64,000 nucleotides of DNA from Tetradesmus obliquus (lineage: Eukaryota; Chlorophyta; Chlorophyceae; Sphaeropleales; Scenedesmaceae), in NCBI GenBank assembly GCA_030272155.1, contig CP126196.1, positions 2,852,001-2,916,000 on the forward strand, in the 5' to 3' direction. Below the pieces are notes generated by a model. The model was not told the origin of the DNA. It did not search any database and saw nothing but the letters and a program-made list of their open reading frames with translations. The position numbers were made by a program, and so were the translations under genes. Shown here piece after piece: positions 1-64,000 of this stretch; the first letter of the stretch is position 1; each line of letters opens with the position of its first letter.

Positions 1-3
1 GTT

Positions 4-35
<32 letters not shown>

Positions 36-407
36 GCCAAGCCAGATCAGCAAGGTGCACCCGTTCATGTTGGCATACAACACTGCTGCACTGATCATGA
101 CGCACAGTATGCACGTACACCGACAGCTGGCTGTGCCATTCACCCCAAAACAGCTGCTGCGCCCTGTGCTTCCCTGCTGCTTTCAACTACAATCTACCAA
201 GCAGATCTGTGTGGCAGATCCCCCTCCCACAAAGCCAATGCAAGTGCAGCAGCTGCGCATTACCTCGCCAAGCCCCTGCTGTACTCACTACGCTTGCCCC
301 ACACAGCCTCATCTGTTGCGCTAGCACCGCACCATGCGACCCCATCTGCTGTACTGCGTTTGCCTCACCCCACCGCACCGCACCTTCACACGCTGCGCTG
401 CTGCCCT

Positions 408-624
408 GCCTGCCGCTGAGCCCCTGATGCAGCAGGTGTGGCAGGTGCTCTGCTGCTGTTGCTGCTGTCTGGCATCCTGCATGGCCATCAAAGACAGCAG
501 CCACAGCCACATGCTGCTGGCTGATGCATACGCCTTGGCTGGGCAGGCTACTCAGCACGCCGTGCTGTGGGTGCAGCGCTGCCAGGCAGTTGCAGTCCTC
601 CATGTTCTGTTTGGGGCCCTGGGA
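408..624 (-). CDS. PP2C-type protein phosphatase, partial (one exon)
   Basis: One exon of a metal-dependent Ser/Thr phosphatase of the PP2C family is readable. It begins after a (CTG)n-CAG acceptor at about 624 and reads SQGPKQNMEDCNC, then VAVAAVFDGHAG, then a helix AEHLPHLLHQGL. The MED and DGHxG motifs are the two N-terminal PP2C signatures; the Asp and Gly of DGHAG help bind the catalytic metals. The exon seems to end near 391-408 at one of several GTG donors. The rest of the domain should lie to the left, outside the window. No convincing upstream exon was found, so the start is unknown. The family call rests on about 70 residues. Confidence 0.6.
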
Positions 625-738
625 CTGCAGCAGCAGCAGCAAGGGCCGCGGCAGGGGCGGCAGCATGGGCACCAGTTTAAAACGGAGGTTGGTCAGGCTG
701 GGTGCGTGGCAATTGCGCAGCACAACACACACGTCCAT

Positions 739-1925
739 TCAAGCGCACGCCGCCGGGTTTGACATACGCTGCAGTGCCTGTGCAACAGGGACCGTATACC
801 GAAGCCTTGTGCGGCTTTGATGCCCGCAGGAACCAGTTTCAACTGCTAGCTGCAGAACAGGCTGCTGCACCAGCAGAAGCAGCAGCAGCGCAACCCACCG
901 ACGCAGCTGCCATGAAAACTTTGTTTAGCGTAGGCCCTGCATTGACAGTGTGTGTCTGCTGCAACTCTGGAGCAGCCACAGCAGATATGGCAGCCAGGGG
1001 TAGTCTTCTGCTGCGCAGGGCTTGGCCTGGGGCTCTGAATGGAGCAGCTGCTGGATGAGGCTGCAGATATCCAGCCTTCATGACTTGAACTGCTACAGAA
1101 GTTTGCATGGAGCGCCTGCTGGGGCAAGACGAGAGCCAGAGTAGGCCAGGCTAAGGTCCCGCAGCTACGAGCAGGGAGGGCAGCAAACCGAAAACCTACC
1201 GGTCTGGAACCTGCCGCTGCAAGCCCCTCTGACACCTGAACTAGTCGAGTAACATAACAAGCGTGCGTCAGGCCTGCTTCAGCTTTCGGAGGGGATGATC
1301 CGGGCAAAATCGTCCGGTATGGTCTGCTGTCCACAACTGGCTCAGGCACTTTCAGCACTGCAACTGCAAAGAAAGACTTGCTCTAACTTGCTTTCAACAC
1401 GGCATATGCAGCCGGACATGCACCTAAATATCTGACACGTATGCCGCGCCAGTGATTCTGAAGGTTTTAACTTTTCAGCCAGCGGGTGTGACTTGAGTCT
1501 CCGTCGGCTCATCCCTTCATGTTTCCTCCCCTCCTTCAGGGCTGCTCATGCGCTGCAGGCCTGCCAAAGTGGCTAGCCTGATGATGCAGTAGCAATGCTG
1601 CTGTAGCTCAGCTGTGCGGTGGTGTTGACCGCAGAATAGTTTGAAAGCGCTTCAAGCAACAGCGGACAAAGTAATAAAATGTGGCCAGGTGAACTGGCGT
1701 TGCAGTCACGCACTTCTGCTAGCCTGCAAATGCGCCATGGCTTCAGTCACGATGCCAGTTTGCTGCTGCTGGGTCTCTCCTGCACCACGTGATACGTCCA
1801 TCAAGGATCAGTCCACCGTTGATTGGCAGTGCGGATCCCAATGCAGGGGCAACGGTTCCTCAAAAGCACATGTTGCTTCCTTGTGTCTCCAGCTAGCTGG
1901 CCTGCGCAGCTGCAGCGCACAAGCC
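739..1925. other. No gene resolved
   Basis: Open frames here are short and low-complexity. The 5' exon(s) of the PP2C gene could lie on the minus strand at about 740-860, but no exon could be fixed. Nothing recognised between 1110 and 1925. Confidence 0.3.
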
Positions 1926-3225
1926 CTACGCCAGAAACTCTCGCTGCACAATCTTGCTATTGCTGCTGCCGCCTTGCAGCTGCTGCTGGCTGGGTTGCTG
2001 CTGCGACTGCTTCCCAGCTGCTTCGAGCTTGCTGCCCATGAGGTTGCCGAATGCCTTGTAGAACTGCTGCACCTGCACAGCAGCAGCAGCAGCAGCAGCA
2101 GCAGGAGCAGCAGCAGCAGCATCAGCGCAATGACACTGTGTTTCCAGTAGCTTTTGCAGTAAACACCAGGTAAAACCACAACGTTCAACATGCACCATGC
2201 TGATGAAATGCAGGCTTATCAACAGCCAGCCTTTTGCCAATTCGCGCACCTTGGGGTTGTTTGCATAATTCTTGATGGCTGATGGGTCCCTTGCCACCTC
2301 TGCTACTGCACTCATCACCTCTGGGTCATCAAAGCCTGCAGGAACGCAGCATACACGTAGCTTTCATGCATGTCCTCACACAACCAAGCACTGAACTGAA
2401 GACGACTGTGGATCGCTGGTACTGGCATACTGGCATGTGCTGCATACTTCTGCACAGCAGCCGGAGGTCCTGCAAGCGGGTGAGGTGCCAAACCTGTGAA
2501 CAGCTGTTATCATATGATGATCATGCTGCCAAGAAGGCAGGCACACGTAGCTTGCCCACCCCTGTAACAGACCTCTCTCTTGCGCCCATGCAAGCATGCG
2601 CTGTGCTGGCACGTGCACGTGTCAACAGCAAGACAGCAGCAGCGCACCTGATGCTAGCACTGGGTCGCTGCCAACAGCTGCAATGGTCTCTGGCGTTGGC
2701 GCCAGTGCGTCTACCAGCTGCTTCTTGACCATGCCATAGCGGCGCTGCTCCTCTGATGGTTCCAGTTTGAAGATGTCTGGTATGGCTTTGCCTGCCTGCT
2801 GCTGCTCTGCTGCTTTGGCCTTTATGAGTGGTGTGCTGCTGGTGGGTTTGCTGCGTGCCCCTGCCTGCAAGGTGCACAGCAGGAGAAATCAAAAGATAAC
2901 AGCATGCGCACGTGGTAGGCGTAGCAGCCTAAGATTATCACGCAGACGCTGTTTCCTGCAAGCACAAGCAGCTGTAAAGCAGCGATGCTGCGTTGCCAGC
3001 ATTCAGCAGCTGCCAACCTTGCGAACACTGCACTGTGCTGCTCACCTGCTTTGACGACTTGCTGTCTAAAAAGCCACGCTTGAAAGGCTTGGTTGATCCT
3101 GCTCCAGGTTTGGGTATTGTCTTTTGTGCATGCGTTGTTGCTGCTACCCGCAGCTCTCCATCCTTCAGGCCTGCTGTGCCTGTGATGCTGCTGGCAAGTG
3201 TAGCTGCATGCAGTTGATCCGGCAA
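1926..3225 (-). CDS. Small STI1-domain protein (Hsp70/Hsp90 co-chaperone-like)
   Basis: Four exons rebuild a 209-residue protein: 3225-3046, 2864-2648, 2335-2250 and 2072-1926; all junctions are GT-AG and phases agree. The N-terminal third is basic (KPFKRGFLDSKSSK). The middle carries IPDIFKLEPSEEQRRYG. The C-terminal part is an STI1-like repeat: DDPEVMSAVAEVARDP, then IKNYANNPK joined across the last intron to VQQFYKAFGNLMGSKLE. STI1 motifs (DPEV...NPKV) occur in Hip/FAM10, Sti1 and related chaperone cofactors. No TPR repeats are seen, so this is not a classical Hip or Sti1. The tail is Gln-rich. Joining NPK to VQQFY restores the usual NPKVxxFY spacing, which supports the splice. The gene is head-to-head with the transporter. 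Precise function unknown. Confidence 0.75.
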
Positions 3226-3743
3226 GCTGCTGAGTGAAGGAGGCGTGTCTGCAAGTTCACACAGCCTTGATCAGCTCGTGCTTCATGCTCCAAGCTTGTT
3301 GCTGCTATTTTGTGCAAGCTGGTGCTTGCCTTCATCCCAATCCTCCATGCTGCTGTTGTGTTGCTGCTGCTGTGCGTGCACGGGTCGTTGCAAGAACGTA
3401 CAATGCGAAGCTAGGGCGTTTCAGCGGAAGATCGCAGGCGATCGCCAGCTGACTATCAGAAGAGGAACAACGACCGGGTAGCAACAGTATATGCAAGTCT
3501 GACAACAGCAGCGAGCGTTGCCACTTCTGAAACTGCAACTATAAACCAAGCGATGTGAAATAAGGCAATAGTGCAGGTCTGCCTTTGGCGTTTCCCCATA
3601 CCTGTGAAGAATAGTCAGTTCCCGCCTTACTAACACCTTGCACACAGACAAACCCTCGTGGCAGGGGCTAGAGCACCCAGCATGTCTCGATCTAGTCGGT
3701 TGTTGCCTGTATCATAGCAACATCCACGACATCTCTTCTTGCC
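3226..3743. promoter_or_regulatory. Shared upstream region of divergent genes
   Basis: About 0.5 kb separates the start of the STI1 gene (-) from the first ATG of the transporter (+). No TATA box or operator was recognised; the call as a bidirectional promoter rests on the arrangement only. Confidence 0.4.
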
Positions 3744-5692
3744 TTGAAGCAACTGGCTGATGTGCTGCACCCAGTTGGTGGTGTATGTACAGCCAGGTTT
3801 TCAATGGATCGTTTACGCTTTGACGATAGCGAACATGTAGAGGACCGAGATGATGTTTATCTGTTCAGCGGGAGCACGCTGAACAGCAGCAGCGGCGTCC
3901 CAGACACATCAGGGCCAACATGGTTCCAGGCAGCAGCTGCCAGCAGTGCTAGCGCACGTGAAGCACCACAGAAGTGCCTAGATGCGCTGTCCAGGGGCCG
4001 CAGGTGAGATGCTGTAACCTTTGGCAGTGAAACAGCATACCACCCAATACAACAAAGAATCCAACCTAGCTGGTGTTGCCCATGCCCTATTCAGGTGGCT
4101 CTGGGGCTCAGGCCTGTCTTGCGCGCTGCTTGCATCAATCATCTACAGTTTCAGTGATGAGCACACACTCCGCCATGCCAAACATGCTGCCACCTGCTCG
4201 AGGGGTTGTTGCAGCGTTCTGTGCCAGCATCAACTTATCCATCATGGCAGCAGCGCCACTGGGGGCTGGCCAATTGGCGATTTTGCGATACTGAAGAAAT
4301 AGGGAACGGCTTAGGGAATGGTTAGGGAAAGCAGTTGTAAGTGCAGTGCAACACATCAACAATAGCTCTGGTGCACTATGCGCTGCATATGCACATGTGC
4401 AGCAGTAACCCCCGATCAGTGCCTGCAATCATCTGCACTCCATGCACCTACTTCACCGCGCTGCTGTGCTGCACCACAGGCTTGTGTGTCATACTGACAG
4501 GAGGCAGGGTGCCTGTGTTGGAGGTGTGCCTGGTGCGCAGCTCCATCTCCTTCTGCATCACTATTCTCATGAGGAAGACCGCGCAGATGCAAGGGCCCAT
4601 CTTCGGGCAGCGCAGCAACCTCCCCGTGCTGTGCATGCGAGGTGCGCTGCAACAGCAGCCAGCAGCACAGCAAATGCCACGGATGCCTCTGCCACAGCCC
4701 CAATCTGCAAGCCGTTCCTTAGAGCAACGGCCCCAGGCAACGCATAACACGCCTTGGATTCAGTGATACTTGCGCAACCTGGCCAGTACATTTCTAGGGT
4801 GGCCATCTGCGGCCACCATGTACCAGTACACCGCTGGCAATGAAGCATACGTGTTGCACTGCACCACTCCATGATCAGGTTGCTGTGGGGCGTGCAGTGT
4901 CACTGCTCAGTACATCGGCCTATTCCTGCTGCCCCTGGGCGATGCCGTCACCATCACCCTGGTCGGCCCCGCTGTCACAGCACTCATGGCACGTGCCTTG
5001 CTGAATGAGCCACTAGGGTGAGCAGCAACACAGGTCATTGCGTTACATCACAATACAGCACACATTGCTGCTGGGCAGGTTCAGCGCAGCGCCTGTTACA
5101 GCGCCTGCTTTGAACTGTAGAGGGGTCACTGCCAGCACCAGGCTGCTGTGCATCCTCTAGCATCTTAGCTGTTGCTTACAGTAGCTTTGCTCTGCAGTTG
5201 ACGCGCGCTTGACACCTGAATCTGCAGGTACCGAGGTGCAGCTGGCTGCCTGATCTCCATTCTGGGTGCGGTGGTGCTGTCGCGCCCGCCGTTTCTATTT
5301 GGCGGTGAGCAGTGGAGCAGGAGCCAAGCTATTGGCACAGCAGCAAGCACTGCTGCTGCATTCCTGGGCTCTGGCAGCAGCCTGACTATCAGGCTGATAG
5401 GCAACAAGGAGCCTGCTGCAGTCATTGCCATATGGTGAGGCCGGCACGGGTGCGCCACAGCAGGACTGCAGCATATTGTGCCTCATAGCCGCTGCCTACT
5501 GCAATGTACATGTGGCCGCCACTCGGTACGTGCTGCATTCGTTGTTGCTGCTGTCTCCCATACATGTGGCACATACTTCATGTGCTCTCCATGCTGCTGC
5601 CGCCTGCTGCTGCAGGTTCCACACCTGCGCCATACGCCTTGCAGTCCCTGCCTGCTGTCTTGCACGCGACACCCACTTGAAGCGCTGCAATC

Positions 5693-5746
<54 letters not shown>

Positions 5747-7654
5747 ACTGCAGGTTCCACACCTGCACCATGTGCCTCACAGCCATCCCCCTGGCGCTCG
5801 GCTGGCCCAGCAGGTTTGCGCTGGTGTCGCGTGGTGATGCTGGGCTGCTGCTAGGCGTTGCAGCCACTAGCTCAGTGGCTCAATTGCTCAACACGCGAGG
5901 GCTGCAGCTGGTGGTGGCAGCCAAGGCAGCTGCAATGGGCTTCACAAAGGTGCGCGTTACTGTATCATGCGTGCCTGTAACAACGACGTCCTCAGCGCTC
6001 TGCACCGTCGTGGTGACACTCTGCAAGTGTTGTGGATGATCATCATGTGGCACTGATATGTTTAGCATCCTTCAGCCGTGACAGGGGCCGATGGCTGCAT
6101 TTCCCTGGCTGGCTTGGTTAATGAGACGTTATTAACATGATGCCGATGATTATGCGGCAGGTTTTCTACTCCTACCTGCTGGGCGCCCTCTTCCTCCATG
6201 ACCGCATCACTCCACTGGGCGTGCTAGGGGTGGCCCTCATCCTGGCAGGGGTGCTGCTGGTCACTGGCGGCCTGCAAAACGCAGCACCCCGCGGCCAGCA
6301 GCAGCAGCAGCAGCTGAGGCCGCACAGCCATCAGCACCAGCAAGCTTTGCAGCAGCTGCTGCAATGGAAGGTGCTGCTGGCCAGCGGCAGGCAGCCAGCC
6401 TTATGCCAAGCCTGAGGAGGCGATCATCCACGAAAGCATCCGCGTCAATGATGCAGCCGCTGCTGATGCAGCTGAGCGACGTGTCCGCACCGCATACGGC
6501 AGCAAGCGGCGGTGGTGGCGATTCAGCGGTGGTTGTCACGGCTGCTGGCACAGCATTGCCACTGTTGCGAGCAGGGTCAGCTCCCTCAGCTGCTGCAGCT
6601 GCAGGTGCAGGTGCAGGGAGTGGCGGCTTGCATGATGTTGACAATGCAACCCCACGGCACAAGAAGCCAGGCGTTCTGTCTTCCTTTGTACATGCGGCCT
6701 TGCAGTCGGCAACATGCGATGAGGGAGCTGGCCGCGCTGTTGCGGGTGAGTGCTGCTCATGGTTTGTAGCTGCTGGTGTGCCAAGCACAGAGGCGCTTGC
6801 CAGCAGAGATCTGATACGCAAGGATTGCAGCAGCCGTTGTACACTATGGTGTACTGCATAGGAGCTGCCTCTCACACTTGTGATGTCATGGTCATACAAC
6901 ATACCAAGCACGCATGTTTGCATGGCATGCATCAAATGCCTTCTTTGCTGCACCACCAGGCACCAATCTTGACGCTGCTATTTAACGTGCCATGCACTTT
7001 ATAGTGCAACAAATTTGTTGCTGCTGCACCAGCTTTGCATGTTTGCCATGCACCAACTTCTTTTTTCCTGCAACACCAGGCACTGAAGATGACACTGAAC
7101 ATGAGCAGCAGCTGGGGCGAATGGCAGCTGAAAGGGCAGCAGCACTGGGCGGGGAGCTCGGCCCAGCCACCACTGCTGCGCTGGCGCACTGCACCGCAGT
7201 GTCATGCATCAGCAGGGCTTCCAGCAGCCTCATACCCGGCCTCAGCACAGCCCATAGCAGCGCATTTCCTGCCAGCTTCAACCAACTGCAGGCTGTACCA
7301 GCCACACCAAAGGCAGACGGCACCAACATGATTGAGCTAGAGCCGCTGCATGATGGAGCTGGCCAGCACCATGGTGCAGCAGCAGCAGCCACTGGATCAG
7401 GAGCTATTGAGCAGGCTGTAGCAAGCGGACAGCAGCCAGCGCGGTCTGCAGGTGAAGTGTCTGGCACCCGTCTGTCTGGGCAGCTGACAAGCTGGTTGGC
7501 AAGCACGCTGCTAGCCGTGCCGCTTGCGACAGACCAACAGCTGCAGCAGCAGCAGCAGCAGCAGCAGCCAGGCACAGATATGCTGGAGCAGGACGCACTG
7601 CAGCTGCCATGTGGAGATGAGGTGCGTGAGTTGAGCTTCCTGGACAAGAGCTAG
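3744..7654 (+). CDS. EamA/DMT-family membrane transporter with long C-terminal tail
   Basis: Exons: 3744 or 3804-4003, 4095-4153, 4480-4641, 4879-5017, 5228-5434, 5754-5949, 6161-6745, 7080-7654. The first six exons read through in one frame and show the drug/metabolite transporter fold: GSGLSCALLASIIYSFS, GGRVPVLEVCLVRS, YIGLFLLPLGDAVTITL, a second half with AQLLNTRGLQL, and the last helices VFYSYLLGALFLHD and GVLGVALILAGVLLV. About ten membrane helices are expected in two EamA repeats. Substrate unknown; relatives include solute carrier family 35-like and nucleotide-sugar transporters. After the last helix the frame enters a CAG run at 6298-6315. One frame stops at 6415. The adjacent frame stays open, is Ala/Ser-rich and splices in phase to 7080-7654. 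A frame change near the CAG run is therefore needed for the long tail. Confidence 0.8.
5606..5652 (+). repeat. Decoy copy of transporter exon 6 5' edge
   Basis: The acceptor plus first roughly 25 bases of the real exon at 5754 (FHTC) recur here with changes, upstream of the real exon and within the same intron. It leads to no usable exon. Confidence 0.75.
5699..5749 (+). repeat. (CTG)n tract ending at an acceptor
   Basis: About 16 CTG units run directly into the acceptor of transporter exon 6 at 5753. Its position suggests it replaces the usual polypyrimidine tract. Confidence 0.85.
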
Positions 7655-8362
7655 CAGAGGTAGCTGTCATTGCACAAGCTGGCGAACCTGAAGGCGTGCA
7701 TGCCTGTTCTGGACTAAAATGAGTTCAAAACAGCTGCAGACCAGCGGTAGCAGCTGTTGGCTGATGTGAGGTGTCACCGAATAACTGGCCAGGACTGCAT
7801 GAAAGATGTGCCTGCAGCCTCTGCTTGCAGCAGACAAAGCTGTTGCTGGGCAGGGAGCGGCATACGGAGCACCTGCACAATTGATGTGTGCTTGCCAGTG
7901 CTATGTTTGTCGGGTTGATGCATGCTTGGCATGATGGCACTTGATTTTGATGTGAAGCTCAAATGACAGATCGTTTCCTTGAGCTTTGGAGTAGCGGCTC
8001 GCTGGGCTGGCGCCTGGCGCGGGTTCAGTTCCGTAAGTGTTTTGTATTGTATTATTGCATTGTATTTTGAAGTCAGCACACCAATTCGAGCAAGGACTTG
8101 CCTGTGCTTCTTTTTTGCATCTTGAAATGCCTTATTTGCGCGAGGCGCAGGCAAGCATTCTGTTTCAATATACATTCTTATAAGCCATTGGCATGGCACG
8201 TGCCACAATAGCTGTGGTGGACCCGTCGGGTCATGCTTGTCATGATGAGTAGTACCATGGTCCAAGTATAACTGTCACGGTGTGCACGGTGGCTTACCCA
8301 CCGGTTCCATTGTGTTTGCGGCCGGCAGGATTTGTGATGCAGATGGCAAGATTGACCTTCTC
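7655..8362. other. Intergenic, no gene seen
   Basis: 3' flank of the transporter. Only short frames without recognisable protein; no RNA gene recognised. Confidence 0.4.
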
Positions 8363-8800
8363 CATGATGTTTGGGGCGGGCTCGCTTCAGGATGCAGGTT
8401 GCATTGTGACACTCCCGTGATGTTTGGGACATGCTCACTTCATGATGCAGGTGGCATTGTTGACACTTTTCGTGATGTTTGGGACAGGCTCGCTTCATGA
8501 TGCAGGTGGATTGTTGACACTTTCCGTGATGTTTGGGACATGCTCACTTCATGATGCAGGTGGCATTGTTGACACTTTTCGTGATGTTTGGGACAGGCTC
8601 GCTTCATGATGCAGGTGGATTGTTGACACTTTCCGTGATGTTTGGGACAGGCTCACTTCATGATGCAGGTGGCATTGTTGACACTTTTCAGGATGTTTGG
8701 GGCGGGGTCACTTCATGATGCAGGTGGCATTGTTGACACTTTCCAGTGATGTTTGGAGCGGAGTCACTTCAAGATGCACATGACAGTGTTGACACTTTTC
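8363..8800 (+). repeat. 55-bp tandem repeat (minisatellite)
   Basis: About eight units of 54-55 bp. Each has gatgtttggg near its start, a ttcatgatgcaggtgg core and ttgttgacactt near its end. Alternate units differ in a consistent way (acatgctcac versus acaggctcgc), giving a higher-order period near 109 bp in the middle. Outer units are more diverged, and weak relatives continue to about 8900. Confidence 0.9.
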
Positions 8801-9329
8801 CGTGATGTCACATCATGGCAGAACAGGCCCATCATGATGCACATGACAGTGTTAGAATCATACAAACGTCTGAGACCAATTCCTATCGTGATGCATGAGT
8901 GCATTGTTGATACGGTCCTGAAATGTTTTGGGTCCGGCTCATTTTATGATCTGCCTGACGCAGATGGCATTGCTGGCACTGGAGGGCTGCCGCAGCAGTG
9001 AGGCGGCCTCATTGTTGAACCTGGCAGACCCAGGCAACTGGTGGTTTCATCCAGTACTACTGTGCTGCAGTGGTCCAGTTCAGGGCCATCAGCGATTGAG
9101 AGACCTGCCAAGCAAGTGCTTTTGTGTTCAAGGTTTTGGCCCTGGCTTGTGGGTCTGCACTCACAGGTTACCCAAGGTGGCTTGGGAGTGGCTCCCTTTT
9201 CTGGGTTCACCTCTTGCTAGAAAAACGTGTAATTGATTGATCGACTGTGCAGTTACCCTTAGCAGCGCTGCTGCTACTCTCAGAGTACATTAAGAGGAGT
9301 ACTACGAGGTTCGTCAAATGACAGTGGGA
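8801..9329. other. Intergenic, no gene seen
   Basis: Degenerate relatives of the 55-bp repeat at the left, then unremarkable sequence up to the 3' end of the pseudouridine synthase gene. Confidence 0.4.
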
Positions 9330-9395
9330 TCACATCAGGTCATACAAGCTGTCAAGCGCCTCTTCTAGGTTCAGTAGCGGCTCCTCAGGTGCCAC

Positions 9396-9429
<34 letters not shown>

Positions 9430-10033
9430 ATGTGCTGCTGGTACTCCTGCCGCATCTCCTTGAGGTCTCTCCGTGCACCAGCAGCCTTCTCTGTGTCATG
9501 GTGCGGCGACATGCCATACGTTTCCTGCAAGCGGCAGCAGCCACGGCAGTAGCAGCAGCAGTAATCAGGCAACTGCATGTGGTACACAAGACCGCCAAAC
9601 CAGCACACCAAATCAGCGAGAGAGAGGTCACAGTCAGCACACCATGCTCTGGCCGCAAATCGAAGCTAGATCAGCAACCTCTCGCCTTCAGGGGCATTTC
9701 AAAGGCGCCTTACGCAACTGCACACCCTCAGATCCGATTGCAGCCACCCACCTGCATGCCCACCACCATTGCTGCAGTGGCACCGTCCAGCCTGCCAGGC
9801 CGATCCAGCCGCTGCTGCTTAGCTGCCGGCTGCTGCGCTGCACCATCACCATCTGCAGCAGCAGCTTCTCCTGCTGAGTCAGCCGGCCGCTTGCCCTGCT
9901 GCTGCTGCTGCTGCTGCTGCGCGCCGTTGGTGTTCCAGCGTACTTCACGCTTGGCTGCTGCCTCCTGCTTTGCTTTTGCGTTCATTGCTGCCATGTTGCG
10001 TACAGGCGCCCAGCGGGCCCATTTGGTGAACCT

Positions 10034-10083
<50 letters not shown>

Positions 10084-10167
10084 AGCAGCAGCGGTTGCAT
10101 GGGTGAACTAGGCAGCAGCCCGTAACATGTCGCGCACAGGAGCCCAGCGGGCCCACTTGGTGAACCT

Positions 10168-10199
<32 letters not shown>

Positions 10200-11843
10200 G
10201 GTTGCATAGCCAAACCAGGCAGCAACTGATGACAGCAAGCATGCCAGATCTGTCAGCTTAGCAACAGGACTTTTTGCTGAAGAAGTCAAAAGGCACTATA
10301 CAGCCATGCTGCTGCAGGTGGACACCTGGCAACAGCTGAGTTGACAACGGCAAAGGCAATATGCGCTGTAGCACATGGCGCGCTGCCAGGCCTCACTTGT
10401 AGCAGGCGTTGGTGCAGTTGCGCAGCCACAGCGCGTTGACCAGCTCCTTGTCATCCTTGGCAGCGATGTGAGGGTACAGCACCTGCATCGAAAGATAGAG
10501 GGGTTGGATCGGTGTAAGTATGCGGCATACGCCACGCCAGACACTTGTCCATATAAGAAGCTGCAAGCACCTCAGCTCAGGCTGTTGCTGTGAGGTCCAA
10601 CAGCTGACAGCGCACATGCACGCCAAAGGCACAGGAACGCCAACAGCACGAGAACGCTAGCGGCATGCCGGCACAGCGGGTACAGCACCTCTGCTTTGAA
10701 GGCCTCCGCTGCCGCCCTGAATGGCTCAAAGGTGACTGGGCCGTGCAGGTCGCCCCACTTGCGGTTGAAGGCATCGTAGTAGGTCTCATCCTGCAGAGGG
10801 GTAGCGGTTGACAGAATGCAGATGCAGTTCAAGGAAGGGCCCAAACACTGCCACATACAGATCACCACCACAGCACATGTGCAGTGTACACTAAGCTACA
10901 CCGCGCACAGTGTGCAAGACATCAGGTGAGTCAGCACCCAGGTTACTGTCACAATGCACTTTTCAAGCAGTGAGCACACTGAGTCAGAAAGCAGCCAGAG
11001 CTGAGCAGGAACAGCACCAGCTCTCACCAAGCTCTCAACGCATTCCTTGACATTGGTGTTTCACTAAGACACACATATATGGTACCCGCAAAGAAGCCAT
11101 TCTTATTGCAAGGCCTCACCAGGAACAGCCCCAGTTCCGGAGCCATGGGTGTGCCCATGTGCCCATGTGGGCAACAGCAGCGGCAGCGCCAGGCCCCCGA
11201 CCTCACCAGCCCCAGCCCCAGCCTTGCAATTGTTGGCAAACCCTTTTCTGACTCAACAATATGTTGCTGAACTTCAATTTAGCGTTGTGCATCTGTTCAA
11301 GTCATTAGGAAGTTAACTTCAAAGTCTAGGTATGTTGAAAACCGAAAGCATATGCTCACCAGGAAGAGCCCCAGCTCAGGGGCCATGGGTGTGTTCATGT
11401 CCCTGTCAGGGTCCAGCGCCAGGCCCAGGCACTCAGGGGCAGCCACGCCACGCATCACAGCCAGCGCCATGCCCACCTGGCAGCGGCAGCAGCAGCAGCA
11501 GCAGCAGCGGCATTCAGTGAACAACGATTTCATTGTGTGAAAGAAGTCGGCGTGCCAGTGTCGAATACAAGCTGGGTCAATGCAAAAACGGCAGGGCTGA
11601 CACACAATGCGCCTCCAAACATAGCGTGCAGCAACAGAAACACCAGAGTACCCAAGTGCTTCAATAGCACACACAGTCCGGTCCAAAGCGCACCATCTTG
11701 CGTATCTGGTGCAGCATGAAGCTCTGCCCCACCACCACCAGCTTGACCCATTGCTCGCCCCCAATGGCCATCAGGCTGGCACTGAAGCTGTGGATGAAGC
11801 GCCGCGCAGCTGGATCTGTTGCGGCCACCTTGACCTGTGGTAC

Positions 11844-11894
<51 letters not shown>

Positions 11895-12874
11895 CCGCAC
11901 AGTTTGCTGGTGGTACAGGCTGGCGCTGAAGCTGTGGATGAAGCGGCGCGCAGCGGGGTCTGTGGCGGCCACCTTGACCTGCGATAACCAGATTGCAGCA
12001 TTGCACATAATCAATTTGCCGGTGGTGCAGCGGGTGCTGAAGCTGTGGATGAAGCGGCGCGCAGCGGGGTCAGCGGCAGCCACCTTGACCAGCAGCGAAA
12101 CAAAGGGTGGATCAACAGCACAGCAGGTCAACAATAGGCACGTCAGAAAAGAAGCGATGGCACGTGCAGCTGGTGGTGAAGCTGCAGCATGCAGCTGGCG
12201 AGCTGCCAGCAGCCTTGAGTCCAGGCAAGCTCCATTTAGCAGTATGAGCAGTAGAATATGTCAACAAATCGCAAAGGCTGTGTGTAACAGTATTGGTATT
12301 AATAGCGCTGCAGACGGCGCTTCCTTGGGCTCACCGTGTAGTTGTGGAAGTTGTGTGTGCCCTCGTACTGGCCCAGGATGCTGTTCAGCCGAGCCAGCTG
12401 CTGAGGGCCAAACACATACCGCGCCTTGGCCGCTGCCACCTCAGCCCTGCAGGAAAGACAAGAAGACGGGTATTAGCAGCGCAAAACACTCAACAGCTTC
12501 CGACAACGCCAGCGCCATCAGCGGCAGGTGTGTAACATGTGTGTATGCAATGCGTGAAGCTGCATTTGGCAGGACCGCCAGCAGGTGGAAGCTCAGCCAG
12601 CAGAGCCGTCCACACACTTGCGGAATGAAGCCATTACTGTCAGACGACAAGTTAAAAGTAAGTGCCGGCACCTTACGTGCTGAATGCTTGCTCAGCGCAC
12701 CAGCGGCATGTGACGCTGAATGCAGGTTAGTTTCCATAAGCCGCTTCCCACCTGATGCGCTCCAGCTTATCCTTATCAAAAGGACAGCTGGCTGCTGACT
12801 CATCGGCAGCAGCACCAGCAGCAGCAGCAGCAGCAGCACTGACGTCATCGCCAGCATCGTCCACTGCTGGCCCA

Positions 12875-12905
<31 letters not shown>

Positions 12906-15191
12906 CAGCAGCAGGCTGCCCCTCGCTGCCATCTGCTCCTATCGACTTGACTGCATCTGAACCTCCTGCTGCTGCACTATCACCACCATAACTCTGCTGT
13001 TCAGCAGCACCAGCTGCCAGTACTGCTGCTGCCACTGCTTGCAGCGCCGCATTGCTGCTGCCGCTGCCAGCAGCAGTGCTTGCTGGCCGCCCGTGGCTGC
13101 ACACTGCTGCGTCAAACACCCAGGCTGGCAGGATGTACTCGTATTTGCGCTTGTCGCAGAACTTGCGGGCATCGAAGCCCTCCGTGGCCCGCTGCACACC
13201 AAACACGCGGATCTGCAGCCACGCAACGCAGCAGCAGCAGCAGCAGCAGCAGTCACGAATGGCCTCATTAAGGCGCCGGCAGCACCGCGCGATGCCCGCT
13301 GCAGGGTCCACGATGAGCTTGGCGCTGAACACCCTGCAGGCTGCGTGCACGTTATTTCGACAGCTGCTGCCGCACACTTGCAACTGCAACCCCACCTGCT
13401 GTGGCAGCAGTGCGTTGATGCGCCGCACAGAACGTCTCCGCAGGGTCCACAACCAGCTTGGCGCTGACCACCTGGCAGGCTGACTGCACCTGCTGCTGCC
13501 GAAACACCTTTGCAGCTGCGCCTGCTGCCAGCTGGTATCCGGGCTGAGGTATGCGTGCACTTACTGACCCAAACTGCGTGCAGATGCCACAAGCACATCA
13601 CACTTGATGTGTACACTCTGCAGCACACCTTGACAGGCTCACCTGCTGCGGCAGCAGAGCATTGATCCGCTCCACAAAGGTCTCCGCAGGGTCCACGATC
13701 AGCTTGGCGCTGACCACCTGGCAGGCTGCTGACACGCCCTTGTCGGTGCGCGCGGCACGCATCCAGTGGATCTGGCAGCAGCAGCAGCAGCAGTTGCAGT
13801 TGCAGTTGCGCCAGACAGCAGCCAGGTGCCTGCTAGCGCTGCAATCTGCAGGATGCGTACAATGCAGCTGCCTAAAATGCACACCCTGGCCCCTGGACGG
13901 CACATCGGTGCAGCACCAAAAGCCCAGCAGTCCATGCAGCTGCTGCCAGCCTCTGCCGCTGCAATCTTGCCAGCCAAGGGCACCCCCACCTTCTAAAACT
14001 CCCGGCGATCTAATCGCTGATGGTTCCCGCCCGCACCAGCGCGGACTTTAACAACCCTAGCGCGGACCGTAAAACCCAAGCTACTCGGTCTTACCTTCAT
14101 GAAGCTGCCTGCATTCGAATCAGAGATGGCCCCTGCCTTGACCAGCGCCGAATCTAACACCCTGGCACGAACCCTACAACCCTAGCATTGTCCCCAAAAC
14201 CCTACAGGTGAGGTGGCACACCTTCATGAAGCTGCCTGCATTCTGGTCAGAGATGGCCCCTGCCTTGACCAGCACAGCTTCCAGCTCAGCCTCTATTGTG
14301 GGGCAGCCGGGGTTGCGCTGCATGCCCTGCGATTGGTAGAGAACAGGAACAACACACAACATCCATGTCAACAACACACAGAGGTGGTATACATCACAGC
14401 ACCTTCACAAGTGCAATGGCAAAGCAGCTGCAAGCCAGGCGTGGGACATTATGCATGGTGCCCATGCAGCATCTGGTTCACTACTTCAAAAGACATGCGC
14501 CAAGCAGCTGCAGTGCACAGCTCTGCCACGTCTCACATGGCAGCCAGCTCCTAGGCAGGCCAATTGCATCATCAAGCATCTACATACAGCATGCCATGTG
14601 ATAGAGGCAAAGGTTGCAACATGCAGCTGCATATTTAGCTATACAGCGTCTTACATGGTAACCTGCTCCCAGGTAGGCCAGGTGCATGGCCACCTTGCGC
14701 TTGCGGCCAGGCTTCGGCTGCAGCCGCTCCCCGCCAGGCTGCTTATCACCTGCTGCTGCTGCTGCTGCTGCTGGTGGTGCTGCTGCTGTCTCTTGTGGTG
14801 CTTCAGCAACAGGTTCTGATGCCTGGTTCTGGGCTGCTCCATCTGCTGCTGCCACAGCTGCTGCTGGTGCTGCTACGGCCGCTGCCGGCTCCACTGCTGC
14901 TGCCGCTACGTCAGATGACTGCTGCTGCTGTTCAGTAGCCAGGCAGCTAGTGCCTGCTGCTACTGCCTCTACCATAGAGTGAACTAAGCCTGATGCTGTG
15001 TGTTTGGCTGCTGCTGGTGCACTTTGTCCTGGGCGGCAACTGCTGCTGCTGCTACTGCCAGTGCTGCTGGTAGTCCTGCTGCAGTGTAGCGCGATCAATG
15101 ATCGTACAAGGTAAAGGACACCATCCTTGTTGCAGCGTATCCCGCTGCTGAGTGGTTCTGCTAGCCCTACCGCTGTTATAACCCCAGGCAC
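9330..15191 (-). CDS. PUS1: tRNA pseudouridine synthase, Pus1/TruA family
   Basis: Eleven exons, all in phase: 15191-14655, 14326-14222, 13771-13643, 13212-12752, 12446-12335, 11834-11694, 11476-11360, 10790-10689, 10482-10397, 10031-9752, 9524-9330. The product is about 754 residues from the upstream Met, or about 682 from the Met at 14975; the start is uncertain. Landmarks: KRKVAMHLAYLGAGYHGMQ, the catalytic motif RAARTDKG (Asp is the nucleophile), FDARKFCDKRKYEYILP, YEGTHNFHNYT, GQSFMLHQIRKMV, MAPELGLFL and ETYYDAFNRKW. The enzyme converts uridine to pseudouridine in tRNA and other RNAs. Exon 4 carries a long Ala-rich insert, and the C-terminus is Lys/Gln-rich with NAKAKQEAAAKRE. Introns hold decoy copies of exons 2, 3, 6, 7 and 10. 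Head-to-head with POLD4. Confidence 0.9.
10109..10175 (-). repeat. Decoy copy of PUS1 exon 10 5' edge
   Basis: Acceptor and first roughly 40 bases (FTKWARWAPVR) of the exon at 10031 are repeated upstream, followed by a second CAG run. The copy diverges after the Arg codon. Confidence 0.85.
11115..11170 (-). repeat. Decoy copy of PUS1 exon 7 3' edge
   Basis: The exon end encoding TPMAPELGLFL plus its donor recurs about 200 bp downstream of the real exon 7 (11476-11360). Confidence 0.85.
11846..11892 (+). repeat. (CAG)n run, (CTG)n in the gene's sense
   Basis: About 15 triplets just upstream (gene sense) of the PUS1 exon 6 acceptor at 11835. Confidence 0.85.
11911..11980 (-). repeat. Decoy copy of PUS1 exon 6 5' edge (first)
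   Basis: Encodes VKVAATDPAARRFIHSFSAS almost unchanged behind its own AG acceptor, but lacks the rest of the exon. It lies upstream of the real exon 6 at 11834. Confidence 0.9.
12029..12092 (-). repeat. Decoy copy of PUS1 exon 6 5' edge (second)
   Basis: Encodes VKVAAADPAARRFIHSFS and then diverges. Third instance of the same exon edge in one intron. Confidence 0.9.
13290..13346 (-). repeat. Decoy copy of PUS1 exon 3 (second, short)
   Basis: Encodes FSAKLIVDPA, matching the middle of exon 3, and then decays. It lies downstream of the real exon. Confidence 0.8.
13398..13486 (-). repeat. Decoy copy of PUS1 exon 3 3' part with donor
   Basis: Matches the last roughly 85 bases of exon 3 (VVSAKLVVDPAETF, then RINALLPQQ) with a one-base shift between the two pieces and an intact GTGGG donor. 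The frameshift means it cannot substitute cleanly for exon 3. Confidence 0.9.
14009..14152 (-). repeat. Two decoy copies of PUS1 exon 2 3' part
   Basis: Bases 14096-14152 repeat the exon 2 end (VKAGAISD..NAGSFMK) with a GTAAG donor. Bases 14009-14052 hold a more decayed copy (LVRAGTISD). Both are downstream of the real exon 2 (14326-14222). Confidence 0.85.
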
Positions 15192-15353
15192 GTACTACGG
15201 GTTCCCAAGCCACCTCTAGGGCTTCCGTTCCTCTCATACATTCATAACATCTGACTATTAAACTGTTCTATAAAGTTTTACGCACACGGAAGCAGCAGCA
15301 GCAACAGCAGCAGCACGAAAGTAGAAGGCCCACAGACAGAAACAGCTGCAACG
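15192..15353. promoter_or_regulatory. Divergent PUS1/POLD4 promoter region
   Basis: Only 162 bp separate the most upstream PUS1 Met codon from the POLD4 ATG. A TATAAAG at 15269-15275 lies about 80 bp before the POLD4 ATG and could be its TATA box; this is inference from motif and position. Confidence 0.45.
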
Positions 15354-16015
15354 ATGCAGCAAGCTCGCATCACAGACAACTTCAGGCAGCAGAAAAACGT
15401 TGATAGCATCAGCAGAACTAGCAGGGACAAGAAGCAGCAGAAGGCCCCGGAATTGCCTGGTGCACATGGAGAGGCAGCAGTGACCAACTGTGAGTGCTCT
15501 ACACCTGCTGCCAGCCACAATGCCATACGTGATTGTGTTCAATGATTTGCATAGCTCCAGCTGTGCAGCCCTGCTTTTGCACATGATGTCTTGCATGCCA
15601 TGTGTGCATCGTGGCAAGCATGCATCTATGGCAGCTTTTTTTGCGAGCATATCAGCATTGGATCAGCCGGCTTTGTGTTAGGCGCTCAGCTGTTGGTTCT
15701 GCATCCTGAAAACGTCACCGGTAGATGTCAGCTGCAGCATCAGCACGCCAGCACCCGCATGAGCTGCGCAGGTCCTGTGTGACAGCTGCACCACACATCC
15801 TTGTGCAACAGAATTATAGCGTTCCTGCATCTTCCATTAGTAGAAGTGATACACAGTCACACAGCGTCTTATGCTGCTTACTGGTTTTGCGTTGGGGTGT
15901 TCTGTGTGTTCCTTGTGGTGCAGATGACATCAGTGCCGAGGAGCGGCTGTTGCGTGCCTTTGACCTGGCAACGCAGTACGGGCCCTGCACAGGCAAGACA
16001 CGCCTAGAGAGGTGC

Positions 16016-16050
<35 letters not shown>

Positions 16051-16440
16051 TGCTGCAGCAGCATCAACAGTGGTCCATCCATGCCTGCACTGCAGGGCAT
16101 CTGCAGCAGTGCATACAACTGTTTGACATGTTCAGCAGCAGCAGCAGCAGCAGCAGCAGCTTGTGTATGTGGTGTGACCTGTCTGTGCCGAGTACCATGG
16201 AATGTAATAATTGTTGCGGCAACACTGGCACGCTTGACCCAGATTAAGCTGCAGTGTTTGCTTGCTGCCTTGACTGCTGCTCAACCCTGCTGTGCTGCGT
16301 GCTGTGCTGCGTGCTGTGTGCTGTGCAGGTGGCAGCGTGCTGAGCAGTTTGGGCTGAACCCCCCCATGCAAGTAAAGGAGCTGCTGACAGGGCCGCATGG
16401 CGAGCAACTTAACCAGTGCCTCTGGGACGGGCGCGTATGA
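15354..16440 (+). CDS. POLD4: DNA polymerase delta subunit 4 (POLD4/p12)
   Basis: Exons 15354-15489, 15924-16011 and 16329-16440 give a 111-residue protein, close to the usual size (human about 107). The N-terminus QARITDNF aligns with the degenerate PCNA-interacting motif of human p12 (an ITDxY core). The C-terminal half carries the family signature: DISAEERLLRAFDL, QYGPCTGKTRLERW, FGLNPP and a terminal LWDGRV. POLD4 is the smallest accessory subunit of replicative polymerase delta. It stabilises the complex and contacts PCNA. Intron 2 contains two CAG runs (about 16018-16050 and 16131-16160). A TGTAA signal lies at 16942-16946. The gene shares its upstream region with PUS1. Confidence 0.93.
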
Positions 16441-18083
16441 GCAGCGCTTGCAGCAATGCAGCAATGCTTGAATGGTTTGGGCAGCCAGAGTCCAACAGCA
16501 GCAGCTGCTGCTGCTATGCGGCACATTCGGTTGTAGTGTATATGTGTTTGCGGGGATGTACTATACATACGTAGGAAGATGTGAGTGTTCATGTGGGTAC
16601 TGAAGACGGTGTGCAATTTGTATGTACGGTTGTTAGTGCAGCATGAGAGAGTAGCAGGAGGACACAGGCAGGAGTGTGTTGCAGCAGCGTTGGTGACGGA
16701 GTGGGTTGCTGTTGCGGTTGCAAATCATGAGCTAGTCACAGTCATTATGATGACATAAAAGGCAGCCATCATGGCTGCTATCAACATGATGTTGATGTTG
16801 GCTGGCATGCCGTTCCCTTGGATTGAATTTGAGCATGTTGCGGAGTTAGCAGTGCTTGTGGCAGTGTGATTCCCAGGGCCAGCATTGTGTATGTTTGCAG
16901 TGCAGTGCCGTACTGCAGGCTGTTATATCATCATATATGTATGTAATACAGCGCAGCGCTGCACGCTGTTATGCCGACATCTGAGTTGAGTCGAGAAGGC
17001 TGCTGTCTGATGGTAGCTGTGGCCGCGTGGTAGATGAGCTGTGCCACAGTGCTGTCAGTGCTGGCAGCTGGTGTCAAAAGCCATATCAAATGGTTGGCGT
17101 GTAACGAGGAATGGCACAACATTATGCTTGCTTTTGCTATGGCAACGTGGACCCATGGATCCAAGCCAAGCCCTGTTAGTGCCATAGGGAGACGCAGCTA
17201 TGTGGGCAGCGTGGTGTTGCCTGCAGGGACAGCTTCATCAGAGAAGATTTGGAAGGCAGCACTTGGCCCAGCAACAGTTGTGTTGAAATGACCTTCACGC
17301 TCAACTGTGTAACGTACCGTAATGTGTTGGCTGATCCTTGCTGCTGAGACAAGACAGGTTGGGTGGTGCTACCACAGCAAGACCAGCACAGTTTGGGATC
17401 ACAGGCAGCAATGATTTGCCAGTGAAGGTGGTTACCCAAGCTGTCAACCATTCATCATGAAGTGACCCCTTTGAAGCAGCAGCACCAAACACCGCATGCC
17501 CAGTGAACAACACCACTGCTCAGTGAGCAGCTGAAAACGCCTGCCCGAGCATCAACAACTTGCAAGCAAACAACATATTTGCATGCATGTACTACATGTG
17601 GCACATGTACAGAAGTGCACGCGCAGTGCTGCATGACCACAACCAGATACGCTCAGCTATGGCATAGCATCATCAGGCTGACTCTCTGGCTGATGCACTT
17701 CACCAAAATGCTTTTTGATACGCTGACGCATTGCCATCACAACCCGTGTATCACGCTTTTTTTGTTACCAGGGGGGACGAAATCTTACTGGCTAGTCACA
17801 CGCTGCAGCCAGGCGAACCTGACTGCAGGGGACACAAGGGCAATGCCTCCACCAGCAAGACACGTCTAACACCCCGTGTATCACGCTGGGCAACTCTGGG
17901 TCAACTCAGACCGCCTGGCTTGCCTCACAACTAAGACTTGCCTCCACATTACTTCCATCACAAACCCCATCAATCAGCTCCAGGGTGTAGGGTTTAGGGT
18001 TTACGCATATGCACTGCAGCCCACTGCCTTCCTGCCGCTCCCAGCAGCAGCCGCAGCTGCGCCTCACCCTCACGCACACTTGT
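16441..18083. other. No gene seen; includes telomere-like motif
   Basis: POLD4 3' flank followed by about 1.1 kb without convincing coding sequence on either strand. Two and a half TTTAGGG-type units occur at about 17986-18003 (see findings). Confidence 0.4.
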
Positions 18084-19229
18084 TCAGCCCCGTGTAGGTC
18101 CGGCCTGGTCGCGTGCGCCCTGCTGCTTGCGTGCATTGCCCGACTTGTTGATGGCGCTGCTGGTGGCCTGGTCACCCTTGCCTGCCTTGCCCACCCCGGG
18201 GTGGTTGCGGTTGTACTTCTGCTCCTGCTGCTGCTGCGCCTGCATCTCCTCGAATGCAAACTGCGGCGCAGTTGCAATGACAATGTGAAGACGGCAGAGC
18301 GGCCAGCAGCAGCATGTGTAAGTGGCAGCATGAACAGTCGATAGGTAGCAGGGTGGCCCAGTTGTGCCTGCATCTCGTCAAAGGCATATTTCAGAGCGGT
18401 TTTGCGACGGTTCAACATCAAAGCAGCACGAGGCAGCTTGTGTGAGTGGCAGCGTGAGCGGTCACAGACTTAGCAGGGTGGCGCTGTTGTGCCTGCGTCA
18501 CATACAAAAACTGCGCCAGAAGCAGCGACGATCCACAGAGTCGACCAGCAGAGAGAACGCTACAACACGCCAGACAAGGGCACTACGCAGTACGTAGAGA
18601 GCGACTTGTGTGCCGGCACGACATCCTTCAGGATGCCGCTTGGCACACAAAGAAGTCCTACCCTGCAAACCCTTCCAGAGCAAATTTGCTTGTTTTTAAA
18701 CCCGACTAACGTCCCATTACAGCCAAAGGAGAAGGAGGAGGTAATGTGCTATGTTCCTGTTCCATACATCCTCGTTGCGCAGGCACAGCAGACTCACCTT
18801 CATTTCGTCGCTGTCCATGGCCCTGCCGGGGTGTGATGGCTTCAGCTCCTCGGGCAGCTCTGAAGGCTTCTGCGGCTCCTCATGCGTCAGCTTGTTGCCG
18901 ATGTCACGAGTGGCACCAACGCCACGCAGCACCTGAATACAATTTTGATGAGCAGTGCACAGAGAGCGGCAGCACGGGCGTGTTATGCTTGTACACAGCT
19001 TGTTGCCGATGTCACGCGTGGCACCTGCACGATGGGCGGGCAGCGCACAGCAGCGGCAGTGCAAGGTCAGCTGGATTATGCATGCTTGCAAGGACCCACA
19101 TGTAACTCTCCGCTCTCGCTGCATGCTGGCTATGGGTCAGGTTGTTGGTGTGTGTTGTGCAAAAGCCATGCATGGTCCTTGGCTGTCTCTGCAGCAGTTA
19201 CAAGCGAGCTGGGCTGTTGTTCGCAGCAA

Positions 19230-19271
<42 letters not shown>

Positions 19272-19511
19272 CGAGGCTGAACATTGGACAATGCACTACC
19301 GGCTATGCAACCTTCCGTGAGCATTTGACCTCCACAACATTGCTGTGCTGCTGTCTGTTGTTTCACAATGCATTGCCTTCTGGGTTCTGCATGTGCACTG
19401 CCTGCAGCGCATGCGCATTACCTCGGCCTCAGGCGGTGCTGTGCTGCCATCCTCGCTGTTCTGGATTGCTTCTACAATGTCTGCAGGAGGCTTCAGCTCC
19501 TTTGTCTTCAC
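18084..19511 (-). CDS. Unrecognised small protein, 5' exon missing
   Basis: Three in-phase exons are secure: 19511-19422 (VKTKELKPPADIVEAI), 18932-18798 (VLRGVGATRDIGNKLTHEE, ending MDSDEMK) and 18260-18084 (FAFEEMQAQQQQEQKYNRNH, then KAGKGDQATSSAINKSG and a stop). Together they give 133 residues, hydrophilic and charged, with a Lys/Gln/Asn-rich tail and no membrane segment. The first exon must lie upstream of 19511. A basic Ser/Arg-rich frame beginning near 19898 resembles an organelle presequence but no phase-compatible donor was found. No family was recognised. Decoy copies of the second and third exon edges in the introns support the exon definitions. Confidence 0.6.
18362..18392 (-). repeat. 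Decoy copy of third-exon 5' edge
   Basis: Encodes YAFDEMQAQ, a copy of FAFEEMQAQ from the real exon at 18260, lying upstream of it. Confidence 0.75.
18994..19029 (-). repeat. Decoy copy of second-exon 5' part
   Basis: Encodes GATRDIGNKL as in the real exon (18932-18798), located upstream of it. Confidence 0.75.
19228..19270 (+). repeat. (CTG)n run
   Basis: About 14 CTG triplets inside the intron between the first two recognised exons of the minus-strand gene. Confidence 0.85.
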
Positions 19512-20374
19512 CTGGACAGAAGCAGGACCAACGCAGAATGTTCAGACCCTGATCCAGTGACAATGGTGAGCTACTGCATTTCAGTGTCTCTGATCTGCAT
19601 CAGCAGGTATGCTGCTGCCTGAGCAGAAACTGCTGCATGCTCTTGCTGCAGATGGCTGCTGCAGTGCAGCACGCGCTATGCACGGAGTCTTCTGAAGCAG
19701 CTGATAGCTATGCTCAAGCTTGATCGCAGTCGTGGTTGCTCTCGGCGCACCATGTTGCCTGCTGAAAGGGGTTGCGGACCAAGCGATCGATACACTACAG
19801 CAACCGTGTCGTTTGTCGGATGCGTTAAAAGATGTCACAGAAGATGTCTTTCTTGAGATCTGCAGAGAACATAAGGTCCGAGCACGTCTCAATCGCACTT
19901 CATGTTATGTCATCCACCGTCACAGCTTCAATGGTTCACTTGAAGCTGTTGAAACAGGGGCCACAGCTGAAAGGTTTAGGATCTGAAACTCTTCGCTTGT
20001 CAATATCGTATAAGGCGTGCCATGTTAAGACCATAGCAGTGCCTCCAGCACAGCTGGCCAGCCGATCACCACTTCAAACATGTTTGAAGTTGTACAACTG
20101 CTGAGCTGGCTTACACAAAGGCTGCACCAGAACCGAGTCCTGCATCAAAACGCTGTAGAAAGACAAAGCCTTGCAAAGACTGCCCTGCAGAGCGTGTCAA
20201 CTGTAGGGCAAGCCCTCATGGCCTAAGCTGAGCAGTTGCCTCCATGTTTGACTGCTGAAGTTACATGTGACATCCAGGTAGCACCAACTGTATGTGCTGC
20301 AGCGTTATGCCATATTCTGGTTCAAAGCATAGCAAAACCACCTCCCATCATTATCACACATCCTGGCATCTTGA
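19512..20374. other. No gene fixed
   Basis: Should contain the 5' exon of the preceding minus gene and the 3' UTR of NME5. The minus-strand TGTAA signal for NME5 is at 20261-20265, about 110 bp past its stop. Confidence 0.35.
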
Positions 20375-22181
20375 TCAGCTGGGTGCTGCCTCAGCTCGCA
20401 TGCTTGCCACTTGCTTCCGCGCCTGGTGCCCCCTGAACGCTGCCTGCACCTTGGTAGCTGCCTCATCAGCCTTATGCTGGACATCATCAGCAGGATCAGC
20501 AGGCGCAGCCTGCAGCACCAGCAATGCAGCAGCAGTATGAATGCAATTGGCGGGCAGGCCTCTTGCTTGATGCTAGATACGGTACATCTGCTGTCACTCC
20601 TTGTCGATAAACACCAGCACAATGCAGACAGGTGACAAGGCAGGCTAGTCACTGCTCAACTGGCAGGCATCTCAACTGGCTTGTTGTTGCTCGCATTGCT
20701 TGCAAGGGCTCTCTTCTTTGCTGAAGATACCCACCTCTGGCACTGCGCTGCCGCCAGCGCTGCACTGCGCCTTGCTGCTGCTTGCTGCCGCCTGCCGAGC
20801 TGCTGCCGCCGCTGCTGCCGCCGCCGCCGCTGCTGCCTTCGCCTGCTGTTGCTGCTCCAGCTGCTGCTGCAGCTCTGGCGGCACCTGCACCTGTGGCTTG
20901 TTGGGGTTGTTTTCTAGCATCCAGTTGGCCAGGAATGTGATTGCGTCCAGCTTGTTGCTGGTGGGCTTCTGGCGCGCCAGCACTGTCAGCGCCTTGACTA
21001 GCGTCGGCTGCAGCTTGCTGGTGATGTACTCCTGCAGCACGACCACAGCAGGTATTGCAGGCATGCAACAATGGCTGTCCGACTCCTGCTGTGCACTAGC
21101 TCTATGGCGAAGACTTTCAAGCCGCATCAGTTCATGCTATAAAACACTCAAGCCTTCTTTTCAAGTCGCAGGAAAAGCAGCCCAAGCTGCTCCCCCTGCA
21201 CCACATGACTTTCCGCAATGACAACGATGCAGTCTTTGCAGCAGCTGCCGTGCAGATGTATGCAGCTGCAACACCCTCCATCTTGCAGTTTGCAGCGCAA
21301 GGTCTTGCTCAAACTTTGCATGCAAAACTGCATCCCTGTTCACGCACCTGCGCAGTTGCTGCATCTTCTGCTGCTGAGGCCAGCTGCAGGTTTGGGAAGT
21401 AGAACTTGATCTCACGCGCTGCGCTTTGCGGGGAGTCTGAGCCGTGTGTGGCGTTGCGTGTGCCGTCGCTGCCGTACAGCGCCCTCAAGCTGCAGGATGC
21501 AAAGCAAAGCACACAATGTTGTTTGCCTGGAGCAACAGCTGTACTGCAGGAGACAGGCGCTTGGCATTTAACCACCACATGCAGTGCTGGGCAGAGTGCT
21601 TCGAAAGCATGGCGCTGCTTTGATGTACATGCAGCTGCAGACGGGAAATCTACGCCACAGCTGTTGCAATGATGCTTTGCAATGAGCACATGACAGCACA
21701 CCTCTTTGGTGCCTTGAGCCGTGCATCAAACACGTTGGTGGGGCCCATGAGCTCACGCCATGCGCGAATGGCACCAGCCTTGGACAATACCAGCGCCACG
21801 ATTGGGCCTGATGTCATGAACTCCACCAGGCCATTGAAGAAAGCCTTGCCTTTGTGCTCAGCATAGAAGTCTTCTGCTAGGCGTGTAGTGAGCTGCGTAC
21901 ATGTAAGAGGACAGGATGCCCTCGCTGAGTACAACGGGTGCAAAAGCAGCACAGCATAGCTGTTCTAGCAAGCTGCACGTGCTGCGTTGTTCTGCTTGTA
22001 TACAGCAAGCTGCAAAAATACTGATGCTCATTGATAACGCAGTTGTTCATACCTGCAACTGCCTCTTTGCGATGATGAGGAAGCCGTGCATCTCTGCTAG
22101 CTGCTGTATCTCCGAGGCCTTGCCTGCAGCCACAGCATCCGGCTTAATCATCGCTAAAGTGTACTCCATTTCTTCTGCCAT
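20375..22181 (-). CDS. NME5: NME5/RSP23-type nucleoside diphosphate kinase, flagellar radial spoke
   Basis: Exons 22181-22053, 21892-21702, 21489-21348, 21031-20735 and 20509-20375 are all in phase and give 297 residues. NDK domain, about 1-150: YTLAMIKPDAV, LVEFMTSGPIVALVL, WRELMGPTN, SLRALYGSDGTRNATHGSDS, with the catalytic His at about 122. Next is a Dpy-30-type dimerisation helix pair (EYITSKLQPTLVKALTVL, LANWMLENNPNKP), then Ala/Gln-rich sequence. The C-terminal exon holds an IQ calmodulin-binding motif (ATKVQAAFRGHQARKQ). The order NDK, Dpy-30, IQ matches radial spoke protein 23/NME5 of motile cilia; the Chlamydomonas protein is longer. Its stop is followed by TGTAA. The M3 peptidase gene ends about 190 bp upstream of its ATG. 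Confidence 0.88.
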
Positions 22182-22367
22182 GGTGACCAGATGCAGGAAA
22201 GCTAGGTCCTCGAAGCGAAGCAAGCTGCTCCCTCAGGTCAAACTCAGTCGCCTGCACTCGCAATTTCTGTTCTCCACCTCAAACGCCAATCCACATCAAT
22301 ACAAAGATGCAAACGTATAGTTTACACGCTTGACAATTCCCACGTGCAAACCCTAACACCCACCACG

Positions 22368-23966
22368 TCACTCTGGCGTCCAGAGCCACCTCTGCAGGTC
22401 TGTGTGCAGCTGGTCCGCACTGCCTAGAGCCAGATCCTCCAGCAACTGGTCCCGAGAAGCCATCAAAGCAGCGTTAAAGCTCGGTATTCCGCAAGCTGTC
22501 TGAAGTTGGCACACCAGCTCCTGCCGGCTCAGGCCTGCGTGCATGCCCATCACAGTGGCAGCTGCCAGCTGCAGCTCTGCAACACGCTGACTGCCGTCTG
22601 TGGTGCTTGAAGCTCCAGATGTCTGCTGCAGTAGCGGCTCAAACACCTGCTCTGCCAGCCGAGCAGCGATGCACCATGAGATCAGGTAGCAGTGGTACGT
22701 CCCGTTGCTGGCAGCCATCACTGGCAGCAGCGACAGCTGCAGCGCAAGCACACAACGGTAGTGCCAGCAGTGACAGCATAGCTCAGTGCAAGCCTTCATT
22801 TTTTTGCACTTGAAGTTGCCAGCCATGCAAAAACCAAACATGCTGACACAGCTGCAAGCATTTCACAACCACACCTAGTTGTTCACGCAAACACGCCGAT
22901 ATTCCCTGCTCCTGCAGCCGTCCCTGCAGACCACCCACCCAACACCCCACAGCGCCCTGCTGTACACTGCTGCCAGCTCACCACTACATCCTCACCTCCG
23001 TCAAGCTGCCAGCAACAGCAGCAGCTCCCAAGAGCCCCTGCGGATGCCACAGCCCCCTGCCTCATCCCCATAGCCCCTGCGGATGCCACAGCCCCCTGCC
23101 TCATCCTCATCCCCATGCCCAAACATCTGCATCCCCACAGCTGCCTGCCCAAAACACCTACAACCCCCGCCAGCGGCAAAAAGCTGCAAATCCTGCAGCC
23201 CTCCCCAGCAGCTCAACACACCACCAACCACGCCCTACCATCACCAACTCACCTCGCGCAAGCTGCCAGCAGCAGCAGCAGCGCCAGGCAGCTCACTCAG
23301 CAGCTGCCAGGAGCCCCTCCAGATGCCACAGCCCCCTGCCTCATCACCATACTGCCCCAACATGTGCTCAGCAAGGCCGGCAGCAGCACGCGCTGACAGT
23401 GCAAGCGGACTTGCATAGCGGCGGCTGTAGTAGCTGGCAAGGGGTCCAGCTAGATGCGCAGGCAGTGGCTGTGCTGTCTGATGGTGGTGGCAGAGCTGTG
23501 CCAAGATGTGTGGTGAGGTGAAGAGGCGCTCGAAGAGCTGCGAGGGGACCTCCAGGAGGCTTGGGGGTAAGAAGCGGCCTGACAGGTGGCAGGCGGGCTG
23601 CCTGCGTTGGCAGTAGCAGTGTAGGCACGTGCACAAGTTGATTGCTAACCTGGTATTGGATGCAGCTGCTTGAGGTGTAGGTGTGTGCGGACACAAACCT
23701 GCTAGCTGCACAGGGCTTGAGCACTTCACCAGAAACCAGCAGGGTGGGCAGCACTAGGGGTTGCCTCCAGCTGAAACCTTTACGCACCTGCTGCTGAGCA
23801 CCAGGTGCAGTGCATGGCCCATCTCATGCCCAAACTCCCACAGCTGTGCCACACTCAGCACGAGCGCATCATCGCCAGCACTGCTGCTGCTGCTGCTGCT
23901 GCTGCCGGGCTGAGCCAAGTCACTGGCAGCGTCATCAAAGTCATCACATGGCTGCTCTTGCAGCAA

Positions 23967-23997
<31 letters not shown>

Positions 23998-24834
23998 CCA
24001 GGCTGGTTGCGCAGGGTAATGCGGCTTCCTGAGATGCCAACTGCGACAGCCGCTGCACTGCCACACTGCTGCAGCAGCTGCTGCTGTACGTCTGCATGGA
24101 GCTGCTCCCAGTGCAGTGCAGCTGCATCAGCTGCAGCTGTGCCTGAAGCTGCGCTGCTGCTGCTGCTGCTGGCAAGCCTGTCTTCGTCTCTTGTGTAGCG
24201 CAGCACACGTGTCCCATACCCTCCACCCACATCCAGATACACTGTCCCAAGCAGCTCAACAGGTGTCTTTGCTGCTGCCCCTTCTCCACCCTGCTGCTGC
24301 TGCTGGTGCTGCTTCACCACCATCACCGCCCTCACATGCTGGCCCCAGGCTTCTGCATGTCCTGCAGGCCTCAGCAGCAGTTGCACACCAAGCAGCCGCT
24401 GCAGCAAGCCGCTGAGGCCTTGCAGCACTGACTCAAGCTGAAGGTGCTGCTTCAGCTCTGGATTGAGCAGCTGCTGCAGCAGTGGAGCATGAGCTTGGTG
24501 TAGCTGGTAGTCCCAATCCCAGCTGCTGAACTCTGGCTGGACCTCCTGCTGCTGCTGATGTTGATGGTGCGGCAGAGGCGCATTTTGTTTTTGGGTGTCC
24601 GGCTGCTGCTGCCCATGCGCCGCTGCAGCCTCCTGGTCCTGCTGCTTCTGGTCCTGTGTCAGCTGGCTTGACTGTTGAGCCTGCTGCTGCTGCTGCTGCT
24701 GTTGCAGGGTTTCTTGCTGCCCTTGCTGCAGCACCCACTGCACCTCCTGCTCTGCAAGAGGCTTCAGTGCCTCGGCCAGTTGAAACAAGAAGTCAACTGC
24801 ACTGCCAGTACCAGCGGCTGCGCTGCCAGCACCA

Positions 24835-24865
<31 letters not shown>

Positions 24866-25437
24866 CAGCGAGGCGCTGTTGAGTGTGCTGCAGGTAACTG
24901 CTGCATCCGGTAAGCTGAGCTTGGTAGTGCCGGCACCTGCAGCACACATGCACCAGATCAACAGGCAAGCAATTGAACAGCAGGCCAGCCTCTGCAGATG
25001 CATGTCACAAGTATACTGCAAGCAAGCCACAACCGCTCAGCCAGTCCTGCATCGCTGCTCCAACTCAAAAGCATGCCAACCAACAGCTGTGCAGGGATAG
25101 ATACACAGTGCAACCCCTCGAGACGTGCTGCAGCTGCACAGCATGCCCCACACCTCGCAAGCTCATCCAGCAGTGCTGCTGCTTCTTCCAGCTTGGGCAG
25201 TAGCCCTGCTGCATACGCCTGCTGACGCACACTGCTGTCACTGCAGCGCTGCAGCAGCTGCACCAGAGTGCTACGTGTTGCCAGCACCAGCTGCTGCTGC
25301 TGCTGCTCTTCAGGCTGTTGCTGTGAATTGCTACCTCGCTGGCCGGCAGCTGGGCCGGATGGTGTTTCAGCTGCTGAGGTGCTATTGCTATTAGAGGAGG
25401 CTGCTTTGCCCTCAGCCTGAGCCGCTGGAGCATGCTG

Positions 25438-25474
<37 letters not shown>

Positions 25475-26789
25475 TGCTGCCCTACAGACATCAGCACACT
25501 GACAGGTGCTGGCAGTTTCAGCAGCACTGCAATGCAGCACGCATGCAAGGCAGCAGCAGCAGCAGCCGTGTGAGGACCAACAGCAACTGCAAAGCACCAT
25601 GAACTCACGGCAGGACATCTACCAACTGAGCAGCTGCAACCACCAAGCTCTCTGCATCCAGCTCTCCCGTCTGCTTTTCAGAGCTGCCTATTCCAGCTCC
25701 ACATGCAGTTTCTTAGCAGCTGCTTTATACTAGCCAGGCGCACCACCCGCCACCTTCAAACCCACCTGGCTTGTTGACTGCCGCATCAATAGCTGCCACG
25801 AGCTCCCTCTCTCGCTGCCGCTGCTGCTGCAGCGCCACTGCAGCTGGGTCAGGCAGCTCCAGTGCTGCCAGCCACTGCAAGGAGTCTGGCGGCAGGCTGT
25901 CACTGACAGCAGCACACAGCACACTGCACAGCCGCAGCTGCAGCTGCAGCTGAAGGTAAGTGTGCTGCTGTTCCTGCTGGTGCTGCTCCTGCTGCTGTGA
26001 TGTGGGGTTGCTGCTACTGTTGTTGGAGCTGGCCTCAAGCTGCTGCAGCAGCCTGGTGTGTGTGTTGCTGAGCTTGGCTGCTAGGGACTGACTGCCATGC
26101 ACGTACGCCTCATACTTCTGGCAGTCTGCAGCCACCTGCAGGGTAGCAGCCACAGATAGCGATGGCACCTGTGCAGTTTGTTTGTAGCATTCAAGGCGAT
26201 ATATGCTGCTACTACTACCAACCACCCCACCAACAGTCCTCTCAAATGTTGAATATTACAGGCCCCAGCACCACTTGCCGCCAGACAGCCCACTCACCTG
26301 TGCAGCTGCGCTTGCCCAGGCTGCGTCCCCATGCTGCTGCTGCAAGTGCACCGCAAGCGAGCGGCTGCTGCGCAGCTGCATCAGCAGGGCATCCAGACCA
26401 AACAGCAGCCTTTCAGGGTTGCTTGTTTTCAGCACAGCAGCCCACAGCCCATCTAGACGGGGCTTCACTGCTGCACGCCACTGCTGCAGGTAGGCGCTTG
26501 GGGTGTTGATGGAGGCAGCAGCACCCAACAGCCCGCAGCTAGGTGCTGGAGCTGCTGCTTCTTGTTTGGCAAGGCTGGTGCTATCTGCTGTTCGTTGAGC
26601 ATGCTGTGCTGCTGGCTGGACAGCTGAGGGCGTCATGCGCATGGCAGCGCATGGCAGACGCCTGGTGCAGGCTGCTGCTGTTGCTGCTACTGCTGGCATG
26701 ACGCGATGCTGATGGCGGGGCCTGCCAGCCGCCCTGAGAGTCCGTATCCGGCTCCATGACATTCTGCAGACTACTCTCAGACAATGCAA
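22368..26789 (-). CDS. M3-family zinc metallopeptidase, probable mitochondrial intermediate peptidase
   Basis: Exons 26789-26298, 26168-25766, 25526-25154, 24936-23788, 23601-23348 and 22720-22368 join in phase to 1007 residues. The N-terminus is Arg-rich and acid-poor (MHCLRVVCRMSWSRIRTLRA), as in a mitochondrial presequence. Family signatures: LGTVYLDVGGGYGTRVLRY, the zinc site FGHEMGHALHLVLSS (HExxH at about 793-797) and LLEVPSQLFERLF. M3 enzymes cleave oligopeptides; MIP trims octapeptides from imported precursors. The protein is about 300 residues longer than usual because of Gln, Ser and Ala runs in exons 2-4. The exact subtype (MIP or other oligopeptidase) is not settled. TGTAA in gene sense lies near 22320. 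Divergent from the GARP gene. Confidence 0.85.
23020..23350 (-). repeat. Decoy copies of peptidase exon 5 3' edge
   Basis: The sequence at the exon 5 donor (ggtgatgaggcaggggg, about 23320-23349) recurs twice in the following intron, at about 23025-23065 and 23075-23112. Downstream polarity, as elsewhere. Confidence 0.75.
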
Positions 26790-27953
26790 CTACGTAGATT
26801 ACCCAAGAAGGCTACGTATGCTGGCAGTCATGCCCTTTGGGTGGGCTGGCACTAGATGAGCAAGTAGCAGCATTGCTGTGCCCATGCTCTGCTCGTAACT
26901 GCATCTACACTGATTGATATGACCAATGACGCGTCTACAACCCATTTCACAACTGTCACAACATCGCACCGCAAGTCCCAGACAGACGCTACGTTTTTCG
27001 CGTCAGCAAGGTCCACGGTACGCTTGACTTTTATACGTGCACAAGCATATGGTTTGACTAGTCAACTTTTTGAGTCGTTACAATGGTCATCGGTCGACTG
27101 GTGATTTGCCTGTGAGAGAATATCCCATAGTGCTGCTGATCGCCATCACCAGTCGCATTACACTGAGTGCCTCGACACCGTCAATGCAGAGCTTTTCCGT
27201 TGCTGCAACACAGCTGCCTGTCAAACCTGTACATAACTTGACCACAGCTGTACAACCACAGCACTGCTTGTTGCACAGGGTTAGGGTGGGCTTTGCGAAT
27301 TCTCCTAGGATAGCAGTGCTTCCTGGACCGGCGCAGTATCTGTTCTTAGCGAAACGAGAAGCTCGCCAAGCTACTCATCCTGCTGTCTGGTATGCACCCT
27401 GTTGTGTGAATCCTTGGATTCCCCTGCTCTAGCTGGATTCCTCTGCGTGCCCCATTTGCATCTGCAAGATGTATGCCAACAGTTGCTGCCAGCACAACCA
27501 CCAGCAGATCCTCCCATTCAACGTGATGCCAGGCACTGAATGAGATTTGCAACCACCAGCCATTCTGCGCTTGGCTAAGCAGTCAGGACTAGCATCCAGT
27601 GGCACTCCACAGTACCTGATGGCGCAGCGTACGAGGATGACCTGTCTGCCACCGCCGCAGGTGCCAATACCACATGAACATTCAGGAGCAGTTGCAGTAG
27701 GCATTGCAACATCTCTGCGTGGCGGCATCAGCAGCGGGAGGACAGCCAGGAGCCGCTTCCTGTTGTTGGTGACTGGATCGCCGGCACTTCAACCTCCTGC
27801 GGCAGCTTGACGCAGCCAGCATCTTTGCAGCATCAGCAGCGGTGCACACGAGCTTGCTGTTGTATCAGAAAGCCACCCTGCAGCAGCTTGTACCAGCTGA
27901 GCTGGTCAGAGCTGCATGAGCGTCAGTCAGCCAGCTAACCAGGTGCCCCTGTG
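26790..27953. other. Divergent intergenic region, no gene seen
   Basis: Lies between the starts of the peptidase (-) and GARP (+) genes. Lower CAG density than its surroundings. No coding exon or RNA gene recognised. It may hold promoters and 5' UTR exons. Confidence 0.4.
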
Positions 27954-28304
27954 ATGCACAGCCAGCATGCGCCAACCAGCAGCACACTACCGCCGCCTTT
28001 GGCCCTTGACAACATACCTGCGGCTGCACTCGCTACCTTGGACGAGCCGCAACAGCAGCAGCTGCAAGCAGCGGCCACAGCAGCATTGGCTGACCTTGCT
28101 GCAGCAGCGATCGCTGCAGCGGATGCAGCAGCAGCAGCTGCTCAGCCGCTGCCCCTACCAGCCTTGCCACCCAATAGCCATGTAGCAGCGCCACAGACAG
28201 CATACACAGCAGCTGACGAAGCACCTGAGGCAGCCTTAACAGGCATCATACTTGATGCAGCGGCTGCCGCTGCTGCTGTTGATCAGCAGGTGCTGGCGCA
28301 GGCT

Positions 28305-28336
<32 letters not shown>

Positions 28337-30193
28337 CACCAGCAGCAGAGGTACAGGGGCTGCTGCCAGCAGGCGCCACTCCCACACATCATCAAGCCCC
28401 TTCAATGCTGAACCTGCAAATGCAGCAGCAGGAGCAGCAGCAGCAGCAGCGGGCTCTAGGTCTGCGCCAGTATCACCCCTGCTGTCACCCACCGCGCTGC
28501 TGAACCCTCCACCAGCAGCAGCAGCAGCAGCGCCGCCGGCCACCAAGCGAGTGAAGCTTCAGGTGGCAGGGGCATCGGGTCGCATCCTGTGGACGTCTGA
28601 ACTTCACAATGCGTTTCTGGCGGCTGTGCAGCAGCTGGGCGGAGCTGACGTGGCCACTCCCAATGAGATCCTCACCCTCATGCATTGTGAGGGGCTCACC
28701 AGGGAGAATGTGAAGAGCCACCTGCAGGTGCGGCAGCAGCAGCAGCATGCATGATGCAGCCCTGTGTTGGAGTGGTTTCTGCTACCTTGTGTTATGTTGT
28801 GCAGCACTGAGGGTGTCGGTAGCAGCAGCGTCTGGCCAGCACAGCATGCTTTGTGCATTGACAGTCCGTGCATCTGAGAGCTGCACAAAGCACCGCAGTG
28901 AAGCCTGCAAATCATTCATCTGACTGAGTCCTGCTGGAACACATGCTGTCCATTTGACATTGAGGCACATCACAACAACGCTTGTACGGGTTCAGCCAGC
29001 TCTGACAATGCTGGTGCCGCCTTTCCTGCTGCTTCTGCTGTTGTCACACTGCCCTTGCAGAAGCACCGGCAGAACGTGCGGGAGCAGCGCCTCATGCAGC
29101 ACATGCAGCAGCTGCAGGAGCAGCGCAGCACCAGCGGCGCTGCCAGCCCCCTGCCGCTGCTGCCACACCAGCAGGCCGACCCAGCAGCAGCAGCAGCGAC
29201 GGTCAGCTGGCCTGTTGGCTCCCCTACTGCTTCCAGGGGCCGGCAGCGCAGCCGGAAGCAGCAGCAGCAGCAGCTTGGGGGCTTGCCTGGGTTGCTGCCA
29301 GCACACATGGGAGTGGCTCAGATGTGGCAGCAGCAGCAGCAGCAGCAGCATCTAAGTGGGCAGCAGCTAGCAGCTGTGTCAGCACCGCTACAAGCACGCC
29401 GGCGGCGATCCTCTTCAGGCGCTGCTGCAGTCAGCAGCAGCAGCAACAAGCCCAGCTTAGCATCACAGCAGCCAGCAGGAGCAGCAACAGCAGCAGCAGC
29501 AGCAGGACTGACAGCAGCAGACTTGGCAGCAAATGGCCGCATCAGCCCTGCTGCAGGCGCTGCTGCTGCTGCTGATGTTCAGGTGCATCCTGGTCCTCTT
29601 GGTGTGCCTGCTGACTTGGTAGCAGAGGCAGAAGCAGCAGCAGCAGCAGCAGCAGGCGGCGCACAGCAAGGCATGCAGCAGGTTCGTCTGAAGCTGGGCA
29701 GAAGCAGCAGCAGCAGCAGCAGCAGCAGTGACAAGCCAAGGCAGTCTGGGCACTGCAGCAGCGCAGGGTGGGCAGGTTTGCTGGGTGGTACTGCTGCGGG
29801 AGTGATGGGTGCAGCTGTGCAGCGCAGGTGTGTGTCTGGTACCCAAGCAGACAGCGAGGATAGTGCAGGTGACAGGAACCTTGAACAACCACAGCAGCAG
29901 CAGCAGCAGCAGCAGTGGCAGATGCTACCACAAGCCCAGCAGCAGCATCAATACCAGCTCAGCTTGTCATGGCAGCACTGGCAGCAGCAGCAGCAGCAGC
30001 AACAGCAACCTGAACAAGCAAAGGCACAACGCAGCAGACAGCAGAGGCAGCAAACTGCACATAGATCGGCTGCTGCAGCAGCAGGTGGCGCAACCAATGC
30101 CATAGCTGCTGGTGGTGGTGCAGCTGCATCTGTCTGCCCTGAAGGCCTGAATGTGCTGTCAGACGCTGCAGCAGCTGCTGCAGACGCCACAAC

Positions 30194-30232
<39 letters not shown>

Positions 30233-30869
30233 CGCGCTCGGCATGCCAGTCACCGGGCTGCAGCTGATGCCAGGCCTGCCGGTGCTGCCAGCGGCTGCAA
30301 CTGCAGCAGCAGCAGGCTACCAAGGGCTGCCAGCACTGGCCATGCTGCCGCTACCTGGCATCCCCCTGCCTGTAACTCCTGATGCAGCAGCAGCAGCAGC
30401 AGCAGAAGCAACAGGGGTGGCACAGGCATGCAACATGGCAGCAGCCCAAGCAGCTCAGGCACACATACAGCAGCAGCAGCAGCAGCAGCAGCAGCATGCG
30501 GCTGGCCAGGCTGCAGCAGCAAGCAATGCAGGTGCTCCAGCCGCTGCTGCAGCTGTGCTGTCATCAGCGCTGAGTGTGCTAGATGGCACCACCCGAGCCA
30601 GGCTAGCAGCAGTGCTGCAGCTGCTGACGCTGCAGGGAGTGATCAGCTGGAATGAGCCGCCGCTGCCAGTGCCGTGTGCACCGCCCGCAGTGCTGGGTGC
30701 GCTGCTGCAGGCAGCCATCATGCAGCAGCACAGCCAGCAGCACAGCCAGCTGCTGGGTCAGCAGCAGCAGGTGGTGCAGTCCCAGCAGCAGCCACAACTG
30801 GAAGAGCAGCAGCAGCATGTGCTTCAGCAGCCGCCGCTAGGTGTCAAGTCAGAGCACGGCTTCACATAG
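27954..30869 (+). CDS. GARP (G2-like/Myb-SHAQKYF) transcription factor, polyQ/polyA-rich
   Basis: Two exons, 27954-28727 and 29061-30869, give 860 residues. The DNA-binding helix-turn-helix at about 209-265 spans the intron: [42 protein letters not shown] then [10 protein letters not shown]. This is the plant/algal GARP B-motif, with SHLQKHR in place of the common SHLQKYR. The family includes phosphate-starvation regulators such as PSR1/PHR1; a clear MYB-CC coiled coil was not recognised. The remaining protein is mostly Gln, Ala and Ser runs, as in activation domains. The basic stretch ATKRVKLQ just before the domain could be a nuclear signal. TGTAA at 31005-31009. Start chosen at the first in-frame ATG; a 5' exon is not excluded. 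Confidence 0.85.
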
Positions 30870-31740
30870 TGTGCCTGCCATGCAGTTGGTCTAGTTAGCA
30901 TGGCGTGGATGTAGACATAATGAGTGTGGACGTGCGCAGGCACTGCGAAAGTGCCGGTGGAACAAGCTGTGCTCGATCTGATAACACTTACCAGGCCGCT
31001 GTCATGTAACGCCACTGCTCCTCGTTACAATAATACACGCCCACCTGCACTGATAAGGTGTTGACAAGCAACCTGCAAGAACAAAAATCCGTTTCTGAAG
31101 TGTTGCACCATGCTGAATCTCATCATCATGACATGTGAGTTCACTGCCTCTTGTAAATGAGACACACATAACCAACACCGCTGCATGCATGTGAGCACGC
31201 AAGCGGGGTCGCACAGCACACCACCCTCAACCCCATCCCAACCTGGCACCTGCGAGGCTCTGAGCAACACGCAGCGCGCATTGCACACAATGCTGTACAA
31301 TGCTGTACGCATGATACACACACAGCAGGCAACAAATTGATGGCAGTGCATCAGGCTACCGACAAACAGCTGAACCATAATGGCTTCGGAGGTAAACACA
31401 CCACGTCTTCCTGCAGTCTGCCTGACTTGCCTGTTGGTATCTGGTATCTCACAGCCAGTGAAGCAGCGTGTCTGCCGGCCCGTAGAAGGGGGTGGTTGGG
31501 ATTTGGGCCCAGAGCCTTGCGGCCCACCAGGGGGCGTGCTTTGCAGCAGCGCCACCCCACACCCGGAGGGAGGAGGGCATGCATGCAGCTGCTGCCGCTG
31601 CTGTGCTGCTGTCACTGCTGCACCTCCTGTGGTGCAGTTGTGCATGCTTGATATCACTGCAACTCAGCGTCAAGTGCAGCGCGGGCAACTCCAGCTGCCC
31701 AGCTGTAACCACTATACGGCATGCTAGCCACGATGGCCGC

Positions 31741-31792
<52 letters not shown>

Positions 31793-31963
31793 GACACAAT
31801 GTAATAGCAACGGTGCTGCATGTTGCTCTGCATATCTCTGCTTGGTGCATGCTGGACTGGAATGCATGCGCATTAGCTGTGGCTATTGTAAACAAGCAAG
31901 TGGTTGTCAGCGACCCAGGCAGCGGTACGTAAGGAGCCTTAGACGAACGTGAAGTCCTTAACA
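30870..31963. other. Intergenic, no gene seen; (CTG)n run
   Basis: GARP 3' flank. A pure CTG run of about 16 units lies at 31739-31788, not attached to any recognised exon. Confidence 0.4.
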
Positions 31964-32004
31964 AGGATGACTAGTTTCGGCTTTTGACAGCCTCATCAGA
32001 CCCT
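31964..32004 (-). ncRNA. Minimal hammerhead ribozyme motif (retroelement type)
   Basis: Read on the minus strand: stem I strand AGGGU; core CUGAUGA; stem II GGCU/AGCC with loop GUCAAA; core GAAA; a 2-bp stem III with UA loop (ACUAGU); cleavage triplet GUC; then AUCCU closing stem I by five pairs including one G-U. All invariant core bases of a type I hammerhead are present. The very short stem III is typical of ribozymes in Penelope-like elements and retrozymes. Only one copy was found, so it may be a solo remnant. Cleavage activity is inferred, not shown. Confidence 0.75.
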
Positions 32005-32199
32005 GCGTAGACCACATGCGTGTAAGGCTAAGTATAAGTGCTCACGAAGGAGCCGTACAGCTGACAAAGACACTGACAGTGTCAGCTGTACGTGTACTGC
32101 CTCTGGCAGTGAAAGTACGATGCTGCCATGTGATGTGATCATGCATGGCAAGCAGCATGCAAGCATGGTAAATGCAAGCACATGTAAGGCACTTAAACT

Positions 32200-32603
32200 T
32201 CAGTGCCGCGCGCGAATCAGGCGCGATGCAATGGATTTGTTTTTGGTGTAGGCAACTACAACACGTGCTGCAGGGCCCCCAAATATCCGTGACACCTCTG
32301 GGTGATGTTTGTACTGCGCATACACGCGGTTCAGCACCACACCAATACGTGCTGTCATCTCAAACTGCCCATTAGGCAAGACAAGCACTGGGGCATCACC
32401 TCTACGCTGCTGCCGATTGCCAGGCGGGCGGCTGAGCAGTGCAGTGCGCTCACCTATCTGCAATCCTACCTGCATCTTGCTGTCATGCTGTGGTGGTGGC
32501 TGCGCGCGGGGTGTAAGGACTTACAAAGCATTCACAATAGCCTGCACACCCACTGATGAAACGCGCAGCTCCGTACCACGCCGGGCACACCCAGCCTTCA
32601 CAG
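32200..32603 (-). CDS. Unrecognised protein, last two exons (SpoVS/Alba-like?)
   Basis: Two in-phase exons: 32603-32525, with a GTAAGT donor (KAGCARRGTELRVSSVGVQA), and 32431-32200 (RPPGNRQQRRGDAPVLVLP, FEMTARIGVVLNRVYAQY, KNKSIASRLIRARH, stop). The stretch GTELRVSSVGVQAIVNAF followed by a VLVLP strand and a TARIG strand weakly recalls the SpoVS/Alba-like fold. The basic C-terminus also recalls the thumb of non-LTR reverse transcriptases, but no catalytic RT motif is present. Function is left open. Upstream exons were not identified. The penultimate exon heads a five-copy cassette array, and the other four copies of it carry stops or lost donors. Confidence 0.4.
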
Positions 32604-35600
32604 CTGCTTGCAGGACAAGTCCCGCAGAGCAGCTGCGCCGACCTCAGAGAGGCCGGGGCCAGCACACTACTGCCATAGGTGCAAAGTGTGGCATTGCAGA
32701 GGTGCAAGAGTAGGCGGACCCCTCTTGACAAGGCCGTGTTGAGGAACACGGCAAACACCTCTGCTGCAGTGCGCCCTCATGTCTTGAGAAGGTTGCTGGC
32801 TTTCGAAGACAGGTAAGAGATCAAGAAAGGGTCGAAGACAGGTAAGAGATCAAGAAAGGGTGGATGGATGGAGCAAGGGCCAGGGCAAGGGAACGAAGGA
32901 ATGCTGACCCTGACCAAATGTTGCACACCTGCACAAGCAGCCAGCAGCACACACAGAGCATGCATGCATGCAAACGTCCACGCAAACGTCCAGCTGTCAA
33001 GTACTGCTGAAGCAGGCAGTCCAAGCTATACTGTCTGTCAATACAACCATTGTCTGACGGTGGCCATGCCACACTGCTGCTGCCGTACGAGAGCAGCCGC
33101 AGCAACGTCACACTGCCAGACTGCTGCGCACTCACCTGCCTGCCAGGAACTCACCACACTTGCAACTGCTGTCAGGCATGTGCTGTGGCGGTTGCTGCGC
33201 GCGGGTGTACGGGAATCACAGAGCATTCACCCCGACCTGCACACCACTTCAGACGCGCAGCCCCATACCACGCCGGGCGCACCCAGCCATCACAGCTGCT
33301 GGCAGGACAAGTCCTGCACAGTAGCTGCACCGACCTCGGAGAGGCTGGAGCTGGCACACTACTGTTATGGGTGCAGAGTGTGGCGTTGCAGAGGTGCAAG
33401 AGTAGGCGGACCCCTCTTGACAAGGCCGTGTTGAGAAACACAGCAAACACCTCTGCTGCAGTGCACCCTCAGGTCTTGAGCTGGTGGGCAGGTTGTAGGA
33501 GAAAGGTAGCAGACGACAAGGTGCCAGGGGCGAGGATGGCTGGACAATGGCTGGGCATGACAGCATGAAGAAGGACGCTGCCGACCCTTGCCTGCTGATG
33601 GCACCTGCAGAAGCAGTCAGTAGCACAGCCAGAACATGCATGCACGCAAACATCCATGCAGACATCCAAGCACTGCTGCAAGCAGCTGAGAGGCCACTGA
33701 CATCCATCACCGCACCAGCAGGCATGCCAAGAATACAACAGATTTTTGCACTGCCAATATTGCTTTGTTTCCACTGCTAGGCCACGTGTGGAACACAGCT
33801 AGCCTCACTCAAGTGTTGCTGAGGCGTCTGCTGTCTGCAGCTGGTGGTGCTGTGGCGGTCGCTGCGCGGGGGTGTACGGGAATCACAAAGGAATCCACCC
33901 CGACCTGCACACCACTTTAGACGCGCAGCCCCATACTACGTTGGGTGCACCCAACCTTCACAGCTGCTGGCAAGATAAGTCCCGCACAGCAGCTGTGCTG
34001 ACCTCAAAGAGGTCAGGGCTGGCACACTGCTGCACGGGAGTGCAGAGTGTGGCAGTCTGCAGAGGTGCAAGAGCAGGCGGACCCCTCTTGACAAGGCCGT
34101 GTTGAGGAACACGGCAAACACCTCTGTTGCAGTGCGCCCTAGTGTCATTGCACAGGGTGGCCCGGTTGTAAAGTACAGACCGCAGACGAGGAAGGGCCGG
34201 GAGATAGAGGAAGGAGCAGGGCTTGCCGGACTGGCAGCACAAACATGGTTGCTGCTGACCCTGGCCTGACATTGACACCTGCACCAGCGGAAAGCAACAC
34301 AACCAGGGAGTGCATGCATGCAAGCAAACATCCACGCACACCAACATGCACACATAGTACACCCAATCAAGCACTGATTTAGCAGGCACTTGCAGCTAAG
34401 GAACCATTGTCTGCTGGCCACCCTGCCAAACTGAAGCTGTTGCACTAGGGCTACAGCAGCCATGCCAAAATGCCCAGACTGCTGCGCGCTCACCTGCCTG
34501 GCAGGAACTGACCATGCTTGCGATTGCTGTCGGGCATGTGCTGTGGCGGTTGTTGCGCGCGGGTGTACGGGAATCACAAAGGAATCCACCCCGACCTGCA
34601 CATCACTTTAGATGCGCAGCCCCATACCATGCCGGGCGCACCCAGCCTTCACAACTGCTGGCAGGACAAGCTGTGCACAGCAGCTGTGCCAGCCTGCAAG
34701 AGGCCAGGGCCAGCACACTGCTGCACTAGATGGCGGCAGTGTGGCGTTGCAGAGGTGCAAGAGTAGGCGGACCCCTCTTGACAAGGCCGTGTTGAAAACA
34801 CAACAAACACCTCTGCTGCAGTGCGCCCTTGAGTTTTGGGGATCAACCAGCTTGTAGAAGATAGGCAGGAGATGAAGAAAGGTTGAAACAAGACCAAGGA
34901 CGTTTTTAGCTGAGCGGATCAGCAAGGAGGGAATGCTGCTGGTCTGGCCTGATGTTGACACCTGCACGCGCAGCCAGCAGCACAGCCAGAGCATGCATGC
35001 GTGCGTGCAAACATCCATGCAGGCACTGAAGTGCCAAGCACTGCCGCGGCAGCGGCAATTGCAGCTAAAATACCACCACGGCAACTACTGCTGCTACACC
35101 AAGGATACATCAGCCATGTCAGTCTGTTCAGAATGCTGCATTCAAACTGTGTTGAGCAGCATGCATTCCAATGGCCGCATGCTGCTGCATGGTTGCTGTG
35201 CTACATATTCGTGCACAGTTTTGTTGCTGGTGTGACTGCTAAGAGTCTGAACAGCTGCAGCTGACACACCAGTCCCCACAAGCAGCCAGCAGCATACATA
35301 TACAGAGGATGCACGCCAAATTGCAGACATATATACGCCCAAAGTTTTAGCTTTGGGCAGGCAGTATCTCGAGATAGTGATTGCCAGCTACTGTCTGCTA
35401 CCCACCATAGCAGCTGCTGCTGCCAGGTTGCCATGACAAGGCTGCAGCATCCCTGCTGCCCTGCCAGTGAATGCTTTGTGCACACTGCTGGGCCACATGT
35501 AAAATGCAGCTTCGTCTCACTCACTTGTTGTTCAGGCATCTATCAACTGCAGCTGGTGGTGTTGTGGCGGTTGCTGCACGCGGGTGTACGGGAATCACAA

Positions 35601-35900
35601 GGGAGTTCACCCCGACCTGCACACCACTATAAACGCGCAGCTCCATACCACGCCGGGCACACCCAGCCATCACAACTGCTAGCAGGACAAGTCCTGCACA
35701 GCAGCCATGCCGGCCTGCGGGAGGCCGGGGCTGGCACACTGCTGCACTGGGTGCAGAGTGTGGCTGTGCAGAGGTGCAAGAGTAGGCGGACCCCTCTTGA
35801 CAAGGCCGTGTTGAAAACACAGCAAACACCTCTGCTCAGTGCGCCCTATTGTTTTTGGAATGTTGTCCGCTCGTAGAACGAAAGTTATGGAACTGCTGTC
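32480..35900. repeat. Five-copy cassette array, period about 690 bp
   Basis: The motif cggacccctcttgacaaggc recurs at 32715, 33407, 34078, 34768 and 35787, giving spacings of 692, 671, 690 and 1019. Each copy contains, in order, a degenerate exon of the adjacent minus gene (gtgtacgggaatcac...), a block with aacacctctgctgc, and a block with cagccagcagcaca and gcatgcatg. Copies differ by many substitutions and small indels, so the array is not recent. No intact frame crosses copies. Copy 1 contains the only exon with a canonical donor. Confidence 0.85.
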
Positions 35901-37161
35901 ACGTTGACACTTATATTTGGAGTTGGTCGGAAGCCCAGCAGGCATAGCCAGGTAGACGGTGATGCAGCTGCCACATCAGCATTGCTTGAAGTCTTGTCAC
36001 GACTAAGCAGTGCTGCAGCCCCTCACAAATCGCACAACATGTTGCTTCAAGCACACTGCAGCTGTGCCTGCAGTTGCCAGCTGCCAGAATGAACCGCAAT
36101 CTGGGGAACAAGGCTGCTGCACAACACCGCTGACAGCAGGGTCGCTTGCTGCGAGTTATACGCTGCTGCTGTGGCTGTTGTGCAGGCCTTTCGTGTCTGC
36201 ATATCACAAGCAGTATGACGGGCATTTACAGCTGCGTTTGTAGAATGGCGGGAACTTTTGCTTGTTTCGAGCAAACTTATCGACAGACTTGCACAGCAGA
36301 ACAAAAGAAACCAAATGTAAAATTTCTACATAAACGAGCTTGATGAAGGCTTCGAGTATAACCTGCCGTCCGGTTCAGGGGTCGGATGTGTTGTCGGGGT
36401 CGAGCTCAGCTCTGGGCTGACACTGATATATATCCATGTCCTGTATGCTATGATTTGTAGTAATCACTTATCAAGTATGCAAATTCAGTGGCTTGCAATG
36501 CTCCTGTAGCAGACATGCAGCAGTGCCGAGCACTTCAGTGCGGTGTATAGATTTTCATGCAGCTGCATGTGAGTCCATGCCATTACGGCGCGTCACACAT
36601 GCATAAACTATAAAGCATGTAATTAGAGCTTGTTATGTGCAGCTGCACAGGCATACACCCAGCGAGCCAGGCAGCTCAGCCTGACATGACATTGCTGCTG
36701 CAGCCACACAGCTGCTAGCAGCTGTTGAGCAGCACACGTCACAACGCCAGCCAGTGCACCAGACCACAGTGGTGCACACGCAGCCTAAGAGCTCCAGTCC
36801 AGCGTCTGAATAGTATAAGCAAAAACTGCTTCACAACGCGCATGAACGCATAGCTCCACGGTGCAGCACTTGAAAGGTTACAGCTCAGCCACACCCCAGC
36901 TGCAGTAACCACACCTCAATCTGGATTCAGTCACCGCATTCCTGTGCACCACGGCCATTGCAAGTGACTTATCTGCAAGCAACATCATGCATGCCAGCTG
37001 TCTCACAACAGCCTGCGTCAATAGCGCCTTGTACAGCAATAAGCATAGCAGCCGCCGTGTGCTGTGCCCGGCTGCACAGTTGTGGTCCTCTAGCTGGGGA
37101 ACACGTTATTCACAGACGATATACAGCATCTTGATAAACACTGCTGCTGCATGTACGCACA
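35901..37161. other. Intergenic, no gene seen
   Basis: Less repetitive and more AT-rich than the flanks. No coding exon, tRNA or other RNA recognised. Confidence 0.4.
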
Positions 37162-38699
37162 TCAGATGACTTGTGTGACCATCGACACCAGCCTGTAAGC
37201 GTTATAGCATGATGTGCGGCGCCAGGCCCCACCCGGCAGTGCTGGCAAAAGACTGTCCATAAAGGTGTCTGTCACCTCGTCATTTCTATCCACATCCAGG
37301 AGCTGCAGGCGGGACAGCTGTGTCAACATCACCAGCCCCTGCTGCGTGACAGCCGGATTGAACATCAGAGTCAAATGCCGCACCTGTGGCAGCTGGGCAA
37401 TGGCTGTCAAACACACTGTGCTCCCTAGCTCACAATCCCACAGATCAAAGTGGCGCAGCTGCGTGAGGCAGCACGCCAATGCCGCTGCTGCAGTGTCACC
37501 CACGCATGCACCACCACCCTGCAGGCTTAGGTATGTTAGGCCGGTGAGTGCCGTCAGACCCATGGCTGCACCCGGCATCACATCTGCAGCCAGCCCTGTG
37601 ATTGTTATCAGACTCCTCAACTCCCGCAGATCAAGGTGCTGCAAGCGCGTCAGCCCTGCTGTGCTGGCAATTACGTTCAGTCGCTCGTGCAGCTGCAGCT
37701 GCCTGCCTTCAACACCGGCCGCTGCCTGCTCCTCCTCCTCCTGCTCCTCCTGCTCCTCGTCAAAGCCAGGAACCATCCCGCCATAGTAAGCGCCGTCCCT
37801 ACCATATTGTTCAAAGTTGAAATCATCCAGGCGGGGCACCATCAGGCAAAGCTTGGTGAGTGTGGTGGCAGCAGCTACCCCTGCAAACACAGCTGCGTGC
37901 CACTGGCCAGGGATGTGTAAATCGCAGTTTACCTCCAGCTCGCATAGCTGCGGCAGCTGGCCCCAGACCGGCGCAGTAGCCACTGCGACTCCCCAATTCA
38001 TCTCCAGCCGCAACTCCTGGAGTGCTGGCAGCTGCTGCGCCAAGCGCAGCAGCGGCTGCTGCGCCAAGCGCAGCAGCGGCTGCTGCTCTCTGAAGCCCAC
38101 TTCCATGCTGAGTGCTGTCAGCTGCTGCAGCGGCATGACCGCTGCCAGCTGGCAGGACATGCACACCTCCAGTTCCAGGTACTGCAGCTGCGCGGGAAGC
38201 ACAGACAGTCCTGGCAGCATGCTCCGAGAAACCAGCCGTTGCAGCTGCTGCAGCCGGCCCATGTCAAGCGGCGGCAGCACCTGCTCATGCGTGTACTGAC
38301 CATCAGGCAAGATCAAGCACAAGTCAAGCTCCTGCAAGCGTGGTGGCGGCTGTGCCAGCAGCTGCTGCAGGGCGCTGAAACCTTGAGCTGCCAATGCCAT
38401 GCTGTCTAGCGTCATGTGAATTTCCAACCGAGTCAGCCTGCTCAGCTGGCTTAACACTGTCAAGCAGCTGTCAATGCCAGGCTCTCCCCAGCCTGGGTCG
38501 CCACTGAGCACAAGCTCCTGCAAGCTGCTGAGGCGTGGCAATGCCGCTGCGACAACAGCTGCATTACTCGCGAAGGCAGGATGCCCTAGCCTGTACCCCA
38601 ACTTCAAGTCCAGGCGCGTTAGGCTGTGTGCTGGCAGCACAGGCAGCAAGCCCACCGCCCGAGTTGCGTCACTCGTGAAGCTCACCAGGCGCAGGCCAA

Positions 38700-38743
<44 letters not shown>

Positions 38744-39230
38744 CGCCCAGCGCCTCTGGTAGCTGGCGCTGATGCTTCTGCTGTTGTCTTCACGGCTGCT
38801 GCTGAAGGATCTACTGCTGTTTCTGGCTGTTCCCAGCAGGTAGCAGCTGCTAGCTGCATGCTCGAGAGCAGCAGCTGCACCGCTGCTTCTTTGGTGATAG
38901 TGGCTGTCTCTGCGGCTGCTACATACCAGGAGTCAAACTTCAAGCTCCTGACTAGCGGCCCATGCTTTGCCAGCCAGGTGGCGAAGCTGGCTAGCTTGGT
39001 CTGCTGGAGTGGTGCAGTGGCCACAGCAGCGATGGACTTGCTGCTGCTGCTGCTACTGCTGCCCATCGTGAAGTGCGCGTCTGTGTTGCAGCCTGCACAC
39101 TGCTGCACTGCCAGCCGCCAGTCCTTGCACACACAGGCAGCTGTGCACAGGGTCTTGGGCGAAGAGCTGAAGGCAGGATGCTCCACAGCAAAGGGCAGCG
39201 CCAGCAAGCTGCTGTTTGGGGCAGCCTGCA
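37162..39230 (-). CDS. Leucine-rich repeat protein, F-box-like N-terminus
   Basis: One long open exon of about 688 codons. Near its start TAACVCKDWRLAVQQC resembles the end of an F-box (VCKxWR). The rest contains many irregular LRRs (SLTRLDLKLGYRL, SLQELVLSGDPG, RLQELDLCLIL, LPALQELRLEMNWG, LTYLSLQGGG), ending in QLSRLQLLDVDRN. A polyQ run (CTG on the plus strand, 38701-38740) interrupts the N-terminal part, and RLAQQPLL is tandemly duplicated. Algal F-box/LRR proteins usually act as substrate adaptors of SCF ubiquitin ligases; that role is inference. The frame enters through an acceptor-like ctttgtgcag with no ATG there, so a 5' exon beyond 39240 is missing. The first in-frame ATG is near 39063. 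Confidence 0.7.
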
Positions 39231-39749
39231 CAAAGCAGTATGAGCAGCAGCAGTTGCAGACAGAGCAGGTGACTCAGGTTTCCTTGTGGTAACCTGAACG
39301 AGGCCCACGTGCAAGCGGTATACAGGTTTGAGCAAGAAGTAGAGATTACTGCTTGCAGGAGCTGCAGCTGCAGACATTCAGCAAGGCTTCGAGCACGCTG
39401 GTGTGGCCAGCGGGACCATGCAACCCACCTCGTGGTCCTGCATGTTGCAGCGCGCTCAACAGGCTACAAAAAATTCACGTTCATCGAGGCCTTTCTTCCC
39501 ACAAGTCCGCGGCGTGGTGGTGCCCTCACTGTCCAGGCAAAGCCATCGGCAGAGTCCGAGGTTGAGCACACAAACAGACACGAGATGGCAAGATTATAAG
39601 CACAAGGTAAAGCTAACAGGTACGATGACACGTTCCGGCGTCGTCCATGCCCATGACCAGCAGCAATCAACGGTTGATTATCAACCTGGGAATGACTACC
39701 TGTTACAATTTCAAACACGCAGTTAGTGACAGCTTGTGAACAGCACTTG

Positions 39750-39951
39750 GGGGCGAACCACAAACCACCGTATAGGGGGGAAGGACGCGGGGTTTCCAGG
39801 ACCCCCTACCCCCTATGTGAAAAGTGGCTTCCGAAGGGGGAGTGGCTATAGCGGTAGCTACCGCATGGCGGGCTCGTCGAACCCATACCCCCTCCCCCGA
39901 AAGTGGCTACGTGTCCCCCCCCCCCCTATAGGGCGGTTTGTGGTTCGCCCC
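39750..39951. mobile_element. MITE-like element with ~32-bp terminal inverted repeats
   Basis: Left end ggggcgaaccacaaaccacc and right end, read in reverse complement, ggggcgaaccacaaaccgcc continue to pair to about 32 bases with two mismatches. The element is 202 bp, non-coding, with C/G-rich subterminal tracts and an inner palindromic stretch near 39850-39875. A trinucleotide ttg flanks both ends, a possible 3-bp target duplication. No transposase is present, so mobilisation would be in trans. Confidence 0.75.
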
Positions 39952-40349
39952 TTGATGATGTGCGTACTTGCCGTCCCAGCTCTGTTCGTTATAGGTACAT
40001 TACCCGTGGCTAAAGCACAGTTGGCAGCATAATTGAAAGCACGCAACTGCAGTGCACAATTTTCAACAGCTGCCAGTGCTTGACCACCCTACTTAAGTTG
40101 CCATGGATTCACAATTTGCTTGAGTGATCCTTTTATAGGACATCGCCATCGTTCAGGGCTATAGGTGCCTTGTAGACTGTCAGCAAGGGTCGCGTGAGCA
40201 CAGACAAGGACACAGCTGCTCTTACAACACCTTTCTGAAGGAATGACGTTTGATCACAACTTCAGAGGAGTTGAGGTGTAACTTGCTGCAAGTGCAGGTA
40301 CAGCTTAGGGCTGTACAGACCCAGTTGTCTCTGTACCTGGACACCACCA

Positions 40350-40650
40350 CCTCACACCCTAAGAATTGCATCTCGTCCGCGCACACGACACGGCTGGCCC
40401 TCGGGCGCTGGTCAATTGCTTTTCGGATATAACACTACAACTTCCTTGAAGCGGATTTGCGATTGCTGCCGTCTATTTGGCAAAAAAGGCTCCTCATCCA
40501 GGCCAGTGCCACCTCAAAGTCTTTCGACTCTATCTCGTCCGAGCATACGGCATGCCCGGCCCTCAGGCGCTGGTCAGGCACATTTTGGACATAACACTAC
40601 AACTTCGTTGAAGCAGATTTGCGATTGCTACGTTCTAAGTATCCAGGCCA
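40350..40650 (+). repeat. Diverged two-copy direct repeat
   Basis: The blocks at about 40366-40478 and 40531-40640 share catctcgtccgcgcacac-type, ggccctcgggcgctggtca-type and ataacactacaacttc-type segments in the same order. No coding sense recognised; the surrounding 39952-40857 holds no gene. Confidence 0.7.
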
Positions 40651-40857
40651 GAGGGTGCCGTGGGATCCCACGCCACCCCCCCAAGATTATGCGCCCTAAA
40701 TGGACATGCTCCACATCACTGCAGCGCACTACACCAGCGGCTGGAACCGCTGACACTTTCAAAATGCGGCGTGTAGGCAAATTCCACCAGCACACAAGTT
40801 CTTTACTTCAAACCGCCCAAGCCTGCGAGCCATCACTATCACCAGGTCAACAGCTGG

Positions 40858-41401
40858 CTAGCCGAGCGTGTCAGGCCGCAGCAGCAGCTTGCCGGTGGTC
40901 TTCCTGCCTGTCAAGTCCTGCTGCGCCTGCGCTACTGCAGACAGCGGGTACACCTTGTGCACCTCAGGTACCACCACGCCCTGCTGCACCAGTTGCAGCA
41001 GCTCTGCAGTCAAGCTGGCTGTGAGGCCTGGCTCTGCAGCCAGAGTGCTGAAGAGGCTGGGCCGCATCAGGCGGGCCGATTTCTCTGCAAGCCTGCATGT
41101 GAATCAGCAGCATAGGGCAAGGCCGTCGACAGAGAGGCAGAGCTTTAGGAAGGTGGGTTATTTTGTGAGGTGCCGTTGGGTAAAGGCACTATGGTGGATA
41201 CAACAGCACACCAATAACATTTGCAAACATCTCACTCCAGTCGCGCAAACACAGCCAACAGATGCAGCACCTGCAGGCACAAGAAAGCTCATGACAGCTG
41301 GCGGATCTTATGCTGGCACAGCACACTCCGCATGGTCTCAGAGCACTGCAAAGTGCCTTCAAGCTCGCAGACAGCTAGGCGCCTGCTGCTGCTGCTGCTG
41401 C

Positions 41402-41437
<36 letters not shown>

Positions 41438-41870
41438 ACACCTGAGCACGTCAAAGGGCTCCGGCTTTCCTGACGCGTTGCCAAAGCAGATGAGCCAGCC
41501 CAGGTAGTCCAGGCACTTGAGGCTGGCATCAAACGTGGACTTGCCCACACCGTCATACACAAACTGCGGCGGCAGCAGGAGCAGCATGTGTTCAAAGCGC
41601 AGCGTTACTGAGAGGCGTATGGTGATTGTCCAGGTAGCACCAGCAAGCAAGCAGCATGCCTCAGCAATGACAAATATACAGCTGGAGGCGGCTACGCTAT
41701 GCCCTGAAGGTAGCGTGCAGGAGAACTCCCATGCAGTGGGCCAGGATGACCAGTCTGCCATTTGCTCAAGTCCTCACCTTCACGCCCTTGCCGTTTGTCA
41801 GTTGCATCACGCGCTGCACCACATCCTCATGGCTGTACAGGATGACATCGCTGCAGCCGCAGCGCCTGCA

Positions 41871-41925
<55 letters not shown>

Positions 41926-43788
41926 GTCGATTCACCAGAAACGTTGTGCATGTCCAGTTGAGCCGTTTCCCATTTAAGGTCGTCCTGACATGTGCATACT
42001 CCTGCTTGCTGCAGCAGCTGCTCACTTTGCCACTTCTGCCTTCTCAGGCGTTGATGTTGTGCCGATGACCTTGGCGCCAATGTGGCTGCACAGCTGGCAC
42101 AGCAGCTGCCCCGTGCCACCAGCAGCTGCATGCACCAGCACCCAGTCACCTGCATGCATCGCAACACAAACACTGATGCACAAGCGCGACAGTAATGCAC
42201 AAGGTCAGCTCCTAGCTGAGACACACGGCAGCAGCTGGTGTCTGCACACTCACATGCCTGACGTGTAAATCAAAAGTGCTAGGCAACTCACCAGGCTGCC
42301 TGTCAGGCTGCAGCGCGCACGTGAAGCCGCAGCAATCCAACCTTCCTGCAGGCCAGCTACTCGAAGCAACAACAATACCACCACCAGCTCTGCCCAGAGC
42401 CATCTAGCCAAGCCAGCACCACCCACCCCACCTGCAGCAACTTGGCAGGTCGTCTTCACCATCGACAGTGCCGTCAGGCCCTGCAGCAGCACAGCAGCAG
42501 CAGCCTGTGTGCTGACACCTTGTGGCAGCTTGGTGACCAGGCCAGCCTGCACTGCTGTAAACTCAGCAAAGCTACCGCCCAGGGTGGAGCGGGACACATA
42601 GCCAACACTGTCGCCGACTGCCAAGCCAGTGACGCCTGCACGCACAGCAGCAACGCACAGCAGCGCAGCCAGGCAGGTGTTTTGAGTGTCAGAAAACAAC
42701 AACATACACTCAATTATCAAACAACAGCCAGCTTTTTTATGGTTGCATGCTTGGTGACCAAGCCAGCCTGCACTGCTGTGAACTCAGCAAAGCTGCCGCC
42801 CAGGGTGGAGCGGGACACATAGCCGACGATGTCGCCGACTGCCAAGCCAGTGACGCCTGCACGCACAGGCAAGTGCCAACAGCCAGGCCTTATGGCAGGT
42901 GGAGTTACACGTGCCAGTAAAAACAAGAAGAAGGGCATTATGTTAGTTGCATGCTTGTCGTTCAGCTGCAGGAGCGGGCATTACATGTTGCGATGTGCAT
43001 GTGCTCAGCAGCACAGAAGTAGCGGGCGGAGGTGAATTCGTGTGTAGCTGCTGCATGTAATTACATTGTGTACTGTTGCTGCAGTGACAAGCTCACCTGG
43101 TCCCACTTCTACCACTGTGCCTGCGCCTTCCTCCCCTAGGCCTGCAGGGAACGTTGAACGAGGGTACAGCCCGCTGCGGTGGTATGTGTCTATGAAGTTC
43201 ACCTGGAAGGCACGTAGCAGCAGCATGTGGCAGTGGCAAAGACACACACCGGTATTGGGATGCACCATATGATGTAGCAGTGAGCAGGGGTTGATATATG
43301 CAAGGCAGGGTTCTGCCAGCACTGATTAAACCTACAGCAGCTTTGCGAGTGAAGCGTGCTGTTGTGCCCATCATGCCGTTGTGCCCATCATGCCATGATG
43401 ATGGGCATGCGCACACACGCGGATGTGCTGCACCCCAGGCAGCAAGGTGCAGAGCTTGCAGGGAGACCATATTACTGTTTGTGTGGGAAGTTGCTTGTAA
43501 ACGAACTCATTGCACTGTGCAGGGCACCCATGCGTTTCCTGCAAGCAAATGCAGCAGCTCACTCACCCCAGCATACTCATTCTTGATGACAACCTGGCCC
43601 TCCCCTGCAGTCGGCCTGTCGATGTCCGTGAATTTCAGGACCTCTGTACCTCCGTGCTCGTTGAATATGACCGCTTTCATGCTGCTGGCCATGGATCTGC
43701 AGTGGATTGCGAAAGCTTTGGAACTGGGTGTGGCAGCAGTACACCTGCCAAATGAACGCCTGAACAGCGTGACAGAAGCTCCACGCAT
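40858..43788 (-). CDS. Zeta-crystallin-like quinone oxidoreductase (MDR family)
   Basis: Seven in-phase exons: 43788-43567, 43202-43097, 42635-42432, 42149-42026, 41865-41778, 41563-41442, 41092-40858. They give 366 residues including a presequence-like N-terminus (MRGASVTLFRRSFGRC) before MKAVIFNEHGGTEVLKF; without it, about 330, the family size. Landmarks: VNFIDTYHRSGLYP, GLGEEGAGTVVEVGPG, the NADPH-binding VLVHAAAGGTGQLLCQL, FDASLKCLDYLGWLICFG and a C-terminal LTGRKTTGKLLLRP. The enzyme reduces quinones with NADPH and lacks the zinc ligands of alcohol dehydrogenases. Organelle import is inferred from the presequence. A decoy copy of exon 3 lies in intron 2. Divergent from LSM8. Confidence 0.9.
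41874..41924 (+). repeat. (CAG)n run, (CTG)n in gene sense
   Basis: About 17 triplets ending near the acceptor of quinone oxidoreductase exon 5 (41865). Confidence 0.85.
42745..42858 (-). repeat. Decoy copy of quinone oxidoreductase exon 3 5' half
   Basis: Repeats the acceptor and first roughly 110 bases of exon 3 (GVTGLAVGDIVGYVSRST, FAEFTAVQAGLVTK) nearly perfectly and then breaks off. It lies about 220 bp upstream of the real exon start at 42635. Confidence 0.93.
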
Positions 43789-44204
43789 TGAAGAGAGACC
43801 TGTTGTCGTACGTAGACCATCTGCTTGTATGCTCAACGTTCCGGCAAGGCGACAAAATACGCAGTTCGTCACTTGTGTGACTGAACCAGGGCTTGCGTGA
43901 TAGGGCTTGTCCTGAACGTGCAGTCATGCGCACGGTGTTTGAAACGCTTTGGCAACAGCAATAATCCGACTGAGTCATACACTCATCCTCAGTTCGCAAA
44001 GATCACGGAAGTTTGGCGGTGCTCAGCGTCCAACCTCTCACATAGCTTGCACCCACTGTCAATACTAGGTTGCGTTGTTGTAACTTCTGGACGTTAGAAG
44101 TGCATCTGGGGCTCGGTGAATTAGCAACTGCACCAGCAGTAGCAGTAGTAGCACCAGCACTAGCAGCATCAGACGGCCTGTGCCTTCCTCCGTTTGCTGC
44201 TGCC
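43789..44204. promoter_or_regulatory. Divergent quinone oxidoreductase/LSM8 promoter region
   Basis: 416 bp between the two start codons. No core promoter motif recognised; called from the arrangement. Confidence 0.4.
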
Positions 44205-45967
44205 ATGTCTTCGAAGCCAGACGTTATTGGCTTTGCGCACCTGATTGGAGGTACGCCGAGCTAAGCTACACTCACTCAGTGCGATCTTCAGCCAGTGGCA
44301 GGCGTACTGCTACTGCTGCTCCTGCAGCTGCCTGTTGCTCACTGCTTCTCCTGCTGTGCAGAGGTCATTGAGGTCATCACAAACGACGGGCGAGTAGTGA
44401 AGGTACGCGTCGTTTATGTCCTAGTAGGTTAGATCATCTGCAGCAGGTGCAGCACGCTTTGCCGCTGCCCTGCAGGAAACAGCTGAGCATGCGGCTGTGG
44501 CTGTGTCCAACCCTGCAAGCTCAGCAGTAGCCCGCCCTGCACTTGCAAGATCACTGTTTGTTTGTTAATGCTGATTACTGCTGCTGCTTTTGCAGGGCAT
44601 TCTGCGTGGCTATGACCAAGTCAACAACCTCATCATCCAGGACTGCTGCGAGCTGGTGTTTAGCACTACGGTGCGTGGCTCACCAAAACACATTGGCTTT
44701 GCGCCCGGCTGCTGCTATGCACAGTTCATTGAGGCGCAGCTCATGCTTATTGCTGGCTGGTGTAAAGACGCGAAGTTATGTACAAGGCAGCTGCTTTGAG
44801 GACGCTGCAGTACAGCAGCGAGCAGTTCCTGCAAGCAAGCAGAGGTGCAGGAGCCCGTTTCTTTCTGCAGCTGGCGTCGCATGCGCTAGCAGAACAGCAA
44901 AGCAGCAGCAGAGCAGCAGCTGTTGGCACGCCTTTCCTGCACATTTACAGTAGAAGCTGTCTGCTTGCAGCCATGCAGTGCATTGGGTGTACATCTTATG
45001 TTTGCAACCATGCTGCTGCGTGTTATCTCTGAGGGTGTGTCTACTGGCATGCTCAAGCACATGCCGCCCCTGCTGTAACATGACAGTTTAAGGCATGGTA
45101 AATGCACAACTGCTGTGCTGCTGTAACATGACAGTTTAAGGCATGGTAAATGCACAACTGCTGTGCTGCTGTAACATGACAGTTTAAGGCATGGTAAATG
45201 CACAACTGCTGTGCTGCTGTAACATGACAGTTTAAGGCATGGTAAATGCACAACTGCTGTGCTGCTGTAACATGACAGTTTAAGGCATGGTAAATGCACA
45301 ACTGCTGTGCTGCTGTAACATGACAGTTTAAGGCATGGTAAATGCACAACTGCTGTGCTGCTGTAACATGACAGTTTAAGGCATGGTAAATGCACAACTG
45401 CTGTGCTGCTGTAACATGACAGTTTAAGGCATGGTAAATGCACAACTGCTGTGCTGCTGTAACATGACAGTTTAAGGCATGATAAATGCACAACTGCTGT
45501 GCTGCTGGCCCCTGTCGATTCTGCTGCTTGCAGTCTGGCGTGCAGATGGCAGAAATGGGCCTGCAGCTCATAAGAGGAGACAACGTGTGAGTGGCAACAC
45601 AACACAGTGAAATGTGCTCAAGGATTGATGGTGCCGCATCTCGCGACTGACACACAGCAGCGGGCGCTGAACAGTTGCTTGATAAATTATCACATCTTGC
45701 TGTTTGCCCCTGCCGCCTGCCGAGCATGGCTGCTTGCATGTTACAGAGCAGCCGTGCTGCTGCATTGCAGTGAGAGTGGCGGCATGCTAACTGCTGCACT
45801 GTGTACTGCCACTGCCAGTGATGCACGCTCAAACACCTGCTACTGCTGCCTCATCACTGCTGCTGCTGCTGTGCAGTGCTGTCATCGGCGAGGTGGATGA
45901 GGAGCTGTACGATTCGCTGGACCTAGACAACATGCGGGCACCACCACTGCGCGCCATCAAGCACTGA
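44205..45967 (+). CDS. LSM8: U6 snRNA-associated Sm-like protein LSM8
   Basis: Five exons, 44205-44250, 44362-44402, 44596-44670, 45534-45586 and 45877-45967, give 101 residues, the normal LSM8 size. The Sm1 motif reads VIEVITNDGRVVKGILRGYD then VNNLIIQDCCELVF. The Sm2 part reads GLQLIRGDNVAVIGEVDEE, then DNMRAPPLRAIKH to the stop. The GEVDEELYDSLDL segment after Sm2 is typical of LSM8 rather than LSM1. LSM2-8 binds the U6 snRNA 3' end in the nucleus and supports splicing. The N-terminus (MSSKPDVIGFAHLIG) is unlike the usual start, so exon 1 is less certain. Intron 3 holds the 48-bp minisatellite. Confidence 0.92.
45076..45507 (+). repeat. 48-bp minisatellite, nine copies, in LSM8 intron 3
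   Basis: Units begin taacatgacagtttaaggca at 45076 and every 48 bp up to 45460. They are identical except for one G-to-A change in the last unit (gcatgataaatg). Because 48 is a multiple of three, long artificial open frames cross it on the minus strand. Confidence 0.97.
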
Positions 45968-46680
45968 ACAGCAGAAGCAGCAGCAGCAGCAGCAGCAGCA
46001 GTAACAGCAGTAGCAGCAGCCAAACGGGTGCCAGCACCTGCAGCGCGGGATGCATCTGCCAATCGTAGCATCCTAGAGCACAACATCCAGCCATGAAGCG
46101 CTGTGGAGCAGCAGAAGCAGTGGCACTGCAGCACCAGCTGAACCCGATCAACAGCAGTGGGCTTTCACGCAGCAGAAGGGAGTCACTGGAGTGCTTCAGC
46201 AGCGCTGGCGCTCTATTGCGAGGGCTTGCAGCCGAGAGTCTCACAGCGACGCATGTGCAAACAACATTACCAGCAAAGCGTCAATTTGTTTGTTACAGTG
46301 CTGCAGCAGAGTGGGTGATCAATCTGCTGGCTTATGCACCATGCGCATGCTAGCTAGTGCCTGGCAAGATGCCAAGGCAGTTGGATGGTATGTGTGATAT
46401 GTGGCATGTGCCATCATGGTCATCAGCATGGCTGAACCAGCAATTGCTTGGTTGGATCCCAGCAGCAGAGCTCTATGCTGCATGCCCACTCTACAAAGGA
46501 TGTATGCATATGCACGTGCAAATGCAAGCATGGACACTATTCACGCCTGCTGGCGGGCAAGTTGATCCTTCTCGTGCATGCTCTGATGCCACGCACGCAT
46601 GCTCTGACGCCATGCACGGGCCAGTAGCACTGCAGACTGCAGCAACGTTATGCGCAGCCGTGCGCTTACTGGCATCTTTC
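45968..46680. other. No gene seen
   Basis: LSM8 3' flank and 3' flank of the glycine-zipper gene, convergent. A minus-strand TGTAA is near 46294. A CAG-rich stretch follows the LSM8 stop. Confidence 0.4.
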
Positions 46681-47291
46681 TCACTCCCGTGTCTCCTGCA
46701 CTCCTGGTAACCCTGGAATCTGTACATTGGCTGCTTGCGCATCACCGCCAGCCGCTGCTGCATCGTCCCCTGGTGCTGGCAGCACCACTGCCTCCACCCT
46801 GCCAGCCTCCGAGGTTGCCTCAGCGGCAGTGATCTGGCCCACTGCGGTACCCAGCAGCGCACCAGCAGCAGCCCCTGCTGCAGCACCCAGCCCTCCTGCA
46901 AGCATGCGCAGCGCAGCATTATGATCAGTATAGATGCAATGTGTGGTGGCGTGCACGCAGCACGACAGCGCAGCGTGGCAATTATGTTGTGCCTGGCAGT
47001 CAGACCATTACTACTCCACGTCGTTTGTTGAACAGCAAGCGTAAACTGACGTGCTGCTAGCAGCCTACCTTCTGGCGGGTGGTGTTCCTGACTGAGCAAC
47101 AGCAGCAGCAGTGCAAGGCCACTGCTGGCAGTAGCCCTCTCACCTGTCACGGTGCCTAGCCCAACCGCTCCAGCAGCAGCACCAGTCAAAGCTCCTGCAG
47201 TTTTCGCTTTCGAAGCTACGCCAGCCCCGTTGTCTGCACTCGCACGCTCTCCACCCTCCATGGGTACTGGGCCTTGCTGAGACTCACTCAT
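46681..47291 (-). CDS. Small glycine-zipper protein A
   Basis: Two exons, 47291-47144 and 46895-46681, give 120 residues. After a hydrophilic start (MSESQQGPVPMEGGERAS) comes a glycine-zipper segment TAGALTGAAAGAVGLGTVTG that continues as GLGAAAGAAAGALLGTAVGQ across the intron, then an acidic tail (LPAPGDDAAAAGG, IPGLPGVQETRE). Regular GxxxG spacing suggests helix packing in or on a membrane. No signal peptide is seen. Function unknown. It starts head-to-head with a second glycine-zipper gene and may be its paralogue. Confidence 0.7.
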
Positions 47292-47653
47292 TGTTACTGT
47301 GTGGGGGAATATGGATTGAGGAAGAAGTTCTGATAGAGTAAATAAAGTTCAGCTTGTCGTTCACAAAGGTCAAGCTGAGATGATGTTGGACAGCCAGCTC
47401 GGACCAGACCAAGGTTGACGTGCGACGCAGCAAGAGGACACGAGGACGCAGAACACTCACCACATCAGTCCAGCTGGATCCACTTGAACCTCCAGCTACA
47501 GCGATATTTGTCACTGCGCAAGCACATCTACTGTGACTCACGTCTTCATCGCCGATCTGCAGCACTGCTGAGCTGGTTGTATTCGTTGTCTGTTTGTGCT
47601 GTAGCAGCACTGCGATCAACTCCGTTCACGAAGGCAACACCTGCTAGATCGTC
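47292..47653. promoter_or_regulatory. Divergent promoter of the two glycine-zipper genes
   Basis: 362 bp between the two ATGs. No recognised motif; co-regulation is inferred from shared position and similar products. Confidence 0.4.
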
Positions 47654-47859
47654 ATGTCCAACACCGGCAGAGATGCTGAGCAGGGCATTCCTGCTATTGA
47701 CCCAGCAGCAGTGAGTTTGCTGTATGACAGATCGCACTCCGTTCACAATTTGCAGTGCCAGCCGCTAGCAGGTGCATGATCAACAGATGTTTCAGCCAAA
47801 CTAATCAGCACAGTTGTCGTGTCAGCTTTACACCTCCTGCAGATGCCTGAGCATGCACC

Positions 47860-47894
<35 letters not shown>

Positions 47895-48783
47895 AGGCTG
47901 ACCAGGGTCAATACAAGTCAATGGGCGAGGGTGCAGCTGGTGGGGCTGGTGCAGGTGCTGCATTTGGCGGAGCAGTAGGAGCAGCAGGTGGGGCTGCGCT
48001 GCTGCACACCGTGTGCCGTGACGGCACCAGTGCTGTGTCAGCCATTGCTGCATTGGACAGCTGCAGGCTGATGTCTGCTGATGCAGGTCGCGGGGGTGTA
48101 AATGGGCACCAGCAGCAACGACCAGCTTTCTGCGGCACACCACGTGTGCATGTGCATCCACTGGTGGTGGCTGCAAGAACACAAAAAAATGCATCTAAAA
48201 GCTTCAGAGGCAAAGGAAAAGAACGATATCTGCTGAAAAAGGCACTGCCGTGCATGCATGCGTACACATGACGCTGACTGTTCGCAGGCGGCCCTGTTGG
48301 CAGCGTGCTGGGTGCAGCAGCTGGGGGCCTGGCAGGCGCTGTTGCTGGCGGCACTGTGGCCACACAGCGCGGCCCTGAGGGTGCTGCTGTTGACATGAGC
48401 AAGGTGGCGGCCAATGCAGGTGGGTGAGATTGTACTATGATGACAGTTCTGTTGTGTGCTTGGCAGCGACAGCAGTGTCCTGCATGCCGTGCTGGCAGCT
48501 GCGGATGACTGATGTTTCACCATTCATATCAAAAGCAGGCGAAGCTGCATTGTAGGTCAACTACACAGTGTGCAGGCTACCAAGCGCATACACAGTGCAC
48601 TTGGTAACCTACACATCCAGTGCTGTACATTTTTTCCTGCCTGCTGCAGCTGGCGAGCCCAACAGCACGGCTGACACCAAGACAGGCGCAGGCACACCGG
48701 TGATGGCCCCAGACACTGGTGCCCCGGGGCCTGATGTGGGCAAGGCAGCAGCAACAGTGGCTGACGCGATGCGCAGCGAGTAG
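47654..48783 (+). CDS. Small glycine-zipper protein B
   Basis: Four exons, 47654-47710, 47897-47987, 48288-48419 and 48650-48783, give 137 residues. The protein starts MSNTGRDAEQGIPAIDPAA. It then has a glycine zipper (GAGAGAAFGGAVGAAGG, PVGSVLGAAAGGLAGAVAGG) and a polar tail rich in Gly, Pro, Asp and Thr (MAPDTGAPGPDVGKAAATV). Exon 2 is reached through a (CTG)n acceptor. Same plan as its divergent neighbour: polar start, Gly/Ala zipper, acidic tail. No known family recognised. Confidence 0.7.
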
Positions 48784-49570
48784 AAGCAGCACAGGAGCGC
48801 CACACCTCTTCGCAAAGATCATAGGCACACCAGCCTGCATGCAGCTGTGGCAACAGCTACGTACTGAGTGCATACATTCAGGGGTTCAACCCCAAGTTCA
48901 GGTTCATCGAGTGCAGCGGCTGCTGCAGCGTGCTTGAAGCAATGCCAGCAGTGTGCCACTGCGGCAGTGGCGCGGACGCGTTGCTGTTGGTTGTTGGTTG
49001 GAGTTGTGTTGAGTTGCTTGTGCATGGGGCTCTACGGCTGCAGCCATCGCATATTCATATTTCCAAGGTCGTTCGTGCGCTGCTGCACATTACACCCCCG
49101 CAGCGCACAGGTTTCTTAACAGCATGCGAAGGTCGCTCCCAGCATAGCATCGTGCGTGTGCAGCGGCTCTGCCGTGGCACATCGTCTACTTGGTTCGTCT
49201 CTGTACCAACACCAGTGTCCATCACGCCCGGGATGCACATGTATGGCCCCATATGACCATGGGGCTGTAACTTTGGACTGGCCTGATGTCTGATGTTACA
49301 AGGGTGCACAATGCCGGACAGTGTCTGAGTAAGAACCAGCAGCTGCCACTGTGGCAGGCGATGTAGGTCATATATGACCGAGGGTCCAGCAAGTGAAGGC
49401 AGACCAGCACAGCACGCCTCTGCCTGAACATGTCACTGCACCAACTTGTGAGCAGGGCCGCCGCATGCAGCACGTGCACGCACACTCATACACGCGTGCA
49501 TTATCTTGCATAGGTGCAACCCAGCTGGTACTATCAGTAGTTATGCCGTAACTGATCAGTTATCATAACA
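48784..49570. other. Intergenic, no gene seen
   Basis: 3' flank of the plus-strand zipper gene. A short tRNA-arm-like palindrome at about 48888 does not extend to a tRNA. Confidence 0.4.
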
Positions 49571-49746
49571 GATCATGACCTGTACCTCTTCACCAGCCAA
49601 GCCTCCAGCTGCTCCAAGCACTGCGGCATGTTCTGCCTGCCCAAGCCAATGCTGAAATGCACACTAGGCTCATGATCATACACGCCAGCTGGCAGCACCA
49701 GCACGCCACTCTCCTGCACCAGCTACAGCTGCTCACACCACACCGC
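49571..49746 (-). repeat. Decoy copy of aminotransferase last-exon 3' end
   Basis: Copies the final roughly 175 bases of the coding exon and a few 3' flanking bases, starting about 100 bp past the real stop. It lacks a 9-base piece encoding part of SVRRGHF. Encodes CLEQLEAWLVK. Confidence 0.92.
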
Positions 49747-49844
49747 TGTTGCGCTTGCGTTGGGCCACCACAAGCAGCACGTGTGCACACCCACACCCAC
49801 ACAAACACCTGCATCAACGTCCATAAGACATACATTATGCAGAA

Positions 49845-52800
49845 TCATGACCTGTACTTCTTCACGAGCCATGCCTCCAGCTGCTCCAAGCACTGCGGCA
49901 AATTCTGCCTCCCCAGGCCAACCCTGAAGTGCCCCCGTCGCACACTCGGCTCATGGTCATACACCCCTGCCGGCAGCAGCAGCACACCACTCTCATTCAC
50001 CAGCTGCTCACACCACTGCTCAACATCCTCCCCAGTAGTCAGCCTAGGGAAGGCAATGGGGCCGCCTTGAGGCCTGTGCCACTCAAAAACGTCAGTCCAG
50101 CGGGCAAAGAAGGCGTCTGCTGCGGCCAGGTTGGTTGCGATGATGTCCCTGCAGCGCTGCGTGAGCTTTGGGGTGGCCCTCACCGCTGCCAGCGCAAGCA
50201 CCTGCAGGGCGGCAGCACGGGCAACAGAGGATAACATAGCCTGGTGGTGTGCGTTGGCTGCTTTCAGTTGCGGCATGCTGCTGCATCAGTGTGCTGCTCC
50301 AGGTGTGCTGCCGTCATTCCATGTGTCTCAGGGTTCGAGTATACCAAGCGAGTTAAATTATGCACAAGGGACAGCGCAGTTCACCCGTGGCTTCATTCTG
50401 CTGCAGTTTGAATGGCACACCGTTTCATAGCTGAGCTATCAGTGCACCGGCGGCAGGCGTACCTCAGAGGTAGCTGGGCTGCAGATGGTAGTGTAATCCT
50501 GCAGCACACAGCAGCAGCAATGCACAGCTCTCTCAGCGCTTCAAAGGCTGTACTGCGCATCACTTTCCTGCAAGCTGAGCTCCCCTATCGTATACGCTCG
50601 CGCAACAATGATGTTACAAGCAACTACGCCCGCCCCGTACGCCGCACGTTCCGTGCCAGCACCTGCAGCAGCAGCTGCGCATCCTGGTAAGCCAGCCAGC
50701 CCAGCCGCAGCCTGGGCAGCCCCCAGCCTGCCACCCAGCCCATTACCCAGCCTGAGACTCCTCGTTCACAGGTGGACCCACCTTCAGGGCTAGCACCTGC
50801 TGCAGAAGTTGGCTGTCCTGGCAGGCCAGCCAGCCCAGCCGCAGCCCCGGCAGCCCCCAGCTCTTGCTCAGCCCACACAGCGACACGCCGCGCTCGTAGA
50901 CGTCAGCAGCAGCTGGCAGCGGCGCGCTGGGTGGCAGCTCTGCATGAGGGCATGATTAACAGCAGGCAATGACAGTACATGTGGCCACTGAACAGCCACG
51001 CATGGGGACTTGTGAAGGTGACATAAGCAGTAACCAGCGTCACTTGCGGGCGTGAACGCCAGCGCTCACCCATGACTCGTCCATCTCGTCACACAACGGC
51101 CACACATGTGGGCTTGCACACAAACAGGTAACAAACAGCTGCACTGGTGGAGTTGAATGCCAGCTCACTTGCGCGCCAGCGCTCACCCTTTAACTCGTCC
51201 ATCTCGTCGCACAACGGCCACACATGTGGGCTTGCACATAGGTAACAAACAGCGTCACTGGTGGAGTTGAATGCCAGCGCTCACTTGCAAATAAGACGAT
51301 GCTAAGCATGGTAAAAGCATAGCCGCGCACCTTCAAGCAATGCTGGTCTAGAAGCCCCCCACCCTGGGCTCCTGACGCTCGCTTGCACGCCAGCACTCAC
51401 CCGTGAATTTGTACATCTTGTCACTGAACAGCCACACATATGGGCTGGCACATAGGTAACAAACAGCGGCACTGGTGGAGTTGAATGCCAGCTCACTTGC
51501 ACGCCAGCACTCAATTTCGCATGATGCTATGATGCTATCATGCTGGACAGCAGTGCTTGCATGGACGCCAACTTGGAGCGCCGGGGGACCTTGGGGGGGG
51601 GGGGGGGGGGGGGTCTCCCGGACAAGCAATGCTTGAAGGTGCGCAGCTTTGCATTGTTCATGCTAGACTGTCCATCTCTACTCACCCGTGAACTTGTACA
51701 TCTCGTCGCTGAACAGCCAAGCACCGACCTCCCTGCAGTGGCGTATGAGTGCGGCCCAGTTGCCAATGCTCAGCGTGGCCCCTGTGGGGTTGTGCGGGAA
51801 GTTGACCACCACCAGCTTGGTGCCAGGCTGGATCAGCGCCTGCACACAATGTTGTCAGATTTCAAGTCAGATATAAAATGACGCCATTGATCCCCAGAGG
51901 CAGCGGACGCCAGCAGCGTGGTGCCCGGCTGGACCAGCATGCAGGCGCCTGCATGTGTGCTTTGAAGTACACATGTAACACAAATGTAACACAAATGTAA
52001 CACCACACGGATGTGTGTTATGAAATAACACACAGTGTGACAAGATGCTCATATGTGAGATGACAGGGCTGTCATGCCAACGACATGCAGTCAGGGGAAG
52101 TTGACCACCACCAGCTTGTGCCCGGCTGCATCAGCGCCTGCATGTCTGTGTGATGAGATGCACATGGGTGTCATGAGTTGCATTTGAAACCATTGTGATG
52201 GTATCAACAGGCAGGCAGAGTATGTCTGCTGGGTGCGCCTGTGCGCACAACTTGCCAGCCCTGGAGAGTAGCTCCCTTGCTCAAGGGATCAATGCAGTCC
52301 ATACAACCCGGCCTGCGTAATCATGGCCATGCGCTGATGATGTGTGAGCAGCGCCCCTGACAAATGTTGCTACTCACCCTTGCTTCTTCTATGTTGAACT
52401 CCAGCCCGCCACTGCCTGCTGCGCCTGCTGAGCCCGCTGCAGGCTTTGGCTCCCAGTGGCTGATGCTGCAGCCGCAGGTGGCTGCCAGCTCATGCAGGCT
52501 CTGGTAACCTGGTTGCACACCACAATGCAGCACAGCAGCCGTCATAGCACAGCACAACGCAACGAACCTAGCCATCATAGTGCAACAAGCAAAGGCATCA
52601 TTCAGCTCATGCGTGCCGTCCACAGGCGCACGGGGATTGAGCCAAAGCCACTGGCGCTGATAAACACGTTCATCCATGTACGTCGCCAAACCCTGGTCAA
52701 CACCAGCGCATGCGTCAGCAAAAAATATGGTTGACGTGGCAGCCGCAGGTGGCTGCCAGCTCGCGCAGGCTCTGGTAACCTGCTTGTTGAAGACACAAAC

Positions 52801-55028
52801 GGACAGCACCATCATTTCATGGCTGTGTCTCAACATGCGTGTGTTGCGCTGTTCACGCACAGTGTAAACATGTGCACAGGGTTTGAGGGTGCGCCGCTGA
52901 AACATGGTGGCTGCCAGCTCGTGCAGGCTCTGGTAACCTCTTTATTGCACACCACAACGCAACGCACCACACGTCGCTTCAATTGGCTAAGGGCGGGCCG
53001 TGCCATTTAAGCACAACATCGACATGCATATAGGTGTTGAGCCGGCGCCGCTGGCGCGGGTCGACGTGTGCAAACATGTACGTGGCCAAGCCGCTGCCGA
53101 CAGCAGTGCATGCACCAACGCATCATCATGGCCACTGGCAGCTACCCTCACACAGCATGACAGCAAGGCGGCATTGTAGAGCTGGTGTTTTGAAGACAGG
53201 GTTTGCCTCTGTACAGTTTCAAGATTTCCGACTGCCCACCTGGGTATGTTGCCACCACCTTGTCCCCAGGCTGCAGCAGCACCCTCATGGCCAGGTACAC
53301 ACCTGCACAGCAAAAATATAAACATTAGATGCAGGGTGTGATAATGTCTGAGCACGTGCAGGGCCGTCCACTCATACTCCTGCCCATTCCCAACAAGCTG
53401 CAGTGCTGGGTCAGAGGCACCTCATGGGCATTCTTTCCCAACCATCACAACATTTGCAGAAGCCACGGCAGCAGCCTTGCGGCTGCTGTTGCTGTAGCAA
53501 CGAGACAGCAACGCGCATGCGCTGTCAGGCTTGCTGCCGCCCACCTTCCTCAGGCACACACACCACGAGCTGCTCACACCACCAGCAGCATGCAGCAATG
53601 CTGGGTGTGAATGAGACTCGGCGCACGCAGGGCAACACACTCACTATTCTGCGTTCCTGGGTGCAAATTTGTTTAAACAGGTTGTAGTGTTGGGCCAGAG
53701 GCAGCCCCCAGGCTTTCACGTTCACTACAACAGGTGCCGCAGCCAAAACTGCAGCCGCAGAAGCTGCTTTTGCTGCAGCCAGATGAGGAAACAGCACAGG
53801 CAAACCACAGCTTTCAAGTGTGTGCCGCAAGGGCTACCGCCCACCTTCCTCAGGCACACACACCACCAGCTGCATGTGCAATCACAGAAGGTGCAGCTGC
53901 CGCAGAAGCTGCTCTGCTGCTGGAGCTGAATCTCAACGCAAGTGGATGCCCTAACACGGCTGCCGCCCACCTTCCTCAGGCACGCACACCACCAGCTGCT
54001 CAGGCGTCACCTTCTCGTACAGCGCAGCAATGGCCTCGCGCAGCGCCTGCAGTACGCATTACAATGCATTGTGCTTTCAGCAGATGTTGTTACTGTAACT
54101 CATTACATGCAGCCACCGCAGCCGCCAGGCAACGTGTCACATGCCCACCACGCTCGCCACCACACTATGCAAGCTGCGCACGTTGCATCGATAGAGCAGG
54201 CTGTGCAGGAAACGCGCCTCACGCCTTGTGCCGCAGCAAGTGACTGCTGCACAAGTGCTGTGTGCCACAAGGCAGGCTGCGCAACATCTAGCTGCCGACA
54301 TCTCTGAAGTGAGAGCTGCTGCTGCTGCTGCTGCTGTGTTGCTCACTGGCAGGCCTTGGCTCTCAGTGTAGGACAGCTTCAGGTCAGACCATCTGCACCA
54401 ACAGCACGGACGCTCACATCAAAACCTGCGTCCAGTTAAGTCGTGGTCGTCCATCTAAACATGTGCGTGAGCGTTATGGTGCATTGTGCTTCTGCAAAGT
54501 GTGCAGGAAGCACACTTAACACACCTGCTGAGGGAGTCCTCGTCAGCAGCTGCCAGCAGCTCCTGCAGTGTCAGCGCCTCGCAGTCGCTGCAGCACAGCA
54601 GGTAGGGCGACTGGAACTCGTACTTGGCAAAGAAGCGCTGCAGCCAGCAGCAGCAGCAACAGCAGTGGCGGCAGTGGCAGCAGCGGCAGTGGCAGCAGCG
54701 GCAGTGGCAGCAGCGGCAGTGGCAGCAGCAGCAGCAGCGATGGGAGGAGAGGTGTACGTGCATTGGATGCATTCAGTGCTGGGTGCCTTCCAGGAATATC
54801 TTAGAAAAAGGGTGCTGCCTGACACAGCGTAGATGCCCATGATGCAACCAAGATCACTTACATTCCCAGGTTGCACCGCTGGCTGCATGGACGGTCAACG
54901 TGTATGCTAGTGCTCCTTATGCCAGCTCAGCACCCAGTGCACCCAACTATCACTTCCGCTGGCTACACAAGGTCGGCTGCTGTTGCACATACCTCAAGCT
55001 TGAAGGGTCGTGGAATTTGCGCAGCCAT
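49845..55028 (-). CDS. PLP-dependent aminotransferase, class I/II
   Basis: Ten in-phase exons: 55028-54993, 54637-54525, 54392-54347, 54046-53971, 53302-53240, 52508-52378, 51839-51686, 50939-50782, 50498-50463, 50201-49845. They give 389 residues, full family length. Landmarks: RFFAKYEFQSPYLLCCSDCE, WSDLKLSYTES, LREAIAALYEKV, LLQPGDKVVATYPGYQSL, LVVVNFPHNPTGATL, WLFSDEMYKF, the PLP-binding lysine in SLCGLSKSWGLPGLRLG (about Lys232), DYTTICSPATSE and a C-terminal FRVGLGRQNLPQCLEQLEAW. The enzyme should transfer amino groups using pyridoxal phosphate; the substrate cannot be told. No transit peptide is obvious. Its introns hold the densest set of decoy exon-edge copies in the window. Divergent from the LRR gene. 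Confidence 0.9.
50641..50728 (-). repeat. Decoy copy of aminotransferase exon 8 3' edge
   Basis: Encodes LPGLRLGWLAYQDAQLLLQV, as in the real exon (50939-50782), and lies downstream of it. Confidence 0.9.
51066..51460 (-). repeat. Three decoy copies of aminotransferase exon 7 3' edge
   Basis: Copies at about 51070-51122, 51185-51241 and 51399-51455 match the exon end (LFSDEMYKFTG plus donor) and share extra intron sequence (gttgaatgccagc). All are downstream of the real exon end at 51686. The third is the least decayed (LFSDKMYKFTG). Confidence 0.88.
51593..51613 (+). repeat. Poly-G run of 21
   Basis: Uninterrupted G tract inside an aminotransferase intron, between decoy copies and exon 7. 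Could be a real G-quadruplex-prone tract or an assembly artefact in length. Confidence 0.9.
51900..52145 (-). repeat. Two decoy copies of aminotransferase exon 7 5' edge
   Basis: Bases about 51912-51957 and 52094-52143 repeat the acceptor and LIQPGTKLVVV-encoding start of exon 7. Both are upstream of the real exon at 51839. Confidence 0.8.
52735..52945 (-). repeat. Two decoy copies of aminotransferase exon 6 5' edge
   Basis: The segment gaggttacca-to-ccacct encoding YQSLHELAAT recurs at about 52740-52783 and 52905-52940, upstream of the real exon start at 52508. Confidence 0.85.
53538..53880 (-). repeat. Two decoy copies of aminotransferase exon 4 3' edge
   Basis: About 40-base copies of the exon 4 end plus donor (QLVVCVPEE, GTGGGCGG) at 53538-53580 and 53838-53880, both downstream of the real exon end at 53971. 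Confidence 0.9.
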
Positions 55029-55598
55029 GCCTGCTGGTGCGCCTTGTGGTGATGCTGCTGCTATTGCTACCACTGGAGGATTGTCTGCTGGTTCGTGCCT
55101 ACAAATGCTGCAGATCAGCAGCTGTGAGCTGAGTGGAGAGCGGGAAAGTGCTTAGGCACAGATAGAGCGACGCTAGGGTGTTGCACCGGGAGCAGCAGCA
55201 GCAGCGCTGAGCAGGTGTCACTAGGGTCCCGGAGGGTCCGGAACCAGGGTGTTAGGTGACAAGTGGGACCTGTACTTGCCGAGTGACTTAGTGCGAGCTT
55301 GATATGAAACGTTTGTGAGTATTCGAATTTTTAAATCGAGGCGCTCGCAGCTGCTGCACGAGAAGCTGGTGTCACCCTGTGGAAAGAGTGAAAGTAGAGT
55401 CACTACTGCATGCTCTCTTCTCAGGTCACCATTAAATACCAATTCAAACTAAAAGCTGAGTTTTGTAATTGACGTAGCTGCTCATCTCGCAGCAGCACCG
55501 GTTCCATTGGTTACAGGCAGGGTGGCTGGAAGCAGATCGCGTCGGAATAAGCACCAATAGGACGTGAAGTCCATTGATAAACAGCAGCACAAGACATA
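55029..55598. promoter_or_regulatory. Divergent aminotransferase/LRR gene promoter region
   Basis: 570 bp between start codons. No core promoter motif recognised. Confidence 0.35.
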
Positions 55599-58500
55599 AT
55601 GCGGGGTGCACGGGCACCGTGCCTGTGCCTGCTGCTGCTAGGGGCGTGCAGTGCCGTGCAAGCGCAGTTCGATCTCTTTGGAGGGCTGACTGGCCTCACA
55701 GGAGGGTTGATCAACACAGGCTCGTCGTTAGTAACAGGCGGGACAGGGCTGGGCACGGGCTTTTCTGTCGGGGGGTTGGGCATTGGCACGCCAGTGTACA
55801 CCACCCCTGCAGCAGCAGGCGCACCCGCAGCAGCAGCAGCAGTACCAGCAGCAGGCCCCACCACCTACAGCACCAACAACTTGCTGGGCTGGCTGTTCCC
55901 TGTGTTCACACCAGCACGCAGGGACAACTGCGTTGTGTATGAGGTGCGTGGCATGGTCCTGAAGGCTGTGTTGCTGCAGCTGCCCTGCCAGCCTGAGCAC
56001 TCACGGGTGCAACCTGCATGCAGTGCCGGCAAGATTGGTGCTGCAGGATGTGCACCGCTCACACCCTATCAGTGTTTAGATACTGCAATCACTCCTGCTA
56101 CATGCCAGCGAACAACGTATGGGTAAGGATTACTTGTAACTGCCACAGTGATTTCGGATAACAAGCCCTCGAAATGCCCCTACCCCTAGGGGCCTTGGCA
56201 CCAGGGCTTGTGCCCGAAATGCCCCAGCCCCCCCCCTATCCGAAGCCCCTTTTCCCAGTGAGATTTGGCCATGAAAGGCTCCGCACCGCCCCCAGCCCCC
56301 CCTGCACCGCCCCCCCCCCCCCCCCCCCCGCTATCCAAAGTCACTGTGACAGTTACAAGTAATCTCTACCCTATGAGCTTGTGTTTGTGCCCCGCGACAC
56401 GCCAGCATGTCACTAACAACATCGCTGCATCGTCACACGCTGCCGCACATGCTGCAGCCCACTGCTGCCATCCTTTCACAGGAAAGCACCAGCCAAATCC
56501 TGCACCACAGCTGCATTACTCATTACCGCCATGCTGCATCTTCCTGCTTTCTATGCTGTGTCACAGGGCAGCGGCAGTGAGACAGTGCAGACGGTGTCGA
56601 GGCTGTTTCGGCTGGACTACCTCAACGTGCTTGCTGACAACCAGGGCAGCCTCAGCAGTCCAAACCAGCCCCTGGCGGGGCGCAGCATCCTGCTGTGCGA
56701 CCGCAACGGTGCGCAGCTGATCTGGTCAATCCTTGTCAGCTTGTCAGCTTGCCAGCTTGCCAGGTTGTCAGCTTGTCTGGTTGTCTGCTTGCCAGCTTGC
56801 CAGCTTGCCAGCTTGCCAGCTTGCCAGCTTGTTGGAGTTCGGGGCTTGCCAGTTGCTGAGCAGCAGCCAGCAGCAAGCTGGCGGGACGCTAGGGTCGGCA
56901 GCAGCTTAGACTTGCCAGCAGCCAGCAGCAGAAAGCACTTGCAGGTACCAACTGCATGCCTGTGGTGGTCAGCAGCTGGCAGGCACATACACCTGCAACA
57001 GCGTCGGCTACATGACATCACGCCACTGGCATCATCCCACAAAGCACACCAGAGCCTGATCACTGGGCATGCACAATCGTCTGCTGCTGCTGCTGCTGCT
57101 GCTTCGTTTTTTTTTTCCAAAGCAAGATCGTTACCCCTGATCGTTACCCCTCCTGCTGCTTCGTGCTGTTAGGTCAGCGCCCGCAGCCGCGCGGCTGGCC
57201 AGGCCCGCGGCCTGCCACGCCCGCTGCACCAGCTGCTGCTGCTGCTGCTAGGCCTCCAGCTGCTGCCGGCAGACCTCCAGTTGCTGCTGCCCGGCCGCCG
57301 CCAGTTGCAGTGCGGCCAGCAGCACCTGTGCCAGCACCCATCAGGGCCAATGCGCCTACAGCAACAGCAGTAAAGTCGCTGGTGCCGCCAGCAACACAGG
57401 CGCAAGGTGGGTGCACTGGAGAAAGCACAGATATCAATGGCAGCACCTGTCAGGTTGTGTAGCATAGCAGTAGGCACAGCGGTGCGAGGATGTAGGGTGG
57501 TAGCTGCTGCTGCAGCAGCGGTTGGTTGACTTTACTGCTGCTGCTGCAGCAGCGGTTGGTTGACTTTACTGCTGCTGCTGCAGCAGCGGTTGGTTGACTT
57601 TACTGCTGCTGCTGCAGCAGCGGTTGGTTGACTTTACTGCTGCTGCTGCAGCTGCAGGGCATGTATGTGTCATGCTTGCACGCAGATTGCGACATGCGTG
57701 CCAGTTTGTAACACACGTATCTTGCTGTCTGCGCTGAGTGGTGGTGTGTACTGCAGCGCTGCTGCAGTACCAGGCCGCAGTGGATCCCATGCGCCAGCTT
57801 GTGACACCTAAATCAGTCCGCTTGTGTTCTGTTTGCTGTGCTGCAGCGCTGCTGCAGTTCAAGGCGGCAGTGGACCCCGCCAATGCAGTGCTGAAGGACT
57901 GGAGCAGCCGGCTGCTGCACTGCACCTGGGTGTATGTCACCTGCGATCGCAACCAGAACATCATCAGGTAAACCGGTGATCTTGTTGTTTTCGGGTGTGG
58001 CACGATGGCATGTGTACTGTTGAAGGGAGTGTACTGCTTGACTCATGTTACGCACGCAGCCCAGCAACACAAGCCTGCCTGGGTGCTGTTAGCATTGCGT
58101 ACACAGGCATGGTTGTACAGTGGTGGCGTGTTGCTGCACTATGCCTGCCTGGATGCTAATATCATGTATCACAGCACCCCGCCACTACTGTCAGACTGCA
58201 CTGCTGAGTGGCTGTGTGGCTTTTGCTGTGACATAACTACCTAAAAGCACCTATGTAAGCTTTTCGTGCTGCTGCTGGTGCTATTGCTGCTGCCAGGCTG
58301 AACATGGTGTACCTTGGGCTGGCAGGCAAGCTGCCGGATGGCAACGTGATGAAGAACCTGCCACACCTGACACACATGTGAGGGGACAATGCTGACAGGG
58401 CAACTGGCAGCAGCTGTCGCATGCAGCTTAATGCTTGTACCCTTCCTCAGCATCAAATAGCGCTGCTGGGAGAGATGGGTCTGCTGCTGCTGCCCGCCTA

Positions 58501-60944
58501 CTCAGCTTGCTGCTGTAGCAGTCGCAACTCTGCACTGACCGCACAGCATACATGGTCATTGCTGCCACAAGACAGCCACGCCAGGGGCACCACAACAGCA
58601 GCAAGTGCATATGCATCTTCTTGTTCTGAGTACTTGCAGCCTGCACCGCTCCCTGCTACTTGCTTCTCACCAATATCATGTTCACCTGCTGGCATTGCCT
58701 GCTGCTGCACCACACCATTCTGCAGCTACCTGGGTGGCAACCTGCTGAAGGGCACACTCCCAGCCAGCTGGGGCACCACACTGAAGCCGGTGGAGCTGTG
58801 AGTGTGAAATGCATACCTTGAAGTTCATAGTTTTCTTTCTACATTGTGACGTGCTTTTGGTGAGGGGCACTACCAGCCAGTTGAGGCACCATGCTGAAAC
58901 CTGTGGTGCTGTGAGTGTGGAATGCATCCGTGAACATTGCATTCTGTAGTGTGAAGCGCTGTTGGTGAGGGACAGCCTGCCAGCCAGTTGGGGCACCACG
59001 CTGAAGCCCGTGGAACTGTGAGTGACACTTAAGATGCATACTGCCCTTTGCACTGCATGCAGCCGTGTGATGTTGTATGCCTTCGCAGTGTGCTTCAGTC
59101 AACCACCTGAAGCGCACAAGTAACTGAGGAATAACTTGACATGTTGCACTGCCTTTTGGGCAAACACAGAGCTAATCTCGCTTCTTCTGCACCTGAGGGC
59201 AGCTGTGCGCTATGGTGCAGGCTGATCAGCGCGTTGGCAGCATATTGTCTGATGGGTACCATCGCTGCTGCTGCTGCCGCTGCCGCTGCTGCTGCTGCTG
59301 CTGCTGCAGGTTTTTGAATGACAACCAGCTGGAGGGGCCCCTGCCTCCTCAGTGGGGCTCCATGAGCACACTCAACGTGCTGTGAGTGCCTGCAGGCTGT
59401 GTATGCAGATCCATTCAATGTGCGACCCAGCAGCTGCAGAAAAGCGCACTGCAGCACAGCAATGTGTATGCCGGGCAACATCCCTCTGCCAGGCAAAATG
59501 GGGCTGTGACTTTCAGCGCATGCTGCGCCATACTCCTCTCGCAGCAACGTTTGTTGCATTTCCAGCTGTCGCTAAAAGGCCAGCCTGTGCATCCTTGTGA
59601 CTGCTACAAAGTTGTGTCGTCATGGTGCTTCATATCTCAGTCTCAGTCCGTGCCACCTTCTGCTGCTGCTGCTGCTGTTCACAGGAGCCTGCCGTACAAC
59701 CAGTTCACTGGGGGCCTGCCCCGTTAGTGGGGTGCCATGAGCAGCCTGCAGATCCTCAAGCTTTACAGCTGCTGCGACTCTGATACAAATCTTAGTTAGC
59801 ACTGTCCGCTGTCTCTACGTGCAGGAGCCTGCCGTACAACCAGTTCACCGGGGGGCTGCCCCCTCAGTGGGGTGCTATGACCAGTCTGCATATCCTCAAG
59901 CTCAACAACAACAAGCTGCGGGGAGGCGTGCCGCAGACCTACGGCAACCTCAAACAGATCAGCACCATGTGAGCGGGATGCAGGTGTTTTGTTCAAAAAA
60001 ACTGCTTTACAGTGGATTCTGCATTGCAGGGTGAAAGACAGCGTCAAGCAGATCAACACCATGGTTTGCGCAGCTGGCTTCGTTGCTTGCTTGGTGGGAT
60101 TGGTGTCAGATTTCTTCAGTCACAGCCGGTGCATGCGCTCCTCAAGCTGCGGGGAGGCGTGCCGCAGACCTATGGCAACCTCAAGCAGATCAGCACCATG
60201 TGAGCGGGGTGCGGATGTCTTTCATGCCATCATAGAATGGTGTGGGCGGCGCCGGGCACGTCTAAGTGACAGCCAGTGCACGCATCACAGTCGCAGCTGG
60301 TTGACATTGCTGCACACCGAAAGGCAAAACGTCAAGATCAGCAACAGGCATAGTCCTGGCAGCCAGCATCTGCTAGCAAGAGACTGCACAGCCAGCAGCA
60401 GCAGCAACCAACGTGCAGACACTTCTTACAGTTGCCGGCTGCTCTGTGCAGCTGCAGCTGCATGGCCAGGCACAGATGCAGGCCTTCTCGCGTATACCGC
60501 AGCAGCTGCTGACATGCTGCCCTTGCTGTTTATTCCCACCACGTGCAGCACCATCTTCAACAACCCTCAGATGGCTGGCTGCGTGCCTGAGGCGTGGAGC
60601 GGCAAGAGCAAGAATGGCGTGGGTGAGTGCGGCGCGTGTGGTGCCACCACCCCAGTGGCGGTCGCGGCTGCCTGGTGGGGATGGTGCAGCAGATGTCCAG
60701 TTCAGATAAAAAATCCAAGTGCAAATGTCCCAACATCTAGCAATGCCTTTGCTGCCTTTGCTGCATGTGTCGCAACCATGTGTCATTCTCCACAGGCAGC
60801 TCTTGTGCCTTGACCACTGGCAGCATGTGTCGTTCTCCACGGGCAACCTGTGGGCTCTATGCTCACCCAGCACACGCAGTTTCTTGCAGCATCTCTGACC
60901 GTGTCTGGTTCACCTTGCACGCGCTGAGACACTCCTGTGTGTGG

Positions 60945-60996
<52 letters not shown>

Positions 60997-61105
60997 AGGC
61001 TACTTCCAGTCGCCCTCTGGCACGCTGTCTGACGACATCAAGGACGCCACACGGGGCACAGCCATCACGGGCTTCTGCTGCAAGGGCTGGCGCTACTGCG
61101 TGTGA
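55599..61105 (+). CDS. Secreted LysM-like / leucine-rich repeat protein
   Basis: Ten in-phase exons: 55599-55943, 56567-56708, 57173-57406, 57847-57967, 58297-58377, 58726-58797, 59310-59381, 59825-59968, 60549-60622, 60999-61105. They give 463 residues. A signal peptide (APCLCLLLLGACSAVQA) is followed by a Gly-rich stretch. Next is a LysM-like segment (CVVYEGSGSETVQTVSRLF, YLNVLADNQ, LAGRSILLCD) and a Pro/Ala linker. Then comes a plant-type LRR N-cap (ALLQFKAAVDPANAVLKDW, CTWVYVTCD) and about six LRRs (LNDNQLEGPLPPQWGSM, LPYNQFTGGLPPQWG, LNNNKLRGGVPQTYGNL). The C-terminus is Cys-containing (GFCCKGWRYCV). No membrane helix or kinase is seen, so it is probably extracellular. The CAA-G to CG-CTG splice joining linker and N-cap shows that both halves are one gene. 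Confidence 0.82.
56121..56371. mobile_element. MITE-like element with ~40-bp terminal inverted repeats in LRR gene intron 1
   Basis: Left arm gattacttgtaactgccaca (56128 on) pairs with the right arm at 56332-56364. Allowing mismatches the arms extend to gggta at both ends. A tat trinucleotide flanks each side. The interior is C-rich, including a run of 20 C at 56310-56329. No coding capacity. Confidence 0.8.
56730..56842 (+). repeat. 8-bp tandem repeat (cttgccag)
   Basis: About 13 units of cttgccag with variants (cttgtcag, gttgtctg) in intron 2 of the LRR gene. Confidence 0.9.
57501..57655 (+). repeat. 34-bp tandem repeat, four copies
   Basis: Units start cagcagcggttggttgactt at 57513, 57547, 57581 and 57615; nearly identical. 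Located in intron 3 of the LRR gene. Confidence 0.95.
57750..57801 (+). repeat. Decoy copy of LRR N-cap exon 5' edge
   Basis: Acceptor plus ALLQYQAAVDP-encoding start repeated about 95 bp upstream of the real exon at 57847 (ALLQFKAAVDP). Confidence 0.9.
58852..59027 (+). repeat. Two decoy copies of the LRR exon ending at 58797
   Basis: Bases about 58860-58920 and 58968-59025 repeat the exon end (LPASWGTTLKPVEL plus GTGAGTG donor). The first has a stop (CAG to TGA context), the second is closer to the original. Both are downstream. Confidence 0.9.
59681..59765 (+). repeat. Decoy copy of LRR exon 8 5' part with in-frame stop
   Basis: Encodes SLPYNQFTGGLPR followed by TAG where the real exon has a Gln codon, then WGAM. 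It lies about 140 bp upstream of the real exon (59825). Confidence 0.92.
60027..60205 (+). repeat. Two decoy copies of LRR exon 8 3' edge
   Basis: Bases about 60033-60065 hold a short copy (VKQINTM). Bases 60138-60205 repeat LRGGVPQTYGNLKQISTM with the GTGAGCGGGG donor. Both are downstream of the real exon end at 59968. Confidence 0.9.
60949..60995 (+). repeat. (CTG)n tract ending at the last LRR acceptor
   Basis: About 15 CTG units running into the acceptor of the final exon (60999). Confidence 0.9.
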
Positions 61106-61144
61106 GGCTGCAGCTGCTGCTGTGTGTAAGGAGCCGCTGCTTCT

Positions 61145-61440
61145 GTCGCAGCTGCTGCTGCTGGCTATCAGCCATCACCAGCTACAGCTGCAAGGGCTGG
61201 CGCTACTGGGTCTGAGGCCGCCGCCGCTGCTGCTGGTGGCTGCTGGCTTTCAGCCGTCACGCTTCTGCTGCAAGGGCTGGCGCTACTGTGTGTGAGGCTC
61301 TGACGCTCAGCCATCACCAGCTTTTTGCTGCGGTTGCTGGCACTGCCGTGTGCAAGGCAGCAGCTGCTGCTGGTGGCTGCTGGCTCTCAGCCATCGCAGG
61401 CTTCTGCTGCAAGGGCTGGCGCTGCTGCGTGTGAGGCAGC
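61145..61440 (+). repeat. Four decoy copies of the LRR gene's terminal exon end
   Basis: Copies at about 61165-61215, 61250-61298, 61308-61360 and 61390-61438 match the exon end TAITGFCCKGWRYCV-stop. Three keep TGA at the same place; one has lost it. All follow the real stop at 61103-61105. Confidence 0.92.
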
Positions 61441-62849
61441 AGCTGCTGCTGCTGGCGGCGGCTGCTGCAGCTTGATGTCATGCGTGCGTATACGTGTAGA
61501 CTAATCTCAATGCATGGCACAGGTCTGTTCTGCTTGGACACACTCATCAAACATACAGGCTTTCATGCATGTCAGCAGCTGTTACGCCAGCTTGTCATTT
61601 GTCGCCTGGTTTGACTCACCGCACTGCCACATAACAAGTGTTGCTCAACGCAGCGTTGCAGGTGTGCTTGACTGCAGGTGGCTTACATTGCTTACTTTTA
61701 CGCATGCACACAAGCCAAGGACTGCATGCAGTGTTACGTCAAAAAGCTGGTCAGTGCCAGTTGTTGGCAGTGCGTGATTGTGCTTGCATCAGATGGAGGG
61801 GCGACTGGTCAGTGACATCGGCGTGCTTTCCAAAAACTTGTGTGAGTGCTGGACCTTTGCCACACTTACAACACTTTGTAGGTTGAGCTCTGAATGCATG
61901 CGCCAGCTGCTGTAAAAGCTGTGTTGCTGGCTGGTCAGGTCGGGTTGTGTGTCGGGAAATCGTTCAACTAGTTGCAGTTGACTGTGGGGCTGTAGAGTTT
62001 GCAGGAAGCCCTGTTGCAGCGTGCTGCCCGTCTGGCAGGCACTTTTTCACAGAGGGTTTTGGCGTGTGACAACATTAACCCTGAGCAACGTTGTAATTCG
62101 TATTTGACGATGCAGGAAGGGCTCACTGGTGTGGATGCCATCGCTTTCAACACACTGCATGGCTGGTTCCGTGGCACATTCCAACTAATCGCTGCCAGGG
62201 TGTTCTGTTACCAACGAGTAGCGACATCTGTACAGATCATCCTGGCAGCTAGCCAATATGATGATGCGGGAGCTTCCATGCACAGCCACTGGCAGCAGGC
62301 ACGGCGCGTGCTGTCCCAAACACAACCCCAAGCTTGAATGCCGCCGGCACACACAGCGGCGAAGCGAACGCAATCACTCAGTCAACACAGCACACACAGC
62401 AACGTGTGTGAGCACACATAGCTGTGGAAAAAACAGTCCCCCAATGCGACAGTCAGATGAGCCGACAGCTGCACTGTAGCGCAGTGCCCCGGTACGATGC
62501 CACCAGTCCAGCCAATGGCGCTGCCAGCAAAGCCACGCGTGTGCACATGCAGCAACCTTTTGCCTGCAAGCATGCTTGCGCCTGCGCAGGACGTGCATGC
62601 TGTGCACGGCATGTCATGACAGCTGGCTGATCGTGAACGCACAGAGGTGGAGGCGGCTGGCGGCAACCCAGCGGCGCTGCACAAGCGCTGTGCACCACGG
62701 CTAGGCGCTGGCCACATTTTCCGTGTAGCCGCACACCGCTTGAAACATCTACTACGTTTCAAATCATGTAGACATCAAATCCGCAGCAGCATGTTACAGC
62801 TGCGCCTGCTGCTGCTGCTTGGGGAGCATCCAAAGCTTGTGTCCCGTGA
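61441..62849. other. No gene resolved
   Basis: Possible isolated exon at 61794-61842 (MEGRLVSDIGVLSKNL between an AG and a GTGAGT) but no partner exons were found. Otherwise no coding or RNA gene recognised. Confidence 0.3.
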
Positions 62850-63009
62850 TGCTGTCCACCGTGGCCACCTTCAGCAGCAGGCGCCAAGATACCCTACACC
62901 CCAACCCTGGCAGCTTCAAGGCGCCTGGAACTACTACCATAGACCCTAGTCCCCTGCAGGAACTTCAGGGCGCCTGGGGCTAAACCCGATAACCTAAGCC
63001 CTGCAAGCC
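62850..63009 (-). repeat. Decoy copies of TFIIF-like gene 3' end
   Basis: ccaccgtggccaccttcagc at about 62859-62890 resembles the coding segment near 63058-63085. The segment around the stop (caaggcgcccgg) also recurs two or three times between 62918 and 63020. All lie downstream of the gene. Confidence 0.6.
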
Positions 63010-63898
63010 TCAAGGCGCCCGGGGCTTCAGCACCATGCACTTGACCCCATCGACCATATCCACCTTGGCCACCTGCAGCAGCCGCTGCTTGAGCAGCGCC
63101 TTGCCCTCCGGTGCCAGTGACAGGTGCTGCTGCAGCAGCGCCAGCAGCTGAACAGGGATCGGCCCCATGGCTCGTAGCGCCTCAATCACACCTTCTGTGG
63201 TGGGCACACCCTGCGGGTCTAGCTGGTGGGCAGCCCACCTCGGGGCAGGAGGGCCGGCTGCTGCTGCTGCTGCTGGGCCAGGAGGAGCAGCAGCAGCAGC
63301 ACCGTCGCTGCCGCCGGCAGCAGCTGCATCGCTGCGCTTGCGCTTAGCGCTGGGCTGCTGCTGCTGCTGAGGCGGCGGCGTCGCGCGCCGGCCTGCTGCT
63401 GCTGCTGCTGCTCCTGGAGGCGGCGTGCGCCGCTTCCCCCCTGGGGGAGTGGCGCTCCTGCCGCTGCCCTGGCCTGCCAATGCTGCTGCCATTGCTACTG
63501 AAGGTGGCGTGGCACCGCGTTTGCCGGCGCCTGGGGTGCCGTCCCTGGCTGCTGCTGCTGCTGCTGCTGCTGGTGGTGTTGCGCCGCGCTGGCCGGGTGC
63601 GGGGGAGCGGTAGCGGCTGCTGCTGGCGGCTGCCGCCTGCTTGCGCCGCTTGAAGCCTTGCGGGGAGATGCCGTCAGCGTCCTGCGCAGCAGCAGCGTTG
63701 GTCGCAGCAACGTTGGCAGCATACAACGGCACAATTCTTTGGTGCATGCTCAGCATTGCAGGTTTGCAGGTAGCGGTGTATTACAGCATGGCCGGCACTG
63801 CAATGCTGCTGCTGCTGCTGCTGCTGCGCCCTCACCTCATCAGCTGCCTTGGCCAGCCTGTCCAGGTAGTCCTCGTCAAAGTTCTCGTCATCGTCAAC
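63010..63898 (-). CDS. TFIIF alpha (RAP74)-like protein, 3' part; 5' end outside window
   Basis: Two in-phase exons are visible: 63898-63836 (DDDENFDEDYLDRLAKAADE) and 63681-63010 (DADGISPQGFKRRKQ to the stop), 244 residues in total. After a low-complexity region with repeated TPP motifs (GATPP, RTPPPG) and a basic patch (SAKRKRS), the last 70 residues form a probable winged helix: TTEGVIEALRAMGPIPVQLL, LLKQRLLQVAKVDMVDG, CMVLKPRAP. The acidic stretch, basic/Ser-Pro linker and C-terminal winged helix match the RAP74 C-terminus, which binds FCP1 phosphatase and TFIIB. The key N-terminal domain lies beyond position 64000. The call is tentative. Confidence 0.5.
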
Positions 63899-63910
63899 CT
63901 GCAGTGATGT

Positions 63911-63912
<2 letters not shown>

Positions 63913-63958
<46 letters not shown>
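63913..63958 (+). repeat. (CAG)n run, (CTG)n in gene sense
   Basis: About 15 triplets just upstream (gene sense) of the acceptor of the exon at 63898. Confidence 0.88.
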
Positions 63959-63959
<1 letters not shown>

Positions 63960-64000
63960 GAGGAGGTTGGGCGCAGTGGTGGCAAAAGCCCAGCACACAA

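Follow-up and report, generated by a model that had tools for sequence, protein, structure and literature searches.

The window, i.e. the whole analysed stretch of 64 kb, has a GC content of 56.8% and holds many CAG-type repeats. The genome it belongs to has many light-harvesting matches, which marks a photosynthetic eukaryote and most likely a green alga. In alignments, copies on both gene strands reach the splice sites and continue a little beyond them. Matches to PDB and Pfam identify the aminotransferase, transporter, M3 peptidase, LRR, protein kinase, E1 dehydrogenase and metallophosphoesterase genes discussed below, and PDB matches back the real exons of the quinone oxidoreductase and of PUS1. 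Judging by their motifs, we take the kinase to be a MAP kinase and the E1 dehydrogenase to be the pyruvate dehydrogenase (PDH) alpha subunit. The preliminary description of this DNA had reported partial copies of exon edges in the transporter, PUS1, the gene at 18084-19511, the M3 peptidase, the quinone oxidoreductase, the aminotransferase and the LRR gene, and at the gene level copies were found in every one of them.

In PUS1, on the reverse strand, the real exon at 14222..14326, which ends in LVKAGAISDQNAGSFMK on its donor side (donor end set by eye, start taken from the gene finder), has two donor-side copies. The first (14093..14146) is identical at 51 of 54 positions and is then followed by GT. 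The second, more diverged one (13988..14081) carries a stop codon and a one-base gap, has 10 of its 17 differences at codon position 3 and shares 72% similarity with copy 1 over the whole unit. Another real exon of the gene, IHWMRAARTDKG...LLPQQ at 13643..13772 (start set by eye), has a donor-side copy with a one-base, frame-breaking gap (13393..13482) and a second, truncated donor-side copy (13301..13350). The real exon of the quinone oxidoreductase (42432..42635, reverse strand) is accompanied by an acceptor-side copy at 42749..42860 with 6 differences in 108 nt, comprising four silent codons and one changed codon; the repeat pair is 42749-42851 / 42528-42630, and the upstream intron is alignable at about 75%.

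There are further copies on the reverse strand. The 18084-19511 gene holds a 30-nt pair (18888-18917/18996-19025, offset 108), either member of which may be the real one, and the M3 peptidase a probable donor-side copy at 22991..23077 of the edge at 23248-23358. The aminotransferase has a C-terminal exon pair (49572-49741/49844-50016, offset 272, 81% identical) with both frames open in the gene model, a cluster of copies at 51050..51719 with offsets of 117, 214, 285 and 331, and an exon edge at 51796-51844 with a copy at 52095-52142. Two further sets of three copies follow on the same strand, one at 52457-52515, 52728-52786 and 52906-52975, the other, 95% identical, at 53533-53576, 53832-53873 and 53958-54002. 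On the forward strand, the copy in the transporter (EamA family) lies at 5592..5639, upstream of 5731-5777, at an offset of 139 and 87.5% identity, the real edge being that of the preliminary description. The LRR gene, also forward, has an exon end (donor at 58798) with two downstream copies (58743..59024), an acceptor-side copy with an in-frame stop at 59693-59762, upstream of the exon start at 59833-59902, and an exon end at 59912-59968 with a downstream copy at 60143-60221, which keeps the donor and differs at 2 of 57 exon bases, silently in each case. A further exon end with downstream copies occupies 61059..61291 (offsets 110 and 190; a third copy at 329).

Direct repeats and splice junctions in three contigs

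The local copies were confirmed by self-alignment: self-BLAST of the window with simple repeats masked gave 50 direct and no inverted repeat pairs within 3 kb (E<=0.01). The same holds on two other contigs, where 100 kb of C1 gave 38 direct pairs (all within 1 kb) versus 2 inverted within 3 kb, and 100 kb of C9 gave 51 versus 0. Local direct repeats are therefore plentiful and local inverted ones almost absent across 304 kb of three contigs, and in this the repeats have the directness and locality of intragenic tandem (internal gene) duplication. The repeat listing leaves aside small-period arrays and the 32.5-36 kb block. Simple microsatellites were rejected as the cause, as the low-complexity 18% of the window (11,688 bases) was masked prior to counting.

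Gene models were made with our own splice-aware HMM gene finder, which was trained on the sequence itself and sometimes labels a copy as an exon. On the 304 kb it predicted 383 introns with GTGAG donors and TGCAG acceptors and a median length of 258 nt. Among 68 predicted genes of three exons or more, 23 have direct out-of-exon copies (at least 28 nt, at least 80% identity) and none has inverted ones; such direct copies cover 2.79% of exonic bases. The local, outward duplication of segments spanning a splice junction, proposed for the window, thus occurs well beyond it.

Splice junctions were compared with other sequence by means of 40-nt probes, a match being at least 32 of 40 nt within 1 kb; a probe was skipped if it was low in complexity, lay close to a sequence end or had an exon part below 30 nt. 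Direct copies were found at 61 of 517 predicted junctions (31/267 donors and 30/250 acceptors) versus 21 of 661 intron probes (10/257, 4/154 and 7/250 in three classes), a detection ratio of about 3.7; mid-exon and intergenic controls gave 3/125 and 3/321. No inverted copy was found in any probe class at this cut-off and distance, and junctions were the top class at all five thresholds from 30 to 38 of 40. Throughout the 304 kb, then, copies are not equally common away from junctions, and the enrichment that the preliminary description had supposed is real. Copies are in short supply among the intergenic probes.

The same description had gone further and proposed a process biased to splice junctions. 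We simulated duplications at random positions in exon and intron sequences taken from the models; the sizes of the units, the rate of indels and the strengths of constraint were our own choice, as was setting coding divergence to half the intron divergence. With units of about 120-235 nt and a median intron of 258 nt, 61% of the tolerated random duplications span a junction, since the lengths of units and introns are comparable. Copies dead from birth gave a simulated junction/intron ratio of 1.6-1.7; ratios of 5.4, 7.7, 38 and 400 came from the four settings to which either source divergence or shared constraint was added. Random duplication plus erosion can thus reach the observed ratio, and a junction-seeking process is not required, since exon parts are still recognisable when intron parts have eroded, although targeting may yet play a part.

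Anatomy and placement of the copies

By ungapped extension of 94 junction pairs (the anatomy table leaves out the rows with J 30707 and 30676), the match on the exon side extends over 19-171 nt, and on the intron side similarity stops within 14 nt of the junction in 67 pairs. The median visible intron extent is 9 nt. Offsets fall at 90-145 in 34 pairs and at 211-270 in 32, with one between (190) and 27 above. Since the offset is larger than the visible copy, most copies do not adjoin head to tail, so that in the claim of tandem duplication the duplication stands and the adjacency, for most copies, does not. The whole unit is clearly head to tail in some cases, and complete tandem units of high identity exist on C9 (at 79932, shift 115, 99.3%; at 65113, shift 80, 95.6%). 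Arrays reach four or five copies. In the MAP-kinase gene an exon end is followed by three copies at successive shifts of 237, 251 and 250, intron included.

Of 91 pairs, 42 have intron flanks whose homology exceeds chance, often with many gaps, and these include 19 of the 65 pairs with short intron extent; in the other 49 no significant intron homology is detectable, despite high exon identity. The homology in 42 pairs indicates that nearly half of the cases are probably duplications of intron plus exon. It also bears on the alternative that an RNA- or splice-site-linked process copies junctions and inserts exon edges without their intron flanks. The abrupt end of similarity past the junction in most ungapped extensions and the 49 pairs lacking intron homology are what such copying would produce, and so is an array at 33.2-33.7 kb of C1, in which four nearly identical 36-nt edges are separated by largely unrelated spacers. 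However, the homologous flanks of the 42 pairs, gapped as they often are, speak against it, the shared GTGAG/TGCAG motif alone accounts for about 5 matching bases beyond the junction, and random duplications with erosion can attain the junction/intron ratio. We therefore regard junction-targeted copying as distinctly unlikely.

All 12 copies whose real exons were anchored by homology (in PUS1, the quinone oxidoreductase, PDH, the MAP kinase and the phosphoesterase, two of whose four copies are included) lie on the intron side. Among 53 copies not called exons, 42 conform to this polarity and 11, at 6 loci, do not, a count that the gene finder can shift either way. Two arrays were read by eye, and in both the gene finder had taken a copy for the exon: at 4.8-5.4 kb of C6 it chose the first of four copies, although it is the last that continues into the coding sequence that follows, and copies were likewise called exons in the array of the MAP kinase. 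Thus the intron-side placement of the preliminary description holds for the anchored copies, and its "strict" polarity is not settled. An intron-side rule is expected from selection, because the protein is unchanged only if the copy adjoining the rest of the exon is used; a directional mechanism is not needed.

It had also been suggested that the decoys could seed alternative isoforms. No excess of a second splice site was seen at the far ends of the partial copies, whether donor-side (20 copies, p=0.16) or acceptor-side (22 copies, p=0.998), and the offsets, with 18/14/21 in the three classes modulo 3, do not keep frame. The combination of both splice sites and frame that mutually exclusive exons would have is thus absent from the partial copies as a group, we find no sign in favour of seeded isoforms, and full cassette exons were rejected for these copies on the same grounds. 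For a few short whole-exon arrays, a role as mutually exclusive exons is possible.

Divergence of exon and copy and the origin of the arrays

In the 53 copies not called exons (24 loci), differences at codon positions 1, 2 and 3 number 32/42/141, i.e. 66% fall at position 3 (locus-bootstrap CI 0.59-0.71). Pairs within arrays are not independent, and the locus bootstrap was applied to this main figure only. The 12 anchored copies, with real exons set by hand, gave 17/20/49 (57% at position 3), and a comparison of spare copy with spare copy gave 9/16/38 over 16 pairs; the divergence is of coding type both between exon and copy and between copies. For 15 pairs with clear intron homology, divergence was 0.175 in the intron (a lower bound, as the alignments are local), 0.196 at position 3 and 0.043 at positions 1 and 2, which is the pattern that two coding sequences under constraint would show. 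Exon and copy hence appear to have gained most of their differences at a time when both were coding. Mutation bias was rejected as the cause, neutral change with transition and GC weights set by us placing 35% at position 3. Changes at position 3 are near balance (65 GC-losing vs 51 GC-gaining), and those at position 1 are unbalanced (23 vs 5), the latter a sign of some decay.

The preliminary description had the outward copy decay, a model treated here as copies that were duplicated once, dead at birth and freely decaying. Lesions of the kind that such decay leaves do exist, namely an uncompensated one-base gap in 3 of the 12 anchored copies and stops in the second PUS1 copy and in the LRR copy at 59693. 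Nevertheless, a freely decaying copy next to a constrained one places 42-43% of differences at position 3 in simulation, with a median visible intron extent of 25-29 nt, and together with the ratio given above this model fails on three measures. Simple decay of the outward copy is thus disfavoured, and as an account of the arrays it is improbable. Source divergence or shared constraint comes closer: simulated source divergence of 0.16 and 0.3 gave 52% and 58%, both just below the observed interval, and shared constraint gave 59% and 64%, the latter with a junction/intron ratio that is much too high. No simulated setting quite attains 66%.

In another reading the copies are used, or were recently used, as alternative exon edges and are kept by selection on the protein sequence. 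Coding-type divergence even between spare copies would fit this, and the splice dinucleotide is kept in 15 of 20 donor copies (GT) and 20 of 22 acceptor copies (AG) with motif scores like those of real sites, although the probe design partly forces this result. Stops are few (4 among 367 changed codons), and there are arrays in which a short exon recurs complete with its two ends (e.g. C6 98611-98671). On the other hand, the far ends and the offsets described above do not behave as parts of used exons, the frame-breaking gaps affect anchored copies, and conserved enzymes could hardly absorb these partial repeats. Use as alternative exon edges is on balance unlikely.

The exon/intron divergence resembles that between alleles or species, as it would if the assembly had laid two haplotypes head to tail. 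Arrays of four or five copies, stops within copies, two main offset classes and the occurrence on three contigs argue against an artefact of this kind, and we consider it very improbable indeed. Searches of the genome (104.66 Mb, 17 contigs) found no close relative of the quinone oxidoreductase or PUS1 exons elsewhere, except for a CAG-type stretch at PUS1 query bases 494-574, so that a resident close paralogue was rejected as the source for these two genes; the oxidoreductase has its nearest other protein matches at 29-40% identity. A mobile element as the spacer was rejected as well, the quinone oxidoreductase copy plus spacer occurring once in the genome. The MAP-kinase copy matches its own array and one 54-base stretch elsewhere.

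We favour, with confidence a little short of even, a combination of short direct duplications with exchange between diverged alleles or lineages. Genes would suffer frequent short direct duplications with shifts of mostly 90-145 or 211-270 bp, which may start by break repair or replication slippage. A junction-spanning duplication would be tolerated only if splicing keeps to the copy abutting the rest of the exon, leaving the spare on the intron side, and arrays of up to four or five would grow by repetition. In each unit the intron part erodes as substitutions and indels accumulate, with the exon edge and the GTGAG/TGCAG motif remaining visible, and for this reason copies would look centred on splice sites. 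Because the partial copies bear no sign of translation, we infer that most of the divergence between the two versions predates their tandem arrangement. Diverged alleles or lineages would have supplied them through unequal exchange or re-association, and further rounds of exchange would have followed within the arrays.

Several observations stand against this favoured reading. An allelic divergence of roughly 0.15-0.3 would be extreme, the fractions of 0.52 and 0.58 simulated for source divergence lie below the observed interval, and the position-3 excess of the anchored subset is weaker. The 49 pairs lacking intron homology would need very fast intron turnover, and the C1 33.2-33.7 kb array has near-identical edges with largely unrelated spacers. 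In the MAP-kinase gene, copy 1 matches the real exon edge at 76 of 90 positions versus 0.90 of the aligned bases of the intron, a discrepancy that comes partly from a silent patch of 9 bases, for which the genome has no second match. The Ser/Arg codon switches in this array look like deep divergence, but a local patch from neighbouring Ser-Pro codons could explain them, and they are given no weight here. It could also be that the arrays act as a reservoir, in which unequal exchange repeatedly swaps the functional exon edge with intronic copies, so that copies are selected for coding capacity though normally untranslated and exon edges evolve by array turnover; we hold this to be rather doubtful. 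The silent-site excess itself suggests either that standing diversity is extreme or that the arrays turn over internally.

Should this sample be representative, roughly one in three multi-exon genes would hold readable records of exon-edge duplication, which would provide a direct measure of intron growth by duplication, of the reuse of spare edges and of misled gene finders.

Relation to known duplication systems

Introners are dispersed copies of one element. Unlike them, the copies tested here are local: dispersal of the introner or transposable-element kind was not found in the genome searches with the quinone oxidoreductase, MAP-kinase and PUS1 sequences. Internal gene duplication as a means of intron creation has reportedly been treated by Gao and Lynch in 2009, Rogers in 1989 and Hellsten in 2011.

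The passages of PMC9860276 that we drew on name green algae among the lineages with introners, which resemble the present copies in being repeated sequence in introns, and give internal duplications as a proposed source of introns. There, and in the passages used from PMC4974935, local duplications of exon pieces bring splice signals along, as they do here; however, AGGT-containing exon pieces make new introns in those accounts, whereas spare copies lie inside introns in ours. A tandem duplication spanning intron-exon structure is described for the potato RdRp gene in the part of Ma, Lan and Niu (2016, PMC4974935) consulted. Its direct intron-exon duplicate similarly carries its own 3' splice signals, and a second, 83-bp duplication lies inside an intron of the same gene. 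In contrast, a single gene is concerned and the duplicate became a new intron and exon, whereas 23 of 68 predicted genes are affected here and the copies counted lie outside predicted exons.

With regard to mechanism, the sections used from Schimmel et al. (2021, PMC8355091) describe small tandem duplications that arise from fill-in at broken ends in mammalian cells with induced breaks. These are direct and local like ours and, according to the authors, sequence-independent; they differ in being described as short (<100 bp) insertions and in mammalian cells. The density, intron-side array form and coding-type divergence seen here do not appear in the passages on the known systems compared, and among the titles and opening lines of abstracts in the covered part of the hit lists for open-licence literature we found no report of this pattern in a green alga.

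Ivanov and Pervouchine (2022, PMC9013439) catalogued tandem exon duplications in animals and connected them with mutually exclusive exons. The portion of that work drawn on gives, for exonic nucleotides with homologues at 80% identity or more, shares in human, fly and worm of about 2%, 0.08% and 0.06%, respectively. As in our genes, unannotated homologues of exons lie outside the exons of the same gene; in contrast to those homologues, many of ours are partial edges, and our value of 2.8% was obtained by a different method.

Spacing and genomic setting of the copies

Among the 94 pairs of a predicted splice junction and its nearby copy in the 304 kb surveyed, the distances from junction to copy cluster chiefly around 115 bp and around 235 bp, and a single value lies between 146 and 210 bp. 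Local direct copies are rarer in predicted intergenic DNA, where they were found for 3 of 321 probes, than in introns, with 21 of 661 probes over the same 304 kb.

Individual exon-end arrays

In copy 1 of the MAP-kinase array (L031:5570-5675, minus strand, L031 being the surveyed sequence that carries it), AGATCGCCA stands in place of CGCAGCCCG, and the Arg-Ser-Pro reading is retained despite this exchange. A 21-base pattern across the patch has a single match in the genome with up to 2 mismatches allowed. At C1:2033260-2033760, the 36-nt exon end VLELLKRLISKQ is present four times in almost identical form, while the spacers mostly lack mutual similarity; with its near-constant repeats and largely differing spacers, the locus resembles a repeat-spacer array.

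Gene models and longer repeats in the window

Two versions of the aminotransferase C-terminal exon, each with an open frame, lie at window 49572-50016, with a stop after the second; this is a candidate alternative last exon. The gene finder merged the M3 peptidase and a putative nucleoside diphosphate kinase into one model (window 20111-26699), which probably represents two genes.

Long direct repeats of 72-92% identity, displaced from one another by roughly 667-695 bp or by greater distances, extend across 3.3 kb at window 32517-35861; they are of another kind than the exon-edge copies and are excluded from the junction counts. Nine almost perfect 48-bp tandem units (99% matches) reading QLCIYHALNCHVTAAQ fall within a predicted exon (window 45070-45507). 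Further arrays are a perfect 34-bp one of 4.4 copies (window 57503-57652) and a 55/109-bp one of 8.7/4.3 copies (window 8335-8808).
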